Below, one piece after another: positions 1 through 64,000 of a DNA stretch of 64,000 bases (position 1 is its first letter; every line of letters begins with the position of its first letter). The stretch comes from Rufibacter roseus (GTDB taxonomy: Bacteria > Bacteroidota > Bacteroidia > Cytophagales > Hymenobacteraceae): contig NZ_LRML01000004.1 of NCBI RefSeq assembly GCF_001647285.1, positions 186,001 through 250,000 on the forward strand, written 5' to 3'. The translations under genes were made by a program, and so were the position numbers. The notes beneath the pieces were generated by a model. That model saw nothing but the letters and a program-made list of their open reading frames with translations, had not been told where the DNA came from and did not search any database.

Positions 1-711
1 AAAGTTGTAGCGGTAACTGAGCTTTTCTTCAGGCTTTACGCTATCATATAATTTATCAGCAATTTGGTAGGAGTTTAAGAACCACTGGCTGATTGGCTGC
101 GCCTGCCAAGTCTTTATTTGTTCTTTGGTGGTACAGTTTAGTACCGTTGCATATTCAGTGTAAGATAATTGCTGGTACTCAATCAATTGACTGTCCCACA
201 AACGGTGCAGGTTGGTTGGGCTGTTAAACCACTCCAACCGCACTCTGTTTCCACCTAAATCTTCCGGTCTACCCACATGCATAGGTTGGTGTACATCGCC
301 TACCAAGTGAATAAGAATGCGCAGATACATTTGCTTAGTAGCCTGTGGTAGTTCCTGCTTTTTCAACTCACTTACCAGAAAGTTGATTTTGGTGTAGGCA
401 TTGGTGGTGGTGTCTTGCCTCAGATGCGCTTCCACTGCTTCAGCAAACATACCGTCCTTCAAATTAATGTAATGCCAGTTATCAAGGTATTTGTATGCAG
501 GGTCTGATTTCACAAAATCCGGCCAATTACTGGCCATAGCCACCGACTCACCCAATATCTGACGCACTTTCTTTTTGGCCTTGTTGCTCATGTTGCGCTC
601 GGCAATCTCGCCCACAATGCGGTGCCCCAGCATGCCCCACGCCATTGACTGCAGCGGCAAGTACACAAACAGCGCCAGCAGGGCTATTCTTTTGATCATT
701 CTTGACATCAT
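1..711 (-). CDS. S1/P1-family zinc nuclease, secreted (C-terminus cut by window edge)
   Basis: Secreted zinc-dependent nuclease/3'-nucleotidase of the S1/P1 family, acting outside the cytoplasm on single-stranded nucleic acid. Translating the reverse strand from ATG at 711 gives 237 residues running off the window. A signal peptide covers about residues 1-24 and would leave Trp25 as the mature N-terminus, as in nuclease P1, where the N-terminal Trp binds zinc. All nine expected ligands are visible: Trp25, His30 (GHR), Asp65, His80, His135/Asp139/His145 (HLVGDVHQPMH) and His169/Asp173 (NLHRLWD). Only about 20-30 C-terminal residues should be missing. A second in-frame ATG lies at 708. It is divergent from the next gene. 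Family assignment is secure; the physiological substrate is not. Confidence 0.9.
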   Translation of the reverse strand, partial: MMSRMIKRIALLALFVYLPLQSMAWGMLGHRIVGEIAERNMSNKAKKKVRQILGESVAMASNWPDFVKSDPAYKYLDNWHYINLKDGMFAEAVEAHLRQDTTTNAYTKINFLVSELKKQELPQATKQMYLRILIHLVGDVHQPMHVGRPEDLGGNRVRLEWFNSPTNLHRLWDSQLIEYQQLSYTEYATVLNCTTKEQIKTWQAQPISQWFLNSYQIADKLYDSVKPEEKLSYRYNF

Positions 712-712
712 T

Positions 713-746
713 GTTCTTAAAACTTTAGAAAATCAGGTGTAAAAGT
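713..746. repeat. Degenerate copy of the 36-nt palindrome
   Basis: The right half (AGAAAATCAGGTGTAAAAG) resembles the 36-nt family but the left arm has decayed. It lies at the upstream edge of the S1/P1 nuclease gene. Confidence 0.35.
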
Positions 747-803
747 AGGCGAAAAAAGCGGTATAGGGAACAGTAGCTTAGCTAATTGTATTCAATCTTG
801 GTG

Positions 804-811
804 TATCTTTA
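804..811 (+). promoter_or_regulatory. Putative Bacteroidota -7 box (TATCTTTA)
   Basis: TATCTTTA fits TAnnTTTG except for the last base. TTG at 786-788 is about 15 nt upstream as a possible -33 element. The ATG of the next gene follows 22 nt downstream. Confidence 0.4.
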
Positions 812-832
812 CTTAAAGCCACACCACATGTT

Positions 833-1513
833 ATGAAATTCCTTTACTCTATTGCCCCCACTTTTCTTTTATTCCTCTTGTGTTTCACACCGCTTCTAAC
901 GGTGGCACAGACTAAGAAAGTAAAAGCCAAAGGCCCCAGCCGATATATTCAAATAGAATCTTCAGTATTAAAAAGTGATCCTTCTATCAAAGATGGCCCC
1001 TCCAGAACCTTAATGAGTGGCAGAGTAGTGGAAAAAGGAAACTTTGAAAACAACAAGAAAGTTGGCGTCTGGACTTACTTAGATAGTAGCCCTAATCAGT
1101 ACCTGGAGTTTGACCATACGCTGAATAAAGTTATAGATGATACCCGAAAGAAGTCTGCTGAGCAACTCAGGAAAATAACGAATGCACCTGCTGATTCAAC
1201 TGTCTCTCTAGAGCCAGTCTTTCTAGGAAGCTGGGGAATTGTGTACCGCCAATTAACAGACAAATTTAGAGTAACTGCAGAAGCCGTAAGAGCCAGTGTT
1301 GACGGCACCATTGTGGTTGCCATAAAAATTGGAGATGATGGCAAACCAGCAGCATATGAGGTTGTAGAAAAAATGGGCTATGGGATGGATGAAGAGCTAC
1401 TTAGGGTGCTGATTCCTATTCTGGAGGATTCAGAATGGCATTTGCCAGAGCTTGATACGCAGCAAGAACCAAACAAGACATTTCTATTCCCCTTTAAAAT
1501 CAGGATGAGATAG
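833..1513 (+). CDS. Secreted protein with MORN-like segment and TonB_C-like domain
   Basis: A signal peptide spans residues 1-25 (cleavage near VAQT). Residues about 55-95 contain a MORN/YwqK-like stretch (GRVVEKGNFENNKKVGVW). The C-terminal 75 residues resemble the TonB C-terminal fold: a GTIVVAIKIGDDGKP strand, then DEELLRVL, then W and a final beta-strand ending FPFKI. Bacteroidota often fuse TonB_C-like domains to periplasmic proteins that are not true energy transducers. There is no N-terminal membrane anchor or proline-rich linker, so a classical TonB role is unlikely. The gene stands alone between a divergent nuclease and a convergent SDR gene. Function unknown. Confidence 0.75.
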   Translation: MKFLYSIAPTFLLFLLCFTPLLTVAQTKKVKAKGPSRYIQIESSVLKSDPSIKDGPSRTLMSGRVVEKGNFENNKKVGVWTYLDSSPNQYLEFDHTLNKVIDDTRKKSAEQLRKITNAPADSTVSLEPVFLGSWGIVYRQLTDKFRVTAEAVRASVDGTIVVAIKIGDDGKPAAYEVVEKMGYGMDEELLRVLIPILEDSEWHLPELDTQQEPNKTFLFPFKIRMR

Positions 1514-1540
1514 CGCTCTTGTTCCTTTGTGTTTTAGCTT

Positions 1541-1576
1541 GTTTTAGCCCTGCTTTTCAAAAATCAGCCCTAAAAC
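1541..1576. repeat. 36-nt palindrome, copy 1
   Basis: Left arm GTTTTAGCCCTGC, right arm ATCAGCCCTAAAAC. It lies between convergent genes and ends 2 nt before the SDR stop. A broken extra left arm (GTTTTAGCTT) sits directly upstream at 1531-1540. Confidence 0.85.
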
Positions 1577-1578
1577 GC

Positions 1579-2307
1579 TTAAAAATCCCGCACCGAGCAC
1601 ACCACTCCCCGAGCTAAGCTGGTGTTCTCCATGAGTTGAATCACCTTCTGGGCAGTATGCTCTGGTGCTGCCAGATCTCCGTTAGCTTTATAGTCTCTGA
1701 ACTGTTGAACGCTGCTAAACTGCACAGGGTCGGCCTCTCTGATCTGCTCCTGCATTTCAGTGTCTATAATACCAGGTGAGAGGGAGAAGACCTTTACGCC
1801 GGTTCCTAATTTGTCTTGCTCCAGTTGGGCAGTCTGCGAGAGCATGTCAAGCGCGGCTTTTGAGGCGCAGTAAGCGGCCCAGCCGTCTTTGGCTTTCTGA
1901 CCGGCTCCTGAACTTATGTTAACAATCATTTTCTCCACGTCTTTCCGGTGCTGGTAGCTCTGCAGGAACAAGTTCATAAACATGGCCGGCACAATTACGT
2001 TCACGTCGAAGACGAACTCGAAATGCTCGTTTTTGCTCTGCCCTATATAGCCAATATCGCCAATCACTCCCGCGTTGTTCACCAGCACAATTTTTTGGGC
2101 ATCAGTAAACAGCGAGAACACTTTGTGCAGGTTATGTTCTACTCCAGCAATATCAGAGAAATCCAGGGGCTGATGCCGGTAGCGCTCATGAGTGATCGTG
2201 CAGTTTCTGGATACCCCTATCACGCAATTTTGTTCTTCTTTCAACAAAGCCTCGGCCAATGCTTTCCCCAGCCCACGGCTGGTACCGGTAATGATGTAGT
2301 AGTTCAT
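1579..2307 (-). CDS. Short-chain dehydrogenase/reductase, benzil/sepiapterin reductase-like
   Basis: NAD(P)H-dependent reductase with a classical SDR fold, about 242 residues from ATG at 2307. Visible motifs are the nucleotide-binding TGTSRGLG at residues 8-15, the NNAG motif, a catalytic Ser in NISSGAG, and YCASK with catalytic Tyr and Lys. The C-terminus resembles benzil reductase (YueD-type) and sepiapterin reductase-like SDRs. An upstream in-frame ATG at 2358 would add 17 residues, but it falls inside the 36-nt repeat at 2348-2383 and the extension matches nothing in the fold, so 2307 is preferred. It follows the LURP-one-like gene on the same strand. The substrate cannot be read from sequence. 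Confidence 0.85.
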   Translation of the reverse strand: MNYYIITGTSRGLGKALAEALLKEEQNCVIGVSRNCTITHERYRHQPLDFSDIAGVEHNLHKVFSLFTDAQKIVLVNNAGVIGDIGYIGQSKNEHFEFVFDVNVIVPAMFMNLFLQSYQHRKDVEKMIVNISSGAGQKAKDGWAAYCASKAALDMLSQTAQLEQDKLGTGVKVFSLSPGIIDTEMQEQIREADPVQFSSVQQFRDYKANGDLAAPEHTAQKVIQLMENTSLARGVVCSVRDF

Positions 2308-2347
2308 AGTTTCTGTTCGTGTTGCAGTTTGAGAATGTACGGCTTCC

Positions 2348-2383
2348 GTTTTAGGCATGTTTTGAAGAAAAGAGGCCTAAAAC
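2348..2383. repeat. 36-nt palindrome, copy 2
   Basis: Left arm GTTTTAGGCATG, right arm GAGGCCTAAAAC. It ends 3 nt before the stop of the LURP-one-like gene and contains the disfavoured upstream ATG of the SDR gene. Confidence 0.8.
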
Positions 2384-2386
2384 AAA

Positions 2387-2968
2387 TTAAAATCTTGGGT
2401 CTGTCTTCGGAACCAGTTTGGGTCTCCAGTTAGCATCAAACTTTCTAGCCTGTGGACCAAAGTTCCCGAAGTCAACATGGAAGCCGTTGCTGCCTTTATG
2501 GTTGCTCTCGTGCTGGTCCAAAATAAGGCAGAAAGCGATGAGCAGGTCATAATCACTGTTGTCGTCAGAAATGAGATGGTAGTTGTCGCCGTTAAACCAG
2601 GAGACGGCGGCTTTTTCCCACCAGGCAATCTGCACTCCGTCTTTGTACACTGAGAATTTGCGGCCACGGTGACCGTAAATGTCATAGGCACTGCCGCCCA
2701 CGTAACATTGGAAGTGGCGTTTCCAGAAAGACTCTGTACGGAAAAGCACCTCTGCCCCACCCTCAAACTTAATGGTATACTTGGCTTTCACCCAAGCCCA
2801 CTTCTGCTGAATGGCAACTCTGGGGAAATCATGATCCAGCTCAAACACCTGCAGTTTGGACATGAAACTGAACATGGAACTGGTGGCGAAAAACCTTTCC
2901 TGCCCGTTCAGGTAAATCTTATATTTGTCTTTAACAGATAACTTTTTCTGATTGATGTCTATTTCCAT
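2387..2968 (-). CDS. LURP-one-related (tubby C-terminal-like) protein
   Basis: Small beta-rich protein of 193 residues matching the LURP-one-related/DUF567 tubby-like beta-barrel family in length and pattern: repeated short strands with YKIYLNGQE near the start, KFSVYKDGVQIAWWEK in the middle and a C-terminal hydrophobic helix (DYDLLIAFCLILDQ). There is no signal peptide, so it is probably cytoplasmic. In plants the family binds lipids or acts in stress signalling; bacterial members are mostly uncharacterised. Flanked on both sides by 36-nt repeats and on the same strand as its neighbours. Family fairly clear, function unknown. Confidence 0.75.
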   Translation of the reverse strand: MEIDINQKKLSVKDKYKIYLNGQERFFATSSMFSFMSKLQVFELDHDFPRVAIQQKWAWVKAKYTIKFEGGAEVLFRTESFWKRHFQCYVGGSAYDIYGHRGRKFSVYKDGVQIAWWEKAAVSWFNGDNYHLISDDNSDYDLLIAFCLILDQHESNHKGSNGFHVDFGNFGPQARKFDANWRPKLVPKTDPRF

Positions 2969-2986
2969 AGGCGTTCCGTTGCCCCT

Positions 2987-3022
2987 GAATTTACGCTATT
3001 TTTCGGAAAATGGGCTAAAAAC
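2987..3022. repeat. 36-nt palindrome, copy 3 (degenerate left arm)
   Basis: The right arm (GAAAATGGGCTAAAAAC) fits well; the left arm starts GAATTTACGC. It lies between the LURP-one-like start and the hslU terminator. Confidence 0.6.
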
Positions 3023-3027
3023 AGAAA

Positions 3028-3053
3028 GAGCCACCACCCTTCGGCAGTAGCTC
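3028..3053 (-). terminator. Rho-independent terminator of hslU
   Basis: Read on the minus strand, GAGCTACTGCC pairs with GGTGGTGGCTC (some GU pairs) around a GAAG loop. A T-rich tail follows (TTTCTGTTTTT). It lies 26 nt past the hslU stop. Confidence 0.5.
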
Positions 3054-3078
3054 TCAATTTCTACTTTTTAATTCTCAA

Positions 3079-4479
3079 TTAAAGAATATACTGACTTAAG
3101 TCACGGTTTTTCACCATGTCACGCAAACGTTCCTCTACCATATCAGGGGTGATGAGCAATTTAGCGTTAGTAGGTATGGTGTCAGGCACGTCGTACAGAA
3201 TGTCGTTGAGCAGGCGGCTCATGACCGTGTGCAGGCGTCGGGCACCTATGTTTTCTACCTCAGCGTTTACCTCAAAAGCAATTTCGGCAATCTTTTGCAA
3301 GGCTTCATCGGAGAAGCTCAGCTCTACCTCCTCAGCCTTCAGAAGCTCCACGTATTGCTTGGTGAGGGCATTTTTAGGATACTTCAGAATCTGGTAAAAA
3401 TCATCTTTGCTCAGGCTCTGCAGTTCTACTCTGATTGGGAAGCGGCCCTGCAACTCCGGAATAAGATCTGAAGGTTTGGCCACGTGAAACGCACCGGCGG
3501 CTATGAATAATATATGGTCGGTTTTGATGACGCCGTATTTGGTGTTCACGGTACTGCCTTCTACAATAGGAAGCAGGTCGCGCTGAACGCCCTCGCGGCT
3601 CACGTCAGGGCCACCGCCGCCTTTGTTGCTGGCACTGGCTACTTTATCAATCTCATCAATAAAAATAACACCGGCGTTCTCGGCTTTGGCAATGGCCTCG
3701 TCTTTCACCTCATCCATGTCAATGAGTTTAGACGCCTCTTCTTCCAGCAGAATTTTACGGGCTTCGGCTATGGTCACCTTCCGCTTCTTGGTTTTCTTGG
3801 GCATCATGTTGCCGATCATCTCCTGAATGCCAGCCATTTGCATTTCGTCTATACCCGGCCCCATTACACCTACACCAGAAGATGGGCTCTGAGATACCTT
3901 GATGTCAATTTTGCGGTCTTCCAACTCTCCGTTCCTGATTTTCTCGCGGAAACGTTCACGGGTACGCTCGTTCAGTTCCTGATCGCTAGAAGGTACGTCT
4001 GTATCATTGACAGGTCCGAAGCTTTCGTTGTGGCGGCCGCCCGGCTGACTGATCGGCGGAATAAGGGCGTCCAGAATGATGTCTTCCACCAGCAGAGCCG
4101 CCTGCTGCTTCACCTCCTCTTTTTTGCGGGTCTTCACCATGTTCACCGACTGCTCCACCAGATCACGCACCATGCTCTCCACGTCGCGGCCTACGTAGCC
4201 TACTTCCGTGAATTTAGATGCTTCTACTTTGGTGAAAGGTGCATCGGCAATGGTAGCCAAACGGCGGGCAATCTCGGTTTTACCTACCCCAGTGGCTCCT
4301 ATCATGAGAATGTTGTTGGGAACAATCTCCTTTTGCATTTCGGGGTCAGCGTGCATACGGCGCCAGCGGTTACGCAGGGCTATGGCTACGTTACGCTTGG
4401 CATCATGCTGCCCAATAATGTATTTATCTAGTTCCGCTACAATTTGAGCGGGCGTTAAGTATTTACTTGAATCTAACAT
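3079..4479 (-). CDS. hslU: ATP-dependent protease ATPase subunit HslU (ClpY)
   Basis: AAA+ unfoldase that feeds substrates to the HslV peptidase ring in the cytoplasm. Length 466 residues, normal for HslU. Walker A GATGVGKTE is at 61-69 and Walker B GVIFIDEIDK in the middle. The pore GYVGRDVES motif, the variable I domain (about 110-240) and sensor 2 (GARRLHTVM) are visible. It ends DLSQYIL, the C-terminal tail that docks into HslV. The partner hslV is not adjacent. The stop is followed by a terminator and a 36-nt repeat, so it is probably transcribed alone. Confidence 0.97.
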   Translation of the reverse strand: MLDSSKYLTPAQIVAELDKYIIGQHDAKRNVAIALRNRWRRMHADPEMQKEIVPNNILMIGATGVGKTEIARRLATIADAPFTKVEASKFTEVGYVGRDVESMVRDLVEQSVNMVKTRKKEEVKQQAALLVEDIILDALIPPISQPGGRHNESFGPVNDTDVPSSDQELNERTRERFREKIRNGELEDRKIDIKVSQSPSSGVGVMGPGIDEMQMAGIQEMIGNMMPKKTKKRKVTIAEARKILLEEEASKLIDMDEVKDEAIAKAENAGVIFIDEIDKVASASNKGGGGPDVSREGVQRDLLPIVEGSTVNTKYGVIKTDHILFIAAGAFHVAKPSDLIPELQGRFPIRVELQSLSKDDFYQILKYPKNALTKQYVELLKAEEVELSFSDEALQKIAEIAFEVNAEVENIGARRLHTVMSRLLNDILYDVPDTIPTNAKLLITPDMVEERLRDMVKNRDLSQYIL

Positions 4480-4621
4480 GCGTGTTTAGTGGGTGAATGT
4501 GTGAAGGAGTGGATGAGTGAATATTTTCAGCTCTTAAGCACTCATTCTTTCACGTTAGTTTTACTGTTTCTAGTTTTCGTATTTTTTCTGCTTGATTAAC
4601 CTAAACGGCTAACATAAAAAA

Positions 4622-4645
4622 GTTGTTGGTGATAACACCAACAAC
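4622..4645. repeat. Palindrome family 2 (GTTGTTGGTG ... CACCAACAAC)
   Basis: Perfect 10-bp arms around ATAA. Related copies are at 4713-4736 and 25508-25541. Confidence 0.75.
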
Positions 4646-4712
4646 GGCCTAACTAATCCATTGCTTTTGGCGCATTTTGAAGAGTTGGCTCAAAACACTT
4701 CCAACCTCAGCC

Positions 4713-4736
4713 CTTGTTGGTGTTATCAACAACAAG
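4713..4736. repeat. Palindrome family 2, imperfect copy
   Basis: CTTGTTGGTG, TTAT, then CAACAACAAG; two arm mismatches. It is preceded by the same CAGCC as the copy at 25508. Confidence 0.7.
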
Positions 4737-4785
4737 TCCAACTGCGGTTCCAGCCAAAGCTCGTTCCGCAGAAGATGACTATTCC

Positions 4786-4821
4786 ATTTTCAGCTTACTT
4801 TTAGAAAAAGAGCCCAAAAAC
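4786..4821. repeat. 36-nt palindrome, copy 4
   Basis: Left arm ATTTTCAGCTTACTTTT, right arm AAAAAGAGCCCAAAAAC. Ends 37 nt past the porQ stop. Confidence 0.7.
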
Positions 4822-4858
4822 AGGAATCTCCAAATTTTTAAATCCTCACATTTTCCAA

Positions 4859-5908
4859 TTAAAGCTCCGGCGCTTTCTTGAAGAAGCGGTTCAGATCAGT
4901 GGTGAGGGTGAGGTAGTTGCTGGCTCCGGCCACATGAAACTTGGCATAGGTATAATCAAACCTGAAAGCATGAACCTTGATGGACGTGCCAAATGAAAAA
5001 CCTGCCATTCCGCCTGCGCTCTCTACCACCAGTTCTTTGCGCCGCAAGTGGTTGTAGCCGCCCCTGATATGGAAGCCAGGCCCCAGCAGCAGTTCGCCGC
5101 CCACCACAAAATGGCGGACCAGTTGATCGCCGAAGGTTTTCTTCTCCTTTACCTCCTCGTTGTTCTCGTTAAGCGTGCCTTTCTTATTGGGGTCCAGGTA
5201 CACAATGTCCCAGCGGTGCAGGTTATGCGCCGTGAGCGACAACCGGAAAGGCGCGTGTTCAGGCTTATAACTCGCGCCCAACTGAATGTCCAGGGGCATG
5301 TCTTCGCGCTCGCCGTCGCCGTAGGGCTTCAGCATCACGCCCAGGTTTTTTACAGCCAAGCCTACCACTAATCCGTTCTCTGGGTGTACAAAAGTACCGC
5401 CTAGGTCTACCAGCGTGGCCACGGCCTGATCGCCGGCAATGTTTGAAACCGCCACTTTTGCGGTGGCACCTAACGTGAAATGCTCAATGGTAGCGGCATG
5501 TGACAAGGTAACGGCATAATCCCGCACCTGAAAAGTACCTTCCTCCAGACCAGTTTCATCACGCTGCACAAAATCACCATAGTTTACATACTGTATTCCA
5601 ATGGCATTGCGGCCCAGACGGTTGCTCTCAAAGGCATACTGCAAATTGTTCTGCCCAATATCTGAGAGGTAATTGAGGTGTGTGAACGACAGGTGGTTAT
5701 TGGCCTTACCTTGCATGAGACCTGGGTTGGCGCTCACAGAATTCACATCTTCTAAGCCAGAAGAGATGTTCACGCCGCCCAACGCCGCCTGCCGGGCATG
5801 GGTAGGCAGATCAAGAAAACGAAATACATAACGCCCTCCCACTTGAGCGGAGACTACCTGTACAGAGGCTAAAATCATCAGCCCGAAGAGGAAAAGGCGT
5901 TTTTGCAT
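4859..5908 (-). CDS. porQ: Type IX secretion system protein PorQ
   Basis: Outer-membrane beta-barrel of the PorV/PorQ type. In the T9SS it works with PorU and PorZ to process and attach secreted proteins at the cell surface. It has 349 residues, with a signal peptide at 1-21 (cleavage VSAQ) and the PorQ-typical N-terminus GGRYVFRFLDLPTHARQAALGG. GLEDVNSVSANPGLM and FTHLNYLSDI follow, then alternating beta-strands to the end. The start ATG lies inside a 36-nt repeat (5899-5934). It is downstream of lon on the same strand with a 66-nt gap. Other T9SS genes are in this window (porT and PorE-like genes). Confidence 0.93.
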   Translation of the reverse strand: MQKRLFLFGLMILASVQVVSAQVGGRYVFRFLDLPTHARQAALGGVNISSGLEDVNSVSANPGLMQGKANNHLSFTHLNYLSDIGQNNLQYAFESNRLGRNAIGIQYVNYGDFVQRDETGLEEGTFQVRDYAVTLSHAATIEHFTLGATAKVAVSNIAGDQAVATLVDLGGTFVHPENGLVVGLAVKNLGVMLKPYGDGEREDMPLDIQLGASYKPEHAPFRLSLTAHNLHRWDIVYLDPNKKGTLNENNEEVKEKKTFGDQLVRHFVVGGELLLGPGFHIRGGYNHLRRKELVVESAGGMAGFSFGTSIKVHAFRFDYTYAKFHVAGASNYLTLTTDLNRFFKKAPEL

Positions 5909-5934
5909 TGTTTTTCTAAAATCAGGTCAAAAAC
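5899..5934. repeat. 36-nt palindrome, copy 5, overlapping the porQ start
   Basis: Left arm GTTTTTGCATTG, right arm ATCAGGTCAAAAAC. The porQ ATG (5908-5906) lies in this copy, which also sits 40 nt past the lon stop. Confidence 0.8.
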
Positions 5935-5974
5935 AGAAAATCACTCACTCGCCTCAGGCGAATAAGTAGAAAGT

Positions 5975-8518
5975 TTAAGCTTCGGTTTTAGCCGAGGACT
6001 CATCACGCACCCGAAGATCAAGCGGTTTTGACACTTTCTCGGGCAGCAAGGCAATTTCCAACACCTGGTCCACGCGGTCTACATAGTGAATGTTCAGCCC
6101 ATCTATATAATGCGCGGCAATCTCATTCACGTCTTTGCGGTTTTTCTGGCAAAGAATCACGTCTTTGATGCCCGCGCGCTTGGCCGCCAAAATCTTTTCT
6201 TTAATTCCGCCCACTGGCAATACTTTCCCGCGCAGCGTAATTTCACCGGTCATAGCTAAGTGCGACCGCACTTTGCGCTGGGTAAATACCGACGCGATAG
6301 AGGTAAAGATAGCAATTCCGGCGCTAGGACCATCTTTCGGCACCGCCCCTTCAGGGAAGTGGATGTGCAGGTCGTATTGGTCGAAGAGGCGGTAGTCAAT
6401 TTCCAACTCGTCGGCGCGGGCTCTTAAGTAAGAAACGGCCGTAATGGCAGATTCTTTCATCACATCTCCTAATTGTCCGGATAAAGTTAGTTTTCCTTTG
6501 CCACGGCTCAACAATGACTCAATGAACAGAATATCGCCACCCACGCTGGTCCAGGCCAAACCAGTCACCACGCCGGCGGTTTCGTTGTCTTGGTACAGCT
6601 CTTTATCGAAAATTTCAGGTCCTAATATTCGCGCCACGTCTTTCGGCTCCAGCTTGGCCGGATGCTCCTCTTCCATGGCTTTGGATTTAGCCACGTTCCT
6701 GATCACCGCACCCAGTTTGCGCTCCAGGTTCCGAACACCAGACTCACGAGTATAATCTTCAATAACCTTTTGCACCGCGGCCGTTGACAAAGCCACGTCT
6801 TTCGGCTCCAGGCCGTGATCGGCTTTTAGTTTAGGCAGCAGGTGACGTTTGGCAATCTCGGTTTTTTCTTCAATGGTGTAGCCGGTTACCTCAATAATCT
6901 CCATCCGGTCGAGCAGGGCGGGGTGAATGGTGTCTAAGGAGTTGGCCGTGGCGATGAACAATACTTTCGATAGATCATACTCTACCTCCAGGTAATTATC
7001 AGCGAACGTGTGGTTCTGCTCAGGGTCCAGCACCTCTAATAATGCGCTTGATGGGTCACCTCTAAAGTCAGAATTCAGCTTATCTACCTCGTCCAGAATC
7101 ATGACTGGGTTAGAGGAGCCTACTTTTTTGATTTGGCTGATGATACGACCCGGCATGGCGCCCACATAGGTTTTGCGGTGCCCTCTTATCTCGGCTTCGT
7201 CACGCACGCCACCCAGGGCAATGCGCACGTACTGGCGACCCAACGCTTTGGCCACCGAACGCCCCAGTGAAGTTTTACCCACGCCCGGAGGTCCGTACAA
7301 GCACAGAATAGGCGCTTTCATGTCGTTCTTAAGCTTGAGCACAGCCAGATACTCCAGAATGCGCTCCTTCACTTTCTCCAGACCATAATGGTCAGCGTCT
7401 AATATCTTTTTGGTGCGCTTCAGGTTAAAATTGTCTTTGGTGTATTCACTCCAAGGCAAGTCCAACAGGAATTCGCAATAGTTGTGGGCAATAGGGTACT
7501 CTGCGCTCTGCGGATTAGAGCGGCTCAGCTTGTCCAGCTCTTTGTTGAAGTGCTTGGCCACGGCCTCAGGCCATTTTTTCTTAGCAGCCTTCTCCCGCAT
7601 TTTCTCCACTTCCTGCTCGGGGCCGTCTATGCCCAGTTCGTCTTGCAGTACTTTTATCTGCTGGCGCAGGAAGTAGTCGCGCTGCTGCTCATCAATATCC
7701 AGGTGCACTTTGCTGTGAATTTCCTGCTTGATTTCCAGCATCTGAATTTCGCGCATCATGAGCTGCAGTAAGGTAGTGCCGCGCTCCACGCCGTCGTTGA
7801 TTTCCAAAAGCTTCTGCTTCTGGGCCACCTCCACGTTGATGTTACTAGACAAAAAGTGCGTCAAGAAACTGGGGCTGTCAATGTTATCAAGCGCCACCTG
7901 GGCTTCCTGCGGAATTTCGGGGTTTAGCTTGAGTATTTTACCGGCCGCTTCCTGCAATGACTCCACCAGGGCTTTTACCTCCTTGCTGTTCTTGTTCGGG
8001 AAAGTTTCAGGGCAATAGCTCACCTTAGCTTGCAGGTAAGGATCTTCCTGGGTTACTTTCTCTATTTTAAAACGACTTTGGCCCTGAATGATGATGGTAG
8101 TATTACCGTCAGGCAGTACTAACATTTTCAGGATCTTGGCCATGGTACCCACCTCAAAAATATCTTCAGGGCCTGGTTCCTCGGCAGTCATATTCTTTTG
8201 GGCCACCACGCCCACAATCTTATCTCCTTTATAAGCTTTTCGCACCAGCCGCACCGATTTTTTGCGGCTCACGGTAATGGGAATGACTACCCCTGGAAAC
8301 AAAACCGTGTTGCGGATAGGCAGCAAAGGCAACGTTTCAGGAGTATTTTTCTCAGCGCCGTCTTCGCCGTCTAGTTCCGAGGTGATAATGGTGATTAATT
8401 CGCCGTTGCCATCGTCAGATGTGTCAGACAATAAAAGTTGCTGTAGTAAGTTCTGTTGGCTATAATTCATAAAATAGGCATCTGGGGGTGCCAAATTGGC
8501 AGCAATGTCCCCCTCCAT
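5975..8518 (-). CDS. lon: ATP-dependent Lon protease
   Basis: Cytoplasmic AAA+ serine protease that degrades misfolded and regulatory proteins. It has 847 residues: N-terminal LON substrate domain (about 65-270), coiled-coil linker, Walker A GPPGVGKTS, Walker B VMILDEVDK, and a C-terminal protease domain with PKDGPSAG (catalytic Ser about 732) and GGIKEK (catalytic Lys about 775, by alignment with E. coli S679/K722). The strongest alternative start is ATG at 8470 (MNYSQQ), which would remove 16 residues poorly conserved in Lon proteins. Divergent from the PorE-like gene; porQ follows in the same direction. Confidence 0.97.
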   Translation of the reverse strand: MEGDIAANLAPPDAYFMNYSQQNLLQQLLLSDTSDDGNGELITIITSELDGEDGAEKNTPETLPLLPIRNTVLFPGVVIPITVSRKKSVRLVRKAYKGDKIVGVVAQKNMTAEEPGPEDIFEVGTMAKILKMLVLPDGNTTIIIQGQSRFKIEKVTQEDPYLQAKVSYCPETFPNKNSKEVKALVESLQEAAGKILKLNPEIPQEAQVALDNIDSPSFLTHFLSSNINVEVAQKQKLLEINDGVERGTTLLQLMMREIQMLEIKQEIHSKVHLDIDEQQRDYFLRQQIKVLQDELGIDGPEQEVEKMREKAAKKKWPEAVAKHFNKELDKLSRSNPQSAEYPIAHNYCEFLLDLPWSEYTKDNFNLKRTKKILDADHYGLEKVKERILEYLAVLKLKNDMKAPILCLYGPPGVGKTSLGRSVAKALGRQYVRIALGGVRDEAEIRGHRKTYVGAMPGRIISQIKKVGSSNPVMILDEVDKLNSDFRGDPSSALLEVLDPEQNHTFADNYLEVEYDLSKVLFIATANSLDTIHPALLDRMEIIEVTGYTIEEKTEIAKRHLLPKLKADHGLEPKDVALSTAAVQKVIEDYTRESGVRNLERKLGAVIRNVAKSKAMEEEHPAKLEPKDVARILGPEIFDKELYQDNETAGVVTGLAWTSVGGDILFIESLLSRGKGKLTLSGQLGDVMKESAITAVSYLRARADELEIDYRLFDQYDLHIHFPEGAVPKDGPSAGIAIFTSIASVFTQRKVRSHLAMTGEITLRGKVLPVGGIKEKILAAKRAGIKDVILCQKNRKDVNEIAAHYIDGLNIHYVDRVDQVLEIALLPEKVSKPLDLRVRDESSAKTEA

Positions 8519-8616
8519 TCAATTTTTTTCCTGTCTTCTCTATACTGTTCAAGAGCTGTGCCAATATTCAGGCGTAATTCTCCCCAAATTCATATATATT
8601 TAACATCAGAAAGAAG

Positions 8617-8624
8617 TACATTTG
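8617..8624 (+). promoter_or_regulatory. -7 box TACATTTG
   Basis: Perfect TAnnTTTG. It contains the TTG at 8622 that otherwise looks like a start codon, so translation must begin downstream (ATG at 8670). Confidence 0.6.
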
Positions 8625-8669
8625 ACACCGCGTTTTCTTGTTGCCCTTCTTTCAACGGCCCTTTATTGT

Positions 8670-10655
8670 ATGCAGCGTTCCGGTTTTATATGTATTTTTC
8701 TGCTCTTATGGACTATAAGTTTTTCCACTGTTGGACAAACTAAAAATCCGTTAAGGCTGAAACTCAAACCGGTGAACGACTCTCTCAGACGCACAGCTCC
8801 CAAAGCCGATCTGATTCTGGATTTCCCAAACGTGAACCAGGTTCCCTATTACTTTCATAAGTCTAAGCTAGCTCAAATTCATAAACTGGAGCAAAAACAG
8901 CAATGGGATAAAGTTTTACCCTTGCTCAAAGACTATGTCAACAACTTTGGTATCGAGAATTTTTACAAAGATACAAAACTCTTGTGGCGCTTGGGCCAAC
9001 TATATGAAAGACAAGGCGAACTAGACAAAGCCGTTGCCTGCTACCGCTTGGTTTTAAAGCACCACCGCACCGATATAAGGCAGGTAAAGAACTACTATGA
9101 CTCTTTGGAGCAGAAGAAAAAAGATTTTTACGTTCCGCTGGAGTACTACTACAAAATAGTGGAATACCGGAAGTCAGTAGACACTTTTCAGCCGCCACGC
9201 GGGGTGTACACCAACATGGGCAATGGCATAAATTCATCCTCTGAAGATTATGGCCCTGTCGTTCCGGATGACGAGACGCTGATTTTTACGTCAAGGCGCA
9301 AGGGCAGCAAAGTAAACGGAACAGATGAAGATCTTTATTATGCCAAAAGCGAAAACGGCTATTGGCTAGATGCCCAGTCATTTGGGAAGCCGGTGAACAG
9401 CATTTACAATGAAGGATCGGCCTGCCTGAGCAAAGATGGCCAAACCCTGTATTTTGCCCGCTGCGACAGCCGCGATGGCTACGGAAACTGCGACCTATAT
9501 TCTGCTTCTAAACTGTCTGACGGCAGTTGGGGCCAAATTAAAAACCTGGGGCCTTCTATCAACAGCAAAGCCTGGGATTCACAGCCAAGCCTCTCTCCTA
9601 ACGAAGACACTTTGTATTTCGCCTCAGACCGCCTAGGCGGCTTTGGCATGTCTGATATTTACTTCAGCTACAGAAACAAAAGCGGTGAATGGACCGTGGC
9701 CCAGAATATGGGGCCCGTGGTAAATACCCGCGAAAGTGAAGTGAGCCCCTATTTCCACCCTAAATACCAGGTGCTGTACTTTAGCTCCAGAGGTCAGTTG
9801 CTTAACTTCGGTGACTTTGACATTTACAAAACGTACCGGATTGAGGGTAAATGGCAAGAGCCCAGGAACGTGGGGCCGCTGGTGAATGGCAAGGGCAGTG
9901 AGTACTACTTTGCCATTGACCGTAACTCCACCAATCTGTACTACGCCCGTTCTGAAGCCAACGACATCAAGAACCTGGACCTGTATTCATTCCCGCTTCC
10001 TATGGAGGCGCACCCTTTGGCCGTTACCCGCCTTTCGGGTGTTCTTACTGACTCTATTACCCACAAACCTCTTACTGGTCTAATTTCTATCATTGACCTT
10101 GAGAACGGTATTGAGGTGGCTTCTAAATATTTACGCCCAGACGGTTCTTTTGATTTTGACCTCATTGACAACAGCCGTTACATGATGTTAATTCAGAGCC
10201 CTGACTTTTTCTCTATTGAAAAAGAGGTTGATTTAAAGCAGGACACCTTGCTGAAGATCATGACCACGCTCATTGACTACAGCATTCCGCTTATCTTCAA
10301 GAACCTTGAGTTTGACGAAGGCAAAGCAGATATCAAAGAAGCCATGAAGTCTACCCTAGACAGAATTGTGCTGTTCTTGCTTGACCACCCGCAACTGCGT
10401 TTGAGTATTGAAGGCCACACCGACAGTTCTGGTGATCCGGCTGCCAACATGGATCTCTCACAATGGAGGGCAATAGCTATTAAAGAATATATTGTGAAAA
10501 CAGGGAAAATTGAGCCTGATCGAATTGAAGCCGTAGGCAAAGGCAGTACCCAACCCCTCAAAGTAGAAGTTACGCTGGAAGACCGTCAGGTAAACAGACG
10601 GGTAGAGTTCAAGCTTATCAGACCAGAACAACACAAAGCCAACACTGATTGGTAG
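8670..10655 (+). CDS. PorE-like OmpA-family protein with TPR, PD40 propeller and CRD
   Basis: A 661-residue exported protein with the four-part layout of the T9SS protein PorE. A signal peptide (FLLLWTISFSTVGQ) is followed by TPR-like helices (KLEQKQQWDKVLPLL), then WD40-like PD40 blades (TLYFASDRLGGFGMSDIY; VLYFSSRG), then a carboxypeptidase-regulatory-like beta domain. The C-terminal OmpA domain carries IEGHTDSSGDPAANMDLSQWRA, whose Asp and Arg bind peptidoglycan. It would sit in the periplasm, linking outer-membrane machinery to the cell wall. A second protein of this layout is at 57401-59347; either could be the real PorE. Start chosen because the upstream TTG lies in the -7 box. Confidence 0.85.
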   Translation: MQRSGFICIFLLLWTISFSTVGQTKNPLRLKLKPVNDSLRRTAPKADLILDFPNVNQVPYYFHKSKLAQIHKLEQKQQWDKVLPLLKDYVNNFGIENFYKDTKLLWRLGQLYERQGELDKAVACYRLVLKHHRTDIRQVKNYYDSLEQKKKDFYVPLEYYYKIVEYRKSVDTFQPPRGVYTNMGNGINSSSEDYGPVVPDDETLIFTSRRKGSKVNGTDEDLYYAKSENGYWLDAQSFGKPVNSIYNEGSACLSKDGQTLYFARCDSRDGYGNCDLYSASKLSDGSWGQIKNLGPSINSKAWDSQPSLSPNEDTLYFASDRLGGFGMSDIYFSYRNKSGEWTVAQNMGPVVNTRESEVSPYFHPKYQVLYFSSRGQLLNFGDFDIYKTYRIEGKWQEPRNVGPLVNGKGSEYYFAIDRNSTNLYYARSEANDIKNLDLYSFPLPMEAHPLAVTRLSGVLTDSITHKPLTGLISIIDLENGIEVASKYLRPDGSFDFDLIDNSRYMMLIQSPDFFSIEKEVDLKQDTLLKIMTTLIDYSIPLIFKNLEFDEGKADIKEAMKSTLDRIVLFLLDHPQLRLSIEGHTDSSGDPAANMDLSQWRAIAIKEYIVKTGKIEPDRIEAVGKGSTQPLKVEVTLEDRQVNRRVEFKLIRPEQHKANTDW

Positions 10656-10658
10656 CCT

Positions 10659-10694
10659 GTTTTAGGGTTATTTTTAGAAAAGTAGCCCTAAAAC
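10659..10694. repeat. 36-nt palindrome, copy 6
   Basis: Left arm GTTTTAGGGTTA, right arm GTAGCCCTAAAAC. It fills almost all of the 42-nt gap between two convergent genes, 3 nt from each stop. Its arm mismatches become GU pairs in a plus-strand RNA. Confidence 0.9.
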
Positions 10695-10697
10695 AGG

Positions 10698-11453
10698 CTA
10701 ATCAGCTTTTTTCAGGCTTTTACCGCCCACATTTATTATCAGGCCAATACTTAAAACGGAATTACCGGCAGACATAAAGTCACGGTTTTTAAGCCCAAAA
10801 TTACTGCCACTGGTGTACTGCAACTGTACCCATGGGTTTAAGGTCATACGGGTATAGAAGACAGGCTCAAAAAAAATATTATCCTCGGTAGGCTGGGCTA
10901 TGTCGTTGCGGTAAAACTCATCCATGCTCACATAGCTTAAGCGCAGCGCAGTGCCATAGTTGAGCGGATACTTCTCACCAAACAACCTAAGCGACTTCTT
11001 CTTTTTAGAAGAGTAATTCACCTGAAAGAAAAGCTTACGAAAGGTCACCTCTTGCCGGTCATACGTAACCAATCCTTCTGAAGTGTTGTGCTTAAAGGTG
11101 CGGTCACTGCTGCCCTGCCCCACACCGGCATATAGTTCTAGAATTCTGTTTTGCTCAGGACCGAAGGTGGTAAAATACCCCCCTCCTACTTCTAATAGAT
11201 TATGCCGGAAATCTTTCTTCTTGGTATCGTTATTCATCATAGCCCCGCTCACCAACACCCCTACATGGTCAGTTACCGCATAGGCAGAATTAAACGTAGC
11301 GTTTCCTTTCAGTGTGACATGGGCACTGGTGCTCAGCTCTCCTTTTGCGCTTAGCATAGGGGTACTAGGCGTGTTGGGCATGTAAACCGAAGAGCAACCT
11401 TGGCTAGCGAGAACAGAAAGGCAGGCAGCCAAACAATAAAGGCTTTTTCTCAT
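10698..11453 (-). CDS. Putative outer-membrane lipoprotein, unknown function
   Basis: 251 residues from ATG at 11453. The N-terminus MRKSLYCLAACLSVLASQGC is a lipoprotein-like signal ending in a possible lipobox Cys, followed by SS. The remainder is beta-rich with repeated aromatic strands, compatible with a small outer-membrane barrel. An earlier in-frame ATG at 11507 adds 18 residues with charged and polar character that would bury the signal peptide, so it is rejected. Convergent with the PorE-like gene. No named family recognised; a role in the envelope is inference. Confidence 0.7.
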   Translation of the reverse strand: MRKSLYCLAACLSVLASQGCSSVYMPNTPSTPMLSAKGELSTSAHVTLKGNATFNSAYAVTDHVGVLVSGAMMNNDTKKKDFRHNLLEVGGGYFTTFGPEQNRILELYAGVGQGSSDRTFKHNTSEGLVTYDRQEVTFRKLFFQVNYSSKKKKSLRLFGEKYPLNYGTALRLSYVSMDEFYRNDIAQPTEDNIFFEPVFYTRMTLNPWVQLQYTSGSNFGLKNRDFMSAGNSVLSIGLIINVGGKSLKKAD

Positions 11454-11585
11454 AAGTGAAAGTTTTCCTCTACTAATCAATTTTGCATCATTGCAGTAGC
11501 GAATCAAAGAGGAGGACAGTAAACTTATGAAAAAATGATCTTACCCCCTAAGCTTTACTTAGAGCAATAGTGAGTAATTCTTATT

Positions 11586-11621
11586 GTTTTGGGCCTGATT
11601 TCTCAAAAACAGATCAAAAAC
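11586..11621. repeat. 36-nt palindrome, copy 7
   Basis: Left arm GTTTTGGGCCTG, right arm ACAGATCAAAAAC. Lies 34 nt past the DUF6702 stop, between tandem minus-strand genes. Confidence 0.75.
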
Positions 11622-11655
11622 GCTCTACTCAGGCAGAAGAAAGTAGAGCTGCTTT

Positions 11656-12159
11656 TTAAAGAGAGATGGTATGCTGCGTGTCGCGGTATTTCGCTAAAAT
11701 GGAGTGCTTCTTGCCCGCCACTTCCAAATTGAGGATGTTCATCTGGTCATCGAAAATTTCTGTGAGTAGGGCATTCTGCACCCACACCTGCCCTGCTGGA
11801 GCTTTAGCAGCCGGTATTTCCAGGTACAACCAAACCGCATCAGATTCTTCCTGTAACCCTAAAAACTTTTGTTGCGGAAGCTCACCCTTTGCTCCGGCAA
11901 TGGAGAGGTTCGCCTGTAGATACTCCGCAATAAGTTTTTTCACGCGCTCAGATCGGTCTAACCGCACATTGGTTTTATTCCGGCGGCTGAGGGCATTTTC
12001 AAGGTCATCGGCAAACACCCTTACCGCCAGCTCATAGGTTTTGGTACGGGCGTTATAGCGGGCATCGGTGATGCTGGTATGGAAATCATGCGCCCACCCC
12101 TGCAGCGGCGAAAAAGCCAAAGCCCACAATATGATCAAGCCTAATATCTTATTCCTCAT
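11656..12159 (-). CDS. DUF6702 family exported protein
   Basis: 167 residues with a signal peptide (cleavage after GWA) and then HDFHTSITDARYN, the family's typical mature start. The pattern AVRVFADDLENAL and the late VWVQNALLTEIFDDQMN also match this Bacteroidota-specific family of small periplasmic proteins. It is often found near envelope peptidases; here it follows rseP on the same strand across a strong terminator. Function unknown. Confidence 0.8.
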   Translation of the reverse strand: MRNKILGLIILWALAFSPLQGWAHDFHTSITDARYNARTKTYELAVRVFADDLENALSRRNKTNVRLDRSERVKKLIAEYLQANLSIAGAKGELPQQKFLGLQEESDAVWLYLEIPAAKAPAGQVWVQNALLTEIFDDQMNILNLEVAGKKHSILAKYRDTQHTISL

Positions 12160-12179
12160 GTTCCTGTTACTTTACCCTT

Positions 12180-12222
12180 AAACAGAGAAAGACGCCACAT
12201 AGTGCGTCTTTCTCTGTTTTTT
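12180..12222. terminator. Strong hairpin terminator downstream of rseP
   Basis: Perfect 15-bp arms (AAACAGAGAAAGACG and its complement) around a 10-nt loop, flanked by A and T runs. On the minus strand it follows rseP and precedes the DUF6702 gene. Confidence 0.8.
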
Positions 12223-12243
12223 ATCTATGGAATAGTGCTCTTC

Positions 12244-13557
12244 TTATTTGAACAAGAGCTTAAAGAAGTCATTGAAAATAGCGAAGGCCATAAGCCCTAA
12301 CAACAATACCATGCCTACCTTTTGGGCATTCTCTAAAAACTTATCAGAAGGCTTGCGGCCTGAAACCATTTCATAGGTGAGGAACATCACGTGTCCTCCA
12401 TCTAAAGCCGGAATTGGCAGGAAGTTCATGAACGCCAACACCATAGAAAGCATAGCCGTGATGGTCCAGAAATTAGCCCAAGAAAAGTCGCCCCCAAAGG
12501 TTTGCGCGATCATCAACGGGCCTCCAATAGATTTAGAAGCCGAAGCTTCACCACTGAAGATTTTGCCAAAACCTTTGATCTGGGTGGAGATAATCATATA
12601 GGCTCTATCAAGACCAGCTGGGAACGACTCTAAAAAGCCATACTCACGCGTTGCCCGGGGCAGTAACGGCTTAGAATTAAAGCCAAGAGTACCGGATTCA
12701 TCAATTTGTGCTTTATTGCTGATTCTTTGCCCGTTTCGGTCAATTTCAATTTCAACCGTTTTACCGGCGCTTTTCTTCAATTCCGCTTGCAGCTCGTCAA
12801 AAAACTGGATTGGCTTGTTACCAATGCGCACAATCTTATCGCCTTTTTGCAAACCTATTTTTGAAGCAGCGGTGCCAGACTGTACTTTGGCTACTTCAAA
12901 TGGTTCCCGCGGCAAGACAAAACTAGTTTTGTCATCGTCAATAAGCTGGTCCATCAGGTTAGCCGGCAGAGGTATGGTTAGCTGCTGCCCGTCACGCTCC
13001 ACGGTAAAGGTAGTGTTGCTACCCAAAAGTACATCAGGGCTATAGACATCGTTAAACTCTACCAGTGGCTTCCCGTTTACGGCTACAATTTTGTCTCCGT
13101 CACGCAAACCTATTTTCTTGGCGGTGTTGTTGGTGACAATGCCGTACTTCACGTCTTCGGCTAAAAGATAGCTCTCGCCGTATGCGTAAGTAAGAGCCGC
13201 AAAAATGATGATACCGGTGATCACGTTAAAGATGATACCGCCCATCATCACAATAAGGCGCTGCCAGGCTGGCTTTGCTCTAAATTCCCATGGCTGCGGC
13301 TCCTGTGCCAGCATGGCCGTGTCCAGAGACTCATCTACCATACCGGTTATCTTCACAAATCCGCCCAACGGAATCATTCCGATCATGTACTCTGTTTCGC
13401 CTACCTGCTTGCTCACCAGTTTGGGCGGGAAGCCGATAGCATATTTTTCCACTCGCATTCCGAACCATTTGGCGGCAAGCATGTGGCCTAGTTCATGTAT
13501 TCCTACTAAGATGGTCAGGCCCAGAATTAACTGAGCAGCCATTACTAAAGCATCCAT
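12244..13557 (-). CDS. rseP: RIP metalloprotease RseP (site-2 protease)
   Basis: Inner-membrane zinc protease that cleaves substrates such as anti-sigma factors within the membrane. 437 residues. HELGH at 21-25 sits in the first transmembrane helix, two PDZ domains lie in the middle (IGLRDGDKIVAVNGKPL; IGLQKGDKIVRIGNKPI), and the third metal-ligand motif NFLPIPALDGGH is near 378-389, followed by a last membrane helix. It lies 94 nt downstream of dxr, the common dxr-rseP arrangement. Terminated by the hairpin at 12180-12222. Confidence 0.96.
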   Translation of the reverse strand: MDALVMAAQLILGLTILVGIHELGHMLAAKWFGMRVEKYAIGFPPKLVSKQVGETEYMIGMIPLGGFVKITGMVDESLDTAMLAQEPQPWEFRAKPAWQRLIVMMGGIIFNVITGIIIFAALTYAYGESYLLAEDVKYGIVTNNTAKKIGLRDGDKIVAVNGKPLVEFNDVYSPDVLLGSNTTFTVERDGQQLTIPLPANLMDQLIDDDKTSFVLPREPFEVAKVQSGTAASKIGLQKGDKIVRIGNKPIQFFDELQAELKKSAGKTVEIEIDRNGQRISNKAQIDESGTLGFNSKPLLPRATREYGFLESFPAGLDRAYMIISTQIKGFGKIFSGEASASKSIGGPLMIAQTFGGDFSWANFWTITAMLSMVLAFMNFLPIPALDGGHVMFLTYEMVSGRKPSDKFLENAQKVGMVLLLGLMAFAIFNDFFKLLFK

Positions 13558-13651
13558 TTATATTTTTTAAAAGTAGTGGTGAAGCGTGGGGCTTCAACGG
13601 TGTTATTTTAGGGTTCCTAAGCTGTAGAGCACCTGCCTCTCTGGCTGTTAC

Positions 13652-14800
13652 CTATACCATAGAAAGCGCCAGTTGGCGAGTTTCCTGGTCTGTTTCTACA
13701 TAGTCTTGCAGCGAAGGAGTGGCAATATACGCAACTTTGGCGAGACAGTCTGAAATGAGGTCTGACATCTCTAAAAAGCCAATCTGCTCTTTCAAAAAGG
13801 CCTCAACGGCTACCTCGTTGGCGGCGTTGAGCACACAAGGGGCGTTTCCGGCTTTCTCCATGGCGGCAAAAGCCAAGCCAAGATTTTGAAAGTTTTCTAG
13901 GTCTGGTTTTTCAAATGTCAACTGCGGGTAATCCAGAAAACTAAACCGAGGGAAATTGCTTTTCAGACGCTGCGGATAACCTAACGCGTATTGAATAGGC
14001 AATTTCATGTCTGGTAGGCCTAACTGCGCTTTTAAAGAACCGTCTTCAAACTGAACGAGCGAATGCACAATAGATTGCGGGTGCACCACCACTTCAATCT
14101 GCTCATTCTTCAGCCCGAACAGCCACTTAGCCTCAATCACCTCTAAGCCTTTGTTCATGAGTGAAGCGGAGTCAATGGTAACTTTTGCGCCCATGTCCCA
14201 GTTAGGGTGCTTGAGCGCTTGGGCTTTGGTCACTGTTTGCAGAAACTCACGCCCTCTTCCCCTGAAAGGACCTCCTGAAGCGGTTAGAATGATTTTCTCT
14301 ATTGGGTTATGGAATTCGCCGGTCAGGCATTGGAAAATAGCGCTGTGCTCAGAGTCTACCGGATAAATGTTCACGCCTTTTTCCCGAGCCAACTCCGTGA
14401 TAAGTTGCCCTGCCACTACCAATGTCTCTTTATTCGCCAGGGCAATGGTTTTACCGGCTTCAATAGCTTTTATGGTAGATTGTAAACCAGCATAACCCAC
14501 CATGGCGGTCAGTACAATGTCTACAGTCTCCATCTGCACCACGCTGTTCACGGCGTTCATGCCCGCGTACACTTTTATTGGGTGAGCTGCCAAAGCATCA
14601 CGCACGGCCTCATATAAGTCATCGCGGGTAATCACTACGGCATTGGGTTGAAAAGCAATGGCTTGACTAATAAGTAAATCAGCGTTTGAGTGCGCTGTGA
14701 GTACTTCTACCTCAAAGGTTTCGGGTTGGGCTTGTATCACCTCCAAAGCCTGCGTGCCAATGGAGCCAGTGGAGCCGAGAATGGCTACTCGTTTCTTCAT
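13652..14800 (-). CDS. dxr: 1-deoxy-D-xylulose 5-phosphate reductoisomerase
   Basis: Second enzyme of the MEP isoprenoid pathway: converts DXP to 2-C-methyl-D-erythritol 4-phosphate using NADPH and a divalent metal, in the cytoplasm. 382 residues, normal length. NADPH loop GSTGSIGTQAL is near residue 9, the metal/substrate motif DSEHSAIFQCL in the middle, then the flexible loop and SLMNKGLEVIEAKWLF. Begins at ATG 14800 and is followed by rseP in the same direction, probably one transcript. Confidence 0.97.
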   Translation of the reverse strand: MKKRVAILGSTGSIGTQALEVIQAQPETFEVEVLTAHSNADLLISQAIAFQPNAVVITRDDLYEAVRDALAAHPIKVYAGMNAVNSVVQMETVDIVLTAMVGYAGLQSTIKAIEAGKTIALANKETLVVAGQLITELAREKGVNIYPVDSEHSAIFQCLTGEFHNPIEKIILTASGGPFRGRGREFLQTVTKAQALKHPNWDMGAKVTIDSASLMNKGLEVIEAKWLFGLKNEQIEVVVHPQSIVHSLVQFEDGSLKAQLGLPDMKLPIQYALGYPQRLKSNFPRFSFLDYPQLTFEKPDLENFQNLGLAFAAMEKAGNAPCVLNAANEVAVEAFLKEQIGFLEMSDLISDCLAKVAYIATPSLQDYVETDQETRQLALSMV

Positions 14801-14817
14801 GCAATAATGGTAAAGCC

Positions 14818-14853
14818 GTTTTTGGCCTGTTTTTACAAAATTAGCTTAAAAAC
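14818..14853. repeat. 36-nt palindrome, copy 8
   Basis: Left arm GTTTTTGGCCTG, right arm ATTAGCTTAAAAAC. The 6/31 pair is T-A here, against A-T in copy 1. Just upstream of dxr. Confidence 0.8.
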
Positions 14854-14939
14854 GGGAGTTTTTTCGAGCCTTATGTGGTGAGATGCTGAACTGTTCTTGC
14901 TCTCTTTGACCACAGCACCAGAAAATTCTTGACACTTTA

Positions 14940-15115
14940 GTCATCTTGAGCGCAGCCGAAGGATCCAACTAAAACACTACACAGGAACAATTTCACAACT
15001 CATAAGTTTAGAAGTGGATTTTTTTCAAGAATGCACCCACACAAAATTCTCTGTTAGATCCTTCTATAGCTACGCTAGCTCTTTTCGGCTCTCGCCTCAA
15101 GAATGCTCAGAATGA
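14940..15115. repeat. MITE-like inverted repeat (GTCATCTTGAG ... CTCAGAATGAC)
   Basis: The left end, GTCATCTTGAGCGCAGCCGA followed by AGGATCCAAC, recurs inverted at 15052-15115. The right arm carries an internal duplication of the TTGAG/CGAGAGCCGAA segment. A smaller relative is at 30036-30120. Confidence 0.7.
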
Positions 15116-15141
15116 CGCCAAGGTTTGATGTAGCAAAAGAT

Positions 15142-16641
15142 TTAACCTTTAACCACCTCTAACAAATTATCAGCCACGGTGCGGTCATTGCTCAGCCTAG
15201 GCACTTTGTTCTGGCCTCCCAGCTTGCCCTGACTTTTCATGTACTGCTGAAAAGCATCTTGCGGCAGAGGCGTCAACTTCAAAGTATCCAGAATATTGCC
15301 GGAAATAAGGTCATCATAGTAGCTGTTGCGCCGGCGGAGGTGCCAATTCAAGGCTTTGGCAAAACGCTCCGGTTCATGCGGCGGATGTGCAAACGCCACC
15401 AGCCACTCATGGTAGGAGCTTCCTTCGCCCTGGCTCACGAAAGGTGCCACAGTAAATTCAGTTACCGCCACTTCGGGGAATTCGGCCATGGCGTCTTTCA
15501 AAGCTCCCTCTACTTCTTCAGCGATTACGTGTTCGCCAAAAGCTGAGATGAAGTGCTTCAGGCGGCCACTTACTACTAATTTATGCGGGAAAAGCGATGT
15601 AAATTTAACCGTGTCGCCAATGGAGTAGCCCCAAAGCCCTGCATTGCTGTTGATGATTAAAGCGTAGTTTACCCCGGTTTTCACCTCGGCCAGCGTAAGG
15701 CGGCGTGCGTTGGGCTGGTGATATTCTTCTGCAGGCACAAATTCAAAGAAGATGCCGCTGTTGGCCAGAAGCAACAACCCCGGATCATCTTGCTGATTCT
15801 GGTAAGCAAAGAAGCCTTCAGAGGCTGGAAAGGTCTCAATGGAATCAACCTTGCGGCCTATGCTCTCGAACAGCTTAGCCCGGTACGGCGCAAAATTCAC
15901 CCCGCCGTACACAAACAAGTTAAAATCTGGAAAAACGTCTTTGATTTGTTTGCCGGAGCGCGCCATTATTTTGTCAAAGTACATCTGCACCCAGGGCGGA
16001 ATACCTGAGATAAGCGTCATTTTTTGCCCCAGCGTTTCTTCTATGATGGCATCTAACTTGGTCTCCCAGTCGTCAATGCAGTTGGTCTGGTAGCTGGGCA
16101 GCTGGTTTGTGCGCAGATAACTAGGTATATGGTGGTTCACAATACCCGATAGCCGGCCGGTGTTGATGCCTGCCGTTTGCTCCAGCACTGGGCTCCCACT
16201 CAGGAAGATGAGTTTACCATCCAAGAACTGTGCCTTACCAGTCTCGTGAATGTAGTTCAGCAGCGCGTTTTTGGCGCCGTTGATATGGTTAGGAATAGAA
16301 TCTGCTGTGATGGGAATGTATTTGGTGCCCGACGTAGTGCCTGAGGTTTTGGCAAAGTACAGCGGCTGCCCCGGCCATAGTACATCTTTTTCCCCTTCTT
16401 TCACGCGGTCAAAGTAAGATTTCAACCCTTCGTAATCTCGTACAGGTACGGCTTGGGCAAAGTCTTTAGGTGATTGTATGTCTTTGAAGTAATGGTCGCG
16501 CCCAAAAGCAGTATTTGAGGCCTTTTTCAGTATTTGCTGAAAAACCTGCTGCTGGGCCTGAGCAGGCTGCTCCATCCAGCTTTTCTGGTTTGTCTGCACC
16601 CAGGCAGCCAAGGGTTTACTCAACAATGCTTTTATTCCCAT
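15142..16641 (-). CDS. GH3-like adenylate-forming protein
   Basis: 499 residues of the GH3 auxin-responsive promoter family, cytoplasmic ANL-type enzymes that adenylate a carboxylic acid and, in plants, conjugate it to an amino acid. The ATP motif KTSGTTSGTKYIP is near residue 105. FVYGGVNFAPYRAKLFES, ETFPASEGFFAY and NAGLWGYSIGDTVKFT follow, then the hinge and C-terminal cap with HVIAEEVEGAL. Bacterial GH3 substrates are largely unknown. Divergent from the histidine kinase. Family call is firm, reaction is inferred. Confidence 0.9.
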   Translation of the reverse strand: MGIKALLSKPLAAWVQTNQKSWMEQPAQAQQQVFQQILKKASNTAFGRDHYFKDIQSPKDFAQAVPVRDYEGLKSYFDRVKEGEKDVLWPGQPLYFAKTSGTTSGTKYIPITADSIPNHINGAKNALLNYIHETGKAQFLDGKLIFLSGSPVLEQTAGINTGRLSGIVNHHIPSYLRTNQLPSYQTNCIDDWETKLDAIIEETLGQKMTLISGIPPWVQMYFDKIMARSGKQIKDVFPDFNLFVYGGVNFAPYRAKLFESIGRKVDSIETFPASEGFFAYQNQQDDPGLLLLANSGIFFEFVPAEEYHQPNARRLTLAEVKTGVNYALIINSNAGLWGYSIGDTVKFTSLFPHKLVVSGRLKHFISAFGEHVIAEEVEGALKDAMAEFPEVAVTEFTVAPFVSQGEGSSYHEWLVAFAHPPHEPERFAKALNWHLRRRNSYYDDLISGNILDTLKLTPLPQDAFQQYMKSQGKLGGQNKVPRLSNDRTVADNLLEVVKG

Positions 16642-16880
16642 TCAACTAACTTTAAGGTTATAAAAAGACTTCGGCACAGCCTTGGGTAGAATCCTGCACA
16701 AGCACTTGCCATTCATCTACTGTTATTACTCCCTAACTGTTGATCTACCTTTAACCCAGTTGCTGCCCACCAATAATTCCAACAACAGACTAACACTAGA
16801 GGCTTAGCTAAGAAGCATAAACAGTAAATATACTAATCTACGGCTAAGGTGTACATTCATCAGGCATTTATAGCTGTAGT

Positions 16881-16916
16881 GTTTTAGACCCGATTTTCTA
16901 AAAACAGACCTAAAAC
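16881..16916. repeat. 36-nt palindrome, copy 9
   Basis: Left arm GTTTTAGACCCG, right arm ACAGACCTAAAAC. In a divergent promoter region. Its arm mismatches become GU pairs only in minus-strand RNA. Confidence 0.85.
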
Positions 16917-17036
16917 ACTCTCTCCATCGCACCTTCACTTTCTCAATAATTTGAACTTTACTATTAAATATTAGAATTGAAATTCCACATTATTTATTTT
17001 AAAATATTCGTTTACACATTAATAAGCAAAGTTTTA

Positions 17037-17044
17037 TACCTTTG
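17037..17044 (+). promoter_or_regulatory. -7 box TACCTTTG
   Basis: Perfect TAnnTTTG in an AT-rich region, upstream of the short leader frame at 17074 and the histidine kinase at 17223. Confidence 0.55.
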
Positions 17045-17073
17045 CATGAAACCCTAAATAATTTAGCGATCAA

Positions 17074-17160
17074 ATGCACTTTTCTAATCTACTTTGCTGT
17101 TATCAAGGTAAGAAAAGAATTGAGCTTGGAGTAGGCACCACCAGAAGTAGGTCTGTTTAA
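17074..17160 (+). CDS. Possible 28-residue leader peptide
   Basis: ATG at 17074 begins a 28-codon frame ending TAA at 17158-17160. It includes a Cys-Cys pair at residues 8-9 and a basic Thr/Arg/Ser tail (TTRSRSV). It lies about 30 nt after the -7 box at 17037 and 62 nt before the kinase start, where a translated leader would sit. Nothing beyond position supports it; chance occurrence is quite possible. Confidence 0.25.
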   Translation: MHFSNLLCCYQGKKRIELGVGTTRSRSV

Positions 17161-17222
17161 GCTTTTGCTTGTTCTTCAATTTGATTGAGTTTGTATAGCC
17201 TAAACCCTTACTATAACTTCAA

Positions 17223-18440
17223 ATGATTACTCCCACTCTTCCCGCAAATGAGCCAGAAAGGCTTCGGCTGCTCCAGGAGTATGACATACTGGACTCTCTC
17301 CCAGAAAAAGATTTTGACGAGATAACCAGAATTGCCTCTCAGCTATGCCAGACCCCTATTGCGCTGATTTCATTTATAGACTGTGACCGTCAGTTCTTCA
17401 AATCTAAAGTTGGCCTGGATGTGGTAGAAACTTCCCGAGATGTATCTTTCTGCGCGCACTCAATTCTTAACCCCGAGGAAGTGTTGGTGGTGCATGATAC
17501 GCGCAAAGACGAGCGTTTTGCTCAGAACCCCTTTGTTCTGAACCCACCCCACGTTACATTTTATGCAGGCGCGCCTTTAGTAACTTCTGAGGGCATAGCC
17601 TTAGGCACACTGTGCGTGGTAGACCAAGTGCCGCGTACTTTGGAGCAAAGCCAGATAGATGCTTTGCGGGCATTGGCCAACCAAGTAGTGGCCCAACTGG
17701 AACTTCGGAAGAAACTGGCACAACTTAACGAGCGGGAGAAGAAACTTCAATTGGCCAATGAGCAGTTAGATAATTTTGCCTCTATTGTTTCACATGACTT
17801 AAAAGCTCCTCTTAACAACATTGTTGGCATTGCTAAAAATCTGGAAGAGAATTATGCCGCAGGTATGCCCCCCGAGGCAGGGCAATCTGTTCGATTACTG
17901 CACGTAGCGGCTTCCAGACTGCGCGAAATGGTGAACGGGGTATTGGAATACTCACGGGTGACAGAGCTTTCGCCAAAGCAAAGTTCCAGCTTTAACCTTT
18001 CTGACATGGTGAGCGAAGTAGTTGAGATTCTATCGCCGCCCCAGAACATTAACGTGGTGTACCCGAAAGATTTGCCTAGAATCACTACTTCTAAAACAGC
18101 CCTGCAGCAAATTTTCCTGAACTTGCTCAGCAACGCTATTCATTACAATGACAAAGCCTTAGGCACTGTTGAGGTACAGTTTGTGGATCAACCAACTAAC
18201 TACGAATTCACGGTAATTGATAACGGAAGAGGCATTCCGCAAACTCAGCAAAAGCGAATATTCAGGTTGTTTCAAACCTTTAGAAGAAGCAAGAACGATA
18301 ATGTAGGTACTGGCATTGGCTTATCTACCGTAAAAAAACTGGTAGAGAAATTAGGCGGCGAAGTGAACATTTGCTCTGAGCCCGGCCAAGGCACTACGTT
18401 CTCCTTTACCATTCAGAAAAACACCTTCAGCGCCAATTAA
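17223..18440 (+). CDS. GAF-domain sensor histidine kinase
   Basis: Soluble 405-residue kinase. A GAF sensor domain covers about 24-160 (SFCAHSILNPEEVLVVHDTR; FYAGAPLVTSEGIALGTLC) and a short coiled coil about 160-185. HisKA has SHDLKAPLNNI with phospho-acceptor His191. HATPase_c has N box LLSNAIHYND, G1 DNGRGIP and G2 GTGIGLSTVKKL. There is no transmembrane segment or receiver domain, so it likely senses a cytoplasmic signal and passes phosphate to a regulator encoded elsewhere. The GAF type is shared with phytochrome-like and light- or redox-sensing kinases, but no chromophore Cys can be assigned. Followed by a terminator-like hairpin. Confidence 0.93.
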   Translation: MITPTLPANEPERLRLLQEYDILDSLPEKDFDEITRIASQLCQTPIALISFIDCDRQFFKSKVGLDVVETSRDVSFCAHSILNPEEVLVVHDTRKDERFAQNPFVLNPPHVTFYAGAPLVTSEGIALGTLCVVDQVPRTLEQSQIDALRALANQVVAQLELRKKLAQLNEREKKLQLANEQLDNFASIVSHDLKAPLNNIVGIAKNLEENYAAGMPPEAGQSVRLLHVAASRLREMVNGVLEYSRVTELSPKQSSSFNLSDMVSEVVEILSPPQNINVVYPKDLPRITTSKTALQQIFLNLLSNAIHYNDKALGTVEVQFVDQPTNYEFTVIDNGRGIPQTQQKRIFRLFQTFRRSKNDNVGTGIGLSTVKKLVEKLGGEVNICSEPGQGTTFSFTIQKNTFSAN

Positions 18441-18497
18441 CAACTAACCTCTACTCTACTTGCCCTACCACTGGCAGAACAAAGTTTGGTTGCTATC

Positions 18498-18532
18498 AAA
18501 AGATTAGGAATATAACTTATTCCTAATCTTTT
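18498..18532 (+). terminator. Hairpin terminator after histidine kinase
   Basis: Perfect 15-bp arms (AAAAGATTAGGAATA and complement) with loop TAACT and a TTTT end; 58 nt past the kinase stop. Confidence 0.65.
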
Positions 18533-18564
18533 AAGTATTTTTATATATCTACAAAAAATACTTA
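18532..18564. promoter_or_regulatory. AT-rich inverted repeat upstream of osmC-like gene
   Basis: TAAGTATTTTT and its perfect complement 11 nt later, ending 10 nt before the ATG at 18575. Abuts the preceding hairpin. Could be an operator or a translation-blocking hairpin. Confidence 0.4.
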
Positions 18565-18574
18565 ATCTAAAACC

Positions 18575-19006
18575 ATGGCAAACAATACTGGAAACGCTAC
18601 CTGGCAAGGTGGCCTGAAAGACGGCAAAGGCACTGTCTCCACCCAAAGCGGCACGTTAGACGCCCGTTTCTCCTTCGGCTCCCGCTTTGAGGAGGGCGTG
18701 ACAGGCACCAACCCAGAAGAATTAATTGGCGCTGCCCTCGCTGGCTGTTTCTCTATGTTTTTGAGCAGCCTTCTTGAAAACAACGGCACTCCGGCCACCG
18801 AGGTAAAAACCGAAGCCAAAGTTCACCTGGGCAAAGACGACACCGGGCCTTTCATCAAAAGAATAGACTTAACCTCCACCGCCCAGGTAGAGGGAATCAA
18901 CAACGATAATTTCCAGAACCTGGCTCAGAAAGCCAAAGAAGGTTGCCCTATTTCCAGAGCACTGGCCTCTGTGCCGGAAATTAACCTATCAGCTACCTTA
19001 AAATAA
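18575..19006 (+). CDS. OsmC-family peroxiredoxin
   Basis: 143-residue OsmC-type thiol peroxidase that reduces organic hydroperoxides in the cytoplasm. The two catalytic cysteines are present, Cys58 (AALAGCFSMFL) and Cys124 (EGCPISRAL), with the conserved Arg37 in FGSRFEEG. Length and spacing match OsmC rather than OhrA. It is the first gene of a redox-oriented stretch with a Prx6-type peroxiredoxin and an Rrf2 regulator nearby. Preceded by two adjacent inverted repeats. Confidence 0.93.
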   Translation: MANNTGNATWQGGLKDGKGTVSTQSGTLDARFSFGSRFEEGVTGTNPEELIGAALAGCFSMFLSSLLENNGTPATEVKTEAKVHLGKDDTGPFIKRIDLTSTAQVEGINNDNFQNLAQKAKEGCPISRALASVPEINLSATLK

Positions 19007-19043
19007 GGCCAAGCAAGGCAAAGAGGTCATATCAGAAATTTGC

Positions 19044-19051
19044 TATCTTTG
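19044..19051 (+). promoter_or_regulatory. -7 box TATCTTTG
   Basis: Perfect TAnnTTTG, 22 nt before the ATG at 19074. Confidence 0.6.
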
Positions 19052-19073
19052 CCCAATAGGCACACATTATTGC

Positions 19074-19571
19074 ATGAAATCATTGGCAAGAGTTGGTCTG
19101 CGCCCTTCGCGCGACCATAAAATTTCTTTTGGGGTACAGCTGGCGTTGGTACTGCTGTGGATTACATACGGCTTATTCCTGATTTTCACGGAACCCGGCT
19201 CCTCTACCAACGACCGTCATTTTATCCATTACATTTTTCTGCTGCTGGCACTGGGGTACCTGGTTTTCATACTGGCCCAGAACACGTCTTTGTTCGGGCA
19301 GCAGTCTTACCTGGAGATTACGCCAGCATATGTAGTGGAGAAAAGAGGGCATTTCAAAAAGAAGCTTGCTATTTACCTGCAAGAAGTAACTTCCATCAAC
19401 ATTAACAACACCCAAGCCCGCTTTACCATGCGCGACGGCAGCCGCTGCCAGATTGATCTGCGGTTGGTAAGCACCCGCAGAAAAAGCCGCCTGGTAAAGG
19501 ATAAACTGTTGGAAGTAGCTAACAGACATGCTATACCTGTAACTGACACTTCTACACCAAACCGTCGTTAA
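19074..19571 (+). CDS. Two-pass membrane protein with PH-like tail
   Basis: 165 residues with two transmembrane helices (about 25-42 and 50-68) and a C-terminal beta-rich domain (YLEITPAYVVEKRGHFKKK; SININNTQARFTMRDG). This resembles small bacterial PH-domain membrane proteins. No catalytic motif. It has its own -7 box and a strong terminator, so it is a single-gene unit. Function unknown. Confidence 0.75.
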   Translation: MKSLARVGLRPSRDHKISFGVQLALVLLWITYGLFLIFTEPGSSTNDRHFIHYIFLLLALGYLVFILAQNTSLFGQQSYLEITPAYVVEKRGHFKKKLAIYLQEVTSININNTQARFTMRDGSRCQIDLRLVSTRRKSRLVKDKLLEVANRHAIPVTDTSTPNRR

Positions 19572-19582
19572 CAGAGGTTAGC

Positions 19583-19618
19583 TTTTACAGCTGCTTTTCT
19601 AAAAAATAGGCCTAAAAC
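19583..19618. repeat. 36-nt palindrome, copy 10
   Basis: Left arm TTTTACAGCTGC, right arm ATAGGCCTAAAAC. In a convergent gap, 11 nt past the plus-strand stop; its right end overlaps the terminator at 19614. Confidence 0.75.
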
Positions 19619-19657
19619 AGAAATGGCCATCCTTTGCAGGATGGCCATTTCTGTTTT
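19614..19657. terminator. Bidirectional terminator between convergent genes
   Basis: Perfect 20-bp arms (AAAACAGAAATGGCCATCCT and complement) with loop TTGC; A and T runs at the ends serve both directions. Confidence 0.9.
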
Positions 19658-19675
19658 TATATCTTGTAGTCAAAC

Positions 19676-20314
19676 CTAGTCTAAGTTTGGCTGCGGCGTC
19701 ATGCGCAGGTAAGGCTTGATGACACGGTGACCTTTCGGGAATTTAGCCTCTACTTCTTCCTGCTTCACAGATGGAAGAATCACGCAGTCCTGACCGTTTT
19801 CCCAGTTAGCCGGAGTAGCTACGCTATGGTTGGCAGTTAATTGCAAAGAATCAATCACGCGAATGATTTCAGCGAAGTTACGGCCGGTGGAGGCTGGGTA
19901 CGTGAAAATAAGTTTCACTTTCTTATCTGGCCCAATAATGAACACAGAACGAACAGTAAAAGTATCACTGGCGTTCGGGTGGATCATGTCGTACAGGTCA
20001 GAAACTTTTCTGTCTGGGTCAGCAATGATCGGGAAGTTCACGTTGGTCTCCTGCGTCTCATTGATGTCTTGAATCCAGCCGTGGTGCGAGTCAATTGGGT
20101 CTACGCTCAAAGCAGCCACTTTCACGCCTCTGCGGTCAAACTCGTCTTTGATTTTGGCAACTGCACCTAGTTCAGTTGTACAAACCGGGGTATAATCGCG
20201 CGGGTGCGAAAACAATACAGCCCAGCCGTCTCCAATCCACTCGTGGAAGTTCAGGGTACCTTGTGAGGTTTCTGCGGTAAAATCAGGAGCGATATCGCCT
20301 AATCGTAATGCCAT
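19676..20314 (-). CDS. Peroxiredoxin, Prx6 (1-Cys) type
   Basis: 212-residue cytoplasmic peroxidase. The peroxidatic Cys45 is in HPRDYTPVCTTE, and the C-terminal extension ANWENGQDCVILPSV...RVIKPYLRMTPQP is typical of Prx6-type enzymes. Prx6-like enzymes reduce hydroperoxides with the single active Cys; Cys near 170 is a conserved C-terminal residue, not a classical resolving Cys. Downstream of an Rrf2-type regulator on the same strand, separated by 361 nt, so it probably has its own promoter. Confidence 0.94.
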   Translation of the reverse strand: MALRLGDIAPDFTAETSQGTLNFHEWIGDGWAVLFSHPRDYTPVCTTELGAVAKIKDEFDRRGVKVAALSVDPIDSHHGWIQDINETQETNVNFPIIADPDRKVSDLYDMIHPNASDTFTVRSVFIIGPDKKVKLIFTYPASTGRNFAEIIRVIDSLQLTANHSVATPANWENGQDCVILPSVKQEEVEAKFPKGHRVIKPYLRMTPQPNLD

Positions 20315-20675
20315 GGTTTTATCTATTAATGTGTTACTAAAGGTTCTGGTTCATCTACTCTCTATAGCCTCTCCTCTTTTAACTGCTCAATAGCTCAATG
20401 GAATTGAGAATCTCTATAGAAGTAGTAGACAAATTAAGAGCCCAATTTTTGGAAATCCTAATAAGTGTTGATAAAATTTACATTAAAATCTTAAGATCCT
20501 TAAGATCTGCATGAGGAAGAAGCAGAATTATTGACATTTTCGTTTTAAGGCTGGTTTTGAGAAAACAAGCCGAAAACGTAATCTGTAATAAACCTGTAGC
20601 CTCCGGAGAACCGGCGAGCGCCTGAGACAAATTTTGCCTTGCTGTTAACTGATAATTGTTTACTGTTACCTGAAA
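20315..20675. other. Promoter region of peroxiredoxin with 36-nt repeat
   Basis: Contains nested CTTAAGAT motifs (about 20486-20508) that could bind a regulator, and a 36-nt repeat. No gene. Confidence 0.5.
20542..20577. repeat. 36-nt palindrome, copy 11
   Basis: Left arm GTTTTAAGGCTG, right arm ACAAGCCGAAAAC. About 100 nt past the Rrf2 gene stop on the minus strand. Confidence 0.8.
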
Positions 20676-21110
20676 TTACTCCGCCACCAGCAGCGCTTTC
20701 ACCTTGTTCAGGTCTGTCAGGAAAGTGGTGTCCAATATATCACAGGTGGCGTCGCGGACGCGCTTCATGAGCAGACGGATCTCACAAGTAGCTTCGTCTA
20801 CGCATTCATCGCACTTCTTATAATAGAGATGGCTTACGCAATGCACTGGGGCCAGCGGGCCGTCTACCATGCGGATCACATTGCCCACTGATATTTGAGA
20901 GGGGTCTTTGACCAGCGTATAGCCGCCGTTTTTGCCACGAGTGCTCTGCACTACCTGCTGCACCTTTAAATCCACCAGAATAGCCTCCAGAAACTTACGC
21001 GGGATGAGCTCGGCGGCGGCAATTTCAGAAATAAGAACGAGGCCGCGGTCTTGGTGCTTCGCCAGGTAAAGGAGAGCCTTGAGCGCGTACTTGGCCTTTT
21101 TTGAAATCAT
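20676..21110 (-). CDS. Rrf2-family transcriptional regulator
   Basis: 144 residues with an N-terminal winged helix (SKKAKYALKALLYLAKH; RGKNGGYTL wing) and four cysteines at 91, 100, 103 and 109. Rrf2 proteins such as IscR and NsrR bind Fe-S clusters through three Cys and sense iron, oxygen or NO; four are present here, so the exact ligands are uncertain. The start ATG is 31 nt past dnaA, so read-through is possible. Its targets may include the peroxiredoxin downstream, but that is inference. Confidence 0.9.
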   Translation of the reverse strand: MISKKAKYALKALLYLAKHQDRGLVLISEIAAAELIPRKFLEAILVDLKVQQVVQSTRGKNGGYTLVKDPSQISVGNVIRMVDGPLAPVHCVSHLYYKKCDECVDEATCEIRLLMKRVRDATCDILDTTFLTDLNKVKALLVAE

Positions 21111-21141
21111 AGGGTATAGGTGCCAGAGAGGCAGGCTTTGC

Positions 21142-22566
21142 TTAGCCCGCTTTTACCCTGAACTTCTTTTGTAGCTCCTGAATAGAAGCCTTGAATTTTT
21201 TGTCGGTATCAATTAAATCAGAAACCGTTTGTACCGAGTGTATTACCGTTGAGTGGTCACGACCGCCAAAATGGTACCCAATAGATTTAAGCGAGTGGCT
21301 GGTATATTCCTTCGCGAAATACATGGCCACCTGCCGTGCCGTCACAATCTCTTTTTTCCGGGTTTTGGCTTTGAGCGAGTCCAGGCTCACCTGGAAGTAC
21401 TCAGCTACGGTTTTCTGAATGAAATCGAGGTTTACTTCAGTTTCAACGTCTTCAATGATGTGCTTGAGCGCCGACTTGGCTAATTCCAGGTCAATTTCTT
21501 TGCGGTTCAGTGACGACTGCGCAATCAACGAAATCAACACCCCTTCCAGTTCCCGCACGTTCGTATCAACGCTGTAAGCCAGATACTCAATCACGTTGTC
21601 CGGAATATGAATTCCGTCGCTCTGCATCTTTTTGTAGATGATGGCCATGCGGGTTTCAAAGTCCGGGCTCTGAAGATCAGCGGTAAGTCCCCACTTGAAA
21701 CGGGATAACAGACGTTCTTCCAGTCCTTTCAGATCACGTGGCGGGCAGTCAGAGGTCATGACAATTTGCTTACCAGACTGGTGCAGGTGGTTGAAAATGT
21801 GGAAGAACATTTCCTGCGTCTTCTCCTTTCCGCTCAGGAACTGCACATCGTCAATAATGAGAATATCTACCAGCAAGTAAAAGTTAGCAAAATCCTGCAC
21901 ACTGTTCGTCTTCAAAGACTCAATGAACTGGTTCACGAACTTCTCAGAAGACACATATAGCACAAACTTATCTGGATTGTTGCTCTTGATGTGGTTACCT
22001 ATGGCCTGCACCAGGTGGGTTTTGCCCAACCCTACACCGCCATACACCATTAATGGGTTAAAAGAGGTAGTACCCGGTTTGTTGGCTACGGCATAGCCTG
22101 CCGAGCGGGCCAAACGGTTGCAGTCTCCCTCAATGTAGTTCTCAAAGGTATAGCTCTGGTTAAGCTGCGAGTTGAAGAAGTGCCGGTCAATGGCTTTTGA
22201 CTCAAACGGGTTCTTCAGGAAACTTTGCTCTGGGCGGTAAGAGTTGGCTACCGCGGCAGGTACTTTCTTAGTTGGAATGTTAACGGTCTGCGGCTTGCTT
22301 TGGTCATTTCCCTGGTCTACTATAATAGAGTACTCCAGGCGGCCTTCGCTGCCCAACTCCTGGTACACCACTTTTTTGAGCAAACTCACGTAATGCTCCT
22401 CCAGCCATTCGTAAAAGAACTGGCTGGGTACCTGAATTGTCAAGACGTTGCCGGCCAAAGACAATGGCACAATCGGCTCAAACCACGTCTTGTAGCTTTG
22501 CTCGCCTATGTTGTCTTTGATAACCTGTAAACAGTTATGCCAGACGGTTGTACAGTCCTTTACCAT
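21142..22566 (-). CDS. dnaA: Chromosomal replication initiator protein DnaA
   Basis: Binds DnaA boxes at oriC and opens the origin. Domain I is at the N-terminus (MVKDCTTVWHNCL), then a linker, then AAA+ with Walker A GGVGLGKTH and Walker B LIIDDVQFL. The C-terminal helix-turn-helix carries the signature GGRDHSTVIHS. ATG at 22566 fits the family's N-terminus; in-frame ATGs at 22584 and 22572 are alternatives. No TTATNCACA boxes were noticed in the flanks, so the origin is likely elsewhere. Upstream lies a nucleotidase gene, downstream the Rrf2 gene, rather than dnaN/recF. Confidence 0.97.
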   Translation of the reverse strand: MVKDCTTVWHNCLQVIKDNIGEQSYKTWFEPIVPLSLAGNVLTIQVPSQFFYEWLEEHYVSLLKKVVYQELGSEGRLEYSIIVDQGNDQSKPQTVNIPTKKVPAAVANSYRPEQSFLKNPFESKAIDRHFFNSQLNQSYTFENYIEGDCNRLARSAGYAVANKPGTTSFNPLMVYGGVGLGKTHLVQAIGNHIKSNNPDKFVLYVSSEKFVNQFIESLKTNSVQDFANFYLLVDILIIDDVQFLSGKEKTQEMFFHIFNHLHQSGKQIVMTSDCPPRDLKGLEERLLSRFKWGLTADLQSPDFETRMAIIYKKMQSDGIHIPDNVIEYLAYSVDTNVRELEGVLISLIAQSSLNRKEIDLELAKSALKHIIEDVETEVNLDFIQKTVAEYFQVSLDSLKAKTRKKEIVTARQVAMYFAKEYTSHSLKSIGYHFGGRDHSTVIHSVQTVSDLIDTDKKFKASIQELQKKFRVKAG

Positions 22567-22661
22567 TAACATCGCTTCTTCCAATCCCGCTTTTTTTGAG
22601 TCTTAATTTTTTCAGAGGGGTACAAAAATGTAAAAAAACTCTTGAACAAAAAACTTGAACT

Positions 22662-23597
22662 TCATGAAATTCTGACACTATTATTTAAGGGCAGAACAGA
22701 AGCCGTAGTAGCGGTTTTTGTTTTCTTTTTTATATCAAATGTAAAATCAATTCTACCTAAGTTGATGCCCGACCACCCTACTTGGTTCACCAGAGTTTCA
22801 TGGCCGCTAGGGTGTGTGATTCTCTCGGGCTCGTCTAAGAACGTGTGCGTATGACCTCCAATGATTAAGTCAATGCCGCTCACTTGCTGGGCTAGTTTCC
22901 GGTCACTTATTTTATCAGTTTCATAGGCATACCCTAGGTGCGAAAGACAAATAACCAGATCTACCTTCTCCTCTTCGCGCAGCGTCTTCACCATTTTATT
23001 GGCCGTAGCCACTGGGTCTAAATATTTGGTGTTGCCAATGTGGTTGTCTGCCACCAGGCCTTTCAGCTGTATACCTAAGCCAAATACCCCTACCCGCACG
23101 CCTTGTTTCACAAATACTTTATAAGGATTGAATTTACCTTCTAAAATTGTTCCGGTGAAATCATAATTGGCTATAATAAAAGGAAAACCAGCGTGAGGCA
23201 ACTGTTTCTGCAGCCCCTCCAGCCCGTTATCAAAGTCGTGGTTGCCTAGGGTGGCGGCATCATAGCCCATTTGGGTCATGAGTTTAAACTCCACCTCACC
23301 GCCGAAAAAATTGAAGTAAGGCGTACCTTGCCAAATATCACCGGCATCTAACAACAGCACGTTAGGCTCCTGCGCCCTGATTTGCTTTACCAAAGAAGCT
23401 CTGCGGGCCATGCCGCCCATTCCGCCATACTTGCGCCCATCGTTCGGGAAGGGCTCAATGCGCGAGTGCTGGTCGTTGGTGTGCAGAATGGTTAGTTTTA
23501 TGGGGCAACTGGCTGCCATACCCAAACCAGGAAGACCCAATAAGCTTAACCCAGCCGTTCCAGCTACGGTATTCTTTATAAATTCTCTGCGTTTCAT
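22662..23597 (-). CDS. Exported metallophosphatase, catalytic half of a 5'-nucleotidase
   Basis: 311 residues with an RREFIK motif and hydrophobic segment at the N-terminus that suggest Tat export. The dinuclear-metal phosphatase motifs are present: LHTNDQHSR, DAGDIWQG, LGNHDFDNG and GGHTHTF. This is the N-terminal domain of UshA-like 5'-nucleotidases standing alone; the C-terminal specificity domain is encoded just upstream (23696-24466). The pair probably hydrolyses nucleotides or UDP-sugars outside the inner membrane. The 98-nt gap holds an inverted repeat with a nested hairpin. Confidence 0.92.
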   Translation of the reverse strand: MKRREFIKNTVAGTAGLSLLGLPGLGMAASCPIKLTILHTNDQHSRIEPFPNDGRKYGGMGGMARRASLVKQIRAQEPNVLLLDAGDIWQGTPYFNFFGGEVEFKLMTQMGYDAATLGNHDFDNGLEGLQKQLPHAGFPFIIANYDFTGTILEGKFNPYKVFVKQGVRVGVFGLGIQLKGLVADNHIGNTKYLDPVATANKMVKTLREEEKVDLVICLSHLGYAYETDKISDRKLAQQVSGIDLIIGGHTHTFLDEPERITHPSGHETLVNQVGWSGINLGRIDFTFDIKKKTKTATTASVLPLNNSVRIS

Positions 23598-23611
23598 GTT
23601 TTTGGGATATA

Positions 23612-23690
23612 AGACTCAAGACGCAGGACACAAGATTATTCTTTCCTCTCGTAGAGGAATCTTAAATCTTATGTCTTGCGTCTTATGTCT
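23612..23690. repeat. Inverted word repeat between split nucleotidase genes
   Basis: 26-nt arms (23612-23637 and 23665-23690) built from AAGACGCA/GACATAAG words, 22 of 26 complementary, enclosing a short hairpin TTCCTC/GAGGAA. Confidence 0.75.
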
Positions 23691-23695
23691 GAATT

Positions 23696-24466
23696 CTAAT
23701 TCAACACTTTCACCCTGCCGTCAACCTCTGCAGTGACAGGTTTGCCTTGTGCGGTTAACTCTTTTATTTTATTCAAAATGGCATCGCGGGCCAGCAATCC
23801 TGTTTGCTCAACCTTTTGGGCATTTTTCAGGAAACTCATGTTGTCGCCGCCGTTGGCCAGATAATCTGAGATTGCCAAGGTGTAAGTCTTATTGATATCA
23901 AAAGGTTCGCCTCCAATAATGATACTTTGCACCTGGCCGTTTCGCATGGTGTACGTGGCATTGGCAATTGATAGATTCTGCACCCGCGCGGCATAGTCAA
24001 ACATATCTTTCACGGTTTGTCCGGAAAGAGTGAGTACTAGCATCTCGTTCTCAAAAGGCATCAGCTCAAACACATCGCCTACCGTTACCGGACCTTTGTC
24101 AATGGGATTTCGCAGGCCGCCGCTGGTCATTCCCCCCATGTCTATGGGCTTGCCATACACCTTCATGGTTTGTTCACGGGTCAGGTCGGCCACAAAGTTA
24201 CCCAGTGCTGATTCAATTACGCCCTTCTCCAATGCCACCGGGGCTTGCCCTATAACCTCATTCATGGTTTCATTTACACGAGCGGCGTAGGGAGCAATTG
24301 CCTCCTGAGCTGCAGGGTCTGGCGGCACTTGTGTGGTAACCGGAATATCAGTGGGCTTTGTAAGCTGGGCAGTTGGAATGAGCTCTCGGGAGCAGGCTGA
24401 CAAGGCCAAAGACACTCCTATACTCAAGAAAGCCCACCTTATATTTTTGATAAATTTTAATTTCAT
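23696..24466 (-). CDS. 5'-nucleotidase C-terminal domain lipoprotein
   Basis: 256 residues. The signal peptide ends LSAC, giving a lipid-anchored Cys25. The rest is the 5'-nucleotidase C-terminal (substrate-binding) domain: ESALGNFVADLTRE, MGGMTSGGLRN, VTVGDVFELMPFENEMLVLTL, then YTLAISDYLANGGDNM. It is the first gene of a two-gene unit; the phosphatase half follows. The split form is common in Bacteroidota. The -7 box TATCTTTG at 24486-24493 is just upstream. Confidence 0.92.
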   Translation of the reverse strand: MKLKFIKNIRWAFLSIGVSLALSACSRELIPTAQLTKPTDIPVTTQVPPDPAAQEAIAPYAARVNETMNEVIGQAPVALEKGVIESALGNFVADLTREQTMKVYGKPIDMGGMTSGGLRNPIDKGPVTVGDVFELMPFENEMLVLTLSGQTVKDMFDYAARVQNLSIANATYTMRNGQVQSIIIGGEPFDINKTYTLAISDYLANGGDNMSFLKNAQKVEQTGLLARDAILNKIKELTAQGKPVTAEVDGRVKVLN

Positions 24467-24485
24467 GAATAAATACTGATTTTCT

Positions 24486-24493
24486 CAAAGATA
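24486..24493 (-). promoter_or_regulatory. -7 box TATCTTTG (minus strand)
   Basis: Perfect TAnnTTTG, 20 nt before the ATG at 24466. Confidence 0.55.
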
Positions 24494-24532
24494 GGGCCAC
24501 CATTATTAAAAAGCCAACGTTGGTCTATCTCT

Positions 24533-24568
24533 GTTTCAGGGCTGTTTTCCAAAAATTAAGCCAGAAAC
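24533..24568. repeat. 36-nt palindrome, copy 12
   Basis: Left arm GTTTCAGGGCTG, right arm TTAAGCCAGAAAC. The outer 5/32 pair is C-G instead of T-A. Divergent region. Confidence 0.8.
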
Positions 24569-24604
24569 AAATTCCTTTTCAACTCAAGTTCATTTGCTAA
24601 ACAC

Positions 24605-24635
24605 TTGACAGTTAAATACTTTTTTAGTATACTTG
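24605..24635 (+). promoter_or_regulatory. Near-perfect TTGACA-N17-TATACT promoter
   Basis: TTGACA at 24605-24610, 17-nt spacer, TATACT at 24628-24633, continuing as TATACTTG, one base off the Bacteroidota -7 box. Unusual in this phylum, and it heads the small-gene region. Confidence 0.5.
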
Positions 24636-24687
24636 TTCCAGTTAACCGCTAGGCCCAACGGTTGCTGTTTACCTATCTATAACACCT

Positions 24688-24972
24688 ATGGCACAGATAA
24701 TTTGGAACATATTCCGTTTGCTGTGGTCCTGGACACCGGGGTTCTACCGGTTCCTGCTAAGGGTGTGGGCCGCCCGCCCGGCACCTCGGCTCTGGCGAGT
24801 ACGGGCAAAGAAAGTGTGGCAAAAACTGCTGCACCAGGTTACATTATCAACCCCTCTGTCAACTCTATTTCGCCTGCAGGTTTTAGCCTGGGCGGCCAGC
24901 GGGAACTCCCTCTCTTCTACCCGTTCCGTGCGGCCCTTGCTATACCTGCTTTTCCGGCGATTTCTGATTTGA
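24688..24972 (+). CDS. Possible small Trp/Arg-rich protein
   Basis: 94-codon frame from ATG 24688, rich in Trp, Leu and Arg (IWNIFRLLWSWTPGFYRFLL), with possible amphipathic helices. About 50 nt downstream of the TTGACA/TATACT promoter. An overlapping frame in another register has no ATG. Family not recognised; coding status is uncertain. Confidence 0.3.
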   Translation: MAQIIWNIFRLLWSWTPGFYRFLLRVWAARPAPRLWRVRAKKVWQKLLHQVTLSTPLSTLFRLQVLAWAASGNSLSSTRSVRPLLYLLFRRFLI

Positions 24973-25104
24973 GAGTAAGATTGGGGGGCCACTTATCTAG
25001 CATACATTTCCCGTTAATCCTTTTCCGGCGCTGCCGGCAACCGGATTCTTTCCCGTTCCTTATCTACCTATTGAGCAACCTATTGAAAAAACGTTCTTAC
25101 TATT

Positions 25105-25368
25105 ATGAGCACCTCATACCTCTCTTACAGCAAAATGATTCTTTTGAAAGTAAGTTTTGACGTAGTATTGTTTGAGAAAGAGCTCCGAAAATGCCTCCGC
25201 CTGCTATTGACGCATGAAATACGGGAATTGAAGCGCTGGTGTCGCGCTACTTTCCCTAAAAGCTTTCGCCGCATTATGGGTCGCTGCTTCCGCCTTTTCC
25301 GCCGAAGCAAAACAGGTACTGCCAAAAAAGCCGCGGTATCCTCTGAGCAATTAGAAGCTGTTTGTTAA
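25105..25368 (+). CDS. Small conserved hypothetical protein
   Basis: 87 residues. The core MILLKVSFDVVLFEKELRKC followed by HEIRELKRWC resembles small Bacteroidota proteins usually annotated as hypothetical, beginning SYSK-ILxKVSFD and ending in an ELxxWC motif. The tail is basic (FRRSKTGTAKKAA). No known domain or active site. The start ATG follows an AT-rich stretch. It stands between the nucleotidase pair and ctlX and may share the promoter at 24605. Family recall is from memory and not verified. Confidence 0.55.
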   Translation: MSTSYLSYSKMILLKVSFDVVLFEKELRKCLRLLLTHEIRELKRWCRATFPKSFRRIMGRCFRLFRRSKTGTAKKAAVSSEQLEAVC

Positions 25369-25411
25369 CACATTGCACTTCACACCCTTTTCTTTATAGA
25401 CAAATCAAAGC

Positions 25412-25447
25412 GTTTCGGGCCTGTTTTTTAAAAAGCAGGCCCGAAAC
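25412..25447. repeat. 36-nt palindrome, copy 13 (best arms)
   Basis: Left arm GTTTCGGGCCTG, right arm GCAGGCCCGAAAC, nearly perfect and extended outward by AGC/GCT. Both 5/32 (C-G) and 6/31 (G-C) are changed in pairs relative to copy 1. Confidence 0.9.
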
Positions 25448-25507
25448 GCTTTTGTGCTTAAAGCTGTTGGTTTCTGATTGCTGATTGATGGTTGTTCACT
25501 AATCATC

Positions 25508-25541
25508 CAGCCCTTGTTGGTGTTATCACCAACAAGGGCTG
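25508..25541. repeat. Palindrome family 2, perfect copy
   Basis: Arms CAGCCCTTGTTGGTG and its complement, 15 bp perfect, loop TTAT. Relatives at 4622 and 4713. Confidence 0.85.
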
Positions 25542-25562
25542 ACGGCTGTCTGTAGGTTGCTG

Positions 25563-25628
25563 ATTGTTTTTGATAATTGCTGATTACTCATTGTTCATTA
25601 CTCATTGCTCATTACTCATAGTTCACTG
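25563..25628. repeat. Tandem word repeat upstream of ctlX
   Basis: Repeated units of CTCATT/GCTGATTACT/GTTCATTACT. A similar GATTGTTG-type word repeat occurs after ctlX at 26605-26645. Confidence 0.6.
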
Positions 25629-25653
25629 ACAACTGATTTCTGTATCTTGCGGA

Positions 25654-26604
25654 ATGGAAATCAAACAACTGCCTACGCACCCCAAGGCTCGCTTAGCTGA
25701 CCAACTGCTGCTGGTAAGACCTGCCCACTTCTCCTCAAACCCCGAAACCGCCCAGGACAATGCCTTTCAACAGGAGGTTCCGGCTGGAGCCGAAGACAAA
25801 GTGCAGCAAAAAGCTCTGGATGAGTTCAATCAGTTTCTGCTGAAATTATGGGCTGCCCGCATTGACGTGCTGGTGCTGGATGACCCCGAAGAACCTGCCA
25901 CCCCAGATGCCATTTTCCCGAACAACTGGATCTCCTTCCATAAGGGCGGCAAAGTAGTGCTCTATCCCATGTACTCCCCCACCCGCCACCTGGAGCGTCA
26001 CCCTGATATTTTCCGGCAGATGAAAGAAGAGCACGGCTTGCCGTTCACAGAAATCATTGACCTAACCTATTTTGAGGAGCAGGGCAAGTTTTTGGAAAGC
26101 ACCGGCAGCATGGTACTGGACCGCGAGCACCGCCTAGCATACGCCTGCCTCTCTAACCGCACCCACGTAGAGCCCCTGCAAGTTTTCTGCGATAAGCTGA
26201 ACTACCGCCCCATCGTTTTCCATGCCACTGACCAAGACGGGCTGCCTATTTACCACACCAACGTGATTATGTGCATTGGCGCTGATTTTGCGCTTGTATG
26301 CCTAGAGGCAATTCAGGACGAGGAAGAACAGGGCGTACTACTGGAAGCCTTGGTAGACACCGGCAAAGAAATCATAGACCTGAGCCTGGCGCAGGTAAAG
26401 AAAATGGCTGGCAACATGCTGCATGCTCGCAACAAATCAGGTGAGCCCGTACTGATTATGTCAGAGAAAGCTTACAAAGCCTTGCGCAAAGACCAGTTTG
26501 AGGAATTGAACAGCCGTACTAAAATGGTGAGGGCAGACCTGAGGACCATTGAAGCCCATGGCGGCGGAAGCGCCCGTTGTATGTTGGCGGAGGTTTTCGT
26601 TTAG
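25654..26604 (+). CDS. ctlX: Citrulline utilisation hydrolase-type protein CtlX
   Basis: 316 residues of the amidinotransferase/arginine deiminase superfamily, matching the CtlX type. FPNNWISFHKGGKVVLYPM is near 88-106, then GSMVLDREHRLAYACLSNRT, FHATDQDGLPIYHTNVIMC (His of the active site) and C-terminal HGGGSARCMLAEVF with the likely nucleophile Cys309. The fold hydrolyses or transfers guanidino or ureido groups; CtlX is linked to citrulline use in other bacteria. Single gene, with TATCTTGC just upstream of the ATG as a weak promoter. Substrate not certain. Confidence 0.88.
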   Translation: MEIKQLPTHPKARLADQLLLVRPAHFSSNPETAQDNAFQQEVPAGAEDKVQQKALDEFNQFLLKLWAARIDVLVLDDPEEPATPDAIFPNNWISFHKGGKVVLYPMYSPTRHLERHPDIFRQMKEEHGLPFTEIIDLTYFEEQGKFLESTGSMVLDREHRLAYACLSNRTHVEPLQVFCDKLNYRPIVFHATDQDGLPIYHTNVIMCIGADFALVCLEAIQDEEEQGVLLEALVDTGKEIIDLSLAQVKKMAGNMLHARNKSGEPVLIMSEKAYKALRKDQFEELNSRTKMVRADLRTIEAHGGGSARCMLAEVFV

Positions 26605-26931
26605 TTGCTGATTGTTGATTGCTTGTTGTTGATTGTTGGTTGCTGAAACTGAATTTTCTTACTGATTATTGTTGCTGTTGGGAGTCTATTGACTGCCAAC
26701 GTCAGATGGACAGGTAGTCTCTGACTACCTTCGCTGCCTTGCAGCGACACCACACATTGCTGAACCTCTACTTTTGCGGCCAATTCAACCAACGCCGAGA
26801 GACCTAATAAGTACAAGCCGCAGGCGTGCTTCTCCATTCTCGCATCTACTGATGTTGGAAACTTGGTGTTTTCCTTTGCCTTACACTTCTCTGTTCCTCT
26901 ACCTCGGAGAGTAAGTAGTACCACTAAATGC

Positions 26932-26967
26932 GTTTTTGGCCTGTTTTTGAAAAATCAGGCTAAAAAC
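26932..26967. repeat. 36-nt palindrome, copy 14
   Basis: Left arm GTTTTTGGCCTG, right arm ATCAGGCTAAAAAC. Convergent gap; 6/31 pair is T-A. Confidence 0.85.
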
Positions 26968-26980
26968 ACCAGCAAAAGAA

Positions 26981-27012
26981 AGACCTCACATGTTATAAAA
27001 CCTGTGAGGTCT
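26981..27012. repeat. Hairpin AGACCTCACA / TGTGAGGTCT
   Basis: Perfect 10-bp arms with a 12-nt AT-rich loop. A possible terminator or small palindromic repeat in the convergent gap; no T tract follows directly. Confidence 0.55.
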
Positions 27013-27154
27013 GTTCCTGTAGAGACTAGGCACTGCCTCGTCTCCCACGCATTACTGATAAAACTGCAAGTTCGTACCAAATTCTATCCTTGGTACCCAT
27101 CTGAAATACATCCTCTTTTCGGCCACTTTTTTCAAAAACAACTCAAAATCAGCC

Positions 27155-27904
27155 TTACAAATTTATTAGCATCTGCTTTAGCTTTTGCGCATCAGTAGTA
27201 GCGTTTCCGCCTATGGTATTGTTGAAGAAGCACCACACCTCTTTCCCGTCCAGGAGCCAGTCTTGCGCCATGTAAGTAAACCGCTCCAATTCTTCCTCTG
27301 GATAAGGGCTGCGGTAGACTACCTCGTGGCCGTGCAGACGCAGGTAAACCGTATCAGTAGTGGCGGCGGCTAGGGCAGGCCATTTCTTACCGGCACTAAT
27401 CACTACCAATGAAATGTTGAATTCCTCCAGCAGTTCCAGCGCTTCTTCTGTGTGCCAAGAAACGTGCCTGACTTCCAGCGCAAATACTGTTTGGGGATAC
27501 AAATCCCGGAGCAGCGTGAAGAAATGCTTGGCCACCATTTCGTTGTAGTGGAAAGAACCGGGCAACTGCACCAGTACCGGCCCCAGCCTCTCTCCCATTA
27601 TCAGAAAACGGCCCATCCACTTGCGGAGCGGGTCTTCAATGTTTTGCAGGCGATTTTCATGGGTAATGGAGCGGTGAAGTTTGGGCGCGAACTTAAAATG
27701 AGGCGGTGTAATGTCCAGCCACTTCTGAATAGTTTTCTCCATGGTGAAATGGTAGAAACTGCTGTTGACCTCGGTGCAGTTAAAGTGCTGGGCGTAAAAA
27801 GGTAGCATCTCCGCTGACTTGATATCTTCAGGATAAAAAATGCCGCGCCAGGCGTAACTCCAGCCCGAGGTGCCAATGTACAGTTTGTCTTGAGGTAGCT
27901 CCAT
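27155..27904 (-). CDS. DUF72 domain protein
   Basis: 249 residues from ATG at 27904, a TIM-barrel-like DUF72 protein: LYIGTSGWSYAWRGIFYP at the N-terminus, HFNCTEVNSSFYHF, FKFAPKLHRSITHENRL, GPVLVQLPGSFHYN, ALEVRHVSWH, and a C-terminal VYLRLHGHEV and WCFFNNTIGGNA. Conserved acidic and His residues suggest an enzyme, but none of its reactions is known. A further in-frame ATG at 27934 would add 10 residues not found in the family. Divergent from mutA across a 36-nt repeat. Confidence 0.9.
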   Translation of the reverse strand: MELPQDKLYIGTSGWSYAWRGIFYPEDIKSAEMLPFYAQHFNCTEVNSSFYHFTMEKTIQKWLDITPPHFKFAPKLHRSITHENRLQNIEDPLRKWMGRFLIMGERLGPVLVQLPGSFHYNEMVAKHFFTLLRDLYPQTVFALEVRHVSWHTEEALELLEEFNISLVVISAGKKWPALAAATTDTVYLRLHGHEVVYRSPYPEEELERFTYMAQDWLLDGKEVWCFFNNTIGGNATTDAQKLKQMLINL

Positions 27905-27943
27905 GTGGTGTACAGACGCAGAATCAGAGAGCAAGTTTCCGTT

Positions 27944-27979
27944 GTTTTGGAGCTATTTTTAGAAAAACACATCAAAAAC
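27944..27979. repeat. 36-nt palindrome, copy 15
   Basis: Left arm GTTTTGGAGCTA, right arm ACACATCAAAAAC, poorly paired in the middle. Divergent region. Confidence 0.75.
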
Positions 27980-28112
27980 AGCAGAAAGCTTTTTTCTTAC
28001 ACAGAATTACCTCCACTCCTTAACGCTGCAATTTTTATTTAATCAGGCCAAACCTAACATTGCACGGCAGCGGAATTACCAGTTCTGCCGTAGAACAGTT
28101 CAAGCAAAAAGC

Positions 28113-28120
28113 TATATTTA
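28113..28120 (+). promoter_or_regulatory. -7 box TATATTTA
   Basis: TAnnTTTA, 24 nt before the preferred mutA ATG at 28144. Confidence 0.45.
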
Positions 28121-28143
28121 CCCAAACAACCGTTAGCGTTTGT

Positions 28144-29976
28144 ATGACTGACACTTCCTCTTCAGAGGCACTATTCCCTGAGTTCGGGCCGGTAACGGCA
28201 GAGCAATGGGCTGCCAAGATAAAACAAGACCTAAAAGGCGCCGACCCAAATGACCTGCACTGGCAGAGTTATGAAGGAATTGTCGTGGCTCCTTTTTATA
28301 CGAAAGATAATCGCCCAGCTGATGCCGCCTTCTACACCGCGCCCGGACAGTACCCTTACCTGCGCACGCCCAAAACAAACCAAAATAACTGGCTGAACTA
28401 CCAGGTGATCAGAGTATCTGGCAAGGGCAGAGAGGCCGTTGACAAAGCCGTAGAGGTGCTAAGAAAAGGAGCAGATGGCATTCATTTCATATTGGAGCAA
28501 GGCTATGATTTTGATACAGTTTACCTCATTGAGCAAATAGACCTGACACAGGTGCCGGTGGCCTACACTGTTTCTACCGAAGCGGCCAATTTTCTGCATC
28601 ACCTACTCGCAGGGCTCACCCGCAAAAAAGTTAACCTGAACCAGTTACAGGGATTTCTGAAGTGTTCGCCTATATTGTCTTCAGAGAATTATAAGCAGCT
28701 GGACATGGAGCACGTGCAGCACCTAATGGAACAGACCTTAGACTCTCCTAATTTTTACGCCCTCACCATTAATGGCTCTCACTTCAGCAACAAAGGAGCT
28801 ACGCTGGTGCAGGAAGTGGCAATCACTCTATCTATTGCGGTTTGCTACACTAATGGTCTTAACTGTGACATTCTGCCCGTAGAGCGAATTTTCCAGAACA
28901 TGCAATTTCACCTGGCCGTAGGCACCAACTACTTCTTCGAGATTGCCAAGTTCAGAGCGGTACGGCTGCTGTGGGCGAAAATAGTGGAAGCCTTTGGCGC
29001 TCCTGCTAGTGTTGCCGGTGCCTTGAGTATTCATGCCTCCACATCGCGCTGGCACCAGACAACTTTGGACCCGCACACTAATTTGCTTCGGCACACCACT
29101 GAGGTAATGAGCGCAGTGATTGGCGGAGTGAACTCCGTGGAAGTGGAGCCGTTTGACAGCACTTTCCGGAAGGCCAATGACTTTAGCGAGCGTATCGCCC
29201 GTAACATTCCCATCATTCTGAAAGAAGAAGCTTATCTAGACCAGGCCATTGACCCAGCAGCCGGCTCTTATTACCTGGAATACCTTACCCAGCAAATCGC
29301 TGAGAAAGCTTGGGCATTGTTTCAGGACATAGAGAGCAGGGGTGGTTTCATTCCGGCTTCTAATACAGGTTATATCAACAACCTGATAAAAGAGGCCAGC
29401 AGTCAAAAATTCAAAGACATTGCCTCGGGCAAAGAAGTGATATTGGGCACGAACAAATACCCCAACCCCAACGAAAAGCATGATTTTGACCCTGAGGATC
29501 TGATTCAGAGCAAACAATTCGACAACACCCGCGCCGCCTACTCCTATGAAGTCATGCGCCTGGCCACGGAACTGCATTACCGCAAGAAAAACCGTCGTCC
29601 GCACGCGCTGGTGGTGCATATTGGAAACGCCCTTCAGGAACATATACACGCTTCGTTTGCGCGGGAGTTCTTTACCTGCTCCGGCTTCACCACGCAGGTG
29701 CTCAAGTTCGATACCCCTTCAGCTGCTTTGGGTGCCGTGAAAGAGATGGATGTGCAGGTAATTGTGATGGCCGCCCCAGAAAATGAGTTCGACAAATTCG
29801 CCGAAGCTTTTGCCACTGGCATGCGCGCCCAACATCGGCAAGGCCCCGCCCTGATTTTAGCCGATGACCCATTGCACCTGAAAGATGAGCTCCGCGCCCA
29901 CGGTTTTGACGAGTTTCTATTTCAGGGTTGTGATACAGTAGAGATCATTGCCCGCATTCAGGAACGGCTAATGTAG
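28144..29976 (+). CDS. mutA: Methylmalonyl-CoA mutase small subunit
   Basis: 610-residue beta subunit of the heterodimeric adenosylcobalamin mutase that interconverts succinyl-CoA and methylmalonyl-CoA (propionate/odd-chain metabolism). A TIM-barrel domain with SRWHQTTLDPHTNLLRHTTEVMSAVIGG and AAGSYYLEYLTQQIAEKAW, and a C-terminal flavodoxin-like domain (about 480-610) that lacks the DxHxxG cobalamin motif, as expected for the noncatalytic subunit. ATG 28144 is preferred: 28060 is a TTG that lies before the -7 box. mutB follows after 310 nt of repeats. Confidence 0.94.
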   Translation: MTDTSSSEALFPEFGPVTAEQWAAKIKQDLKGADPNDLHWQSYEGIVVAPFYTKDNRPADAAFYTAPGQYPYLRTPKTNQNNWLNYQVIRVSGKGREAVDKAVEVLRKGADGIHFILEQGYDFDTVYLIEQIDLTQVPVAYTVSTEAANFLHHLLAGLTRKKVNLNQLQGFLKCSPILSSENYKQLDMEHVQHLMEQTLDSPNFYALTINGSHFSNKGATLVQEVAITLSIAVCYTNGLNCDILPVERIFQNMQFHLAVGTNYFFEIAKFRAVRLLWAKIVEAFGAPASVAGALSIHASTSRWHQTTLDPHTNLLRHTTEVMSAVIGGVNSVEVEPFDSTFRKANDFSERIARNIPIILKEEAYLDQAIDPAAGSYYLEYLTQQIAEKAWALFQDIESRGGFIPASNTGYINNLIKEASSQKFKDIASGKEVILGTNKYPNPNEKHDFDPEDLIQSKQFDNTRAAYSYEVMRLATELHYRKKNRRPHALVVHIGNALQEHIHASFAREFFTCSGFTTQVLKFDTPSAALGAVKEMDVQVIVMAAPENEFDKFAEAFATGMRAQHRQGPALILADDPLHLKDELRAHGFDEFLFQGCDTVEIIARIQERLM

Positions 29977-30286
29977 CGCGCTGCGCGCGCCAGTCCTGAG
30001 TCCTGAATTCTGAGTCTAGCGTTATTCTCCTTTAGGTCATCCCGAGTGTAACCGAGGGATCTAACGAAGAAGTTTTACAGAAGAATTATAGTAAGATTCT
30101 CCGTCTGCACTCAGAAGGACAACTAAGAACACCTATACCCGCCACCAAATTCTTCTAAGATAACAGTGGAGGGGAAAACGGCGAAAGCAAGTGCAAATGA
30201 ATGAACGGTGCAGTATTAAGAATAGAAACCAGATGCCATTGCAGGATAGTCTTTTGTCTTGCGTCTAACATCTAACGTCTAAAAAA
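29977..30286. other. Repeat-filled gap between mutA and mutB
   Basis: Has GAGTCCTGA/GTCTTGCGTC word repeats at both ends and a MITE-like element (30036-30120). No reading frame of interest. Confidence 0.6.
30036..30120. repeat. MITE-like inverted repeat, short form
   Basis: Starts GTCATCCCGAGTGTAACCGA (then GGGATCTAAC) and ends with an inverted relative CTGCACTCAGAAGGAC. Same family as 14940-15115. Confidence 0.6.
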
Positions 30287-32419
30287 ATGAAACCAGATTT
30301 CACCAAAATACCATTTACGTTTTCGGGCTCTTTTCCGGAAAACAAGCCAAAAACGGAGCGGAAAACCTGGAAGACGGCTGAGCGCCTGCCGCTGCAGAAC
30401 TTCTACACCAAAGAAGACACTGAAAAGTTTGAGCATCTGGACTTCGCTGCTGGCATACCTCCTTATTTGCGGGGTCCGTACAGCACCATGTACGTGAAGA
30501 ACCCATGGACGATCAGGCAGTATGCCGGCTTTAGCACGGCCGAAGAATCAAACGCTTTTTACCGCCGCAACCTGGCCGCCGGTCAGAAAGGGCTATCGGT
30601 GGCGTTTGACTTAGCTACGCACCGGGGCTACGACTCTGATCACCCACGCGTGGTTGGTGACGTAGGCAAGGCTGGTGTAGCCATTGATTCTATTCTGGAC
30701 ATGAAGATTCTGTTCGACCAGATTCCGCTGGACCAGATGAGCGTGTCTATGACCATGAACGGTGCAGTGTTACCCATTCTGGCCTTTTATATTGTGGCGG
30801 CTGAGGAGCAGGGTGTGAAGCCGGAGCAGCTGAGCGGCACCATCCAGAACGACATTTTAAAAGAGTTCATGGTGCGCAACACGTACATTTATCCGCCGGA
30901 GCCCAGCATGCGGATTATCGCTGATATTTTTGCGTACACCTCCAGGCACATGCCCAAGTTCAACTCCATCAGCATCTCTGGCTACCACATGCAAGAAGCC
31001 GGCGCCACCGCCGATATTGAACTAGCCTACACCCTAGCCGATGGGTTGGAATACGTGCGCACAGGTCTGGCCGCAGGCATGGACATTGACACGTTCGCTC
31101 CTAGGCTGTCGTTTTTCTGGGCCATTGGCATGAACCATTTCATGGAAATTGCCAAGATGCGGGCGGCTCGTATGCTCTGGGCCAAGATCATTAAGCAGTT
31201 CAACCCCAAGAGTGACAAATCGCTAGCCCTGCGCACGCACTGCCAAACATCTGGCTGGAGCTTAACCGAGCAGGACCCGTTCAACAACGTGGCCCGTACT
31301 ACCGTGGAAGCCTTAGCCGCCGCCTTAGGCGGAACCCAAAGTCTGCACACCAATGCGCTGGATGAAGCTATAGCCTTACCAACCGATTTCTCCGCCCGCA
31401 TTGCCCGCAACACCCAAATCTATCTGCAGCAGGAAACGCACATTACCAAAACTGCTGACCCTTGGGGCGGCTCTTATTACGTGGAGGCCCTCACCCATCA
31501 ACTCGCACACCGCGCCTGGGATTTAATTCAGGAAGTGGAACGCTTAGGCGGCATGGCCAAAGCCATTGAAACTGGCTTGCCTAAAATGCGCATTGAGGAG
31601 GCCGCTGCCCGCCGTCAGGCACGTATTGACGCCGGTAAAGACGTAATTGTAGGCGTAAACAAATTCCGGCCGGAGCAGGAAGAGCAACTGGAAATCTTAG
31701 ACATTGACAACACCGCCGTACGCGAAGCCCAGTTAGCCCGTTTGGCGCAACTCCGTGAGAACCGTGATGAAGCCGCTGTCTTTGCTGCCATGGATGCTCT
31801 CACACAAGCTGCTGAAACAGGCGAAGGCAACCTGCTGGAGCTAGCCGTAAATGCTGCTCGAGTGCGGTGCAGCCTCGGCGAGATATCTTATGCCTTGGAA
31901 AAAGTATACGGTCGCCACCGAGCCACTATCAGATCTATATCAGGCGTGTACAGTTCAGAAATATCAGACGATGAAAACTTCCGCAAAGCCCAGGAGCTAG
32001 CGGATCAGTTCGCGGCCCAGGAAGGCCGTCGCCCCCGCATTATGGTTGCCAAAATGGGCCAGGACGGCCATGACCGCGGCTCCAAAGTAATTGCCACCTC
32101 TTTCGCCGACCTCGGCTTTGACGTTGACTTGGGTCCACTTTTCCAAACTCCAGAGGAAGTAGCCCTTCAAGCCGCTGAAAACGATGTGCACGTGGTAGGC
32201 GTGAGCAGTCTGGCCGCCGGGCATAAAACCTTAATTCCACAGTTGATCGCTGAGCTGAAGAAGCTAGGCCGAGAAGACATAATGGTCATTGCCGGCGGCG
32301 TGATTCCGGCGCAGGACTACCAGTTTTTGTATGACGCTGGGGTAGCTGGGGTGTTTGGTCCAGGTACGGTCATCAGTGTGGCTGCTCAGGAGATTCTGGA
32401 GAAATTACTTAAAAGTTAA
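30287..32419 (+). CDS. mutB: Methylmalonyl-CoA mutase large subunit
   Basis: 710-residue catalytic alpha subunit binding adenosylcobalamin. The substrate barrel includes [21 protein letters not shown] and [17 protein letters not shown]. The C-terminal B12 domain carries [10 protein letters not shown] with the cobalt-coordinating His595, then GLDxG-like [15 protein letters not shown] and the GGVIP loop. Residues 11-23 are encoded by a 36-nt palindrome copy in frame, in a part of the N-terminus that varies among mutases. Partners in the window: mutA upstream and the GTPase meaB at 37728. Confidence 0.97.
30319..30354. repeat. 36-nt palindrome, copy 16, inside mutB
   Basis: Left arm GTTTTCGGGCTC, right arm ACAAGCCAAAAAC. 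Exactly 12 codons (residues about 11-23), so the frame is kept. The only copy seen within a coding region apart from the porQ start. Confidence 0.9.
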
Positions 32420-32440
32420 CCCAAAGCTGGTTAAAAAGAA

Positions 32441-32478
32441 ACGAGCTGCCGAGGGTTTGTAGACGCTCGGCAGCTCGT
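32441..32478. terminator. Hairpin after mutB
   Basis: Perfect 13-bp arms (ACGAGCTGCCGAG and complement), 12-nt loop, 22 nt past the mutB stop. The T-rich side faces the minus strand, so termination of mutB is uncertain. Confidence 0.5.
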
Positions 32479-32514
32479 AAAGCCCCATGTATAATATCTA
32501 GCAGACACACAGCC

Positions 32515-32549
32515 ATTTTTCGCCTCTTTCTCTGAAAACAAGGCTAAAC
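32515..32549. repeat. 36-nt palindrome, copy 17 (degenerate)
   Basis: Right arm GAAAACAAGGCTAAAC is clear; left arm ATTTTTCGCCTC is weak. Confidence 0.55.
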
Positions 32550-32679
32550 CACCTCCCGGTTTAAACTTTTCGCACTTTAATTATCTTACCTTTTAAACCA
32601 TTGACAGAAGTTATAGTCTAAAACGTGTAAATTCAACACCTAACACTACAACCCTTTTTAACAAACCAGCTTACACCTT

Positions 32680-35235
32680 ATGAAGAAATTCATCTTGACC
32701 CTGGGGCTATGTGCGTCCTTTGCGGGCGTTGCCATGTCCCAGGGCCGAACACAACCCGCAGATTCTACCCGCCGGGTAGCCGGGACTGCCGGCATGAAAG
32801 GCAATGACACCAAAAACTCGAAGCCCAAAGCATATTCAGATGTCATCACTGACAAGGCTTTGTCTAAAACTGGCTTTTTCAATGTACACAAAGTAGAAGA
32901 CAAGTACTTCTTTGAATTGGCTGACTCAGTACTGGGCCGTGAAATTCTGGTGGTAAACCGTATTTCTAAGGCCGGAGCTGAAGTTCGTTCAGCAGCAGGT
33001 TATGCCGGTGACCAGATAGGTTCTGCCGTAGTTATATTTGAGAAAGGTCCGGATGACCGTATTTTTATGCGGAAGGTTTCTTTTGATACCTATAGCCCAG
33101 ACAGCACCGCGTCAATGTACCAGGCGGTGCAGCGCTCGAACGTACAAGCCATTGTGGCCGCGTTTGATATAGCCGCTTACGCTCCCAACGGAAAAGGAAG
33201 CGTAATTGACGTAACCAGCTACATTAAAGGCGAAAACGATGTTTTCTCGTTCAACTCTACTGCCGGCAAATCACGTTTCCGGTTAGGCAACTTTATTGGT
33301 GACCGCAGCTACATTCAAGATGTCCGCACGTTTCCGGCAAACGTTGAAATCTCTACTGTAAAAACGTACGTGCTCACCCCTCCTACTACTGGTGGCGGAA
33401 GCAGCTCCAGCGGTGGCGGCGGAAATAGCGCGCTTAACGGTTCTTCAACTATTGAAGTGAACTCTTCAATGGTAGTGTTGCCAAAAAAACCTATGCAACC
33501 CCGTTACTTTGACCCACGCGTAGGTTACTTCACTGTTGGTTATGTAGATTTTGACGCCAACCCACAGGGTGTGAAAGACATTAGAATGGTGAAGCGCTGG
33601 AGACTGGAGCCAAAGCCGAAAGACATGGCCAAGTACAAGCGCGGCGAATTGGTAGAACCAGCCAAACCAATTATTTTCTACATTGACCCTGCCACTCCTA
33701 AGAAATGGGTACCCTATCTGATTGCCGGAGTAAATGACTGGCAGAAAGCTTTTGAAAAGGCTGGTTTTAAAAACGCTGTGATTGGCAAAGTAGCCCCTAC
33801 GCCTAAAGAAGATCCTACCTGGAGCTTGGAAGATGCCCGTCACTCCGCCATAGTATACAAACCTTCTGAGATTTCTAACGCCAGCGGTCCTAGCATTGCT
33901 GACCCACGTAGCGGCGAGATTCTGGAAAGCCACATTAACTGGTACCATAACGTGATGAAACTGGTGCGTGACTGGTACATGATTCAAGCATCAGCCGTTG
34001 ACCCTAGAGCTCGCCAAATGCAATTCCCAGATGAGCTGATGGGCGATTTGATTCGCTTTGTTTCTTCGCACGAAGTTGGTCACACTTTGGGTCTGCGCCA
34101 CAACTACGGCTCTAGCTCAACCGTGCCAGTTGAAAACCTGCGCAACAAAAAATGGGTGGAAGCCAATGGCCACACCCCGTCTATCATGGACTACGCCCGT
34201 TTCAACTACGTGGCTCAGCCAGAAGACAACATTTCTACCAAAGGTCTTTACCCAAGAATTGGTGATTATGACCTGTGGGCCATAGAGTGGGGCTACCGTG
34301 TACTTCCGCAAGCGGATAACGCGAAGGAGGAAGTTCCTATTCTGAATAAAATGACCATGGAAGCTCTGAAGAACCGTCGCAACTGGTTTGGTACGGAAAC
34401 TAATCCAGACGACCCGCATTCTCAGAATGAAGACTTGGGTGATAACGCTATGCTGGCCAGTACCTACGGCATCAAAAACCTACAGCGTATTTTAGTGAAG
34501 TTACCCGAGTGGACCCGTGAAGAAAACCAGGGCTATGAGAACCTGCAGGGCATGTACAATCAGTTGACTGGCCAATTTAACCGTTACATGGGGCATGTAG
34601 CCAAAAACATTGGTGGTGTGTATGAAAACCCTAAAACGGTAGAGCAAGAGGGTTTTGTATATGAACGCACGCCAGCTGCTACCCAGAGAGAAGCCATGGC
34701 CTTCTTAGACAAACAACTTTTCACCACCCCTACCTGGCTCCTGAATGAGACAGTATTGAATAATACGGGGCAAAATCCGCTTACAGTGATTTCACGCAGC
34801 CAGCAGGCTGTTCTGAACCGTTTGGTGAGTGGCAACACCATCAACAAATTAGTAGTAGGTGAGGCTATAGATGGTACCAAGGCGTACAAAGTGACCGATT
34901 TATTTGGTGACCTGAATAACATTATTTTCAGGGAAGCAAAAGACAATCAGCCAATTGATGTTTACCGCCGCAATCTACAGAAGATTTATGTGGAACAGTT
35001 AATTGAGCTGGCAAGACCTTCAGAAAGCGCTTCTTCCCAAACTACCACCACCAGAAGAAGCACTCCTACCGTGAATTACCAGCAAACCGATGTAACTTCT
35101 GTGGCCAAAGCCCAATTGCGCAACATCAACAGAATGATTAAAGGGTCAGCGAACAGCAACTCTGATACTCTGAGCGATTATCATCTACTAGACTTATTAG
35201 ACCGCATTGATGAAGCCTTGAACCCAAGAGGCTAA
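32680..35235 (+). CDS. Secreted zinc metalloprotease of the DUF5117/DUF4953 type
   Basis: 851 residues with a signal peptide at 1-20 (AMSQ). The middle carries HEVGHTLGLRH at residues 464-474, the zincin/metzincin-type motif with a third zinc ligand. Flanking segments (DKALSKTGFFNVHKVEDKY; YFTVGYVDFDANPQGVKD; ILESHINWYHNVMKL) match the large Bacteroidota zinc-dependent protease family. A Gly/Ser-rich loop lies near 230-250. It is probably periplasmic or surface-located. Transcribed alone, with a terminator at 35259-35294. Substrate unknown. Confidence 0.88.
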   Translation: MKKFILTLGLCASFAGVAMSQGRTQPADSTRRVAGTAGMKGNDTKNSKPKAYSDVITDKALSKTGFFNVHKVEDKYFFELADSVLGREILVVNRISKAGAEVRSAAGYAGDQIGSAVVIFEKGPDDRIFMRKVSFDTYSPDSTASMYQAVQRSNVQAIVAAFDIAAYAPNGKGSVIDVTSYIKGENDVFSFNSTAGKSRFRLGNFIGDRSYIQDVRTFPANVEISTVKTYVLTPPTTGGGSSSSGGGGNSALNGSSTIEVNSSMVVLPKKPMQPRYFDPRVGYFTVGYVDFDANPQGVKDIRMVKRWRLEPKPKDMAKYKRGELVEPAKPIIFYIDPATPKKWVPYLIAGVNDWQKAFEKAGFKNAVIGKVAPTPKEDPTWSLEDARHSAIVYKPSEISNASGPSIADPRSGEILESHINWYHNVMKLVRDWYMIQASAVDPRARQMQFPDELMGDLIRFVSSHEVGHTLGLRHNYGSSSTVPVENLRNKKWVEANGHTPSIMDYARFNYVAQPEDNISTKGLYPRIGDYDLWAIEWGYRVLPQADNAKEEVPILNKMTMEALKNRRNWFGTETNPDDPHSQNEDLGDNAMLASTYGIKNLQRILVKLPEWTREENQGYENLQGMYNQLTGQFNRYMGHVAKNIGGVYENPKTVEQEGFVYERTPAATQREAMAFLDKQLFTTPTWLLNETVLNNTGQNPLTVISRSQQAVLNRLVSGNTINKLVVGEAIDGTKAYKVTDLFGDLNNIIFREAKDNQPIDVYRRNLQKIYVEQLIELARPSESASSQTTTTRRSTPTVNYQQTDVTSVAKAQLRNINRMIKGSANSNSDTLSDYHLLDLLDRIDEALNPRG

Positions 35236-35258
35236 GCTTAGATAAATTTAATTGGAGA

Positions 35259-35294
35259 AAAAGCTGTCCTACTTAACTAGGGCAGCTTTTTTTT
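35259..35294 (+). terminator. Rho-independent terminator
   Basis: AAAAGCTGTCCTA pairs with TAGGGCAGCTTTT (one GU pair), followed by more T residues; 24 nt after the metalloprotease stop. Confidence 0.85.
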
Positions 35295-35742
35295 ATTCAC
35301 CTCCCCCACTTAATAATTTTCAGCATTCATAATTGACTGGTGCCTACCACTCCAGCTTCTGCTATTAGAATCTGTTCTTTGAAAGGAGCATGAGGGTAGG
35401 ATTCTTCATGAGTCATAAAGGCGCTGAGCTGAAAGGCTATTGATTCTGGCTCAAAAACATCATGTTGCAAAGCATAAAAAAAAGCACTTTTTGACTGTTT
35501 CAGCACAAAACCAGACTCTTCAATATGTTACAAAACAACTTAAAAACAGTATTTTTTTTCAACATTTCATTCCTTCGGCAACAAACATTACCTATAAAAT
35601 AAAACACAATCACCTGTATATCAGCAAACTAATTAATTAATATTCAACAACATCAACTGTTACAAATGTCTTCACACATTCCTTTTTATCGCTGTTAATT
35701 CTTCCGAAATTTCATACATAAACCTATCCTACTAAACCCATC

Positions 35743-35925
35743 ATGAAAAGAAAAATTATAGTTGGAGCCACCTGCTTACTGTTGTTAAGCAGTGTGACTC
35801 GATTGTCTGACAGCCCACAAAGGGTTAAAAATGCATTCTCCCACATCAGAATTGATCTTGCCTTGCCTGATTCAATGGGAACCGCTAAAAACTTGTGCGC
35901 CTTGTTAGCTATACACCTGTACTAG
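35743..35925 (+). CDS. Possible small exported peptide
   Basis: 60 codons from ATG. The N-terminus KRKIIVGATCLLLLSSV could be a signal peptide; the rest has no recognisable family. Isolated in an AT-rich gap with nothing else to support it. Confidence 0.25.
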   Translation: MKRKIIVGATCLLLLSSVTRLSDSPQRVKNAFSHIRIDLALPDSMGTAKNLCALLAIHLY

Positions 35926-36001
35926 CACTACTCTTTTGAGCTGTATGTGAATTTGGCCTAATCTTTGAATTCTTCTGACAGGATCTTTTGTTCTGTTAGC
36001 G

Positions 36002-37168
36002 ATGAAGAAGTTTGTGAAAAAATTCCTGGCCCTGTCTGTAAGTCTGATTTCTTTTTCCGCATTGGCGCAGAAGGAAGCAACAACGTGGTATTTTGGAAGA
36101 AATGCCGGCCTGTCCTTTTCTCAATCAACTGAACCAACTCCGATAAAGAACGGAAGGCTTTTCAGTGAGGAAGGGAGCGCGGTGGTGTCAGATGCCAGCG
36201 GGAATTTGCTGTTCTATTCCAACGGCATGCAGGTATGGAACAAGAATCACCAGCTTATGGCTAACGGCACTGAGTTGAAAGGGCATGAATCTGCAACTCA
36301 ATCTTCTCTTATTCTCCTGAAGCCTGGCTCTTCTACCATTTACTATCTGTTCACAACTGATTTTCAAGGGCAGGACCATGGGCTGCAGTACCACCTCATA
36401 GACATGAGCAAAAACGGAGGATTGGGAGAAGTCATTTCCAAAAACAACCTGGTGTTTGCGCCAGTTACTGAAAAGTTAACCGCTGTACGGCACCGCAACG
36501 GCCGCGACTTCTGGATTGTTACCCACCGCTGGAACAGCACGCTTTTCTATGCCTATTTACTTTCGCCTTCTGGCATTACCTTCAGTCCGGTAGAAAGCAA
36601 TGTAGGCAGCATGCATACCGGAGACAACGGCGGCACTATTGGATATTTGAAAGCATCGGTGGCTGGGAATAAGTTAGCCATGGCTACCTGGGCGCCCGTG
36701 AACAAGCTGGAGCTATTCGATTTCAACAATGCCACTGGCCAGGTTACAAACGCAGTAGATTTAGGCCAGTTTGAGGAAGCATATGGCGTTGAGTTCTCTC
36801 CGGATGGCAGCAAACTATATGGCTCCAGAAATGGCAAGAATGGCAGGGAGGCTCGTATTTTTCAATTCGACTTGTCTTCTGGATCACCTGAAACCATTGT
36901 GGCCTCTGGCCAAGTAGTAGCGAAAAGCATGAGTTCGAAATTTGGAGCGTTGCAGTTGGCTCCTGATGGTCGTATTTATGTAGCCCGGAACGGCAGTTCA
37001 TACTTGGGCGTTATCAGAAGCCCTAATGAGTTGGGCAACCTCAGCAACTACAAAGACAACGGCATTTCCTTAGGTACCCAGCGGAGTGAATTTGGCTTAC
37101 CAAACTTCCCTTCCTTCTACTTCCAAAACCTTACCGCACCAACTGGCTTTGTGGTACACCAGAAATAA
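36002..37168 (+). CDS. Secreted beta-propeller-like protein
   Basis: 388 residues with a signal peptide (SALAQ). WYFGRNAGLSFSQ, GSAVVSDASGNLLFYSNGMQVWNKNHQLM and ATQSSLILLKPGSSTIYYLFT are typical of the propeller that opens many large Bacteroidota surface proteins, usually followed by adhesin domains and a sorting domain. Here there is no T9SS C-terminal signal, so this is a short form that may stay periplasmic or leave by another route. TAATCTTTG upstream is an imperfect -7 box. Followed at once by a 36-nt repeat and a terminator. Confidence 0.75.
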   Translation: MKKFVKKFLALSVSLISFSALAQKEATTWYFGRNAGLSFSQSTEPTPIKNGRLFSEEGSAVVSDASGNLLFYSNGMQVWNKNHQLMANGTELKGHESATQSSLILLKPGSSTIYYLFTTDFQGQDHGLQYHLIDMSKNGGLGEVISKNNLVFAPVTEKLTAVRHRNGRDFWIVTHRWNSTLFYAYLLSPSGITFSPVESNVGSMHTGDNGGTIGYLKASVAGNKLAMATWAPVNKLELFDFNNATGQVTNAVDLGQFEEAYGVEFSPDGSKLYGSRNGKNGREARIFQFDLSSGSPETIVASGQVVAKSMSSKFGALQLAPDGRIYVARNGSSYLGVIRSPNELGNLSNYKDNGISLGTQRSEFGLPNFPSFYFQNLTAPTGFVVHQK

Positions 37169-37172
37169 TTCT

Positions 37173-37208
37173 GTTTTTCACCTGATTTTCAGAAAACACC
37201 CCTAAAAC
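37173..37208. repeat. 36-nt palindrome, copy 18
   Basis: Left arm GTTTTTCACCTG, right arm ACACCCCTAAAAC. Starts 4 nt past the stop at 37168 and overlaps the next hairpin. Confidence 0.8.
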
Positions 37209-37244
37209 GGCACCTCCCGCTATTGCAGCGGGAGGCGCCGTTTT
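37204..37244 (+). terminator. Rho-independent terminator
   Basis: AAAACGGCACCTCCCGCT pairs with AGCGGGAGGCGCCGTTTT (one mismatch), loop ATTGC. Shares its left edge with the 36-nt repeat. Confidence 0.8.
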
Positions 37245-37256
37245 CTATTTTAGGGC

Positions 37257-37661
37257 ATGCAACTTTCTTCCTATTCTCAGGCGGTAACAGATTATATTCA
37301 GCAACATGAGGGTTGGCAAAGAGATATGTTGCTGCGGTTACGGCTATTTATTTTAAGCCAGGGCCCACAAATGCAGGAGCAGTTTAAATATGGTGGCGCC
37401 TTTTACTACTGCTTCGGTATGGTATGTTATTTAGCCCCGCAGAAAGACCATGTGTACATTGGTTTTGTAGAAGGAGTGCATTTGAGCAATGAACAAAAGT
37501 TGTTCGCAGAACCAGACACCAAACAGATCAGAAAAGTCAGAATTTATCCTGACAAAGCTTTTCCGGCTGAGGCGTTGCATGATTTGCTTCAGGAGGCTAT
37601 TCTTTTTAATGAGCTGAAAATGCAGAATAAGAAAACTAAATCTCGGGTAAGGGATAAGTGA
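37257..37661 (+). CDS. DUF1801 family protein
   Basis: 134 residues of the DUF1801/YdhG-like fold: VTDYIQQHEGWQRDMLLRLR at the start, EQFKYGGAFYYCFGMVCYLAPQKDHVYIGF in the core. The family includes proteins proposed as iron-binding frataxin-like chaperones, but that role is not established here. The short gap from the terminator to its ATG (37257) implies its own promoter within that hairpin region. Basic C-terminus (KKTKSRVRDK). Confidence 0.82.
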   Translation: MQLSSYSQAVTDYIQQHEGWQRDMLLRLRLFILSQGPQMQEQFKYGGAFYYCFGMVCYLAPQKDHVYIGFVEGVHLSNEQKLFAEPDTKQIRKVRIYPDKAFPAEALHDLLQEAILFNELKMQNKKTKSRVRDK

Positions 37662-37689
37662 AAGCCGTATTACCAACGGAAACATGTGT

Positions 37690-37725
37690 ATTTTTAGCCT
37701 ACTTTTCAGAAAACAAGCCTAAAAC
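37690..37725. repeat. 36-nt palindrome, copy 19, touching the meaB start
   Basis: Left arm ATTTTTAGCCTAC, right arm ACAAGCCTAAAAC. Ends 2 nt before the meaB GTG codon. Confidence 0.8.
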
Positions 37726-37727
37726 AA

Positions 37728-38711
37728 GTGCCTAAACGCTTTACACCAGATGAGTATGCCGCCGGAGTTTTGTCTGGTAACCGTGTTCTATTGAGCCGGG
37801 CCATTACTTTGGTGGAAAGCACTTTACCATTTGATCAGGATCTGGCACACCAGGTAATGGAGCAAATTATGCCTCAAACAGGCAACTCCGTCCGGATTGG
37901 CATAACTGGCGTGCCAGGAGTGGGCAAGAGCACGTTTATTGAAGCCTTCGGAAACTACCTGCTGGAGCAGCAGGATAAGAAACTGGCTGTGCTTGCCATT
38001 GACCCCACCAGCCAACGCACCGGGGGCAGCATTTTAGGCGACAAGACCCGCATGGAAACGCTGGCCGCAAATTCTAAGGCTTTCATCAGGCCTTCTCCAG
38101 CGGGCAAAACATTGGGCGGTGTGGCCCGCAGCACCCGTGAAAGCATTCTACTTTGTGAAGCCGCCGGTTTTAATGTCATTTTTGTAGAGACGGTAGGCGT
38201 AGGACAATCTGAAACGGCCGTACATGAAATGGTTGACTTCTTTTTGTTACTGATGCTGGCCGGTGCAGGTGATGAACTACAGGGTATAAAAAAAGGCATC
38301 ATGGAAATGGCCGATGCCATTGCCATTACCAAAGCCGACGGAGATAATATACCAAAAGCCATCAGTGCACAGGCTGAATATCAGAGCGCGCTGCATTTGT
38401 TTCCGGTAAACCCCTCCACCTGGAGCCCCACCGTAAGCGTTTGCTCTGCCTATGACAAAACTGGGCTTGACGCAATCTGGCAATCAGTGACGGAGTATGT
38501 GCAGCTCACCCAAAAGAACGGTTATTTCCAGCAGCGCAGGCAAGAGCAGAATTTACACTGGCTAAAACAGAGCATCAGGCAAAGCCTGGAAGAGCGGTTT
38601 TACCAAAATGAAGATGTCAAAAAACAGTGGGCTACCATCTCAAAGCAGGTTTCAGAAGGAAGTAAGTCTCCTTTTGCCGCCGCCGCCGAGCTTTTGCAGC
38701 ATCTTCCATAG
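37728..38711 (+). CDS. meaB: Methylmalonyl-CoA mutase-associated GTPase MeaB
   Basis: 327-residue G3E-type GTPase that guards cofactor loading and protects methylmalonyl-CoA mutase. Walker A ITGVPGVGKSTF is near 64-75, then LAIDPTSQRTGGSILGDKTRM, FVETVGVGQSE (switch region) and the guanine-specifying motif ITKADGDN. C-terminal dimerisation segment RQSLEERFYQNE. The GTG at 37728 is the start: upstream in frame there is a TAG at 37695 with no ATG between. It lies 5 kb from mutB but on the same strand, serving the same enzyme. Confidence 0.95.
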   Translation: MPKRFTPDEYAAGVLSGNRVLLSRAITLVESTLPFDQDLAHQVMEQIMPQTGNSVRIGITGVPGVGKSTFIEAFGNYLLEQQDKKLAVLAIDPTSQRTGGSILGDKTRMETLAANSKAFIRPSPAGKTLGGVARSTRESILLCEAAGFNVIFVETVGVGQSETAVHEMVDFFLLLMLAGAGDELQGIKKGIMEMADAIAITKADGDNIPKAISAQAEYQSALHLFPVNPSTWSPTVSVCSAYDKTGLDAIWQSVTEYVQLTQKNGYFQQRRQEQNLHWLKQSIRQSLEERFYQNEDVKKQWATISKQVSEGSKSPFAAAAELLQHLP

Positions 38712-39140
38712 GTCTGGCTACTACAGCCCACAAGAGCTCTCACGCTAAATATTTTCTTCCCTTCCTCATCTCTACAAAGCTCTGATCTACTTTTCACCCC
38801 ATCCAGACCAGCGTTAAAACCACTTTCAAGGCCATTTCAGCCTATTTTAAAACTTTTTAAAAATATTTAAAACAACAATAGGGGTAAAATATCCTATTTA
38901 TGTCTTTAACACAGAACTTAGCTAAGAAAGAATTATAGTTACACTTAAAATCAAATAATCAAATTTAATATAAACATCATACAACCTTTACATCAATTAT
39001 ATCATCTTATGATGAAAGAACTGCTATAAAGGTGAAACCACAGAACCTAATGTAAAACCAGAGGATCTACTTCATCTATTGGCAAGAACTAATTTATTTA
39101 CAATTTAAGTAAACCCCTAAACAGTTTCAAACTTACTATT
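38712..39140. other. AT-rich promoter region of the T9SS cargo gene
   Basis: Strongly AT-rich (long A and T tracts at about 38840-38980). No gene, no repeat of the families above. Confidence 0.55.
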
Positions 39141-40850
39141 ATGCGTTCATTCGTCATCGCTTTGCTTTTGTGTGCCCTTACTTTTGGCACTAAGTCTTTC
39201 GCCCAGAACAATACCCAGGTTTTTACAAAGGCACAGAACTTCTGGAAACAGTTCTCCTTGAAGAGAGACCGTACTCAGGCTCAGCAATTCAAGAATTTTG
39301 ACTCTGCAGAAGAAGCAGCCAAACGTTTACTCACCAGCAGAAACAAACCAAGAGCTGCCAACGCTAGGTACACCCCAGAGTGGTGTTATACTGAAGGAAA
39401 GATAAGTGTTCTAAAAGATGGAGTACAAAAGCATTATCTAGAGCGCTATGAGTATCTAACGGAATATGATTTCACCATTACTTATGATGAGGTCACCGCA
39501 GACGGCCAGTTTATAGCCGAGGTAAGAAAAGGAATGGGCTCACTCAGCCCTGAAGACATCCTGGTGATTTTCATATCTGAAAAAGTAGGATCAGAATGGA
39601 AAGACCTGTCTTATTATGAAGGCTTCTGGGATTCTGATCTGGACATGTTCCAGCCGTTGGTTATAAAAGACTTCAACAGGTATTCTAATGATACCAGAAC
39701 TGGCGTAGATGTCACAACCTACAAGTTCTACTATGATGCTTCTAATCCACTAGAATATGAAATAACCTCTGAAGATGACGCCAAAGTTGGTAACATAGAT
39801 TATTATGACGGTGTGTGGATTAAAGGATTCAGAAATGGCGGGTACCTGTCACTGAGATCTGGCCAGAAAGGCACTTGGGAAGATGATGAAAAACTAGAGG
39901 TGACTCAAGTAAACAACCGCAGAGAGTCCATGCACTTTATTTCAATGGGCCCTAACTACTGGGTGCCTGTTACCCAAACCATTACCACTTACAACGCCCA
40001 AAATGAGGTACAGGAGGAAGTAAAGAAAGAGAATGACGGTACGGGTATCAACAATTCAGAGCGCAGTCTGTACATCTATGAGAACGGCCGTTTAGTGAGA
40101 ATAGAGAATTATATGGCCGACATTGAAGACAACTCAGTTTGGAATTACCTGTCTAACACTGTCTTGACCTACAACACCGCCAACCAGCTGGAAGAAAAGG
40201 TAGAGAACAGACGCTTTTATGAAGGCGGGAACCTGGACCCTTATAAAAAAGAAACCTATGCTTACTATGGCAACGGTCACGAGTTTGCAGGAAAAGTTTC
40301 TGTGAAAGCTAGTTTCTTAGCCGATGGAAGCGGCGGCTGGATTTCTGATTCAAGAACCAGCTACACTTACACACCCAGTGGCAACTACACTTCTTTTGAA
40401 ACAGAAAACTTTGTGGGTAATGCCTGGATACCAAGCCGTAGAGTAGTGTATGAAGAAGAAGGAGACGAAAAATTAACCTTTCAATCTGATGTGATTTTTG
40501 TAAACGGTGTAGCGCAAATGGCTAACATTAAAGAAAGCGCCTACATACAATGCTCTACAGTTCTAAGCTCTCCGGACGAGGCTCTAGATTTGCAAAAGCC
40601 AACCGTAAGCGCCTGGCCAAATCCGTTCACGTCTGAACTCACCCTGAAGGTAGAACTGACCAAAGCAACTGATGTAGCCGTGAAAATAGTATCTCAGGTA
40701 GGACAAACGGTTAAAACCTACCCTACCCGCAAACTTACCCAAGGCGTACACGAACTGAGCCTTAACCTTGAAACGATGACCGCCGGTGTTTACCTCTGCC
40801 ACCTGCAAACCCAGGAAGGCGTACAGGTAGTCAGAATTGTGAAGAATTAA
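39141..40850 (+). CDS. T9SS cargo protein with type A sorting domain
   Basis: 569 residues with a signal peptide (KSFAQ). The central part has YD-repeat-like segments (YTYTPSGNYTSFE; LVRIENYMADIED; AYYGNGHEFAGK). The last 80 residues are a T9SS type A C-terminal domain: SAWPNPFTSELTLKVELTKA, VAVKIVSQVGQTVKT, LETMTAGVYLCHLQT and final VVRIVKN. The protein should be secreted through the type IX system and perhaps anchored. Function of the N-terminal part unknown. Confidence 0.9.
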   Translation: MRSFVIALLLCALTFGTKSFAQNNTQVFTKAQNFWKQFSLKRDRTQAQQFKNFDSAEEAAKRLLTSRNKPRAANARYTPEWCYTEGKISVLKDGVQKHYLERYEYLTEYDFTITYDEVTADGQFIAEVRKGMGSLSPEDILVIFISEKVGSEWKDLSYYEGFWDSDLDMFQPLVIKDFNRYSNDTRTGVDVTTYKFYYDASNPLEYEITSEDDAKVGNIDYYDGVWIKGFRNGGYLSLRSGQKGTWEDDEKLEVTQVNNRRESMHFISMGPNYWVPVTQTITTYNAQNEVQEEVKKENDGTGINNSERSLYIYENGRLVRIENYMADIEDNSVWNYLSNTVLTYNTANQLEEKVENRRFYEGGNLDPYKKETYAYYGNGHEFAGKVSVKASFLADGSGGWISDSRTSYTYTPSGNYTSFETENFVGNAWIPSRRVVYEEEGDEKLTFQSDVIFVNGVAQMANIKESAYIQCSTVLSSPDEALDLQKPTVSAWPNPFTSELTLKVELTKATDVAVKIVSQVGQTVKTYPTRKLTQGVHELSLNLETMTAGVYLCHLQTQEGVQVVRIVKN

Positions 40851-40972
40851 CAGTAGCGTACCCCCGCACCAAGTAGAGCGGCCCTCCATTCATTTCAAAC
40901 CTTGGAAGAGCAGACTTTTTTAGATCGTTGAAATAAGACAAATTGGTATAATTAATTGTAGGGCCGCCTGCC

Positions 40973-41008
40973 GTTTTGGGCTTGTTTTCTTAAAAACAAG
41001 CCCAAAAC
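40973..41008. repeat. 36-nt palindrome, copy 20 (perfect)
   Basis: Perfect 16-bp arms, left GTTTTGGGCTTGTTTT, loop CTTA, right arm its complement. The 6/31 pair is G-C. Confidence 0.95.
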
Positions 41009-41146
41009 AAAATTGAACTAATTTCTTTTATTCAATTGAACATTTTATAAACAGCGAAAAAACATCTCTATTATTTTAGACTTGCTGACATCCTGCAAGT
41101 ACCTAAAATGATCAAGCGCTGACATTGTATATTTTCAATCTATCTG

Positions 41147-41172
41147 AAAAGCTGGCCCAAAGCCAGCTTTTT
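41147..41172 (+). terminator. Hairpin terminator
   Basis: AAAAGCTGGC / GCCAGCTTTT, loop CCAAA, T tract after; directly abuts copy 21. Confidence 0.7.
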
Positions 41173-41208
41173 GTTTTTACCCTGATTTCCAGAAAACAAG
41201 GTTAAAAC
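41173..41208. repeat. 36-nt palindrome, copy 21
   Basis: Left arm GTTTTTACCCTG, right arm ACAAGGTTAAAAC. About 100 nt upstream of the TPR/transglutaminase gene. Confidence 0.75.
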
Positions 41209-41307
41209 AGCACCAGCACATTATTTCTTCTAAAAATTTCACTATTGGTTTGAAAAGTTGGCAGAATCTGTGGTACTTAAGGGAGTATTTCACTCTCAAT
41301 ATTTAAT

Positions 41308-44300
41308 ATGCAATCAAAACTTACCCTCACCCGCCGGCTGGTAGCTGTGTTGTTGCTGTTGGTGTACCTTTTACCGGCCGTTCCTTCTGTGGCCGCTACT
41401 CCTGCCCCTTCTACCCTAGAGCAGGCCTGGCAAAAGTTTCATGAGAACCAGCGGACTGAGGCGCGGGAACTATTTAAAAAAGCTACTGCTGATCCTGCCA
41501 CCAAGGCGGAGGCGCACCTGGGCCTGTCGCTTTTGGCCAGCCAAGACAAAACTTCAGCTGAGGCTTTTCAAGAGTTTCTGAACTTTTACAAAACATCGCC
41601 CGAACCCACTCCATATCTGTATGCACTGTGGTCAACGTCTTCTGTCATGGGGGGCAGCGGTAAGAAGTCTGCGGCACAGTTGGCTTTTCTAAAGCAATTG
41701 ATTGATGACCCTAAGCTGGAAGGCACACTCAAAGCCATGGCTTATTCAATATTAGGCAGCCACTATGAGAGCAGTAACCAAATGGCGGCTGCGCATGAAA
41801 CTTACGCTAAAATAGGAGCCCTTGATAAGTGGCAAATGGCGGGCGAGTTTGAGAACATGTCTGGCAGTGGCTTTGGGAAAGATTTTGGCCCCCTGGGCAA
41901 ACCTGAGGCCAATGCCTCTTTTGTAAACAAGCACGGTGCCACTGTTACCTGGTTTACGCCACCAGCCACTCGCTCAGACCGCTGGATTGATTTCACCTAT
42001 CACTTCTACCACAGTGATGCCGTGATTTATGCACAAACCTTTGTCAACAGCCCCAAAGAACAAAATGCCCAGCTACGTTTAGGTGTTTCTGGCTCACTGA
42101 AAGCCTGGGTAAACGACCGCTTGGTTTTTGCCGATGACATAGAACGAAACAACGACTTAGATACGTACCTCACGCCGGTGACCTTGAAAAAAGGCTACAA
42201 CCGTGTTCTGATTCAGGTGGGGGAAAGCTATGCCGACCGCTCTAATTTCATGGCCCGCCTAACCGATGAAAAAGGCAATCCCTTACAAGGTCTTACCGCC
42301 ACTACAGCCACTCAGGCTTACTCTAAAGACAATGGTCCCACCCCTGCCCCCATCACGCTGCCTTATGAGGTCTATTTTCAGGACCTGGTAAAGAAAAATC
42401 CGTCGCAGACGTTACCCTTGTTGCTATTAGCACAGACGTACCTGCGCAACGACAAAACCTTTGAGGCCCGTCAAATTTACCGCACGGCCCAGAAGCAACT
42501 TCCTAACAGCAGCTACGTGGTGATGCAGCAACTGGAAGCTTATGGCCGCGAAGATAACCGCACCTCTCTTACTACCGCTCTGGAATGGTTGAAAGAGCAT
42601 GACTCTCAGTTACCTTACTCCCTGAACTTGCTGTTTGAAGAAGAAGTAGAGAAAGAGAACTATACCAAAGCATTGGAAATGCTGGACCAAATGGAACGCC
42701 AGCAAGGTGCCAATGAGTCTACTTTAGCCAAACGCATAGGAGTACTTTCTAAAAAAGAGCAATACAACGAGGTCATTCAGTTGGCGGAGAAAGGGTACTC
42801 TGCCTACCCAGAGAATTCCACGTTCATGGAGCTCAAATACATGATTGAAAAGAACGTGAACAAAAACCAGAAGAACGCCGCCAATGTGCTCAAAAAGTAC
42901 CTGAAAGCCAATCGGTCTTATGGAGTTTCACAGCGTCTGGCTTCAATTTACTTTGACAAAGGCGACATGAACAATGGCCTTAAGCTGTATCAGGAGTATA
43001 TAAAACAGGAGCCCGCCGCAGTAGGTATTCAGCACAACATTGCCGGAATCTACAACCAAGCGCAAAACTACCGCATGGCCGAAGAGGCTTACCGCAAAAC
43101 CTTGGAACTGGCTCCTTTTATTGGCACCTATTGGGCAGACTTGGCTAAATCATTGAGTGCCCAGCAGAAAAAAGAAGAAGCCATGTCGGCTTACCGCAAG
43201 GCAATTCAGTTAGATCCTACTGATTACAAGAGCCTGAAAGAACTTCGTCAGCTGGAAAACAAAAAGGAAGTGTTCAGCTACTTTAACCAGCCAGATGTGT
43301 ACGCGCTTATCAAAAATGCACCGGGCGCATCTGAATACCCTGAGCACAGTAGCGTCATTTTGCTGGATGAAGTACAGAAGGTGGTGTACAAAGGCGGTGC
43401 TTCTGAAGAAAAACGCACTATGGTAGTAAAAACCTTTAACCAGCAAGGCGTTGAACACTGGAAAGAATACGGCATTGGCTACCACAACATGCAGCGTTAT
43501 TTGGTGGAGAAGGCCGAGGTGGTTAAGCAAAACGGTAGTAAAGTACCCGCCGAAGGAAACAATGGACAGTTAGTGTTCACTAACTTGGAACCAGGTGACG
43601 CCATTCATGTAACCTATAAACTAGAGAACCATTTGTTAGGCAAACTGGCTCCTCATTTCTGGGACCGTCAGTTCTTCACCCATTTCTTACCTTACAAAAC
43701 AACCCGTTATAGCTTGTTGGTTGATCCGGAAGCAAAGTTCCAGTACCAGGTAACGCAGAAAAAACTGGAGCCTACCATAAAGAAAGGGCTTGACAATGAA
43801 TTTGACTTGTATGTGTGGGAGCAAAAAGACCAGGCTGCACTGAAGAGCGAAGACAAAATGCCTGTACTGTCTGATGTGGGCCAAACACTGTACATCTCTT
43901 CTTTCCCAGACTGGAAATTCATCTCTAACTGGTATGCAGACCTGGCTGCCTCTAAAGCCCGTGGCGACTTTGAGGTAAAGCAAGCAGTAGAAGAAGTATT
44001 TGCAGGCAAAAAAGGCCTGACTCAATTGCAGAAAGCCCAGGCTATTTACAATTACATTACCACTAACATCACCTACAGTTCCATATCGTTCCGCCAAAGC
44101 GGTTTAGTACCTCAGAAGCCTTCACAAGTGCTCAACACTAAAATTGGCGACTGTAAAGATGTTTCTACCTTGTTTGTGGCCATGTGCCGCGAAGTAGGTG
44201 TACCGGCCCAACTGGTACTGGTGAACACCCGCGACAATGGCTACGACGACCTGGTGCTGCCTTCCATTGACTTTAACCATTGTATTGCCAAAGTAAATAT

Positions 44301-45093
44301 TCCAGGTCAGGAGACGTATGTGGAGCTTACTTCTAACTTCTTGCCTTTTGGTAGCATGTACCAGAGCTCGCTACAGTCGGCTATTCTGGAGATAGATGAT
44401 GAGCAAACGCCTGTGAGCCGTACGCTTACGCACCTGAACCCTAAAACCCGACCACAGAACGTAATTAGCCGCGTATCCAAGGTTTCACTTGTAGACAATG
44501 ACCTGAACGTAGAAGAAGAATATTACCGTACCGGTGCCATGGCGGCCGATGCGAAATACCGCTACCGCGATGCGGGCCAGCAAGACCGTGAGCGCCAAAT
44601 CACTGAGGCCTTTGGTTCTGCACTGGCTGGTTTCAAGCTGAATTCTTTGGTATTTAAAGGATTAGATGGGTTACAAGATACCGTGCAGTGCAAATTGACT
44701 TACCAAGTACCAGACGTGGTAACGCAGGTAGGTGGCATGTCTTTGTTCACACTGCCTTGGTTAAACAAAGCAACTGCTCAGGATTTCTCTTTCACTGAGA
44801 ACCGCAACTCCATTATGGATCTGTCTCAGATGCTGTACGCCGACCATGACCGTTCCACCATCTCGCTTACCTTGCCTGCTAAAAAGGTGCTGGCAGAAGT
44901 GCCTCAGTCGGTAAACCTGAAATGCCAGGTGGCCGAATACTCCCTAACTTACAAAAGAGTGAACAACCAATTAGTTTTCACCAGAGAGCTGCGCTTCACC
45001 ACAGATAAAATTCAACCTCAGCAAATGGCCGAGTTCCAGGCGTTTTACAAAAAAGTAATAGCCGCCGACGCTCGCCAACTGGCATTGAAATAG
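41308..45093 (+). CDS. Large TPR protein with DUF3857 and transglutaminase-like domains
   Basis: 1261 residues with a signal peptide at 1-30 (PSVAA). Tetratricopeptide repeats run through about 35-200 and 380-660 (MAEEAYRKTLELAPF; EEAMSAYRKAIQLDP). A DUF3857-like beta domain follows, then a transglutaminase-like core with Cys949 (KIGDCKDVS) and His991 (DFNHCIAKV). The usual Asp of the third catalytic position appears as Glu1006 (VELTSN). The C-terminal beta domain (about 1050-1261) is typical of this Bacteroidota family. Exported, perhaps an enzyme or binding scaffold for cell-surface polymers; chemistry unproven. Confidence 0.88.
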   Translation: MQSKLTLTRRLVAVLLLLVYLLPAVPSVAATPAPSTLEQAWQKFHENQRTEARELFKKATADPATKAEAHLGLSLLASQDKTSAEAFQEFLNFYKTSPEPTPYLYALWSTSSVMGGSGKKSAAQLAFLKQLIDDPKLEGTLKAMAYSILGSHYESSNQMAAAHETYAKIGALDKWQMAGEFENMSGSGFGKDFGPLGKPEANASFVNKHGATVTWFTPPATRSDRWIDFTYHFYHSDAVIYAQTFVNSPKEQNAQLRLGVSGSLKAWVNDRLVFADDIERNNDLDTYLTPVTLKKGYNRVLIQVGESYADRSNFMARLTDEKGNPLQGLTATTATQAYSKDNGPTPAPITLPYEVYFQDLVKKNPSQTLPLLLLAQTYLRNDKTFEARQIYRTAQKQLPNSSYVVMQQLEAYGREDNRTSLTTALEWLKEHDSQLPYSLNLLFEEEVEKENYTKALEMLDQMERQQGANESTLAKRIGVLSKKEQYNEVIQLAEKGYSAYPENSTFMELKYMIEKNVNKNQKNAANVLKKYLKANRSYGVSQRLASIYFDKGDMNNGLKLYQEYIKQEPAAVGIQHNIAGIYNQAQNYRMAEEAYRKTLELAPFIGTYWADLAKSLSAQQKKEEAMSAYRKAIQLDPTDYKSLKELRQLENKKEVFSYFNQPDVYALIKNAPGASEYPEHSSVILLDEVQKVVYKGGASEEKRTMVVKTFNQQGVEHWKEYGIGYHNMQRYLVEKAEVVKQNGSKVPAEGNNGQLVFTNLEPGDAIHVTYKLENHLLGKLAPHFWDRQFFTHFLPYKTTRYSLLVDPEAKFQYQVTQKKLEPTIKKGLDNEFDLYVWEQKDQAALKSEDKMPVLSDVGQTLYISSFPDWKFISNWYADLAASKARGDFEVKQAVEEVFAGKKGLTQLQKAQAIYNYITTNITYSSISFRQSGLVPQKPSQVLNTKIGDCKDVSTLFVAMCREVGVPAQLVLVNTRDNGYDDLVLPSIDFNHCIAKVNIPGQETYVELTSNFLPFGSMYQSSLQSAILEIDDEQTPVSRTLTHLNPKTRPQNVISRVSKVSLVDNDLNVEEEYYRTGAMAADAKYRYRDAGQQDRERQITEAFGSALAGFKLNSLVFKGLDGLQDTVQCKLTYQVPDVVTQVGGMSLFTLPWLNKATAQDFSFTENRNSIMDLSQMLYADHDRSTISLTLPAKKVLAEVPQSVNLKCQVAEYSLTYKRVNNQLVFTRELRFTTDKIQPQQMAEFQAFYKKVIAADARQLALK

Positions 45094-45106
45094 CCAACAT
45101 TTCAAA

Positions 45107-45150
45107 CAAACAAAAGCCCCGAAGCCAGTAGGTTTCGGGGCTTTTGTTTT
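45107..45150 (+). terminator. Rho-independent terminator
   Basis: CAAAAGCCCCGAA pairs with TTCGGGGCTTTTG, 10-nt loop, T tract after. Overlaps the left end of copy 22. Confidence 0.9.
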
Positions 45151-45181
45151 TAACCTCTTTTTGAAAAAACAGGGCTAAAAC
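45146..45181. repeat. 36-nt palindrome, copy 22
   Basis: Left arm GTTTTTAACCTC, right arm ACAGGGCTAAAAC. Convergent gap between the TPR gene and xerD. Confidence 0.75.
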
Positions 45182-45248
45182 GTAATACATACCTTGCAAG
45201 AAGGCACCAATAGAATCAGAAAAGCAATCAACAACTAACAATCATTAA

Positions 45249-46148
45249 TTAACTTCTTGGGTGGAAGTCTTGGATCACCTGCTTGAGGTAGTCACGATCT
45301 AGGTGCGTGTATATTTCAGTGGTGGTGATGGATTCATGGCCTAACATTTCCTGAACGGCCCGTAAATCGGCACCGCCTTCAATTAAATGCGTGGCAAAAG
45401 AATGCCGGAATGTGTGCGGGCTAATGCTTTTCTCTAGTCCGGTTTTGGCCGCCAGATCTTTGATGATGTTAAAGATCATAACCCGGGTAAGGCTGGCACC
45501 GCGGCGGTTAAGGAAAACAAAATCTTCGTGGCCTTTCTTAATGGTTTGGTGCCGCCGCACACCATCTAAGTATACCCTAATGTACTTAAGTGCATCGCGG
45601 CCAATGGGTACCAGGCGCTCTTTGTTTCCTTTTCCGGTCACGCGTATAAAGCCTAAGTCTTCGTACAGATTGCTCAATTTCAGCTCAATCAGCTCAGACA
45701 CCCGCAAACCAGAGCTGTACAAGGTTTCCAGCATAGCCTTGTTCCGCGTGCCTTCAGGAGTGCTCACGTCTATAGCTTCAAAAAGGGAAACTATCTCGTC
45801 GTAGCTGAGGGTATCAGGTAGTTTGCGCTGCAGTTTAGGGCCTTCAATGGTTTCTGTGGGGTCTGCATTGAGCAGGTCTTCCATGATCAGGAACTTGTAA
45901 AATGCCCTGATGCCTGAGATGGTGCGCGCCTGAGAGTGGGAGGTCATGCCCAAGCCGTTAATCCATTCCAGGAAACCCTGCAGATGGCTGGCTTCTACGT
46001 CAAGCGGATTTACTTTCTGACCAGTTGAATCAAAATACTGCACTAACTTTTTGACATCACGCAGATAGGCCTCTACGGAGTTGCCAGACAAGGATTTCTC
46101 TACCTGCAGGTATCCTTGAAATTGTTTAAGACTGTTAGACCAATTCAT
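45249..46148 (-). CDS. xerD: Site-specific tyrosine recombinase XerD
   Basis: 299-residue recombinase that resolves chromosome dimers at dif with XerC. N-terminal SAM-like DNA-binding domain about 1-90. All catalytic residues are visible: Arg149 (SSGLRVSEL), Lys173 (VTGKGNKERLVPIG), His245 and Arg248 (HTFRHSFATHL), His271 (MLGHESITTT) and nucleophile Tyr280. Length is normal for XerD rather than for a phage integrase, and no mobile element surrounds it. Divergent from aroQ. Confidence 0.95.
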   Translation of the reverse strand: MNWSNSLKQFQGYLQVEKSLSGNSVEAYLRDVKKLVQYFDSTGQKVNPLDVEASHLQGFLEWINGLGMTSHSQARTISGIRAFYKFLIMEDLLNADPTETIEGPKLQRKLPDTLSYDEIVSLFEAIDVSTPEGTRNKAMLETLYSSGLRVSELIELKLSNLYEDLGFIRVTGKGNKERLVPIGRDALKYIRVYLDGVRRHQTIKKGHEDFVFLNRRGASLTRVMIFNIIKDLAAKTGLEKSISPHTFRHSFATHLIEGGADLRAVQEMLGHESITTTEIYTHLDRDYLKQVIQDFHPRS

Positions 46149-46191
46149 GGGGGAAGTGAAATGGGTGTTTTAAGATAAGCAACATGCTAAG

Positions 46192-46219
46192 GTTTCTGCC
46201 AGTAAAAGAGGCCTAAAAG
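46192..46219. repeat. Truncated 36-nt palindrome
   Basis: Only the right half (AAAAGAGGCCTAAAAG) is preserved, in the xerD/aroQ divergent region. Confidence 0.4.
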
Positions 46220-46288
46220 TTTTATTCCGTACATTTAGCGCAGAATTGCTTTTTTAACCTCACCCTGACAGCAAGGCAGAAAGTTATT

Positions 46289-46747
46289 ATGAAAATTTTA
46301 ATACTCAACGGGCCTAACCTTAATTTATTGGGCAAACGCGAGAAATCTATCTATGGCTCAAGGTCTTTTGAAGATTACTATGAAAAAGACTTGGTTCCGG
46401 CCTTTCCTGATTTGGAGCTGGAGTATTTTCAATCAAACACTGAAGGCACTCTCATAGACAAATTACACGAGGTAGGTTTCCACTATCAGGGCATAGTTTT
46501 CAACGCCGGTGCCTACACCCACACCTCCTTGGCTTTAGCAGATGCCATTGCCGCCATTGAGGCACCTGTCATTGAGGTGCACATCTCTAATGTGTATGCC
46601 CGTGAGGCTACTCGCCACGCCACCTTCATTGGCGGCCGCTGCAAGGGCAGCATCAGCGGATTTGGGTTGGAAAGTTATCGGCTTGCCTTGCAGTACTTTG
46701 AGCGCCAGCGGCCAAATAAGGTTGGATTTAATTACACCAAAGCGTAA
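46289..46747 (+). CDS. aroQ: Type II 3-dehydroquinate dehydratase
   Basis: Third step of the shikimate pathway: 3-dehydroquinate to 3-dehydroshikimate. 152 residues, the small dodecameric type II form. ILILNGPNLNLLGKREKSIYG includes the active-site Arg17 and catalytic Tyr22. FNAGAYTHTSLALADAI and the catalytic His in EVHISNVYAREATRH follow. TACATTTA at 46229 resembles a -7 box. Confidence 0.96.
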   Translation: MKILILNGPNLNLLGKREKSIYGSRSFEDYYEKDLVPAFPDLELEYFQSNTEGTLIDKLHEVGFHYQGIVFNAGAYTHTSLALADAIAAIEAPVIEVHISNVYAREATRHATFIGGRCKGSISGFGLESYRLALQYFERQRPNKVGFNYTKA

Positions 46748-46800
46748 CCCAACTGCGTTTTAAGGTGTACCACAAGTTCGCACCACACCTTCACTTTTCT

Positions 46801-46836
46801 GTTTCAGGCCTGTTTTTCTAAAACAAGCCCTAAAAC
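46801..46836. repeat. 36-nt palindrome, copy 24
   Basis: Left arm GTTTCAGGCCTG, right arm AAGCCCTAAAAC. Between tandem aroQ and the class V aminotransferase. Confidence 0.85.
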
Positions 46837-46904
46837 GCGCACCCAAGTGCAGGAGGAGATTGATAAGCCGAACCAACACACCGCCACCTAAAGCCCTTTT
46901 ACCC

Positions 46905-47966
46905 ATGCTCAATTTTTATCCCGGCCCTTCAAAAGTTTATCCTGAGGTGAGAGATTACCTTGTGATGGCTTATGATGAGGGCATTCTGAGCATTCCGCAC
47001 CGCAGTGACCGTTTTGTGCAGATGATGCGCGACTTAGTAGGTTTACTGCGCAAGAAACTGAACATACCCCAAGACTATTATATCTTCTTCACCTCTTCGG
47101 CCACAGAGTGCTGGGAAATTATTGCCCAAAGCCTTACTCCTAACAAAAGCATGCACGTGTATAACGGAGCGTTTGGTGAGAAATGGCTGGAGTATGCTAA
47201 AAAGCTTCGCCCTGATTCTTACGGGCAGTCATTTGAATTGAATGATGCGATAGATGCTCCTCTCTTGCCTGTAGAGGACCATACTGATGTGATTTGCGTA
47301 ACCCAAAACGAGACCTCCAACGGTACGCAGGTCAACATGCAAACCCTGCTGAAGCTGCAGAATCAACACAAAGACCCGCTATTAGCCATTGACGCCACCT
47401 CCAGCATGGCCGGCCTGAACCTGAAGTTCATTCGGGCAGATATCTGGTTTGCCTCCGTGCAAAAGTGTTTCGGATTACCGGCTGGCATGGCCGTGATGGT
47501 CTGCTCTCCCCGCACCATGCAGCGGGCCAAGGCGCTCAATGACAAAAAGCATTACAACAGCCTGGTATACTTCTATGAGAAAATGCTCAATTACCAGACA
47601 GGCCACACCCCCAATGTGCTTAACCTGTACCTTATGCGGCAGGTTCTGGATAGAAAGCCTCTCATAAAGCAGGTAGACCAGATGTTGGTGGAAAGGGCGC
47701 AAGATCTGTATGCTTTTTTTGAAGAGTTCACAGATGTACAGCTGCTGGTAGAAAACCCTGAGGTGAGGTCACACACGGTGATAGCGTTGAAAGGTCCCGC
47801 CAAGCTTATTCAGGAAATAAAAAGGAACGCGGCCACCCAGGGTATTGCGTTGGGTAATGGGTACGGAAACTGGGCGAAGGACACCTTCCGGATTGCCAAT
47901 TTTCCGGCCATTGTTGATGCCGAGTACGACGAGCTGAAAAATTTCTTCCGAAAGAACTACCAGTAA
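46905..47966 (+). CDS. Class V PLP-dependent aminotransferase, SerC-like
   Basis: 353 residues from ATG 46905. Starts MLNFYPGPSKVYPEV, the usual N-terminus of class V aminotransferases. FFTSSATECWEII, IDATSSMAGLNL (Asp binding PLP) and Schiff-base Lys in SVQKCFGLPAG follow. Resembles phosphoserine and alanine-glyoxylate aminotransferases; the exact amino donor is unresolved. A TTG at 46860 would add 15 residues with poor fit. Its stop lies only 9 nt from the convergent stop of the next gene. Confidence 0.88.
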   Translation: MLNFYPGPSKVYPEVRDYLVMAYDEGILSIPHRSDRFVQMMRDLVGLLRKKLNIPQDYYIFFTSSATECWEIIAQSLTPNKSMHVYNGAFGEKWLEYAKKLRPDSYGQSFELNDAIDAPLLPVEDHTDVICVTQNETSNGTQVNMQTLLKLQNQHKDPLLAIDATSSMAGLNLKFIRADIWFASVQKCFGLPAGMAVMVCSPRTMQRAKALNDKKHYNSLVYFYEKMLNYQTGHTPNVLNLYLMRQVLDRKPLIKQVDQMLVERAQDLYAFFEEFTDVQLLVENPEVRSHTVIALKGPAKLIQEIKRNAATQGIALGNGYGNWAKDTFRIANFPAIVDAEYDELKNFFRKNYQ

Positions 47967-47975
47967 AGGTCACGT

Positions 47976-48389
47976 TTATTGCTTTAGCCAATCAACAGCC
48001 TCTGATTCAGATTCAAAATTGCGGGTATTAATGGTAAATTTGATTTCTTCTACCACCTCAGTGTAAACTGTCTGGGCAAATTCTTCCTGCTCCCCAAGTT
48101 CTTTAGGAGACATAAGCCTTGCTATTTTCTCCAGCCGGGTAGCGGCCATTGCCTTGCCTAATTTTTGAATCAGGTCTTTATAATCCTGACTATCTAAATC
48201 AATCTGGTAACTGCGGGAATCAACTAGCAGGCGCTTAATGTCATAGTGGTTAATGGTGTTAATGAGCTGCTGACAAGAATGATTCAGCTCCGCCATGGTG
48301 CCTTTTATCAAATCAGGCCACTTCACTGAAAGTATGTCTTTCGTTACTTCGTACTTTAATTCAACAAGGCGGTCTTGGTATAGCAGCAT
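47976..48389 (-). CDS. STAS-like hypothetical protein
   Basis: 137 residues from ATG 48389. The pattern of an alpha/beta STAS/SpoIIAA-like fold is visible: VELKYEVTKDILSVKWP strand, then helices, RLLVDSRSYQ strand, and a C-terminal SEAVDWLKQ helix. Many Bacteroidota carry such single STAS/Sec14-like proteins of unknown role. The upstream ATG 48434 would add 15 hydrophobic residues and is less likely. Confidence 0.65.
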   Translation of the reverse strand: MLLYQDRLVELKYEVTKDILSVKWPDLIKGTMAELNHSCQQLINTINHYDIKRLLVDSRSYQIDLDSQDYKDLIQKLGKAMAATRLEKIARLMSPKELGEQEEFAQTVYTEVVEEIKFTINTRNFESESEAVDWLKQ

Positions 48390-48561
48390 AAATATTTGAT
48401 ATCGTTTAACTAATGTAAGAATTAAAAAAGGCAAATCCTCTTGCCAATGTACAGAGTGTCAAATCTTTTTATTTAGTTAACATTCCCAAAGCCACCTAAG
48501 AAGCGTAATAAATGCACTGAAAACCAGATGCAGTTACATGCTGCTGCCAAAGTAAATTTGC

Positions 48562-48569
48562 TAGTTTTG
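48562..48569 (+). promoter_or_regulatory. -7 box TAGTTTTG
   Basis: Perfect TAnnTTTG, 31 nt before the marC-like ATG at 48601. Confidence 0.5.
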
Positions 48570-48600
48570 CAGCTCATTATATCTGGCTCATGCTAAAACT

Positions 48601-49173
48601 ATGATTGATTTCAGCCTCAAAGAAATTGTTTCTGTTAGCCTTATCTTGTTTGCCATTATAGACATACTGGGTTCTATACCTATCATTATTGAGCTGCGGC
48701 GGCGCGAGGGAGTAATACAGTCAGAGAAAGCTACCATTGTGGCTGGTTGTATTATGGTGGCATTTCTGTTTTTGGGCGATGGAATCTTGAGGCTGTTTGG
48801 TATTGACTTTCAGTCTTTCGCGCTGGCTGGTTCTATCATTATCTTTTTGCTGGGCATGGAAATGGTGCTGGGCATTCACCTGTTTCACTCCAACCCCGAA
48901 GTTAAAACAGGCTCTATTGTTCCCTTAGCCTTTCCGCTGATTGTGGGCGCCGGTACCATGACCACGCTCCTGTCTCTGCGAGCGGCTTATGCCTTACCTA
49001 ACGTAATGGTGGGCATTCTGCTGAACCTGCTTTTCGTGTACATAGTCTTAAAAAGCTCAAACTGGCTGGAGCGAAAACTAGGACAGAACGGCACCGAGGT
49101 GCTCCGCAAGGTGTTCGGGGTAATACTGTTAGCCATTGCCATAAAACTGTTCAAGACCCACGTAAGCTTCTAA
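48601..49173 (+). CDS. MarC family membrane protein
   Basis: 190 residues with about six transmembrane helices. LFAIIDILGSIPIIIEL at the N-terminus and the FPLIVGAGTMTTLLSLR motif are typical of the MarC (UPF0056) family. Function is unknown; links to multiple antibiotic resistance in E. coli were later withdrawn. Own -7 box, and a 36-nt repeat starts 4 nt past the stop. Confidence 0.9.
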   Translation: MIDFSLKEIVSVSLILFAIIDILGSIPIIIELRRREGVIQSEKATIVAGCIMVAFLFLGDGILRLFGIDFQSFALAGSIIIFLLGMEMVLGIHLFHSNPEVKTGSIVPLAFPLIVGAGTMTTLLSLRAAYALPNVMVGILLNLLFVYIVLKSSNWLERKLGQNGTEVLRKVFGVILLAIAIKLFKTHVSF

Positions 49174-49177
49174 AGCT

Positions 49178-49213
49178 GTTTTTGGGCTGATTTCTGAAAA
49201 AGGAGCCAAAAAC
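49178..49213. repeat. 36-nt palindrome, copy 25
   Basis: Left arm GTTTTTGGGCTG, right arm GGAGCCAAAAAC. Starts 4 nt past the marC-like stop; 6/31 pair T-A. Confidence 0.8.
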
Positions 49214-49298
49214 AGACTTTCCCCTGCTTTCACCACGCAATACATCACTTCCAATCAAAATATTCCAGTCCCTGCGCGGTGCCTTCCATAGCATTGGG

Positions 49299-49306
49299 TA
49301 ATTTTG
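49299..49306 (+). promoter_or_regulatory. -7 box TAATTTTG
   Basis: Perfect TAnnTTTG. Its TTG (49304) is in frame with rnhA but lies in the promoter, so cannot be the start codon. Confidence 0.55.
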
Positions 49307-49327
49307 CAGAACACAATAAATTCTGTT

Positions 49328-49780
49328 TTGATAGAAATATTTACCGACGGTGCTTCACGCGGCAACCCAGGCCCTGGCGGGTATGGCGTTATTTTGCGCT
49401 ATGGCCCACATGTGAAAGAGCTGAGCGAAGGCTTTAGAAAAACCACCAACAACCGCATGGAGCTGTTGGCGGTGATTGTTGCCCTGGAAGCTATTACTAA
49501 ACCAGGCATACCGGTTACCATTTACTCAGACTCAAAGTACGTGGTAGACGCCGTTGAGAAGCGTTGGGTTTTTGGCTGGGAAAAGAAAGGGTTCAGCGGC
49601 AAAGCCAACCCCGACCTGTGGCAGCGGTTTTTGAAGATCTACCGCAAGCACCAGGTAAAATTTGTTTGGGTTCGCGGTCACGCTGGCCACGCCGAAAATG
49701 AGCGTTGCGACGAATTAGCCGTAGCCGCCGCTCTGCAACCCAACTTGCCCCCAGACAAAGGGTTTGAAGCCGCGAATTAA
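49328..49780 (+). CDS. rnhA: Ribonuclease HI
   Basis: Degrades RNA in RNA-DNA hybrids. 150 residues from TTG 49328, which gives MIEIFTDGASRGNPGPGGYG, the standard N-terminus; there is no ATG nearby. Catalytic residues: Asp in FTDGASRG, Glu in NNRMELLAV, Asp in IYSDSKYVVD and His/Asp in RGHAGHAENERCDELA. A leaky TTG start after a perfect -7 box. Flanked downstream by inverted word repeats. Confidence 0.94.
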   Translation: MIEIFTDGASRGNPGPGGYGVILRYGPHVKELSEGFRKTTNNRMELLAVIVALEAITKPGIPVTIYSDSKYVVDAVEKRWVFGWEKKGFSGKANPDLWQRFLKIYRKHQVKFVWVRGHAGHAENERCDELAVAAALQPNLPPDKGFEAAN

Positions 49781-49954
49781 TTTGCTAATTGGTTAATGTG
49801 CTAATGGTTTAATGGGTTCATGTGCTACTTAACAAATTAGAAATTTCTTGAACAGCAACTTTGACAGCAAGCCACAGAAAACTTATACCAAAGCTCGATG
49901 GCACTCCACACTAAAATTAGCACATCAGCACATTAATAAATCAGCACATTAACA
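49778..49954. repeat. Inverted word repeat pair between rnhA and trmN6
   Basis: Left arm (about 49793-49830) built on GTTAATGTGCTAATGG; right arm (49914-49954) on CAGCACATTAA, roughly complementary over 40 nt with an 80-nt spacer. Ends 1 nt before the next start. Confidence 0.65.
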
Positions 49955-49955
49955 A

Positions 49956-50669
49956 GTGGCCAACGATTACTTCCAGTTTAAGCAGTTTCTCATAAAGCAA
50001 GATCGGTGCGCCATGAAAGTGTGCACCGATTCCTGCGTGTTAGGAGCCTATGCAGATGTAGCCGGAGCTCGCCGCATACTGGACATTGGCGCGGGAACAG
50101 GGTTATTAAGTTTAATGGCAGCGCAACGCGCCCCGGAGGCGCAAATTGAGGCCGTGGAGATTGAACCCGATGCCGCAGCACAAGCCCAAGAGAATTTTTT
50201 GGCTAGTCCGTGGGCAAATAGGCTGAAGTTGCACCGTCAAAGCTTGCAAGAGTTTGTTTTACAGGCTCCGGGGTTGTTTGATAGCATCATCAGTAACCCT
50301 CCGTTTTTTCAAGCCTCTCTAAAATCTACAGATGTTGCCAAAAACACAGCCAAGCACACCGGTACGCTTACTTTTAAAGAGATTGTAGCATTTGCTCAAA
50401 AGTTCCTTAAGCCAAACGGGAAACTACACATTCTGCTACCCCCGCATGAAGCAAAAGTTTTTGAACAAGAGGCAAACACAGCCGGTTTTTTCACGAACCA
50501 AGTACTCAATATAGAAGCTACCCCAAACGGAAAGTTGCTGCGTGCCATCCATAGCTATTCACGCCAAGCTTCTCCTTTGCAAACCCACTGGCTGCCCGTG
50601 CGTGAAAAAGACGGTAGTTATACCCTCCCCTTCCAGAAGCTTCTGCAGGAATTCTATTTAATTTTTTAA
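49956..50669 (+). CDS. trmN6: tRNA1(Val) (adenine(37)-N6)-methyltransferase-like protein
   Basis: 237-residue SAM-dependent methyltransferase of the TrmN6/YfiC type. MANDYFQFKQFLIKQDRC at the start and KVCTDSCVLGAYADV are family-specific. SAM motif ILDIGAGTGLLSLMAAQ and catalytic NPPF (ISNPPFFQ). Starts with GTG at 49956 directly after a word repeat; no ATG fits better. Its stop is 4 nt before a 36-nt repeat. Confidence 0.9.
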   Translation: MANDYFQFKQFLIKQDRCAMKVCTDSCVLGAYADVAGARRILDIGAGTGLLSLMAAQRAPEAQIEAVEIEPDAAAQAQENFLASPWANRLKLHRQSLQEFVLQAPGLFDSIISNPPFFQASLKSTDVAKNTAKHTGTLTFKEIVAFAQKFLKPNGKLHILLPPHEAKVFEQEANTAGFFTNQVLNIEATPNGKLLRAIHSYSRQASPLQTHWLPVREKDGSYTLPFQKLLQEFYLIF

Positions 50670-50673
50670 GTCT

Positions 50674-50709
50674 GTTTTAGCCTTGTTTTCTACAAAACAG
50701 CGCAAAAAC
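50674..50709. repeat. 36-nt palindrome, copy 26
   Basis: Left arm GTTTTAGCCTTG, right arm ACAGCGCAAAAAC. Fills the 42-nt gap between two convergent stops (4 and 2 nt away). Confidence 0.9.
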
Positions 50710-50711
50710 AA

Positions 50712-52043
50712 CTACCCTTCCCGCTCTTTAAATTTCACACCGTACTGTTCTAGCTCTTCCAGCACTGGCTCATACAGTTCAGCCTGAAGCGGTACCACCA
50801 CACCGGTTTGACGCAGTTTCCCCTGCAGCAGCAATTTGGTAGCTATGCCAATAGGTAAACCCACTGTTTTGGCCATGGCTGTTTTTACTTCATCTTCCCC
50901 AATTACTACCAATGAGGAGGTAAGAGATTTCCGCTGCCCGTTCAGCTCATACTCAAACTGGTGCAGCATCACAATCATGTCTTTGTCGCCGGGGCTAAGT
51001 TTCCATTTTTGGGTGAGCAACTTTTCTAGAGCTTGGGCAGGGGTAGCTTTTTCTAGATCTATAGGTAGTTCATCAAAAAGACCAGTCCACTCTACCAGAC
51101 GCAGTTCATCTGCTTCAGGGTTTAAACCAATGTACTTGGCCACCCGCTCCCGCAGATTTTTTTCTTGTGTTTTAGCAGGCAACAAGCTTTCCACCAGCTC
51201 CCGGTAAGTCATGCGGTCAGACCCCTCCAAAGAGTATGAGTCGTCGGTGAGGCCTAACTGCACCAGCACGTGCCACGCCTGGCAGTATCCAGCCCGCCTC
51301 AAGGTGCCGCGCAGCATGGTAGGTATATTATCCAAGCCATACAATTTCCGGTAGCCCAAAGAATCGCGGTTAGCGTAACCGTCAAAATAGCCAAAGCCAT
51401 CTACCAGAAACGTTTCAGTACGGTTAAAGAGGTGGTGGTACGGAATGTATTTATAGGTCCCATTCTGGATAAACTTAGCCGTGCCCTGACCAGCCAATAC
51501 CACATTGCGCGGGTTCCAGGTAAACTTGTAGTGCCACGGATTATTGTCTGACTCCGGAGCCACCAAACCACCAGTGAACGACTTGAAAGAAGTAACTGTG
51601 CCGCCCTGCGCTTTTATATGATGAATAATCTTGATGGCCGACATATGGTCTATGCCAGGGTCAAGACCACATTCCATGATAAAGGTGAGCCCTTTCTCTT
51701 TGGCTTCTTCATCCATGGCTTTTATTTCAGGTGGCACATAAGACGCCGTGACTAAATGTCTGTTTTGGGAAAGACAAGTCTCAGCTACCAAAGGATGAAA
51801 AGCCGCCGGCAACATAGAAATCACCACATCGGCCTCTACAATGCAGGTTTCCCGCTGGGCCAAGTCATGCACATCAAAAGGGAACACGCTCACCTGCTCA
51901 TGTTCCCGTACCTCTGGCGCCAGATGATCTACTGTGACATCTCCTATGGTCACCTGCCACTTTTCTGCGGCAGCGTTAGAAACCAGATAATCAATCAGAA
52001 CGGAGGCGGAGCGTCCGGCACCTAAGAGCAGAATCTTTTTCAT
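50712..52043 (-). CDS. Saccharopine dehydrogenase-like reductase
   Basis: 443 residues with an N-terminal NAD(P) fold (LLLGAGRSASVLIDYLV). VISMLPAAFHPLVAETCL, the ASYVPPEIKAMDEEAKEKG motif and GLDPGIDHMSA are typical of the LYS9 family (saccharopine reductase and carboxynorspermidine-type enzymes). C-terminal substrate domain ends VPLQAELYEPVLEELEQYG. In Bacteroidota such genes may serve lysine degradation or synthesis; the direction cannot be told here. Divergent from cdd. Confidence 0.9.
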   Translation of the reverse strand: MKKILLLGAGRSASVLIDYLVSNAAAEKWQVTIGDVTVDHLAPEVREHEQVSVFPFDVHDLAQRETCIVEADVVISMLPAAFHPLVAETCLSQNRHLVTASYVPPEIKAMDEEAKEKGLTFIMECGLDPGIDHMSAIKIIHHIKAQGGTVTSFKSFTGGLVAPESDNNPWHYKFTWNPRNVVLAGQGTAKFIQNGTYKYIPYHHLFNRTETFLVDGFGYFDGYANRDSLGYRKLYGLDNIPTMLRGTLRRAGYCQAWHVLVQLGLTDDSYSLEGSDRMTYRELVESLLPAKTQEKNLRERVAKYIGLNPEADELRLVEWTGLFDELPIDLEKATPAQALEKLLTQKWKLSPGDKDMIVMLHQFEYELNGQRKSLTSSLVVIGEDEVKTAMAKTVGLPIGIATKLLLQGKLRQTGVVVPLQAELYEPVLEELEQYGVKFKEREG

Positions 52044-52107
52044 AGCGGGTGTTCAGGGCGTTTATGGCTTACAAAATGGGCAATTTCTGGCGGACAGGCA
52101 ACCCTAC

Positions 52108-52137
52108 TTGGTTTTTCAGGCTATCTTATTAACTTTG
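52108..52137 (+). promoter_or_regulatory. Complete Bacteroidota promoter: TTG-N19-TAACTTTG
   Basis: TTG at 52108-52110 as -33 and TAACTTTG at 52130-52137 as -7 with 19-nt spacing. The same TTG would wrongly serve as a start codon for cdd. Confidence 0.65.
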
Positions 52138-52170
52138 ACTCCCGTACGAGGTCTGCGGCACCCGCACAAT

Positions 52171-52656
52171 ATGATAGAAAAAGTACAACTTACCATTACC
52201 TATGAGGTAGTTACTTCTGACGAAGAACTGACGCAAGAAGAACAGAAAGTGCTTCATTTGGCCCAACAAGCTACCCAAAATGCCTACGCCCCTTACTCCA
52301 ACTATTTAGTTGGTGCTGCCTTACTTCTCTCTGATGGCAGCATGCACCAGGGCACCAACCAAGAAAATGCCGCTTATCCGTCGGGCCTTTGCGCCGAACG
52401 CACTTTATTGTTTGGCGTAGGCTCTAATCATCCTGATAAAAAAATAGAGATGTTGGCCGTTACCGTACGCCGTAGACATGAAAAACATTTTCTGAAAGCC
52501 TGCCCCTGCGGCGCCTGCCGTCAGGTATTGGCCGAGTACCAGAACCGTCAAAATGCGCCTATCCGTTTGCTCATGCAGGCCGAAGACGGTAAAATAACCC
52601 GCTTGAATTCAGTAGAAGACCTGCTTCCGTTCATGTTCACCAAAGATCAGCTGTAA
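52171..52656 (+). CDS. cdd: Cytidine deaminase
   Basis: Zinc enzyme converting cytidine to uridine in pyrimidine salvage. 161 residues from ATG 52171. Motifs: AYAPYSNYLVGAALL, ENAAYPSGLCAERTLL (Cys ligand and catalytic Glu) and PCGACRQVLAEY (two Cys ligands). The homotetrameric short form with CAE instead of HAE. Promoter identified at 52108-52137. The esterase gene follows 11 nt downstream, so the two are likely co-transcribed. Confidence 0.95.
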   Translation: MIEKVQLTITYEVVTSDEELTQEEQKVLHLAQQATQNAYAPYSNYLVGAALLLSDGSMHQGTNQENAAYPSGLCAERTLLFGVGSNHPDKKIEMLAVTVRRRHEKHFLKACPCGACRQVLAEYQNRQNAPIRLLMQAEDGKITRLNSVEDLLPFMFTKDQL

Positions 52657-52667
52657 GCTTGGCTTCA

Positions 52668-53309
52668 ATGCATAGAACTATACAGGTTTCCCGTACGGCA
52701 CATCTGCATCAGCTGGGGGAACTGACCCCGCACACACAACACGTGTGGTTGGTTCTGCATGGCTACGGTCAACTTGCCAAGTACTTTGTACGTCATTTTG
52801 AAGTATTAGCGGACGAAACCACCGCCGTACTAGCACCCGAGGCCTTGTCAAGGTTCTATCTGCAAGGCTTCAACGGCCGCGTAGGCGCCACCTGGATGAC
52901 AAAGGAAGAACGTCTTCATGAAATACATGATTACATTGGTTATTTAAATGCCGTGTATGAGCAGGTCAGGTCGGAAGCCCCTCATGCCCAGCTTCACGTG
53001 TTAGGGTTCTCACAGGGTGCTGCCACTGCTTGCCGCTGGCTAGCTCAGGCGCACTGGCCGGTGACAGAGTTTGTGCTATGGGCTGGTGTGTTTCCGGAAG
53101 ATATGGAGATGACGGCTGCCCAGCAAAATTTGGCGAACACCCGCCTTACTTATGTGTATGGCTTGCAAGACGAATTTGTAGCCGATGACCGGGTGCAGGA
53201 GCAACTTAACCGTGTACGGCAAGTTGGGCTTCAGCCAAAAATTATCACGTTTGAAGGCAAGCATGAATTAAACGCAGAAGTGCTGCTACACCTAAAAAAA
53301 TTCTCCTGA
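52668..53309 (+). CDS. Alpha/beta-hydrolase, phospholipase/carboxylesterase type
   Basis: 213 residues from ATG 52668. Visible catalytic triad: Ser in LGFSQGAAT, Asp in GLQDEFVAD and His in EGKHELN. HGYGQLAKYF supplies the oxyanion region. Belongs to the dienelactone hydrolase/carboxylesterase branch; no lipase lid is evident. Likely a second gene of the cdd operon, although the biochemical link is unclear. A TTG at 52659 is disfavoured. Confidence 0.87.
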   Translation: MHRTIQVSRTAHLHQLGELTPHTQHVWLVLHGYGQLAKYFVRHFEVLADETTAVLAPEALSRFYLQGFNGRVGATWMTKEERLHEIHDYIGYLNAVYEQVRSEAPHAQLHVLGFSQGAATACRWLAQAHWPVTEFVLWAGVFPEDMEMTAAQQNLANTRLTYVYGLQDEFVADDRVQEQLNRVRQVGLQPKIITFEGKHELNAEVLLHLKKFS

Positions 53310-53323
53310 TTCATCTATTTAAT

Positions 53324-53331
53324 TATATTTG
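53324..53331 (+). promoter_or_regulatory. -7 box TATATTTG
   Basis: Perfect TAnnTTTG, 70 nt before the ATG at 53402, in an AT-rich leader. Confidence 0.5.
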
Positions 53332-53401
53332 CTCAAAATAATATATCTATACAATACTTATATATCATAAAATTTATCATTAATCTTTATTCAATCTTTT
53401 T

Positions 53402-54508
53402 ATGAAAACTTTTATTAGAACAATTCTCTTTGCCTTTTTAAGCCTGGCTCTTTGCGCTACCTCAACATGGGGGCAATCTTACAGATCTAACCAGAGCGGA
53501 ACCTCTTCAGATACCGGTCAACTCTACGACACCCAAAAGCGGATGGTCCTTTACACGGCCCGGTTTCCGGAATCAAAAAATATGCTGACGCAGTTTCTGC
53601 AGAACTTTGCCATCCGGATAAACAAGAAAGAGGAAACCACAGAATATCTGGAGGTAGAATTTACGGTATCACCAGAGCATTTGCCCAAACTTGACTCACT
53701 CAGCAATTTATTAGGCTGGATGGAAAGCAATGTAATGACCACGGTAGATAAAACAGAACGCGTTTCCAGGTACCACTATAATTTGGAAGACGAGCAAATA
53801 AAACTTGATAGCCTGCAGGCTGCCCTACACAGAGGCAATCTTACGCCTGAGTTGACAATCTCCCTTGAAAAAGGCATGGCTCAGTCAGAGGCCGTCATAA
53901 GAAACCTAAAAAGAGAACTCAAAACCATTAGCCAGCGCGACAGTTTGGCATTAGTCTCTATAAAGCTGCACGATGAAATAAGCGTACCCACCACCTCAGG
54001 CAAGGTGACGTTTGTGAACATGCCAGGCGTAGAGTACGGATTACTGTTTGTGGAGAACCCTAAGCCGGGCATAAGCTCTAAACTGTATCAGAGCTATTCA
54101 ATTAAATATATGTTTACGCGCGGCAAAAGCTACTTTACCGTGGGGGTTATGAAAGAGGTGAACCCAAACCCAGTAGAGGGCGCCACAGACAAAAGCGACT
54201 CTACCCGTTACGGCGAAATGTTTGCCTTTGGTTTTGGCCAGGACTTTTACCCTAAGCACTTTGGGCGAGGCAAGCGCAAGTTCTTTAACCTCTATACCGG
54301 CTATCAGTTAGGCTTGGCTATTCTCACACAAAATGACGAAGAAGACAGCCGCGCCATGCCTACTGCAAACCTGAGTATGGGGCTGGAACTGATTAAAACC
54401 AAACATATTTTACTAGACAACAAGGTAAGTTATTTTCTACCCCTACACGACCTGAACCGAAACCTCAGAGGCATTCTGTATAATGCTTCCTTCAACTTTG
54501 TGTTTTAG
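53402..54508 (+). CDS. DUF4349-like exported protein with outer-membrane-type barrel tail
   Basis: 368 residues with a signal peptide (TSTWGQ). Residues about 45-170 resemble DUF4349: RMVLYTARFPESKNML, a lipoyl-like alpha/beta unit (YLEVEFTVSPEHLPKLD) and a helical hairpin (DEQIKLDSLQAALH). The C-terminal half is beta-rich (YSIKYMFTRGKSYFTVGVM; YTGYQLGLAIL) and ends in Phe, as outer-membrane barrels often do. So a DUF4349-like periplasmic part joined to a barrel is proposed; this fusion is unusual. Its stop is 18 nt from a convergent gene. Confidence 0.7.
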   Translation: MKTFIRTILFAFLSLALCATSTWGQSYRSNQSGTSSDTGQLYDTQKRMVLYTARFPESKNMLTQFLQNFAIRINKKEETTEYLEVEFTVSPEHLPKLDSLSNLLGWMESNVMTTVDKTERVSRYHYNLEDEQIKLDSLQAALHRGNLTPELTISLEKGMAQSEAVIRNLKRELKTISQRDSLALVSIKLHDEISVPTTSGKVTFVNMPGVEYGLLFVENPKPGISSKLYQSYSIKYMFTRGKSYFTVGVMKEVNPNPVEGATDKSDSTRYGEMFAFGFGQDFYPKHFGRGKRKFFNLYTGYQLGLAILTQNDEEDSRAMPTANLSMGLELIKTKHILLDNKVSYFLPLHDLNRNLRGILYNASFNFVF

Positions 54509-54526
54509 CAGGTTGTCTGGCAGTAT

Positions 54527-54925
54527 TTATTGGTCATTGCCCCACATGCCGGGCATGACAATCTCCAGCAGGTGTTGGTCAGGGTCACGGAAGTAGCATG
54601 ACTTGCGGTTGTGAGGCCACTCCTGCTCGTGTTCGATGGCAATAGCGGCCTGCTGCAGCTTTTCTTTCCAGCTTAAGTACTCCTCTGGCTCGCATTCAAA
54701 CGCAACATGCAATTGGCCGTACCCAAAGTGTGGGGGCAGATCATTTATTTCTTTGGTCACCTCTGCTATAAAACAAAGCAGCACTGAACTTCCGGTTCTG
54801 AAAAACACATGACGCCCTGCAGCCTCTGCAATAATAGGGAGCCCTAAAACTTGATTGTAGAACTGGGTGGTACGGGTCAGGTCTTGCACGTACAGGCAAG
54901 TTTCTTTGATTTGGCGAAATTTCAT
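54527..54925 (-). CDS. VOC family (glyoxalase-like) protein
   Basis: 132 residues, two beta-alpha-beta-beta-beta halves. TCLYVQDLTRTTQFYNQVLGLPII is the standard first strand and helix; the second half has YFRDPDQHLLEIVMPG with the metal-binding Glu. Could be glyoxalase, extradiol dioxygenase-like or fosfomycin-type resistance protein; nothing in context decides. Preceded in the same direction by the SDR gene. Confidence 0.88.
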   Translation of the reverse strand: MKFRQIKETCLYVQDLTRTTQFYNQVLGLPIIAEAAGRHVFFRTGSSVLLCFIAEVTKEINDLPPHFGYGQLHVAFECEPEEYLSWKEKLQQAAIAIEHEQEWPHNRKSCYFRDPDQHLLEIVMPGMWGNDQ

Positions 54926-54973
54926 ACGTAAGGCATTTTCTTACTCTACCAGTAAACTCACCTTATGTTGCCT

Positions 54974-55009
54974 GTTTATGGCTTGTTTTCGTAAAAACAG
55001 CTTAAAAAC
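54974..55009. repeat. 36-nt palindrome, copy 28
   Basis: Left arm GTTTATGGCTTG, right arm ACAGCTTAAAAAC. Overlaps the left part of the terminator at 55005. Confidence 0.75.
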
Positions 55010-55047
55010 AGAAAAGCCTTTCATATGCTGAAAGGCTTTTCTGTTTT
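55005..55047 (-). terminator. Terminator overlapping the SDR stop
   Basis: Perfect 19-bp arms (AAAACAGAAAAGCCTTTCA and complement) with loop TATGC. Begins at the SDR stop codon on the minus strand. Confidence 0.85.
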
Positions 55048-55798
55048 ATTGGCGGCTGATAACGGTAGCTGATGCCTGAGCTGTTGGAAGCACCATCACC
55101 TCTGCCAGATTCACGTGTTTAGGCCGGGTGACCATAAAGTGAATAATTTCAGCAATATCTTCTGCCACTAAAGGCTCAAAACCTTGGTACACGCTGGCCG
55201 CGCGGGCCTTGTCGCCTTTAAACCGTACTTCAGAGAATTCTGTCTCTACGGCACCGGGGTTCACTTCTGAAACTTTGATACCCTCATGCACCAAATCAAT
55301 GCGCATGCTTTTAGAGAGGGCGTCAACAGCAAATTTACTGGCGCAGTATACGTTGCCGTTGGCGTAAGCCTCTTTGCCGGCAATTGAACCGATATTTATG
55401 ATGTGGCCGCTCTTTCGCTCAATCATGCCTGGCAGCACCGCTTTTGTCACGTACAACAGGCCCTTCACGTTAATATCCAGCATGGCGTCCCAGTCATTGA
55501 CATCGCCGCTCTGGATGGGCGCCAGACCGTGTGCATTTCCAGCGTTATTAATGAGCACGTCTATTTGACGCCATTCTTCCGGTAGGTTCTGGACCGCCTC
55601 CTGCACGGCGGCGTTATCACGTACATCAAACTGAAGGGTCTTTACTTGATCTGCCCCGAATAAATCAACCAGTTCATGTAAACGTTCCTCTCTTCTGCCG
55701 GCTGCAATAATTTTAAAACCGTTCTGCGCCAACACAACGGCTGTGGCTTTGCCTATTCCAGAAGTAGCACCAGTTACAAAAGCTATTTTCTGCGCCAT
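55046..55798 (-). CDS. SDR oxidoreductase, YdfG-like
   Basis: 250 residues from ATG 55798. NADP motif VTGATSGIGKATA, NNAGNAHGL, catalytic Ser in NIGSIAGKEAY, and YCASKFAVDAL with Tyr and Lys. The pattern fits serine/3-hydroxy acid dehydrogenases of the YdfG group. A longer frame to 55963 reads through the porT C-terminus region and carries no fold features, so it is rejected. Ends in a terminator. Substrate likely a small 3-hydroxy acid, unproven. Confidence 0.9.
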   Translation of the reverse strand: MAQKIAFVTGATSGIGKATAVVLAQNGFKIIAAGRREERLHELVDLFGADQVKTLQFDVRDNAAVQEAVQNLPEEWRQIDVLINNAGNAHGLAPIQSGDVNDWDAMLDINVKGLLYVTKAVLPGMIERKSGHIINIGSIAGKEAYANGNVYCASKFAVDALSKSMRIDLVHEGIKVSEVNPGAVETEFSEVRFKGDKARAASVYQGFEPLVAEDIAEIIHFMVTRPKHVNLAEVMVLPTAQASATVISRQ

Positions 55799-55808
55799 GG
55801 GGAGGTTA

Positions 55809-56564
55809 TTATTCAAAATTGAGGTATAGAGTAATGGTATTGGTGGTGAGACGCTGCATGGTGTTGTAGTACAAGTTGTTGTGCGCCGGCTCATGCAAGT
55901 TTGTGATACCCCTTGAATACCTGAGTTCTGGAGAGAACTTGAAAAAGGGGTAAAACATATCAAACCCTACGCCATACTCAATAGTAAAATCTGAGCTGCC
56001 CACCTGCAATAACTCTGGGTTTCCTTTTTTAATACCGCCCACCACAAAAGATGGTTTTACGCCCGCTATGAAATACATCTGGCTGTTTTTACGGCGCAAA
56101 GACTCATATTTCACCAACAAAGGCATTTCAAGGGAAAAAGTATTGACCTCCTGCACTACATAATCATCTGTAGAAACAGACCGTAAATCACCCTTATAGT
56201 CTATAGCCCGACCGTGATAGCCTACGCCTGGTTGAAAGCGCACCAGAAAATTAGGAGCCAACCGGTAGGTAGCAATGAAATTGACGTTGAACCCCACCCG
56301 GTTTACTGCATTAGCAGAGTAAGCAGAATCAGTCTGCAAGCGGTTTACATAGCTACGTGAATGCTCTAGCTGATACCAAGACGTGTTCAAACCCAAAGAA
56401 AAGCCCCACCGCAGAAGCCGTTCTTCATACCCTGGTAGGTTTTCGGTTTTAATTCTGCCTTGCGAAAAAGCCGGGGAAGACAACCCCAACAAAAAGATAA
56501 TGAGTACGGCTACTATTTTTTGCCCGTGTAAATGGAGCTGATGCCGAAAGTAAGTGAGTGCCAT
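55809..56564 (-). CDS. porT: Type IX secretion/gliding protein PorT
   Basis: Outer-membrane eight-stranded barrel of the T9SS. 251 residues: signal peptide (about 12-35, SSPAFSQG), [65 protein letters not shown] and a C-terminal [13 protein letters not shown]. The start ATG overlaps the end of ubiE by 52 nt, the ubiE-porT arrangement typical of Bacteroidota; overlap implies translational coupling. Distant PorQ and PorE-like genes share the system. Confidence 0.92.
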
Positions 56565-57235
56565 TCTGTGGTTTTAAATCCGATTTTATTTAAAATAGTC
56601 AGAAAGTCTTTGCCATCTGGGAACGCCTGCACCGACTCAGGCAGGTACGTATAAGCGGCATTATCTTTAGAGATGAGCTTTCCGAAAACCGGTAGTATGT
56701 GCTTGAAATAAAAATTATAGGTCTGTTTCATAGGAAACTTCTGCGGCTTGGAAAACTCAAGAATTACCGCTTTCCCACCAGGCTTCAGAACCCTGTACAT
56801 TTCTGATAAGCCTTTCTCCAGGTTCTCAAAGTTACGCACTCCAAAAGCCACCGTAATGGCGTCAAAATGGTTGTCTGGAAACTGGATGTTCTCAGAATCT
56901 CCTAACTGCAGCTCAATTACGTTTTCCAGCCCGCGCTTTTTAATTTTCTCGCGGCCCACCGCCAGCATTCCTTCAGAGATATCAAGACCAATAATCTGCC
57001 GGGGCTTTAAACGCATCGCCTCCAGGGCAAAGTCGCCGGTACCGGTGGCAATATCCAGCAACAACTGTGGTTTGGTCTGCTCTAGCAGTTTCACCGCTTT
57101 CTTACGCCAAATAATATCTATACCCGCACTCAGGAAATGGTTAAGGAAGTCATAGCGCTTGGCTATGCTGTTAAACATTTGGGCAACCTGCGTCTTCTTT
57201 CCGGTCTCTTGATCTTTATAAGGAACTACTGACAT
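56513..57235 (-). CDS. ubiE: Demethylmenaquinone methyltransferase
   Basis: Last step of menaquinone synthesis, a SAM-dependent C-methylation. 240 residues. N-terminal [19 protein letters not shown] is the UbiE signature, with SAM motif [44 protein letters not shown] and [14 protein letters not shown]. The -7 box at 57263-57270. First gene of a unit with porT (overlapping) and the SDR gene (10-nt gap) behind. Confidence 0.96.
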
Positions 57236-57262
57236 GTATTGTTACTTCTCAATTTGAAAGGG

Positions 57263-57270
57263 CAAAGCTA
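57263..57270 (-). promoter_or_regulatory. -7 box TAGCTTTG (minus strand)
   Basis: Perfect TAnnTTTG, 28 nt before the ubiE ATG. Confidence 0.55.
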
Positions 57271-57327
57271 CTATGGTTTAACTACATTTTACCGATAATG
57301 TTGTAAGTCGCCTCTACTCTTACGCAC

Positions 57328-57356
57328 AAAGCCCCAGCCAAAAGGGCTGGGGCTTT
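57328..57356. terminator. Hairpin between the PorE-like gene and ubiE
   Basis: AAAGCCCCAGCC / GGCTGGGGCTTT, loop AAAAG. On the minus strand it follows the PorE-like stop by about 45 nt, but the T run is on the plus side. Confidence 0.65.
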
Positions 57357-57392
57357 GTTTTTGGGCTGTTTTAAGAAAATCAGCTTTAAAAC
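57357..57392. repeat. 36-nt palindrome, copy 29
   Basis: Left arm GTTTTTGGGCTG, right arm ATCAGCTTTAAAAC. Ends 8 nt past the PorE-like stop and abuts the hairpin at 57328. Confidence 0.8.
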
Positions 57393-57400
57393 ATAAATGC

Positions 57401-59347
57401 TTATTGTTCGTCGGCTCTTCTGATGACGTTGAACTCAGTGCGGCGGTTCAGCTGCATGTTTTCAGCGGATGTATTAGGCGCAGCCGGACGACGCTCTCCG
57501 TAGCTCACGGTAATTAATCTGTTAGGGGCAATACCTTGCTGAATCAGGTAGTTATAGGCTGCCATAGCGCGATTTTCACCTAACTGAATGTTGTAGGCAT
57601 CTGAGGCACGTGAGTCAGTGTGTCCGTCAATAGAAAGGCGTAGAGTTGGATTTGCCTTCAACACCCGTGCTATATTATCTAACTCAGTAATTGACTCAGC
57701 ACGAAGGTTGTACTTATCAGTATCGAAGTAGATGCGTTTGAAGGCAAAGGCGCCACCACTTATGGCTGTTTCATCTACAAAATCAATATAGAAGTCTTTC
57801 TCTACCACAGTGGTGTCATTCAAAGAAAGCGGCACCTCAAATTGCTCGTTGGCTATGTTTTTACCGTCACGTGACAAGGCTACCTGGTACGGACGAGAAG
57901 ACAGCACGGTCACTTGGTAAGTACCCGAATCTGGTTTTGTCACATCTCTGTACTCAAGTGGGGTATTGTTTGCAGCCTTACCAGTGAAAACCAACTCAAC
58001 CCCTGGTATAATGGTACTGTCCCGCAGGCTGTATACACGCCCCTTAACAATAGCATTACGGATGTAGTTGATGGTGTAAATGTCTTTTTCACCGTAGCCA
58101 CCCATACGATAAGAAGAAAGGTACGCCAAACGTCCATCTGAACTTAAACGGTAATAAGTATCATCATCTGGCGTGTTGATTGGGTAACCCATGTTTTCAG
58201 GTCTGCTCCAGCGGCCAGAAACGGTGTCAAACTCTATTTTGAAGATATCGTACCCACCCATTGTGTTATGGCCACGTGAACTGAAGAACATGGTTCTGCC
58301 ATCTGGGGTAAAGTAAGGGCTATCTTCATCAAACGGTGTATTCACTCCGTTTCCAAAGTTTCTAGGCGCTCCCCAATCACCATTGTCCATTCTTTTTGAA
58401 TAGTAAATGTCAAGGTCACCATTTTCTGAAAAACGGTTGGTAGAGAAATAAAGCGTACTTCCATCTGGAGTGATATAGGCATCACTTTCAAATTCACGTG
58501 AGTTGATGTTGCTGTTCAGTTTAGTTGGCGGGGTCCATTCACCAGTCTCGCCACGGCTTGAAACAAAGATGTCACCGTTTTGGTCCTGACGGTACATGAG
58601 CAGCTTTTGGTCATTATCAAAAAGTTGGATAGAAGCATCGTGCCCGGTACCGTTCAGTCTGCCGCTCAACGAACGGGGGGCAGACCATGAATCTGGCCCC
58701 AAACGGTCAGCTTCAAAAATATCTTCGTAGTATTCACCGTCTTCGGCCTCTTTGCCACCGGTTACGGCTCTACTTCTGGAAGTAAACAACAGGTAGTTAT
58801 CATCTTTTGAGATAACTGGGCTATGTTCTGAATAAGCTGTATTGACCTCAGGGCCAAGGTTTTTCACGAACACATCTTTAGGGTTAGCCACTTCCTTTTT
58901 GGCGTTACGTGCATGCTGTATCAGAAGAGCGGCCTGCTCTTTGCCTTCCACATCGCGTTTGCCTAGTGTCTTCTGGTAATCCTGAGCATTCTTGATGGCC
59001 TCATCAAATTCATAGTTCACCAAATTCACCCGGCCCATCCAGTAAAGGGCGTCTTCCCCAACTTTCGGCTTAAGGGTGTAGGCTTTCTTAATGTACTCGC
59101 CTGCTTTCTCTTTGTCAAAGGCAATTAAGCTAATACCTGCCCGGTAAAGGGCTTTGGCATTATCCGGATCCCTTTCCAGCACCTGCTCATAATAAGGCAA
59201 GGCTGCACGGAAATTGGCTTGGTTGAACATCTTATCTCCTTTTCTGATAAGCTGGCGAGTACTCTGCCCCATGGCAGCAGTGACCATGAAGAATAGAGTC
59301 AGAAATAATAATGATGTTTTTAACAACCGTTTGTCTAAGTAATCCAT
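57401..59347 (-). CDS. PorE-like OmpA-family protein (second)
   Basis: 648 residues. Signal peptide (FFMVTAAMGQ), TPR segment (QANFRAALPYYEQVLERDPDNAKALYRAG), PD40 propeller (GSTLYFSTNRFSENGDLDIYYS; GRTMFFSSRGHNTMGGYDIF), carboxypeptidase-regulatory-like domain (VKGRVYSLRDSTIIPGV) and an OmpA domain with IDGHTDSRASDAYNIQLGENRA. This order is that of PorE, which tethers the T9SS to peptidoglycan. Conservation of the propeller and OmpA parts is better than in the copy at 8670, so this may be the true PorE, but paralogs are common and the pair cannot be separated by sequence alone. Confidence 0.88.
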   Translation of the reverse strand: MDYLDKRLLKTSLLFLTLFFMVTAAMGQSTRQLIRKGDKMFNQANFRAALPYYEQVLERDPDNAKALYRAGISLIAFDKEKAGEYIKKAYTLKPKVGEDALYWMGRVNLVNYEFDEAIKNAQDYQKTLGKRDVEGKEQAALLIQHARNAKKEVANPKDVFVKNLGPEVNTAYSEHSPVISKDDNYLLFTSRSRAVTGGKEAEDGEYYEDIFEADRLGPDSWSAPRSLSGRLNGTGHDASIQLFDNDQKLLMYRQDQNGDIFVSSRGETGEWTPPTKLNSNINSREFESDAYITPDGSTLYFSTNRFSENGDLDIYYSKRMDNGDWGAPRNFGNGVNTPFDEDSPYFTPDGRTMFFSSRGHNTMGGYDIFKIEFDTVSGRWSRPENMGYPINTPDDDTYYRLSSDGRLAYLSSYRMGGYGEKDIYTINYIRNAIVKGRVYSLRDSTIIPGVELVFTGKAANNTPLEYRDVTKPDSGTYQVTVLSSRPYQVALSRDGKNIANEQFEVPLSLNDTTVVEKDFYIDFVDETAISGGAFAFKRIYFDTDKYNLRAESITELDNIARVLKANPTLRLSIDGHTDSRASDAYNIQLGENRAMAAYNYLIQQGIAPNRLITVSYGERRPAAPNTSAENMQLNRRTEFNVIRRADEQ

Positions 59348-59784
59348 AGGTTAGCTTTTAATACTTGCTTCTTTTTTTGCGCAAAACTTAATAAAATAAG
59401 CTAGAAGTTAGCTTCAGTCAAGTGCCCGCTGTTCTTGGTCAATATATTCACAGCACAATAATATCTAAATTCTACAATATACATTATAGCAAATACAATA
59501 TTATTACGTGCTCTACACTAAAATAGCTGGCAGTAAACCAATATTTCTGTTCAAGACCTTTCTTACCTTCTACCTTTGGGCATACGATACTCATAAAATC
59601 AAAAAATGGTTTTCCTTTTATGCATGAAAATTCAAGCTCTCATTATGCTTAAAACAGCTTTTCAATTGGGTTGGCAAATATTTGGTACCTTTGAGAAATC
59701 TGAAGAGGCACCTATATCTGTTCTTTCACCGTAGGTTTAGAGCGTATAGCATCAGCTGCCTTCAATTCCATTAGAGAAGCTCAT
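59348..59784. other. Divergent AT-rich intergenic region
   Basis: No gene; contains an AT-rich stretch and the engB promoter. Confidence 0.55.
59686..59693 (+). promoter_or_regulatory. -7 box TACCTTTG
   Basis: Perfect box; TTG at 59666-59668 is 17 nt upstream. A 90-nt leader precedes the engB ATG. Confidence 0.6.
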
Positions 59785-60384
59785 ATGATTATTAAAGACG
59801 CAAAGTTTATCAGTAGTAATACCCGCGCAGACCAATGCCCTCAGACAGAGCTTCCTGAGTATGCTTTTATAGGACGCTCTAACGTAGGCAAGTCTTCTCT
59901 AATAAATATGCTCACTGGCCGCACTAAGCTTGCCAAAACCTCCTCTTTTCCGGGAAAGACCCAGCTGATCAACCACTTTCTGATCAATGACAAATGGTAC
60001 ATAGTGGATTTACCCGGCTACGGGTGGGCTAAGGTCAGCAAAACCTCCAGAGAGTCATGGCGCAAGATGATCCATTTTTATTTCCAGAACCGTCCCAACC
60101 TTGCCTGTGTATTTTTGCTGATTGATTCACGCTTGCCCCCACAAAAAGTAGATGTGGAATTTTTGGAGCAGCTAGGCATTATGGGGGTTCCTTTTGTGCT
60201 TGTCTTCACTAAAACCGACAAGCAGTCTGCTGCCAAAACAGATGCGAATATTTCGCTTTTCATGAATACCTTAAAAGAAAACTGGGAAGAACTACCTCAT
60301 TACTTAAAAAGTTCATCATCTTCAAAAGAAGGTCGGGATGAGATTCTGCAGTTTATTGAAAGTGTAAACCAACAGTACCACTAG
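59785..60384 (+). CDS. engB: Ribosome biogenesis GTPase EngB (YihA/YsxC)
   Basis: 199-residue TRAFAC GTPase needed for late 50S subunit assembly. G1 GRSNVGKSSLIN, G2 KTSSFPGKTQLIN, G3 VDLPGYGWAK and G4 TKTDK. Length matches the family. It has its own promoter, and the DUF5606 gene follows after 177 nt with a separate -7 box. Confidence 0.95.
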   Translation: MIIKDAKFISSNTRADQCPQTELPEYAFIGRSNVGKSSLINMLTGRTKLAKTSSFPGKTQLINHFLINDKWYIVDLPGYGWAKVSKTSRESWRKMIHFYFQNRPNLACVFLLIDSRLPPQKVDVEFLEQLGIMGVPFVLVFTKTDKQSAAKTDANISLFMNTLKENWEELPHYLKSSSSSKEGRDEILQFIESVNQQYH

Positions 60385-60472
60385 GCTCGGCAGTAACTTT
60401 ATGTCCTGAAAAACTGCGGCTAGGTTCATGCTGCCTCACCGCTACTAATCTGGCCATGTGTTTTACAGGCAA

Positions 60473-60480
60473 TAATTTTG
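60473..60480 (+). promoter_or_regulatory. -7 box TAATTTTG
   Basis: Perfect TAnnTTTG, 81 nt before the DUF5606 start. Confidence 0.5.
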
Positions 60481-60561
60481 TTTAATTTTATCGCCTTAAG
60501 TACGTATACCAACTGCCTGCGGGTGTAAATAAATAGTCTTACCCATAACCATTAGTTTATT

Positions 60562-61068
60562 ATGCCATTTGACCTGAAAGAGATTGCCTCTATTTCCGGT
60601 ATGCCCGGCCTTTACCGGATTATTGCCCCCACCCGTAGCGGTGTTATTGTAGAGAGCCTGGCCGAGAAGCCGGTAAGAAGCGTAGCGCAAGCCCGCAACA
60701 GAGTTTCTATTCTGCAGGAAATTTCTATGTACACCAATGATGCAGAGCACACCGTGCCCCTTGCTGAAATTTTTGACAGAATCAGAAAGCAATACGGAAC
60801 CGACTTACCTGTAAACGCAAAATCAAGCTCACAAGAACTTTCTGCATTTGTAGAGTCTGTTTTGCCTGATTATGATCAAGACAGGGTGTACGCCTCTGAC
60901 ATGAAAAAACTAGTACAGTGGTACTCGCTGGTGAATCAGTTTGTGCCTTATACTGAAGAGCAGGAAGCCCCGGCTGAGCAACCAGAGACAACTACAGCAG
61001 AAGCCTCTACAACTTCTGAAGCCGAGGAAGCTGAAAAACCAAAAGCATCAAAGAAAAAGGCAAAGTAA
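60562..61068 (+). CDS. DUF5606 domain protein
   Basis: 168 residues. The N-terminal 130 match the Bacteroidota-specific DUF5606: PFDLKEIASISGMPGLYRII, SRAGV-like SRGV motif (TRSGVIVESL), VSILQEISMYT and SDMKKLVQWYSLVNQF. Then an acidic, Glu/Ala/Thr-rich low-complexity tail ending in basic KASKKKAK. No known function. The terminator hairpin begins at its own stop codon. Confidence 0.82.
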   Translation: MPFDLKEIASISGMPGLYRIIAPTRSGVIVESLAEKPVRSVAQARNRVSILQEISMYTNDAEHTVPLAEIFDRIRKQYGTDLPVNAKSSSQELSAFVESVLPDYDQDRVYASDMKKLVQWYSLVNQFVPYTEEQEAPAEQPETTTAEASTTSEAEEAEKPKASKKKAK

Positions 61069-61114
61069 TAAAACAGAAAAGCCCCGCCAATGGCGGGGCT
61101 TTTCTGTTTTATTA
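61066..61114. terminator. Bidirectional terminator starting at a stop codon
   Basis: 23-bp perfect arms (begins TAATAAAACAGAAAAG) with loop AAT. The TAA stop of the DUF5606 gene is the first three bases. Serves convergent fbp too. Confidence 0.92.
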
Positions 61115-61138
61115 CTTTTCGTAAAACTGCCCGAAAAC
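61103..61138. repeat. 36-nt palindrome, copy 30
   Basis: Left arm TCTGTTTTATTAC, right arm CTGCCCGAAAAC. Overlaps the terminator and ends 3 nt before the fbp stop. Confidence 0.6.
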
Positions 61139-61141
61139 AGG

Positions 61142-62173
61142 TTACACGGCAGCTAATGATCTGTCTTTTACCTTTCTGGGCATCAATAAAGCCTCTACCT
61201 CTTCCACCATTTCTTTTGACCCTATATACAAAGGGCATCGCTGGTGCAATTCATTAGGCTGTAAATCTAAAATTCGGTTTTTCCCGTCTGACGCTTTCCC
61301 TCCGGCCTGCTCAACAATAAAGCCCAAGGCATTGCACTCATACAGTAAACGTAGTTTACCAAGTGGAGACTTCTGCGTATTAGGGTACATATAAATGCCG
61401 CCTTTCAACAAGTTACGGTGAAAGTCTGCCACCAACGAGCCAATATAGCGGGCTGAGTAGTTGCGTACGCGGCAAAGTTCTATGTAATCTTTCACCCCAG
61501 CCGGGAAGTGGTGAAAACCACCTTCGTTTACTGAATAAATCTCTCCCTTAGCAGGAATAGTGATGTTGGGGTGTGACAAGAAAAATTCACCCAAAGAAGT
61601 TTCATAGGTAAAACCGTTCACGCCGTTACCTGTGGTGTACACTAGCATGGTGCTGGAACCATAGATAATGTACCCCGCTGCCACCTGCTCCGTACCCTTT
61701 TGCAGGCAGTCTTCAATGGTGCCGTCTGCACCTTGGTCAGACAAGCGGCGGTAAACAGAGAAAATAGTACCTATAGAAACATTCACATCAATGTTTGAGG
61801 AACCATCTAGCGGGTCAATGGCTACAATGTAGCGCCCTTTGTGATTGCCTGTTTGGATTAAGCCATCTTCTTCTTCAGAAACAATGGTGCAAACCTCTCC
61901 TCCATTCCGCAGAGCTCTGATAAACCGTATGTTCGCCACAATGTCAAGCCTTTGCTGGTCTTCACCCTGAACGTTCTGCTTGCCATACGCCCCGCCAATA
62001 TCGGTAAGGCCAGCATGGTTGATAGCCCGGTTCACAATTTTAGCCGCCAACGCAATGTCACGCAGCAACTGAGACAACTCACCAGTGGCATAAGGAAAAT
62101 CCTCTTGCTTGCGCATAATAAACCGGTCAAGGGTAGTGCCTACCGGAAGCGCTAAGTTTTCTTTGATAGTCAT
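61142..62173 (-). CDS. fbp: Class I fructose-1,6-bisphosphatase
   Basis: Gluconeogenic enzyme, fructose 1,6-bisphosphate to fructose 6-phosphate. 343 residues, normal length. Motifs: EEEDGL metal site, [60 protein letters not shown] and [11 protein letters not shown]. The -7 box at 62213-62220. Ends in a strong terminator shared with the DUF5606 gene. Confidence 0.96.
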
Positions 62174-62212
62174 AGGAATAGGATTGGTTTGTATAGGTTT
62201 GAACAGTTATTG

Positions 62213-62220
62213 CAAATATA
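62213..62220 (-). promoter_or_regulatory. -7 box TATATTTG (minus strand)
   Basis: Perfect TAnnTTTG, 40 nt before the fbp ATG. Confidence 0.55.
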
Positions 62221-62642
62221 TCAATAAACTAACTATATAAGAGTAAAGAATTAGCAACTTTACACTCTAACCAGCTTAAATAAATTAATTTATTAATTAA
62301 ACTCTTCCCCTTCAGATGACATTATTTAAATGCCACTTCAGAAGAAGGGTTAGATTAGATATCACAAAACTCGCCTAAGGTAAAAGGAAACCATTGATTA
62401 GCCCTTGGAGGAGCCAAGAAAAGCTTCAGTCGCAATTTGAGCCTGCGCAGTTCCTTTTTTATTCAAGAATGAAATGATGTATAAGGCAGAGTGCTTTTTC
62501 TACGTTAAAAAGCCATTCTTGTTACAGCTTCCTCTTTTAATCAAACCGTCTACAGAAGACGCATGGCACAAGAATTTAGCGTAAACTACTGCTACTTAGC
62601 CTTATTTGCCACCAAAAAACTTGAATCTACTGCCAAACATTT

Positions 62643-62678
62643 GTTTTTTACTTATTTTAAGGAAATTAGCCTTAAAAC
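62643..62678. repeat. 36-nt palindrome, copy 31, in a 5' leader
   Basis: Left arm GTTTTTTACTTA, right arm TTAGCCTTAAAAC. Ends 13 nt before the preferred hydratase ATG, where a hairpin could affect ribosome access. Confidence 0.75.
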
Positions 62679-62691
62679 ACCTATTTCAACA

Positions 62692-63474
62692 ATGAATACT
62701 ATGGAATACATTATTGTAACTGAACAAGCCCGACCGCAGGTAGCTCTAATTCAGCTAAACCGCCCAAAAGAGCTAAATGCCCTTAACTTACAGCTGATGG
62801 GGGAACTGCGCGACGCCCTTAAGGAACTTGACGACAATGACCAAGTGAGAGCTATAGTGATAACGGGCAATGAACGTGCCTTTGCTGCCGGTGCGGATAT
62901 AAAACAAATGGCTGGGAAAACAGCCGTTGACATGTTGAACATTGACCAGTTTTCTACCTGGGATCAGATAAAAAAAACGAAGAAGCCTATTATTGCGGCA
63001 GTAAGTGGTTTCGCTTTAGGCGGAGGATGTGAGCTTGCTATGACCTGCGACATGATTGTGGCCTCTGAGACTGCCCAGTTCGGCCAACCTGAAATAAAAA
63101 TCGGGGTAATGCCTGGTGCGGGTGGTACCCAACGCCTCACCAGGGCTATAGGGAAAGCCAAAGCCATGGAGATGGTTCTCACCGGAAAGTTTATCTCGGC
63201 CACAGAAGCTGAGCGGTGCGGGCTCATAAACAAAGTAGTTCCTGTAGAGCTTTATTTGGAAGAGGCCTTTAAACTTGCTAGTCAGATTGCGCAACTGGCA
63301 CCGGTAAGCGTGAAACTAGCCAAGGAATCTGTAAACCGTACCTTTGAAACACATCTGGACGAAGGTCTACATTTTGAACGCAAAAACTTCTACCTCACAT
63401 TTGCCTCAGAAGATCAAACCGAAGGCATGAATGCTTTCATTGAAAAGCGTAAGCCAACCTTCAAAGGCAGATAA
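62692..63474 (+). CDS. Enoyl-CoA hydratase/isomerase family protein
   Basis: 260 residues from ATG 62692. Crotonase fold: oxyanion-hole AFAAGADIKQMAGK, ALGGGCELAMTCDMIVA with the first Glu and PEIKIGVMPGAGGTQRL with the second catalytic Glu, consistent with a true hydratase. Acts in fatty-acid or amino-acid beta-oxidation. The adjacent ATG 62701 is equally possible; 62563 is rejected because the extra residues include the 36-nt repeat. Confidence 0.92.
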   Translation: MNTMEYIIVTEQARPQVALIQLNRPKELNALNLQLMGELRDALKELDDNDQVRAIVITGNERAFAAGADIKQMAGKTAVDMLNIDQFSTWDQIKKTKKPIIAAVSGFALGGGCELAMTCDMIVASETAQFGQPEIKIGVMPGAGGTQRLTRAIGKAKAMEMVLTGKFISATEAERCGLINKVVPVELYLEEAFKLASQIAQLAPVSVKLAKESVNRTFETHLDEGLHFERKNFYLTFASEDQTEGMNAFIEKRKPTFKGR

Positions 63475-63485
63475 GAAGAAGGTTT

Positions 63486-63521
63486 GTTTTAGCGCTTTTT
63501 TCCTAAAATCAAGCCTAAAAC
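63486..63521. repeat. 36-nt palindrome, copy 32
   Basis: Left arm GTTTTAGCGCTT, right arm ATCAAGCCTAAAAC. Starts 11 nt past the hydratase stop. Confidence 0.8.
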
Positions 63522-63708
63522 AGACCTTCTTCAACTTTGATAAGCGCCATGCCTTGCTGGTGCTCAGACATAGATTGGCTCCGTATTCACGACATGGGTT
63601 GCGCTGTAAAAAATGCCTCTGTACCTTTGTCTCTGAAACCAGACAAGCGGCCGTTAGGCTGGCTTGGCTGGTCAACTAAATATTAATTCATCAACTTATA
63701 GATTAGCA

Positions 63709-64000
63709 ATGGCAGTATTAGTAGGTAAAAAAGCACCCTCATTCACCGCAACCGCGGTAGTAGACGGCGAGTTTGTAGAAGATTTTTCTTTGACCCAATA
63801 CATTGGCAAGCAGCATGTGGTATTCTTTTTCTACCCGCTGGATTTCACCTTTGTTTGCCCAACCGAGATTATTGCCTTCCAGGATCGGATGGAGGACTTC
63901 AAAAAGAAGAATGTGGCCGTAGTGGGTTGCTCCATTGACTCTCACTTCTCACACTGGGCATGGTTAAACACCCCACGCGACCGTGGCGGCATTGAAGGTG
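63709..64000 (+). CDS. 2-Cys peroxiredoxin, AhpC/Prx1 type (C-terminus beyond window)
   Basis: The first 97 residues are present. [17 protein letters not shown], then [15 protein letters not shown] with peroxidatic Cys50, then [20 protein letters not shown]. This is typical of AhpC/Prx1 proteins, which reduce H2O2 and organic peroxides with a resolving Cys in the missing part. Redox genes OsmC and Prx6 lie elsewhere in the window. Start is the only ATG near an AT-rich upstream region. Confidence 0.92.

Follow-up and report, generated by a model that had tools for sequence, protein, structure and literature searches.

What is a 36-nt imperfect palindrome doing about 30 times in 64,000 nucleotides of Rufibacter roseus DNA, the stretch referred to here as the window? 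Such a repeat could be mobile, could end transcripts, could be a signal that accumulates without local function, or could be read by a protein.

Form, number and conservation of the element

The element is abundant and sharply defined in length. A symmetric weight matrix recovers 30 copies in the window at a score of at least 10 and 32 at a score of at least 4, filling positions 1541 to 63521 (Table 1), compared with 0–1 and 0–2 copies, respectively, in five third-order Markov controls. Genome-wide, the strict pattern GTTTT-N8-TTT-N4-AAA-N8-AAAAC occurs at 853 places and its reversed control at 0, with only 4 places matching a 38-nt version. Across 64 arm and centre spacings in ten species, 516 of 554 matches (three cells; matches in this grid may overlap one another) have a total length of 36, and the largest cell with any other total holds 12. 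A sequence-only reading of the window had put the copy number at about 30 and staked its claim on a density above controls and a 36-nt length peak, all of which hold.

A 496-kb sample of the genome contains 168 matrix copies, 82 of them strict. Extrapolation to the full 5.12 Mb gives 1,733–1,748 copies, about 1,740, so the suggested "thousands" is about right. The window, with one copy per 2.1 kb, is denser than the genome sample, which has one per ~2.95 kb.

Both ends of the element are GTTTT/AAAAC, and the half-site in several species approximates CYGTTTT-N-GGSCTG-TTTT-Y, with a total information content of 24–49 bits. The GC-rich stretch, initially placed at the element centre, in fact lies in the middle of each arm; the centre is asymmetric (CA/TG or CT/AG). 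The early impression that the pattern belongs to no named family is sustained by an Rfam scan of the window, with 0 matches over the gathering score, and by the literature searched, which yielded no description of the Rufibacter element.

The element is found in 16 of 16 Rufibacter congeners searched, and the strict pattern matches 0 or 1 time in each of 43 genomes from other genera; among the matches listed, all 80 that carry a name are from Rufibacter. Sites occupy the same aligned position between species in 71 of 72, 93 of 100 and 25 of 28 cases (three comparisons), and in two pairs of species the retention at fixed positions greatly exceeds what neutrality predicts. Positions T3, T4, T14 and T15 of retained sites are 0.94–1.00 identical, compared with 0.54–0.75 for the flanks. 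In 15 of 16 species the copy at 27944..27979 lies equally far from the called start of the 28060 gene. Species dialects are also seen, and in the G012 lineage the element letters have changed in place at orthologous sites; high copy number combined with dialects is a feature of uptake sequences as well. These alignments indicate that copies are held in place by selection at the nucleotide level across Rufibacter. Fixed-position retention, along with the synonymous constraint described below, agrees with the initial view of a functional unit rather than chance terminators. The alternative of a mobile unit gains no support from the vertical conservation of positions or from a REP-type transposase family that does not track the element. 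In some gaps, a single copy in one relative corresponds to two copies separated by additional DNA. Such single- and double-site gaps suggested integron-like cassette insertion at the site, and inspection of eight cases by eye gave no convincing hybrid sites.

Table 1. Element copies and adjoining hairpins in the window
Feature	Position	Strand	Matrix score	Hairpin or fold
Element, convergent gap	1541..1576	.	47.1	
Element, 3 nt from a stop	2348..2383	.	41.8	
Element	2987..3022	.	30.4	
Element	4786..4821	.	37.1	
Element	5899..5934	.	42.7	
Element within long hairpin, 3 nt from both convergent stops	10659..10694	.	44.4	fold -40.9
Element	11586..11621	.	43.4	
Element	14818..14853	.	44.7	
Element, divergent gap	16881..16916	.	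42.9	
Element, convergent gap	19583..19618	.	29.3	
Terminator-like hairpin, flush with element 19583..19618	19619..19652	-		hairpin -25.9, offset 0
Element	20542..20577	.	42.2	
Element, divergent gap	24533..24568	.	41.8	
Element, perfect palindrome	25412..25447	.	41.6	fold with flanks -41.7
Element	26932..26967	.	49.6	
Element	27115..27150	.	29.8	
Element, divergent gap, 80 nt before called start of 28060 gene	27944..27979	.	38.3	
Element in 5' coding part of mutase-like gene 30287-32419	30319..30354	.	46.8	
Element	32515..32550	.	29.2	
Element, 4 nt after a stop	37173..37208	.	41.1	
Terminator-like hairpin, flush with element 37173..37208	37209..37239	-		hairpin -28.0, offset 0
Element, same place in most orthologous gaps	37690..37725	.	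41.8	
Element	40973..41008	.	46.7	
Terminator hairpin, flush with element 41173..41208	41147..41172	+		hairpin -15.2, offset 0
Element	41173..41208	.	42.6	
Terminator hairpin, flush with element 45146..45181	45112..45145	+		hairpin -25.6, offset 0
Element, convergent gap	45146..45181	.	45.1	
Element	46801..46836	.	41.8	
Element, 4 nt after a stop	49178..49213	.	44.0	
Element filling convergent gap, 4 and 2 nt from stops	50674..50709	.	43.6	
Element, flush hairpin on right	54974..55009	.	41.7	hairpin -19.4, offset 0
Terminator-like hairpin, flush with element 57357..57392	57328..57356	.		hairpin -23.3, offset 0
Element	57357..57392	.	43.1	
Element in called ORF near called start (start uncertain)	62643..62678	.	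33.2	
Element within long hairpin after a stop	63486..63521	.	43.2	fold -32.4

Placement relative to genes and hairpins

By its position the element marks transcription-unit borders, usually with one copy per convergent gap, downstream of stops and terminator hairpins and upstream of promoter motifs. Convergent gaps are occupied most often (190 of 263) and divergent gaps least (108 of 255); the co-directional class includes operon-internal gaps. Convergent gaps of 60–250 nt are underdispersed, 111 of 150 containing exactly one copy where a Poisson model gives 55, and the rule of one copy per gap applies almost regardless of gap length rather than in proportion to intergenic length. The promoter motif TAnnTTTG lies 57 times in the interval from site to start and 10 times in that from stop to site (binomial 2.3e-4), with pooled P values being optimistic because of the relatedness of the species and the use of home-made gene calls. 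Inter-site spacing has a CV of 0.70–0.98. With the next site at 0.5–4 kb, occupancy is 0.76–0.79; it is 0.59 for a next site closer than 0.5 kb (n=29) and 0.45 for one beyond 4 kb (n=11). Even spacing of the kind expected for uptake sequences is not supported by this CV or by the flat occupancy over 0.5–4 kb.

Hairpins of -12 or below are flush with 88 of 354 site ends facing a stop at 30–120 nt, with 12 of 272 ends facing a start, and with 32 of 945 control windows. Of 161 strong hairpins that abut a site, 111 end flush with it, and 74 of those 111 stems run 4–5 nt into GTTTT. Separate terminators are present at 121 of 220 convergent 3' ends with a class-B site and at 38 of 74 without a site.

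The element itself is not an RNA hairpin in most copies. The consensus is two-fold symmetric and the arms vary independently in most copies, in which pairing selection inside the 36 nt is confined to positions 5 and 6 and, more faintly, 8 and 17; in the flank, positions -1 to -5 pair more often than chance predicts. All ten species have an excess of perfect inner palindromes (92 versus ~25 expected), yet these form a minority of copies. A hairpin is retained as the explanation for ~12% of copies, which are built into intrinsic terminators: 117 of 944 are real long hairpins with T-rich 3' flanks, and these avoid divergent gaps. Only about this number combines a GC-rich hairpin and U-tract with maintained pairing, as expected of intrinsic terminators. 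A symmetric consensus made of selected half-sites that vary independently of each other is, instead, the pattern of a protein-binding dyad.

Called ORFs hold 112 of 945 copies, 90 of them deep and mostly from four species with a weak consensus, and the border is therefore not the sole home of the element. Coding sequence makes up at least three quarters of the DNA, yet deep coding copies are few in four high-consensus species (G012, 0 of 57; G006, 0 of 52; G001, 1 of 74; G000, 7 of 168). Third-codon identity in the core columns of coding copies is 115/131 from G004 to G014, versus 0.75 in the rest of the genes, which shows synonymous-site constraint on coding copies in some species. In G004 and G014, the distance from coding copies to other sites is also somewhat larger than that from coding positions chosen at random. 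The coding copy at 30319..30354 falls in a variable protein stretch and is site-like in 9 of 9 orthologues located, out of 15.

A candidate border dyad and its alternatives

The explanation that we favour, with about even confidence, is that the element is a double-stranded DNA dyad, the putative binding site of a Rufibacter protein that marks unit borders and likely forms a bidirectional boundary. Its sequence-based components are copy number, genus restriction, retention, constraint, half-site independence, border position and dialects, from which we infer the protein, its binding and the boundary effect. The two half-sites would be bound by a sequence-specific, probably dimeric DNA-binding protein of Rufibacter. 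One copy would usually lie after the stop of one unit, and after its terminator hairpin, if any, and before the next promoter; close convergent neighbours would have one copy in common. The terminator hairpin often beside the element would use the element's own GTTTT as its U-tract, and the bound protein would most likely serve as an insulator or roadblock in both directions, limiting read-through and antisense transcription. A more tentative extension, possible and in our view rather doubtful, is a genus-wide punctuation in which one dedicated dimeric protein would occupy most borders and insulate or block in both directions there, having co-evolved with about two thousand sites into dialects while the sites stayed unmoved. 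We know of no bacterial system of such scale and placement.

Several observations sit uneasily with a border dyad. Divergent gaps are also occupied, copies occur in ORFs, 117 of 944 copies are hairpins, and there is an excess of perfect inner palindromes. Convergent 3' ends have separate terminators equally often with a class-B site and with no site, and 24–49 bits seems more information than marking a border should require. Domain counts provide no candidate binder either: those for HU are ordinary, those for LexA unremarkable, and neither sets Rufibacter apart. LexA was considered because the inner CTGT...ACAG of the element resembles the E. coli LexA box.

An architectural or topological site is an unlikely alternative, in which a nucleoid protein or topoisomerase on the dyad would organise or relax the chromosome, and borders would be where such sites are tolerated or torsion gathers. 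The ranking of convergent over divergent gaps is consistent with this, as are the constrained coding copies of some species, their distance from other sites in G004 and G014, and an asymmetric centre that could be a kink. The binding of gyrase by BIME-2 elements (PMC2817692) also counts towards such a site. However, a single copy almost whatever the gap length, and an occupancy that does not depend on where the next site lies within 0.5–4 kb, fit a per-border role better, and the ordinary HU counts also speak against an architectural site.

By analogy, the copies might instead be a DNA-uptake-type signal under molecular drive, with marked DNA preferentially taken up and copies accumulating and remaining uniform without local function, which we regard as improbable. 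The two-fold symmetry of the copies, their presence once per gap and a number that does not scale with intergenic length are hard to reconcile with a drive, as are the lack of an occupancy drop with another site 0.5–4 kb away and deep coding copies at 0–2%, or nearly so, in the four high-consensus species. Neisseriaceae uptake sequences, as described in PMC3630211, have thousands of copies, species dialects and frequent association with terminators and permissive gene stretches. The Rufibacter element shares the high copy number, dialects and terminator link; its information content and in-place dialect change fit a drive, as does the location of the copy at 30319 in a variable protein stretch.

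A similarly low probability attaches to a bidirectional terminator or pause that depends on RNA or on RNA polymerase itself, with no dedicated protein, the T-tracts being U-tracts and the palindrome a hairpin. The long hairpins that avoid divergent gaps, the flush stems entering GTTTT and the pairing of outer positions all speak for it. Most copies nevertheless lack pairing selection outside the few positions named, weak folds are conserved, divergent gaps are occupied, copies in genes are under synonymous constraint, and separate terminators are common beside class-B copies.

A REP-like or MITE-like repeat propagated by a transposase, whether a RAYT or another kind, is very improbable, with Y1_Tnp distribution, flank tags and orthologous presence/absence all against transposition as the main explanation. 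The transposase check proposed in the sequence-only reading does find six Y1_Tnp matches in the genome, five of them probably RAYTs judging by length and score, but the congener G007 has the element with 0 matches, and in other genera many genomes with Y1_Tnp lack the element. No GTAG or CGTC tag shows in the letter frequencies of the flanks from ten species, sites keep their positions between species, and the presence/absence gaps inspected contain no clean 36-bp insertion, some differing by point changes. Gaps with two copies and intervening DNA where a relative has one would fit a mobile repeat, as would a high-copy short extragenic palindrome near 3' ends; PMC3733652 characterises REPs as small palindromes that typically sit close to 3' ends, in gaps of the convergent and co-directional kinds, a placement shared by the Rufibacter palindromes. 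Element copies are seen near the six Y1_Tnp loci, which is weak evidence because of the background element density.

Comparison with known systems

Palindromes that are present in high copy in bacteria are usually taken to be terminators or remnants of transposons. In contrast, Rufibacter copies are held in place by selection about once per border, and in one lineage their letters changed in concert with the sites unmoved. If a protein reads the sites, they would represent a bacterial counterpart of genome-wide insulators in Rufibacter, and about two thousand of them would provide a natural experiment in cis-trans co-evolution. If a drive maintains them, they would point to a DNA-uptake-like system in Bacteroidota, where none has been described as far as we know.

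Uptake sequences are found in Neisseriaceae and also in Pasteurellaceae. Like those of Neisseriaceae, the Rufibacter element has about one copy per 1.4–3 kb, dialects, a terminator link and conserved letters; unlike them, it is a two-fold dyad of 36–40 bp, present about once per gap and rare in the genes of high-consensus species. Bidirectional intrinsic terminators are likewise common to convergent genes, and ~12% of Rufibacter copies are hairpins with T-rich flanks, whereas most copies have no selected hairpin, many lie beside a separate terminator, and copies also occur in divergent gaps and genes.

GTAG- or CGTC-tagged, RAYT-associated REP/BIME elements are similar as high-copy, short, intergenic palindromes, mostly in convergent and co-directional gaps and often at most 20 nt from stops. 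The Rufibacter element differs in having no tag or transposase link, positions fixed across species, arms that mostly vary independently, usually single rather than paired copies, and constraint inside genes. The untagged REP-like palindromes of several genera, as presented in PMC3733652, are also genus-specific and tagless; compared by features rather than by sequence, the Rufibacter element is set apart from them by in-place retention, one-per-border placement and dialect change.

Abundance, geometry and range of the element

The 36-bp dyad occurs 30 times in the window at a score of at least 10, compared with 0–1 times in five Markov controls, on a symmetric weight matrix derived from the window itself. 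The strict pattern, GTTTT-N8-TTT-N4-AAA-N8-AAAAC, is found at 853 places in the Rufibacter roseus genome and at none in the reversed control, and a 38-nt version of it at four. About one tenth of this genome was read base by base; a 496-kb sample holds 168 matrix copies, which corresponds to ~1,740 elements per genome. Spacing is rigid: across ten Rufibacter species, the cells totalling 36 nt contain 276, 195, and 45 matches, and every other cell contains 12 or fewer. In most of these species the half-site approximates CYGTTTT-N-GGSCTG-TTTT-Y, position −2 being a conserved C and position −1 a conserved pyrimidine. Density is 0.34–0.73 per kb in the ten species, with 0–2 control matches each. 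Pooled site totals (942, 944, or 945) vary with edge rules and re-estimated matrices.

All 15 Rufibacter congeners searched carry the element, with 51–1,416 strict matches each. Outside the genus, 37 of the 43 genomes searched lack a strict match and six have one; the reversed control likewise gives one match in four genomes. Lower thresholds produce no clear excess in five sister-genus genomes sampled at 80 kb each, where the largest count is 6 matches versus 1.3 at score 8 (genome G018). A strict consensus scan of an 84,980-species collection, from which records close to this genome may be missing, returned 89 stretches; among the 80 matches listed, all are from Rufibacter. Searches of an open-access library turned up no published description of the 36-bp element.

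A second palindromic repeat, TTGTTGGTG-N4-CACCAACAA, is also present in the window. Its exact form occurs in 16/16 Rufibacter genomes searched (2–71 copies, 18 in R. roseus) and in none of the seven genomes searched beyond the genus, all of them from other families. Some copies are paired, 45–46 nt apart.

Features located in the window
Position	Feature	Remark
4617–4645	TTGTTGGTG-N4-CACCAACAA repeat	
4708–4736	TTGTTGGTG-N4-CACCAACAA repeat	One mismatch
25508–25536	TTGTTGGTG-N4-CACCAACAA repeat	
8622–10655	Protein with TPR-PD40-OmpA architecture	Similar architecture to 57401–59347
57401–59347	Protein with TPR-PD40-OmpA architecture	Similar architecture to 8622–10655
27934–28060	Gap with one element site	Orthologous gaps at loci L026–L039
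30319	Coding copy of the element	In variable N-terminal stretch of the protein

Arm pairing and the centre of the dyad

The element is mostly not a hairpin. In the R. roseus sample, per-column complementarity is close to that of independent arms, position 6 excepted. Pooling ten species reveals a pairing excess at positions 5 and 6 (z 3.3 and 8.8), weakly at 8 and 17, and among the pairs from −1 to −5 in the outer flanks (z 3.8–8.2), together with a deficit at the centre (z −8.8). Much of this excess is due to a minority of 117 of 944 copies whose outer stem is 4 bp or longer. These have 2.4 inner mismatches (6.1 in the others) and 3.39 T in 8 nt of 3' flank (versus 1.93), and 5/117 of them lie in divergent gaps, versus 157/827 of the others. 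This minority resembles intrinsic terminators that have been built on the element. Inner palindromes that are perfect number 92 against ~25 expected, with an excess in 10/10 species.

Over positions 17–20 of the pooled sites, the central dinucleotide avoids self-complementary steps, which make up 17%, versus 30% expected (z −8.8). It is mostly CA/TG or AG/CT (303 and 194 of 942 sites), so the dyad has an asymmetric centre, which would fit a bent dyad. The CA/TG centre has no strand bias relative to genes (TG 68, CA 66).

Placement at gene borders and within genes

Gene calls throughout come from a home-made hexamer caller. By these calls, the element occupies 190/263 convergent, 384/946 co-directional, and 108/255 divergent gaps, with co-directional occupancy of 1% below 36 nt and 66–77% at 150–400 nt. 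Convergent gaps of 60–250 nt (n = 150) hold 0, 1, and 2 copies in 30, 111, and 9 cases, where a Poisson distribution expects 63, 55, and 24. Copy number rises weakly with gap length (Spearman 0.29), and occupancy does not drop when a neighbouring site lies at 0.5–4 kb.

TAnnTTTG is given as the −7 promoter motif of Bacteroidota (PMC7366714). In co-directional gaps that hold a single site and are 100 nt or longer, it occurs 57 times from site to start and 10 times from stop to site (binomial P = 2.3e-4, a pooled value that is optimistic because the species are related); antisense counts in the same gaps are 13 and 4. Abutting hairpins of −12 kcal/mol or better are found at 88/354 site ends with a stop at 30–120 nt, 12/272 ends with a start at that distance, and 32/945 control windows, and the stem enters the element's GTTTT by 4 or 5 nt in 74/111 flush hairpins. 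Convergent 3' ends have a separate terminator in 121/220 cases where the site is not a hairpin, similar to 38/74 where there is no site.

Called ORFs contain 112 of 945 sites, 90 of them deep, compared with 0–1 per genome in codon-shuffled controls. Deep coding copies are concentrated in weak-consensus species (G004 26, G014 21, G015 14, G008 12); elsewhere there are 7 in R. roseus, 5 in G007, 4 in G013, 1 in G001, and none in G012 or G006. Third-codon identity in core columns is 115/131 from G004 to G014 and 91/108 in reverse, compared with 0.75 for the remainder of these genes and 0.75–0.76 for other site columns. Coding copies thus appear to be selected at the nucleotide level. Four aligned G007/G013 sites are uninformative (core 19/20, other columns 26/28, rest 0.70). 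For the window's coding copy, 9/15 orthologues were placed by script, the other six not, and 9/9 are site-like (scores 19.5–39.7).

Retention, species dialects and candidate readers

Among aligned sites, 71/72 have not moved between G007 and G013, 93/100 between G004 and G014, and 25/28 between G000 and G001, with a further 16, 20, and 39 not alignable. Identity at half-site positions T3, T4, T14, and T15 is 0.94–1.00 in the three pairs; flank identity is 0.64–0.75 in the first two and 0.54–0.56 in the third. Neutral simulation at flank identity keeps 19%, 15%, and 2% of sites, respectively, and at a generous 85% identity 73%, 44%, and 79%, so that G000/G001 is not decisive at the latter setting. 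In one divergent gap, 152–936 nt long, the site lies 78–80 nt upstream of the same called start codon in 15/16 species.

Several orthologues of the window's one-site gap have two sites; L031 and L037, like the window, have one. Up to ~750 nt of unalignable DNA separates the two sites, with flanks matching in length on both sides. Similar pairs were found in further gaps. This pattern could mean that DNA was inserted or deleted at the site, or that a site is shared in some species and separate in others.

G012 has its own dialect. Half-site position 12 is C at 23/24, 25/26, 28/28, and 23/24 G012 positions compared with G006, G001, G000, and G007, and mostly G in the partners (20/24, 19/26, 19/28, and 18/24), on 12–14 position-matched sites per pair; position 13 changes in parallel from T to A. 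A further 7, 7, 8, and 6 G012 sites have aligned flanks but no partner, and 33–37 of 55 per comparison are not alignable. At matchable sites, the letters have therefore changed and the places stayed. The simplest cause would be an altered, putative trans-acting reader, although drive could also change a dialect.

The sequence comparisons point to a DNA site that a putative dimeric protein, specific to the genus, would read, and that would be used at the borders of transcription units. Counting HU and LexA domains yielded no candidate binder.

REP transposition is disfavoured by flanks that lack a GTAG or CGTC tag, by the transposases, and by the fixed positions of sites, and Y1_Tnp, the REP-type transposase domain, is not tied to the element when genomes are compared. 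R. roseus has six Y1_Tnp genes (L005–L010), and at each locus retrieved an element copy lies no more than ~0.65 kb from the match. Five of the six have weak scores and frames of 185–226 aa, and these may resemble RAYTs.
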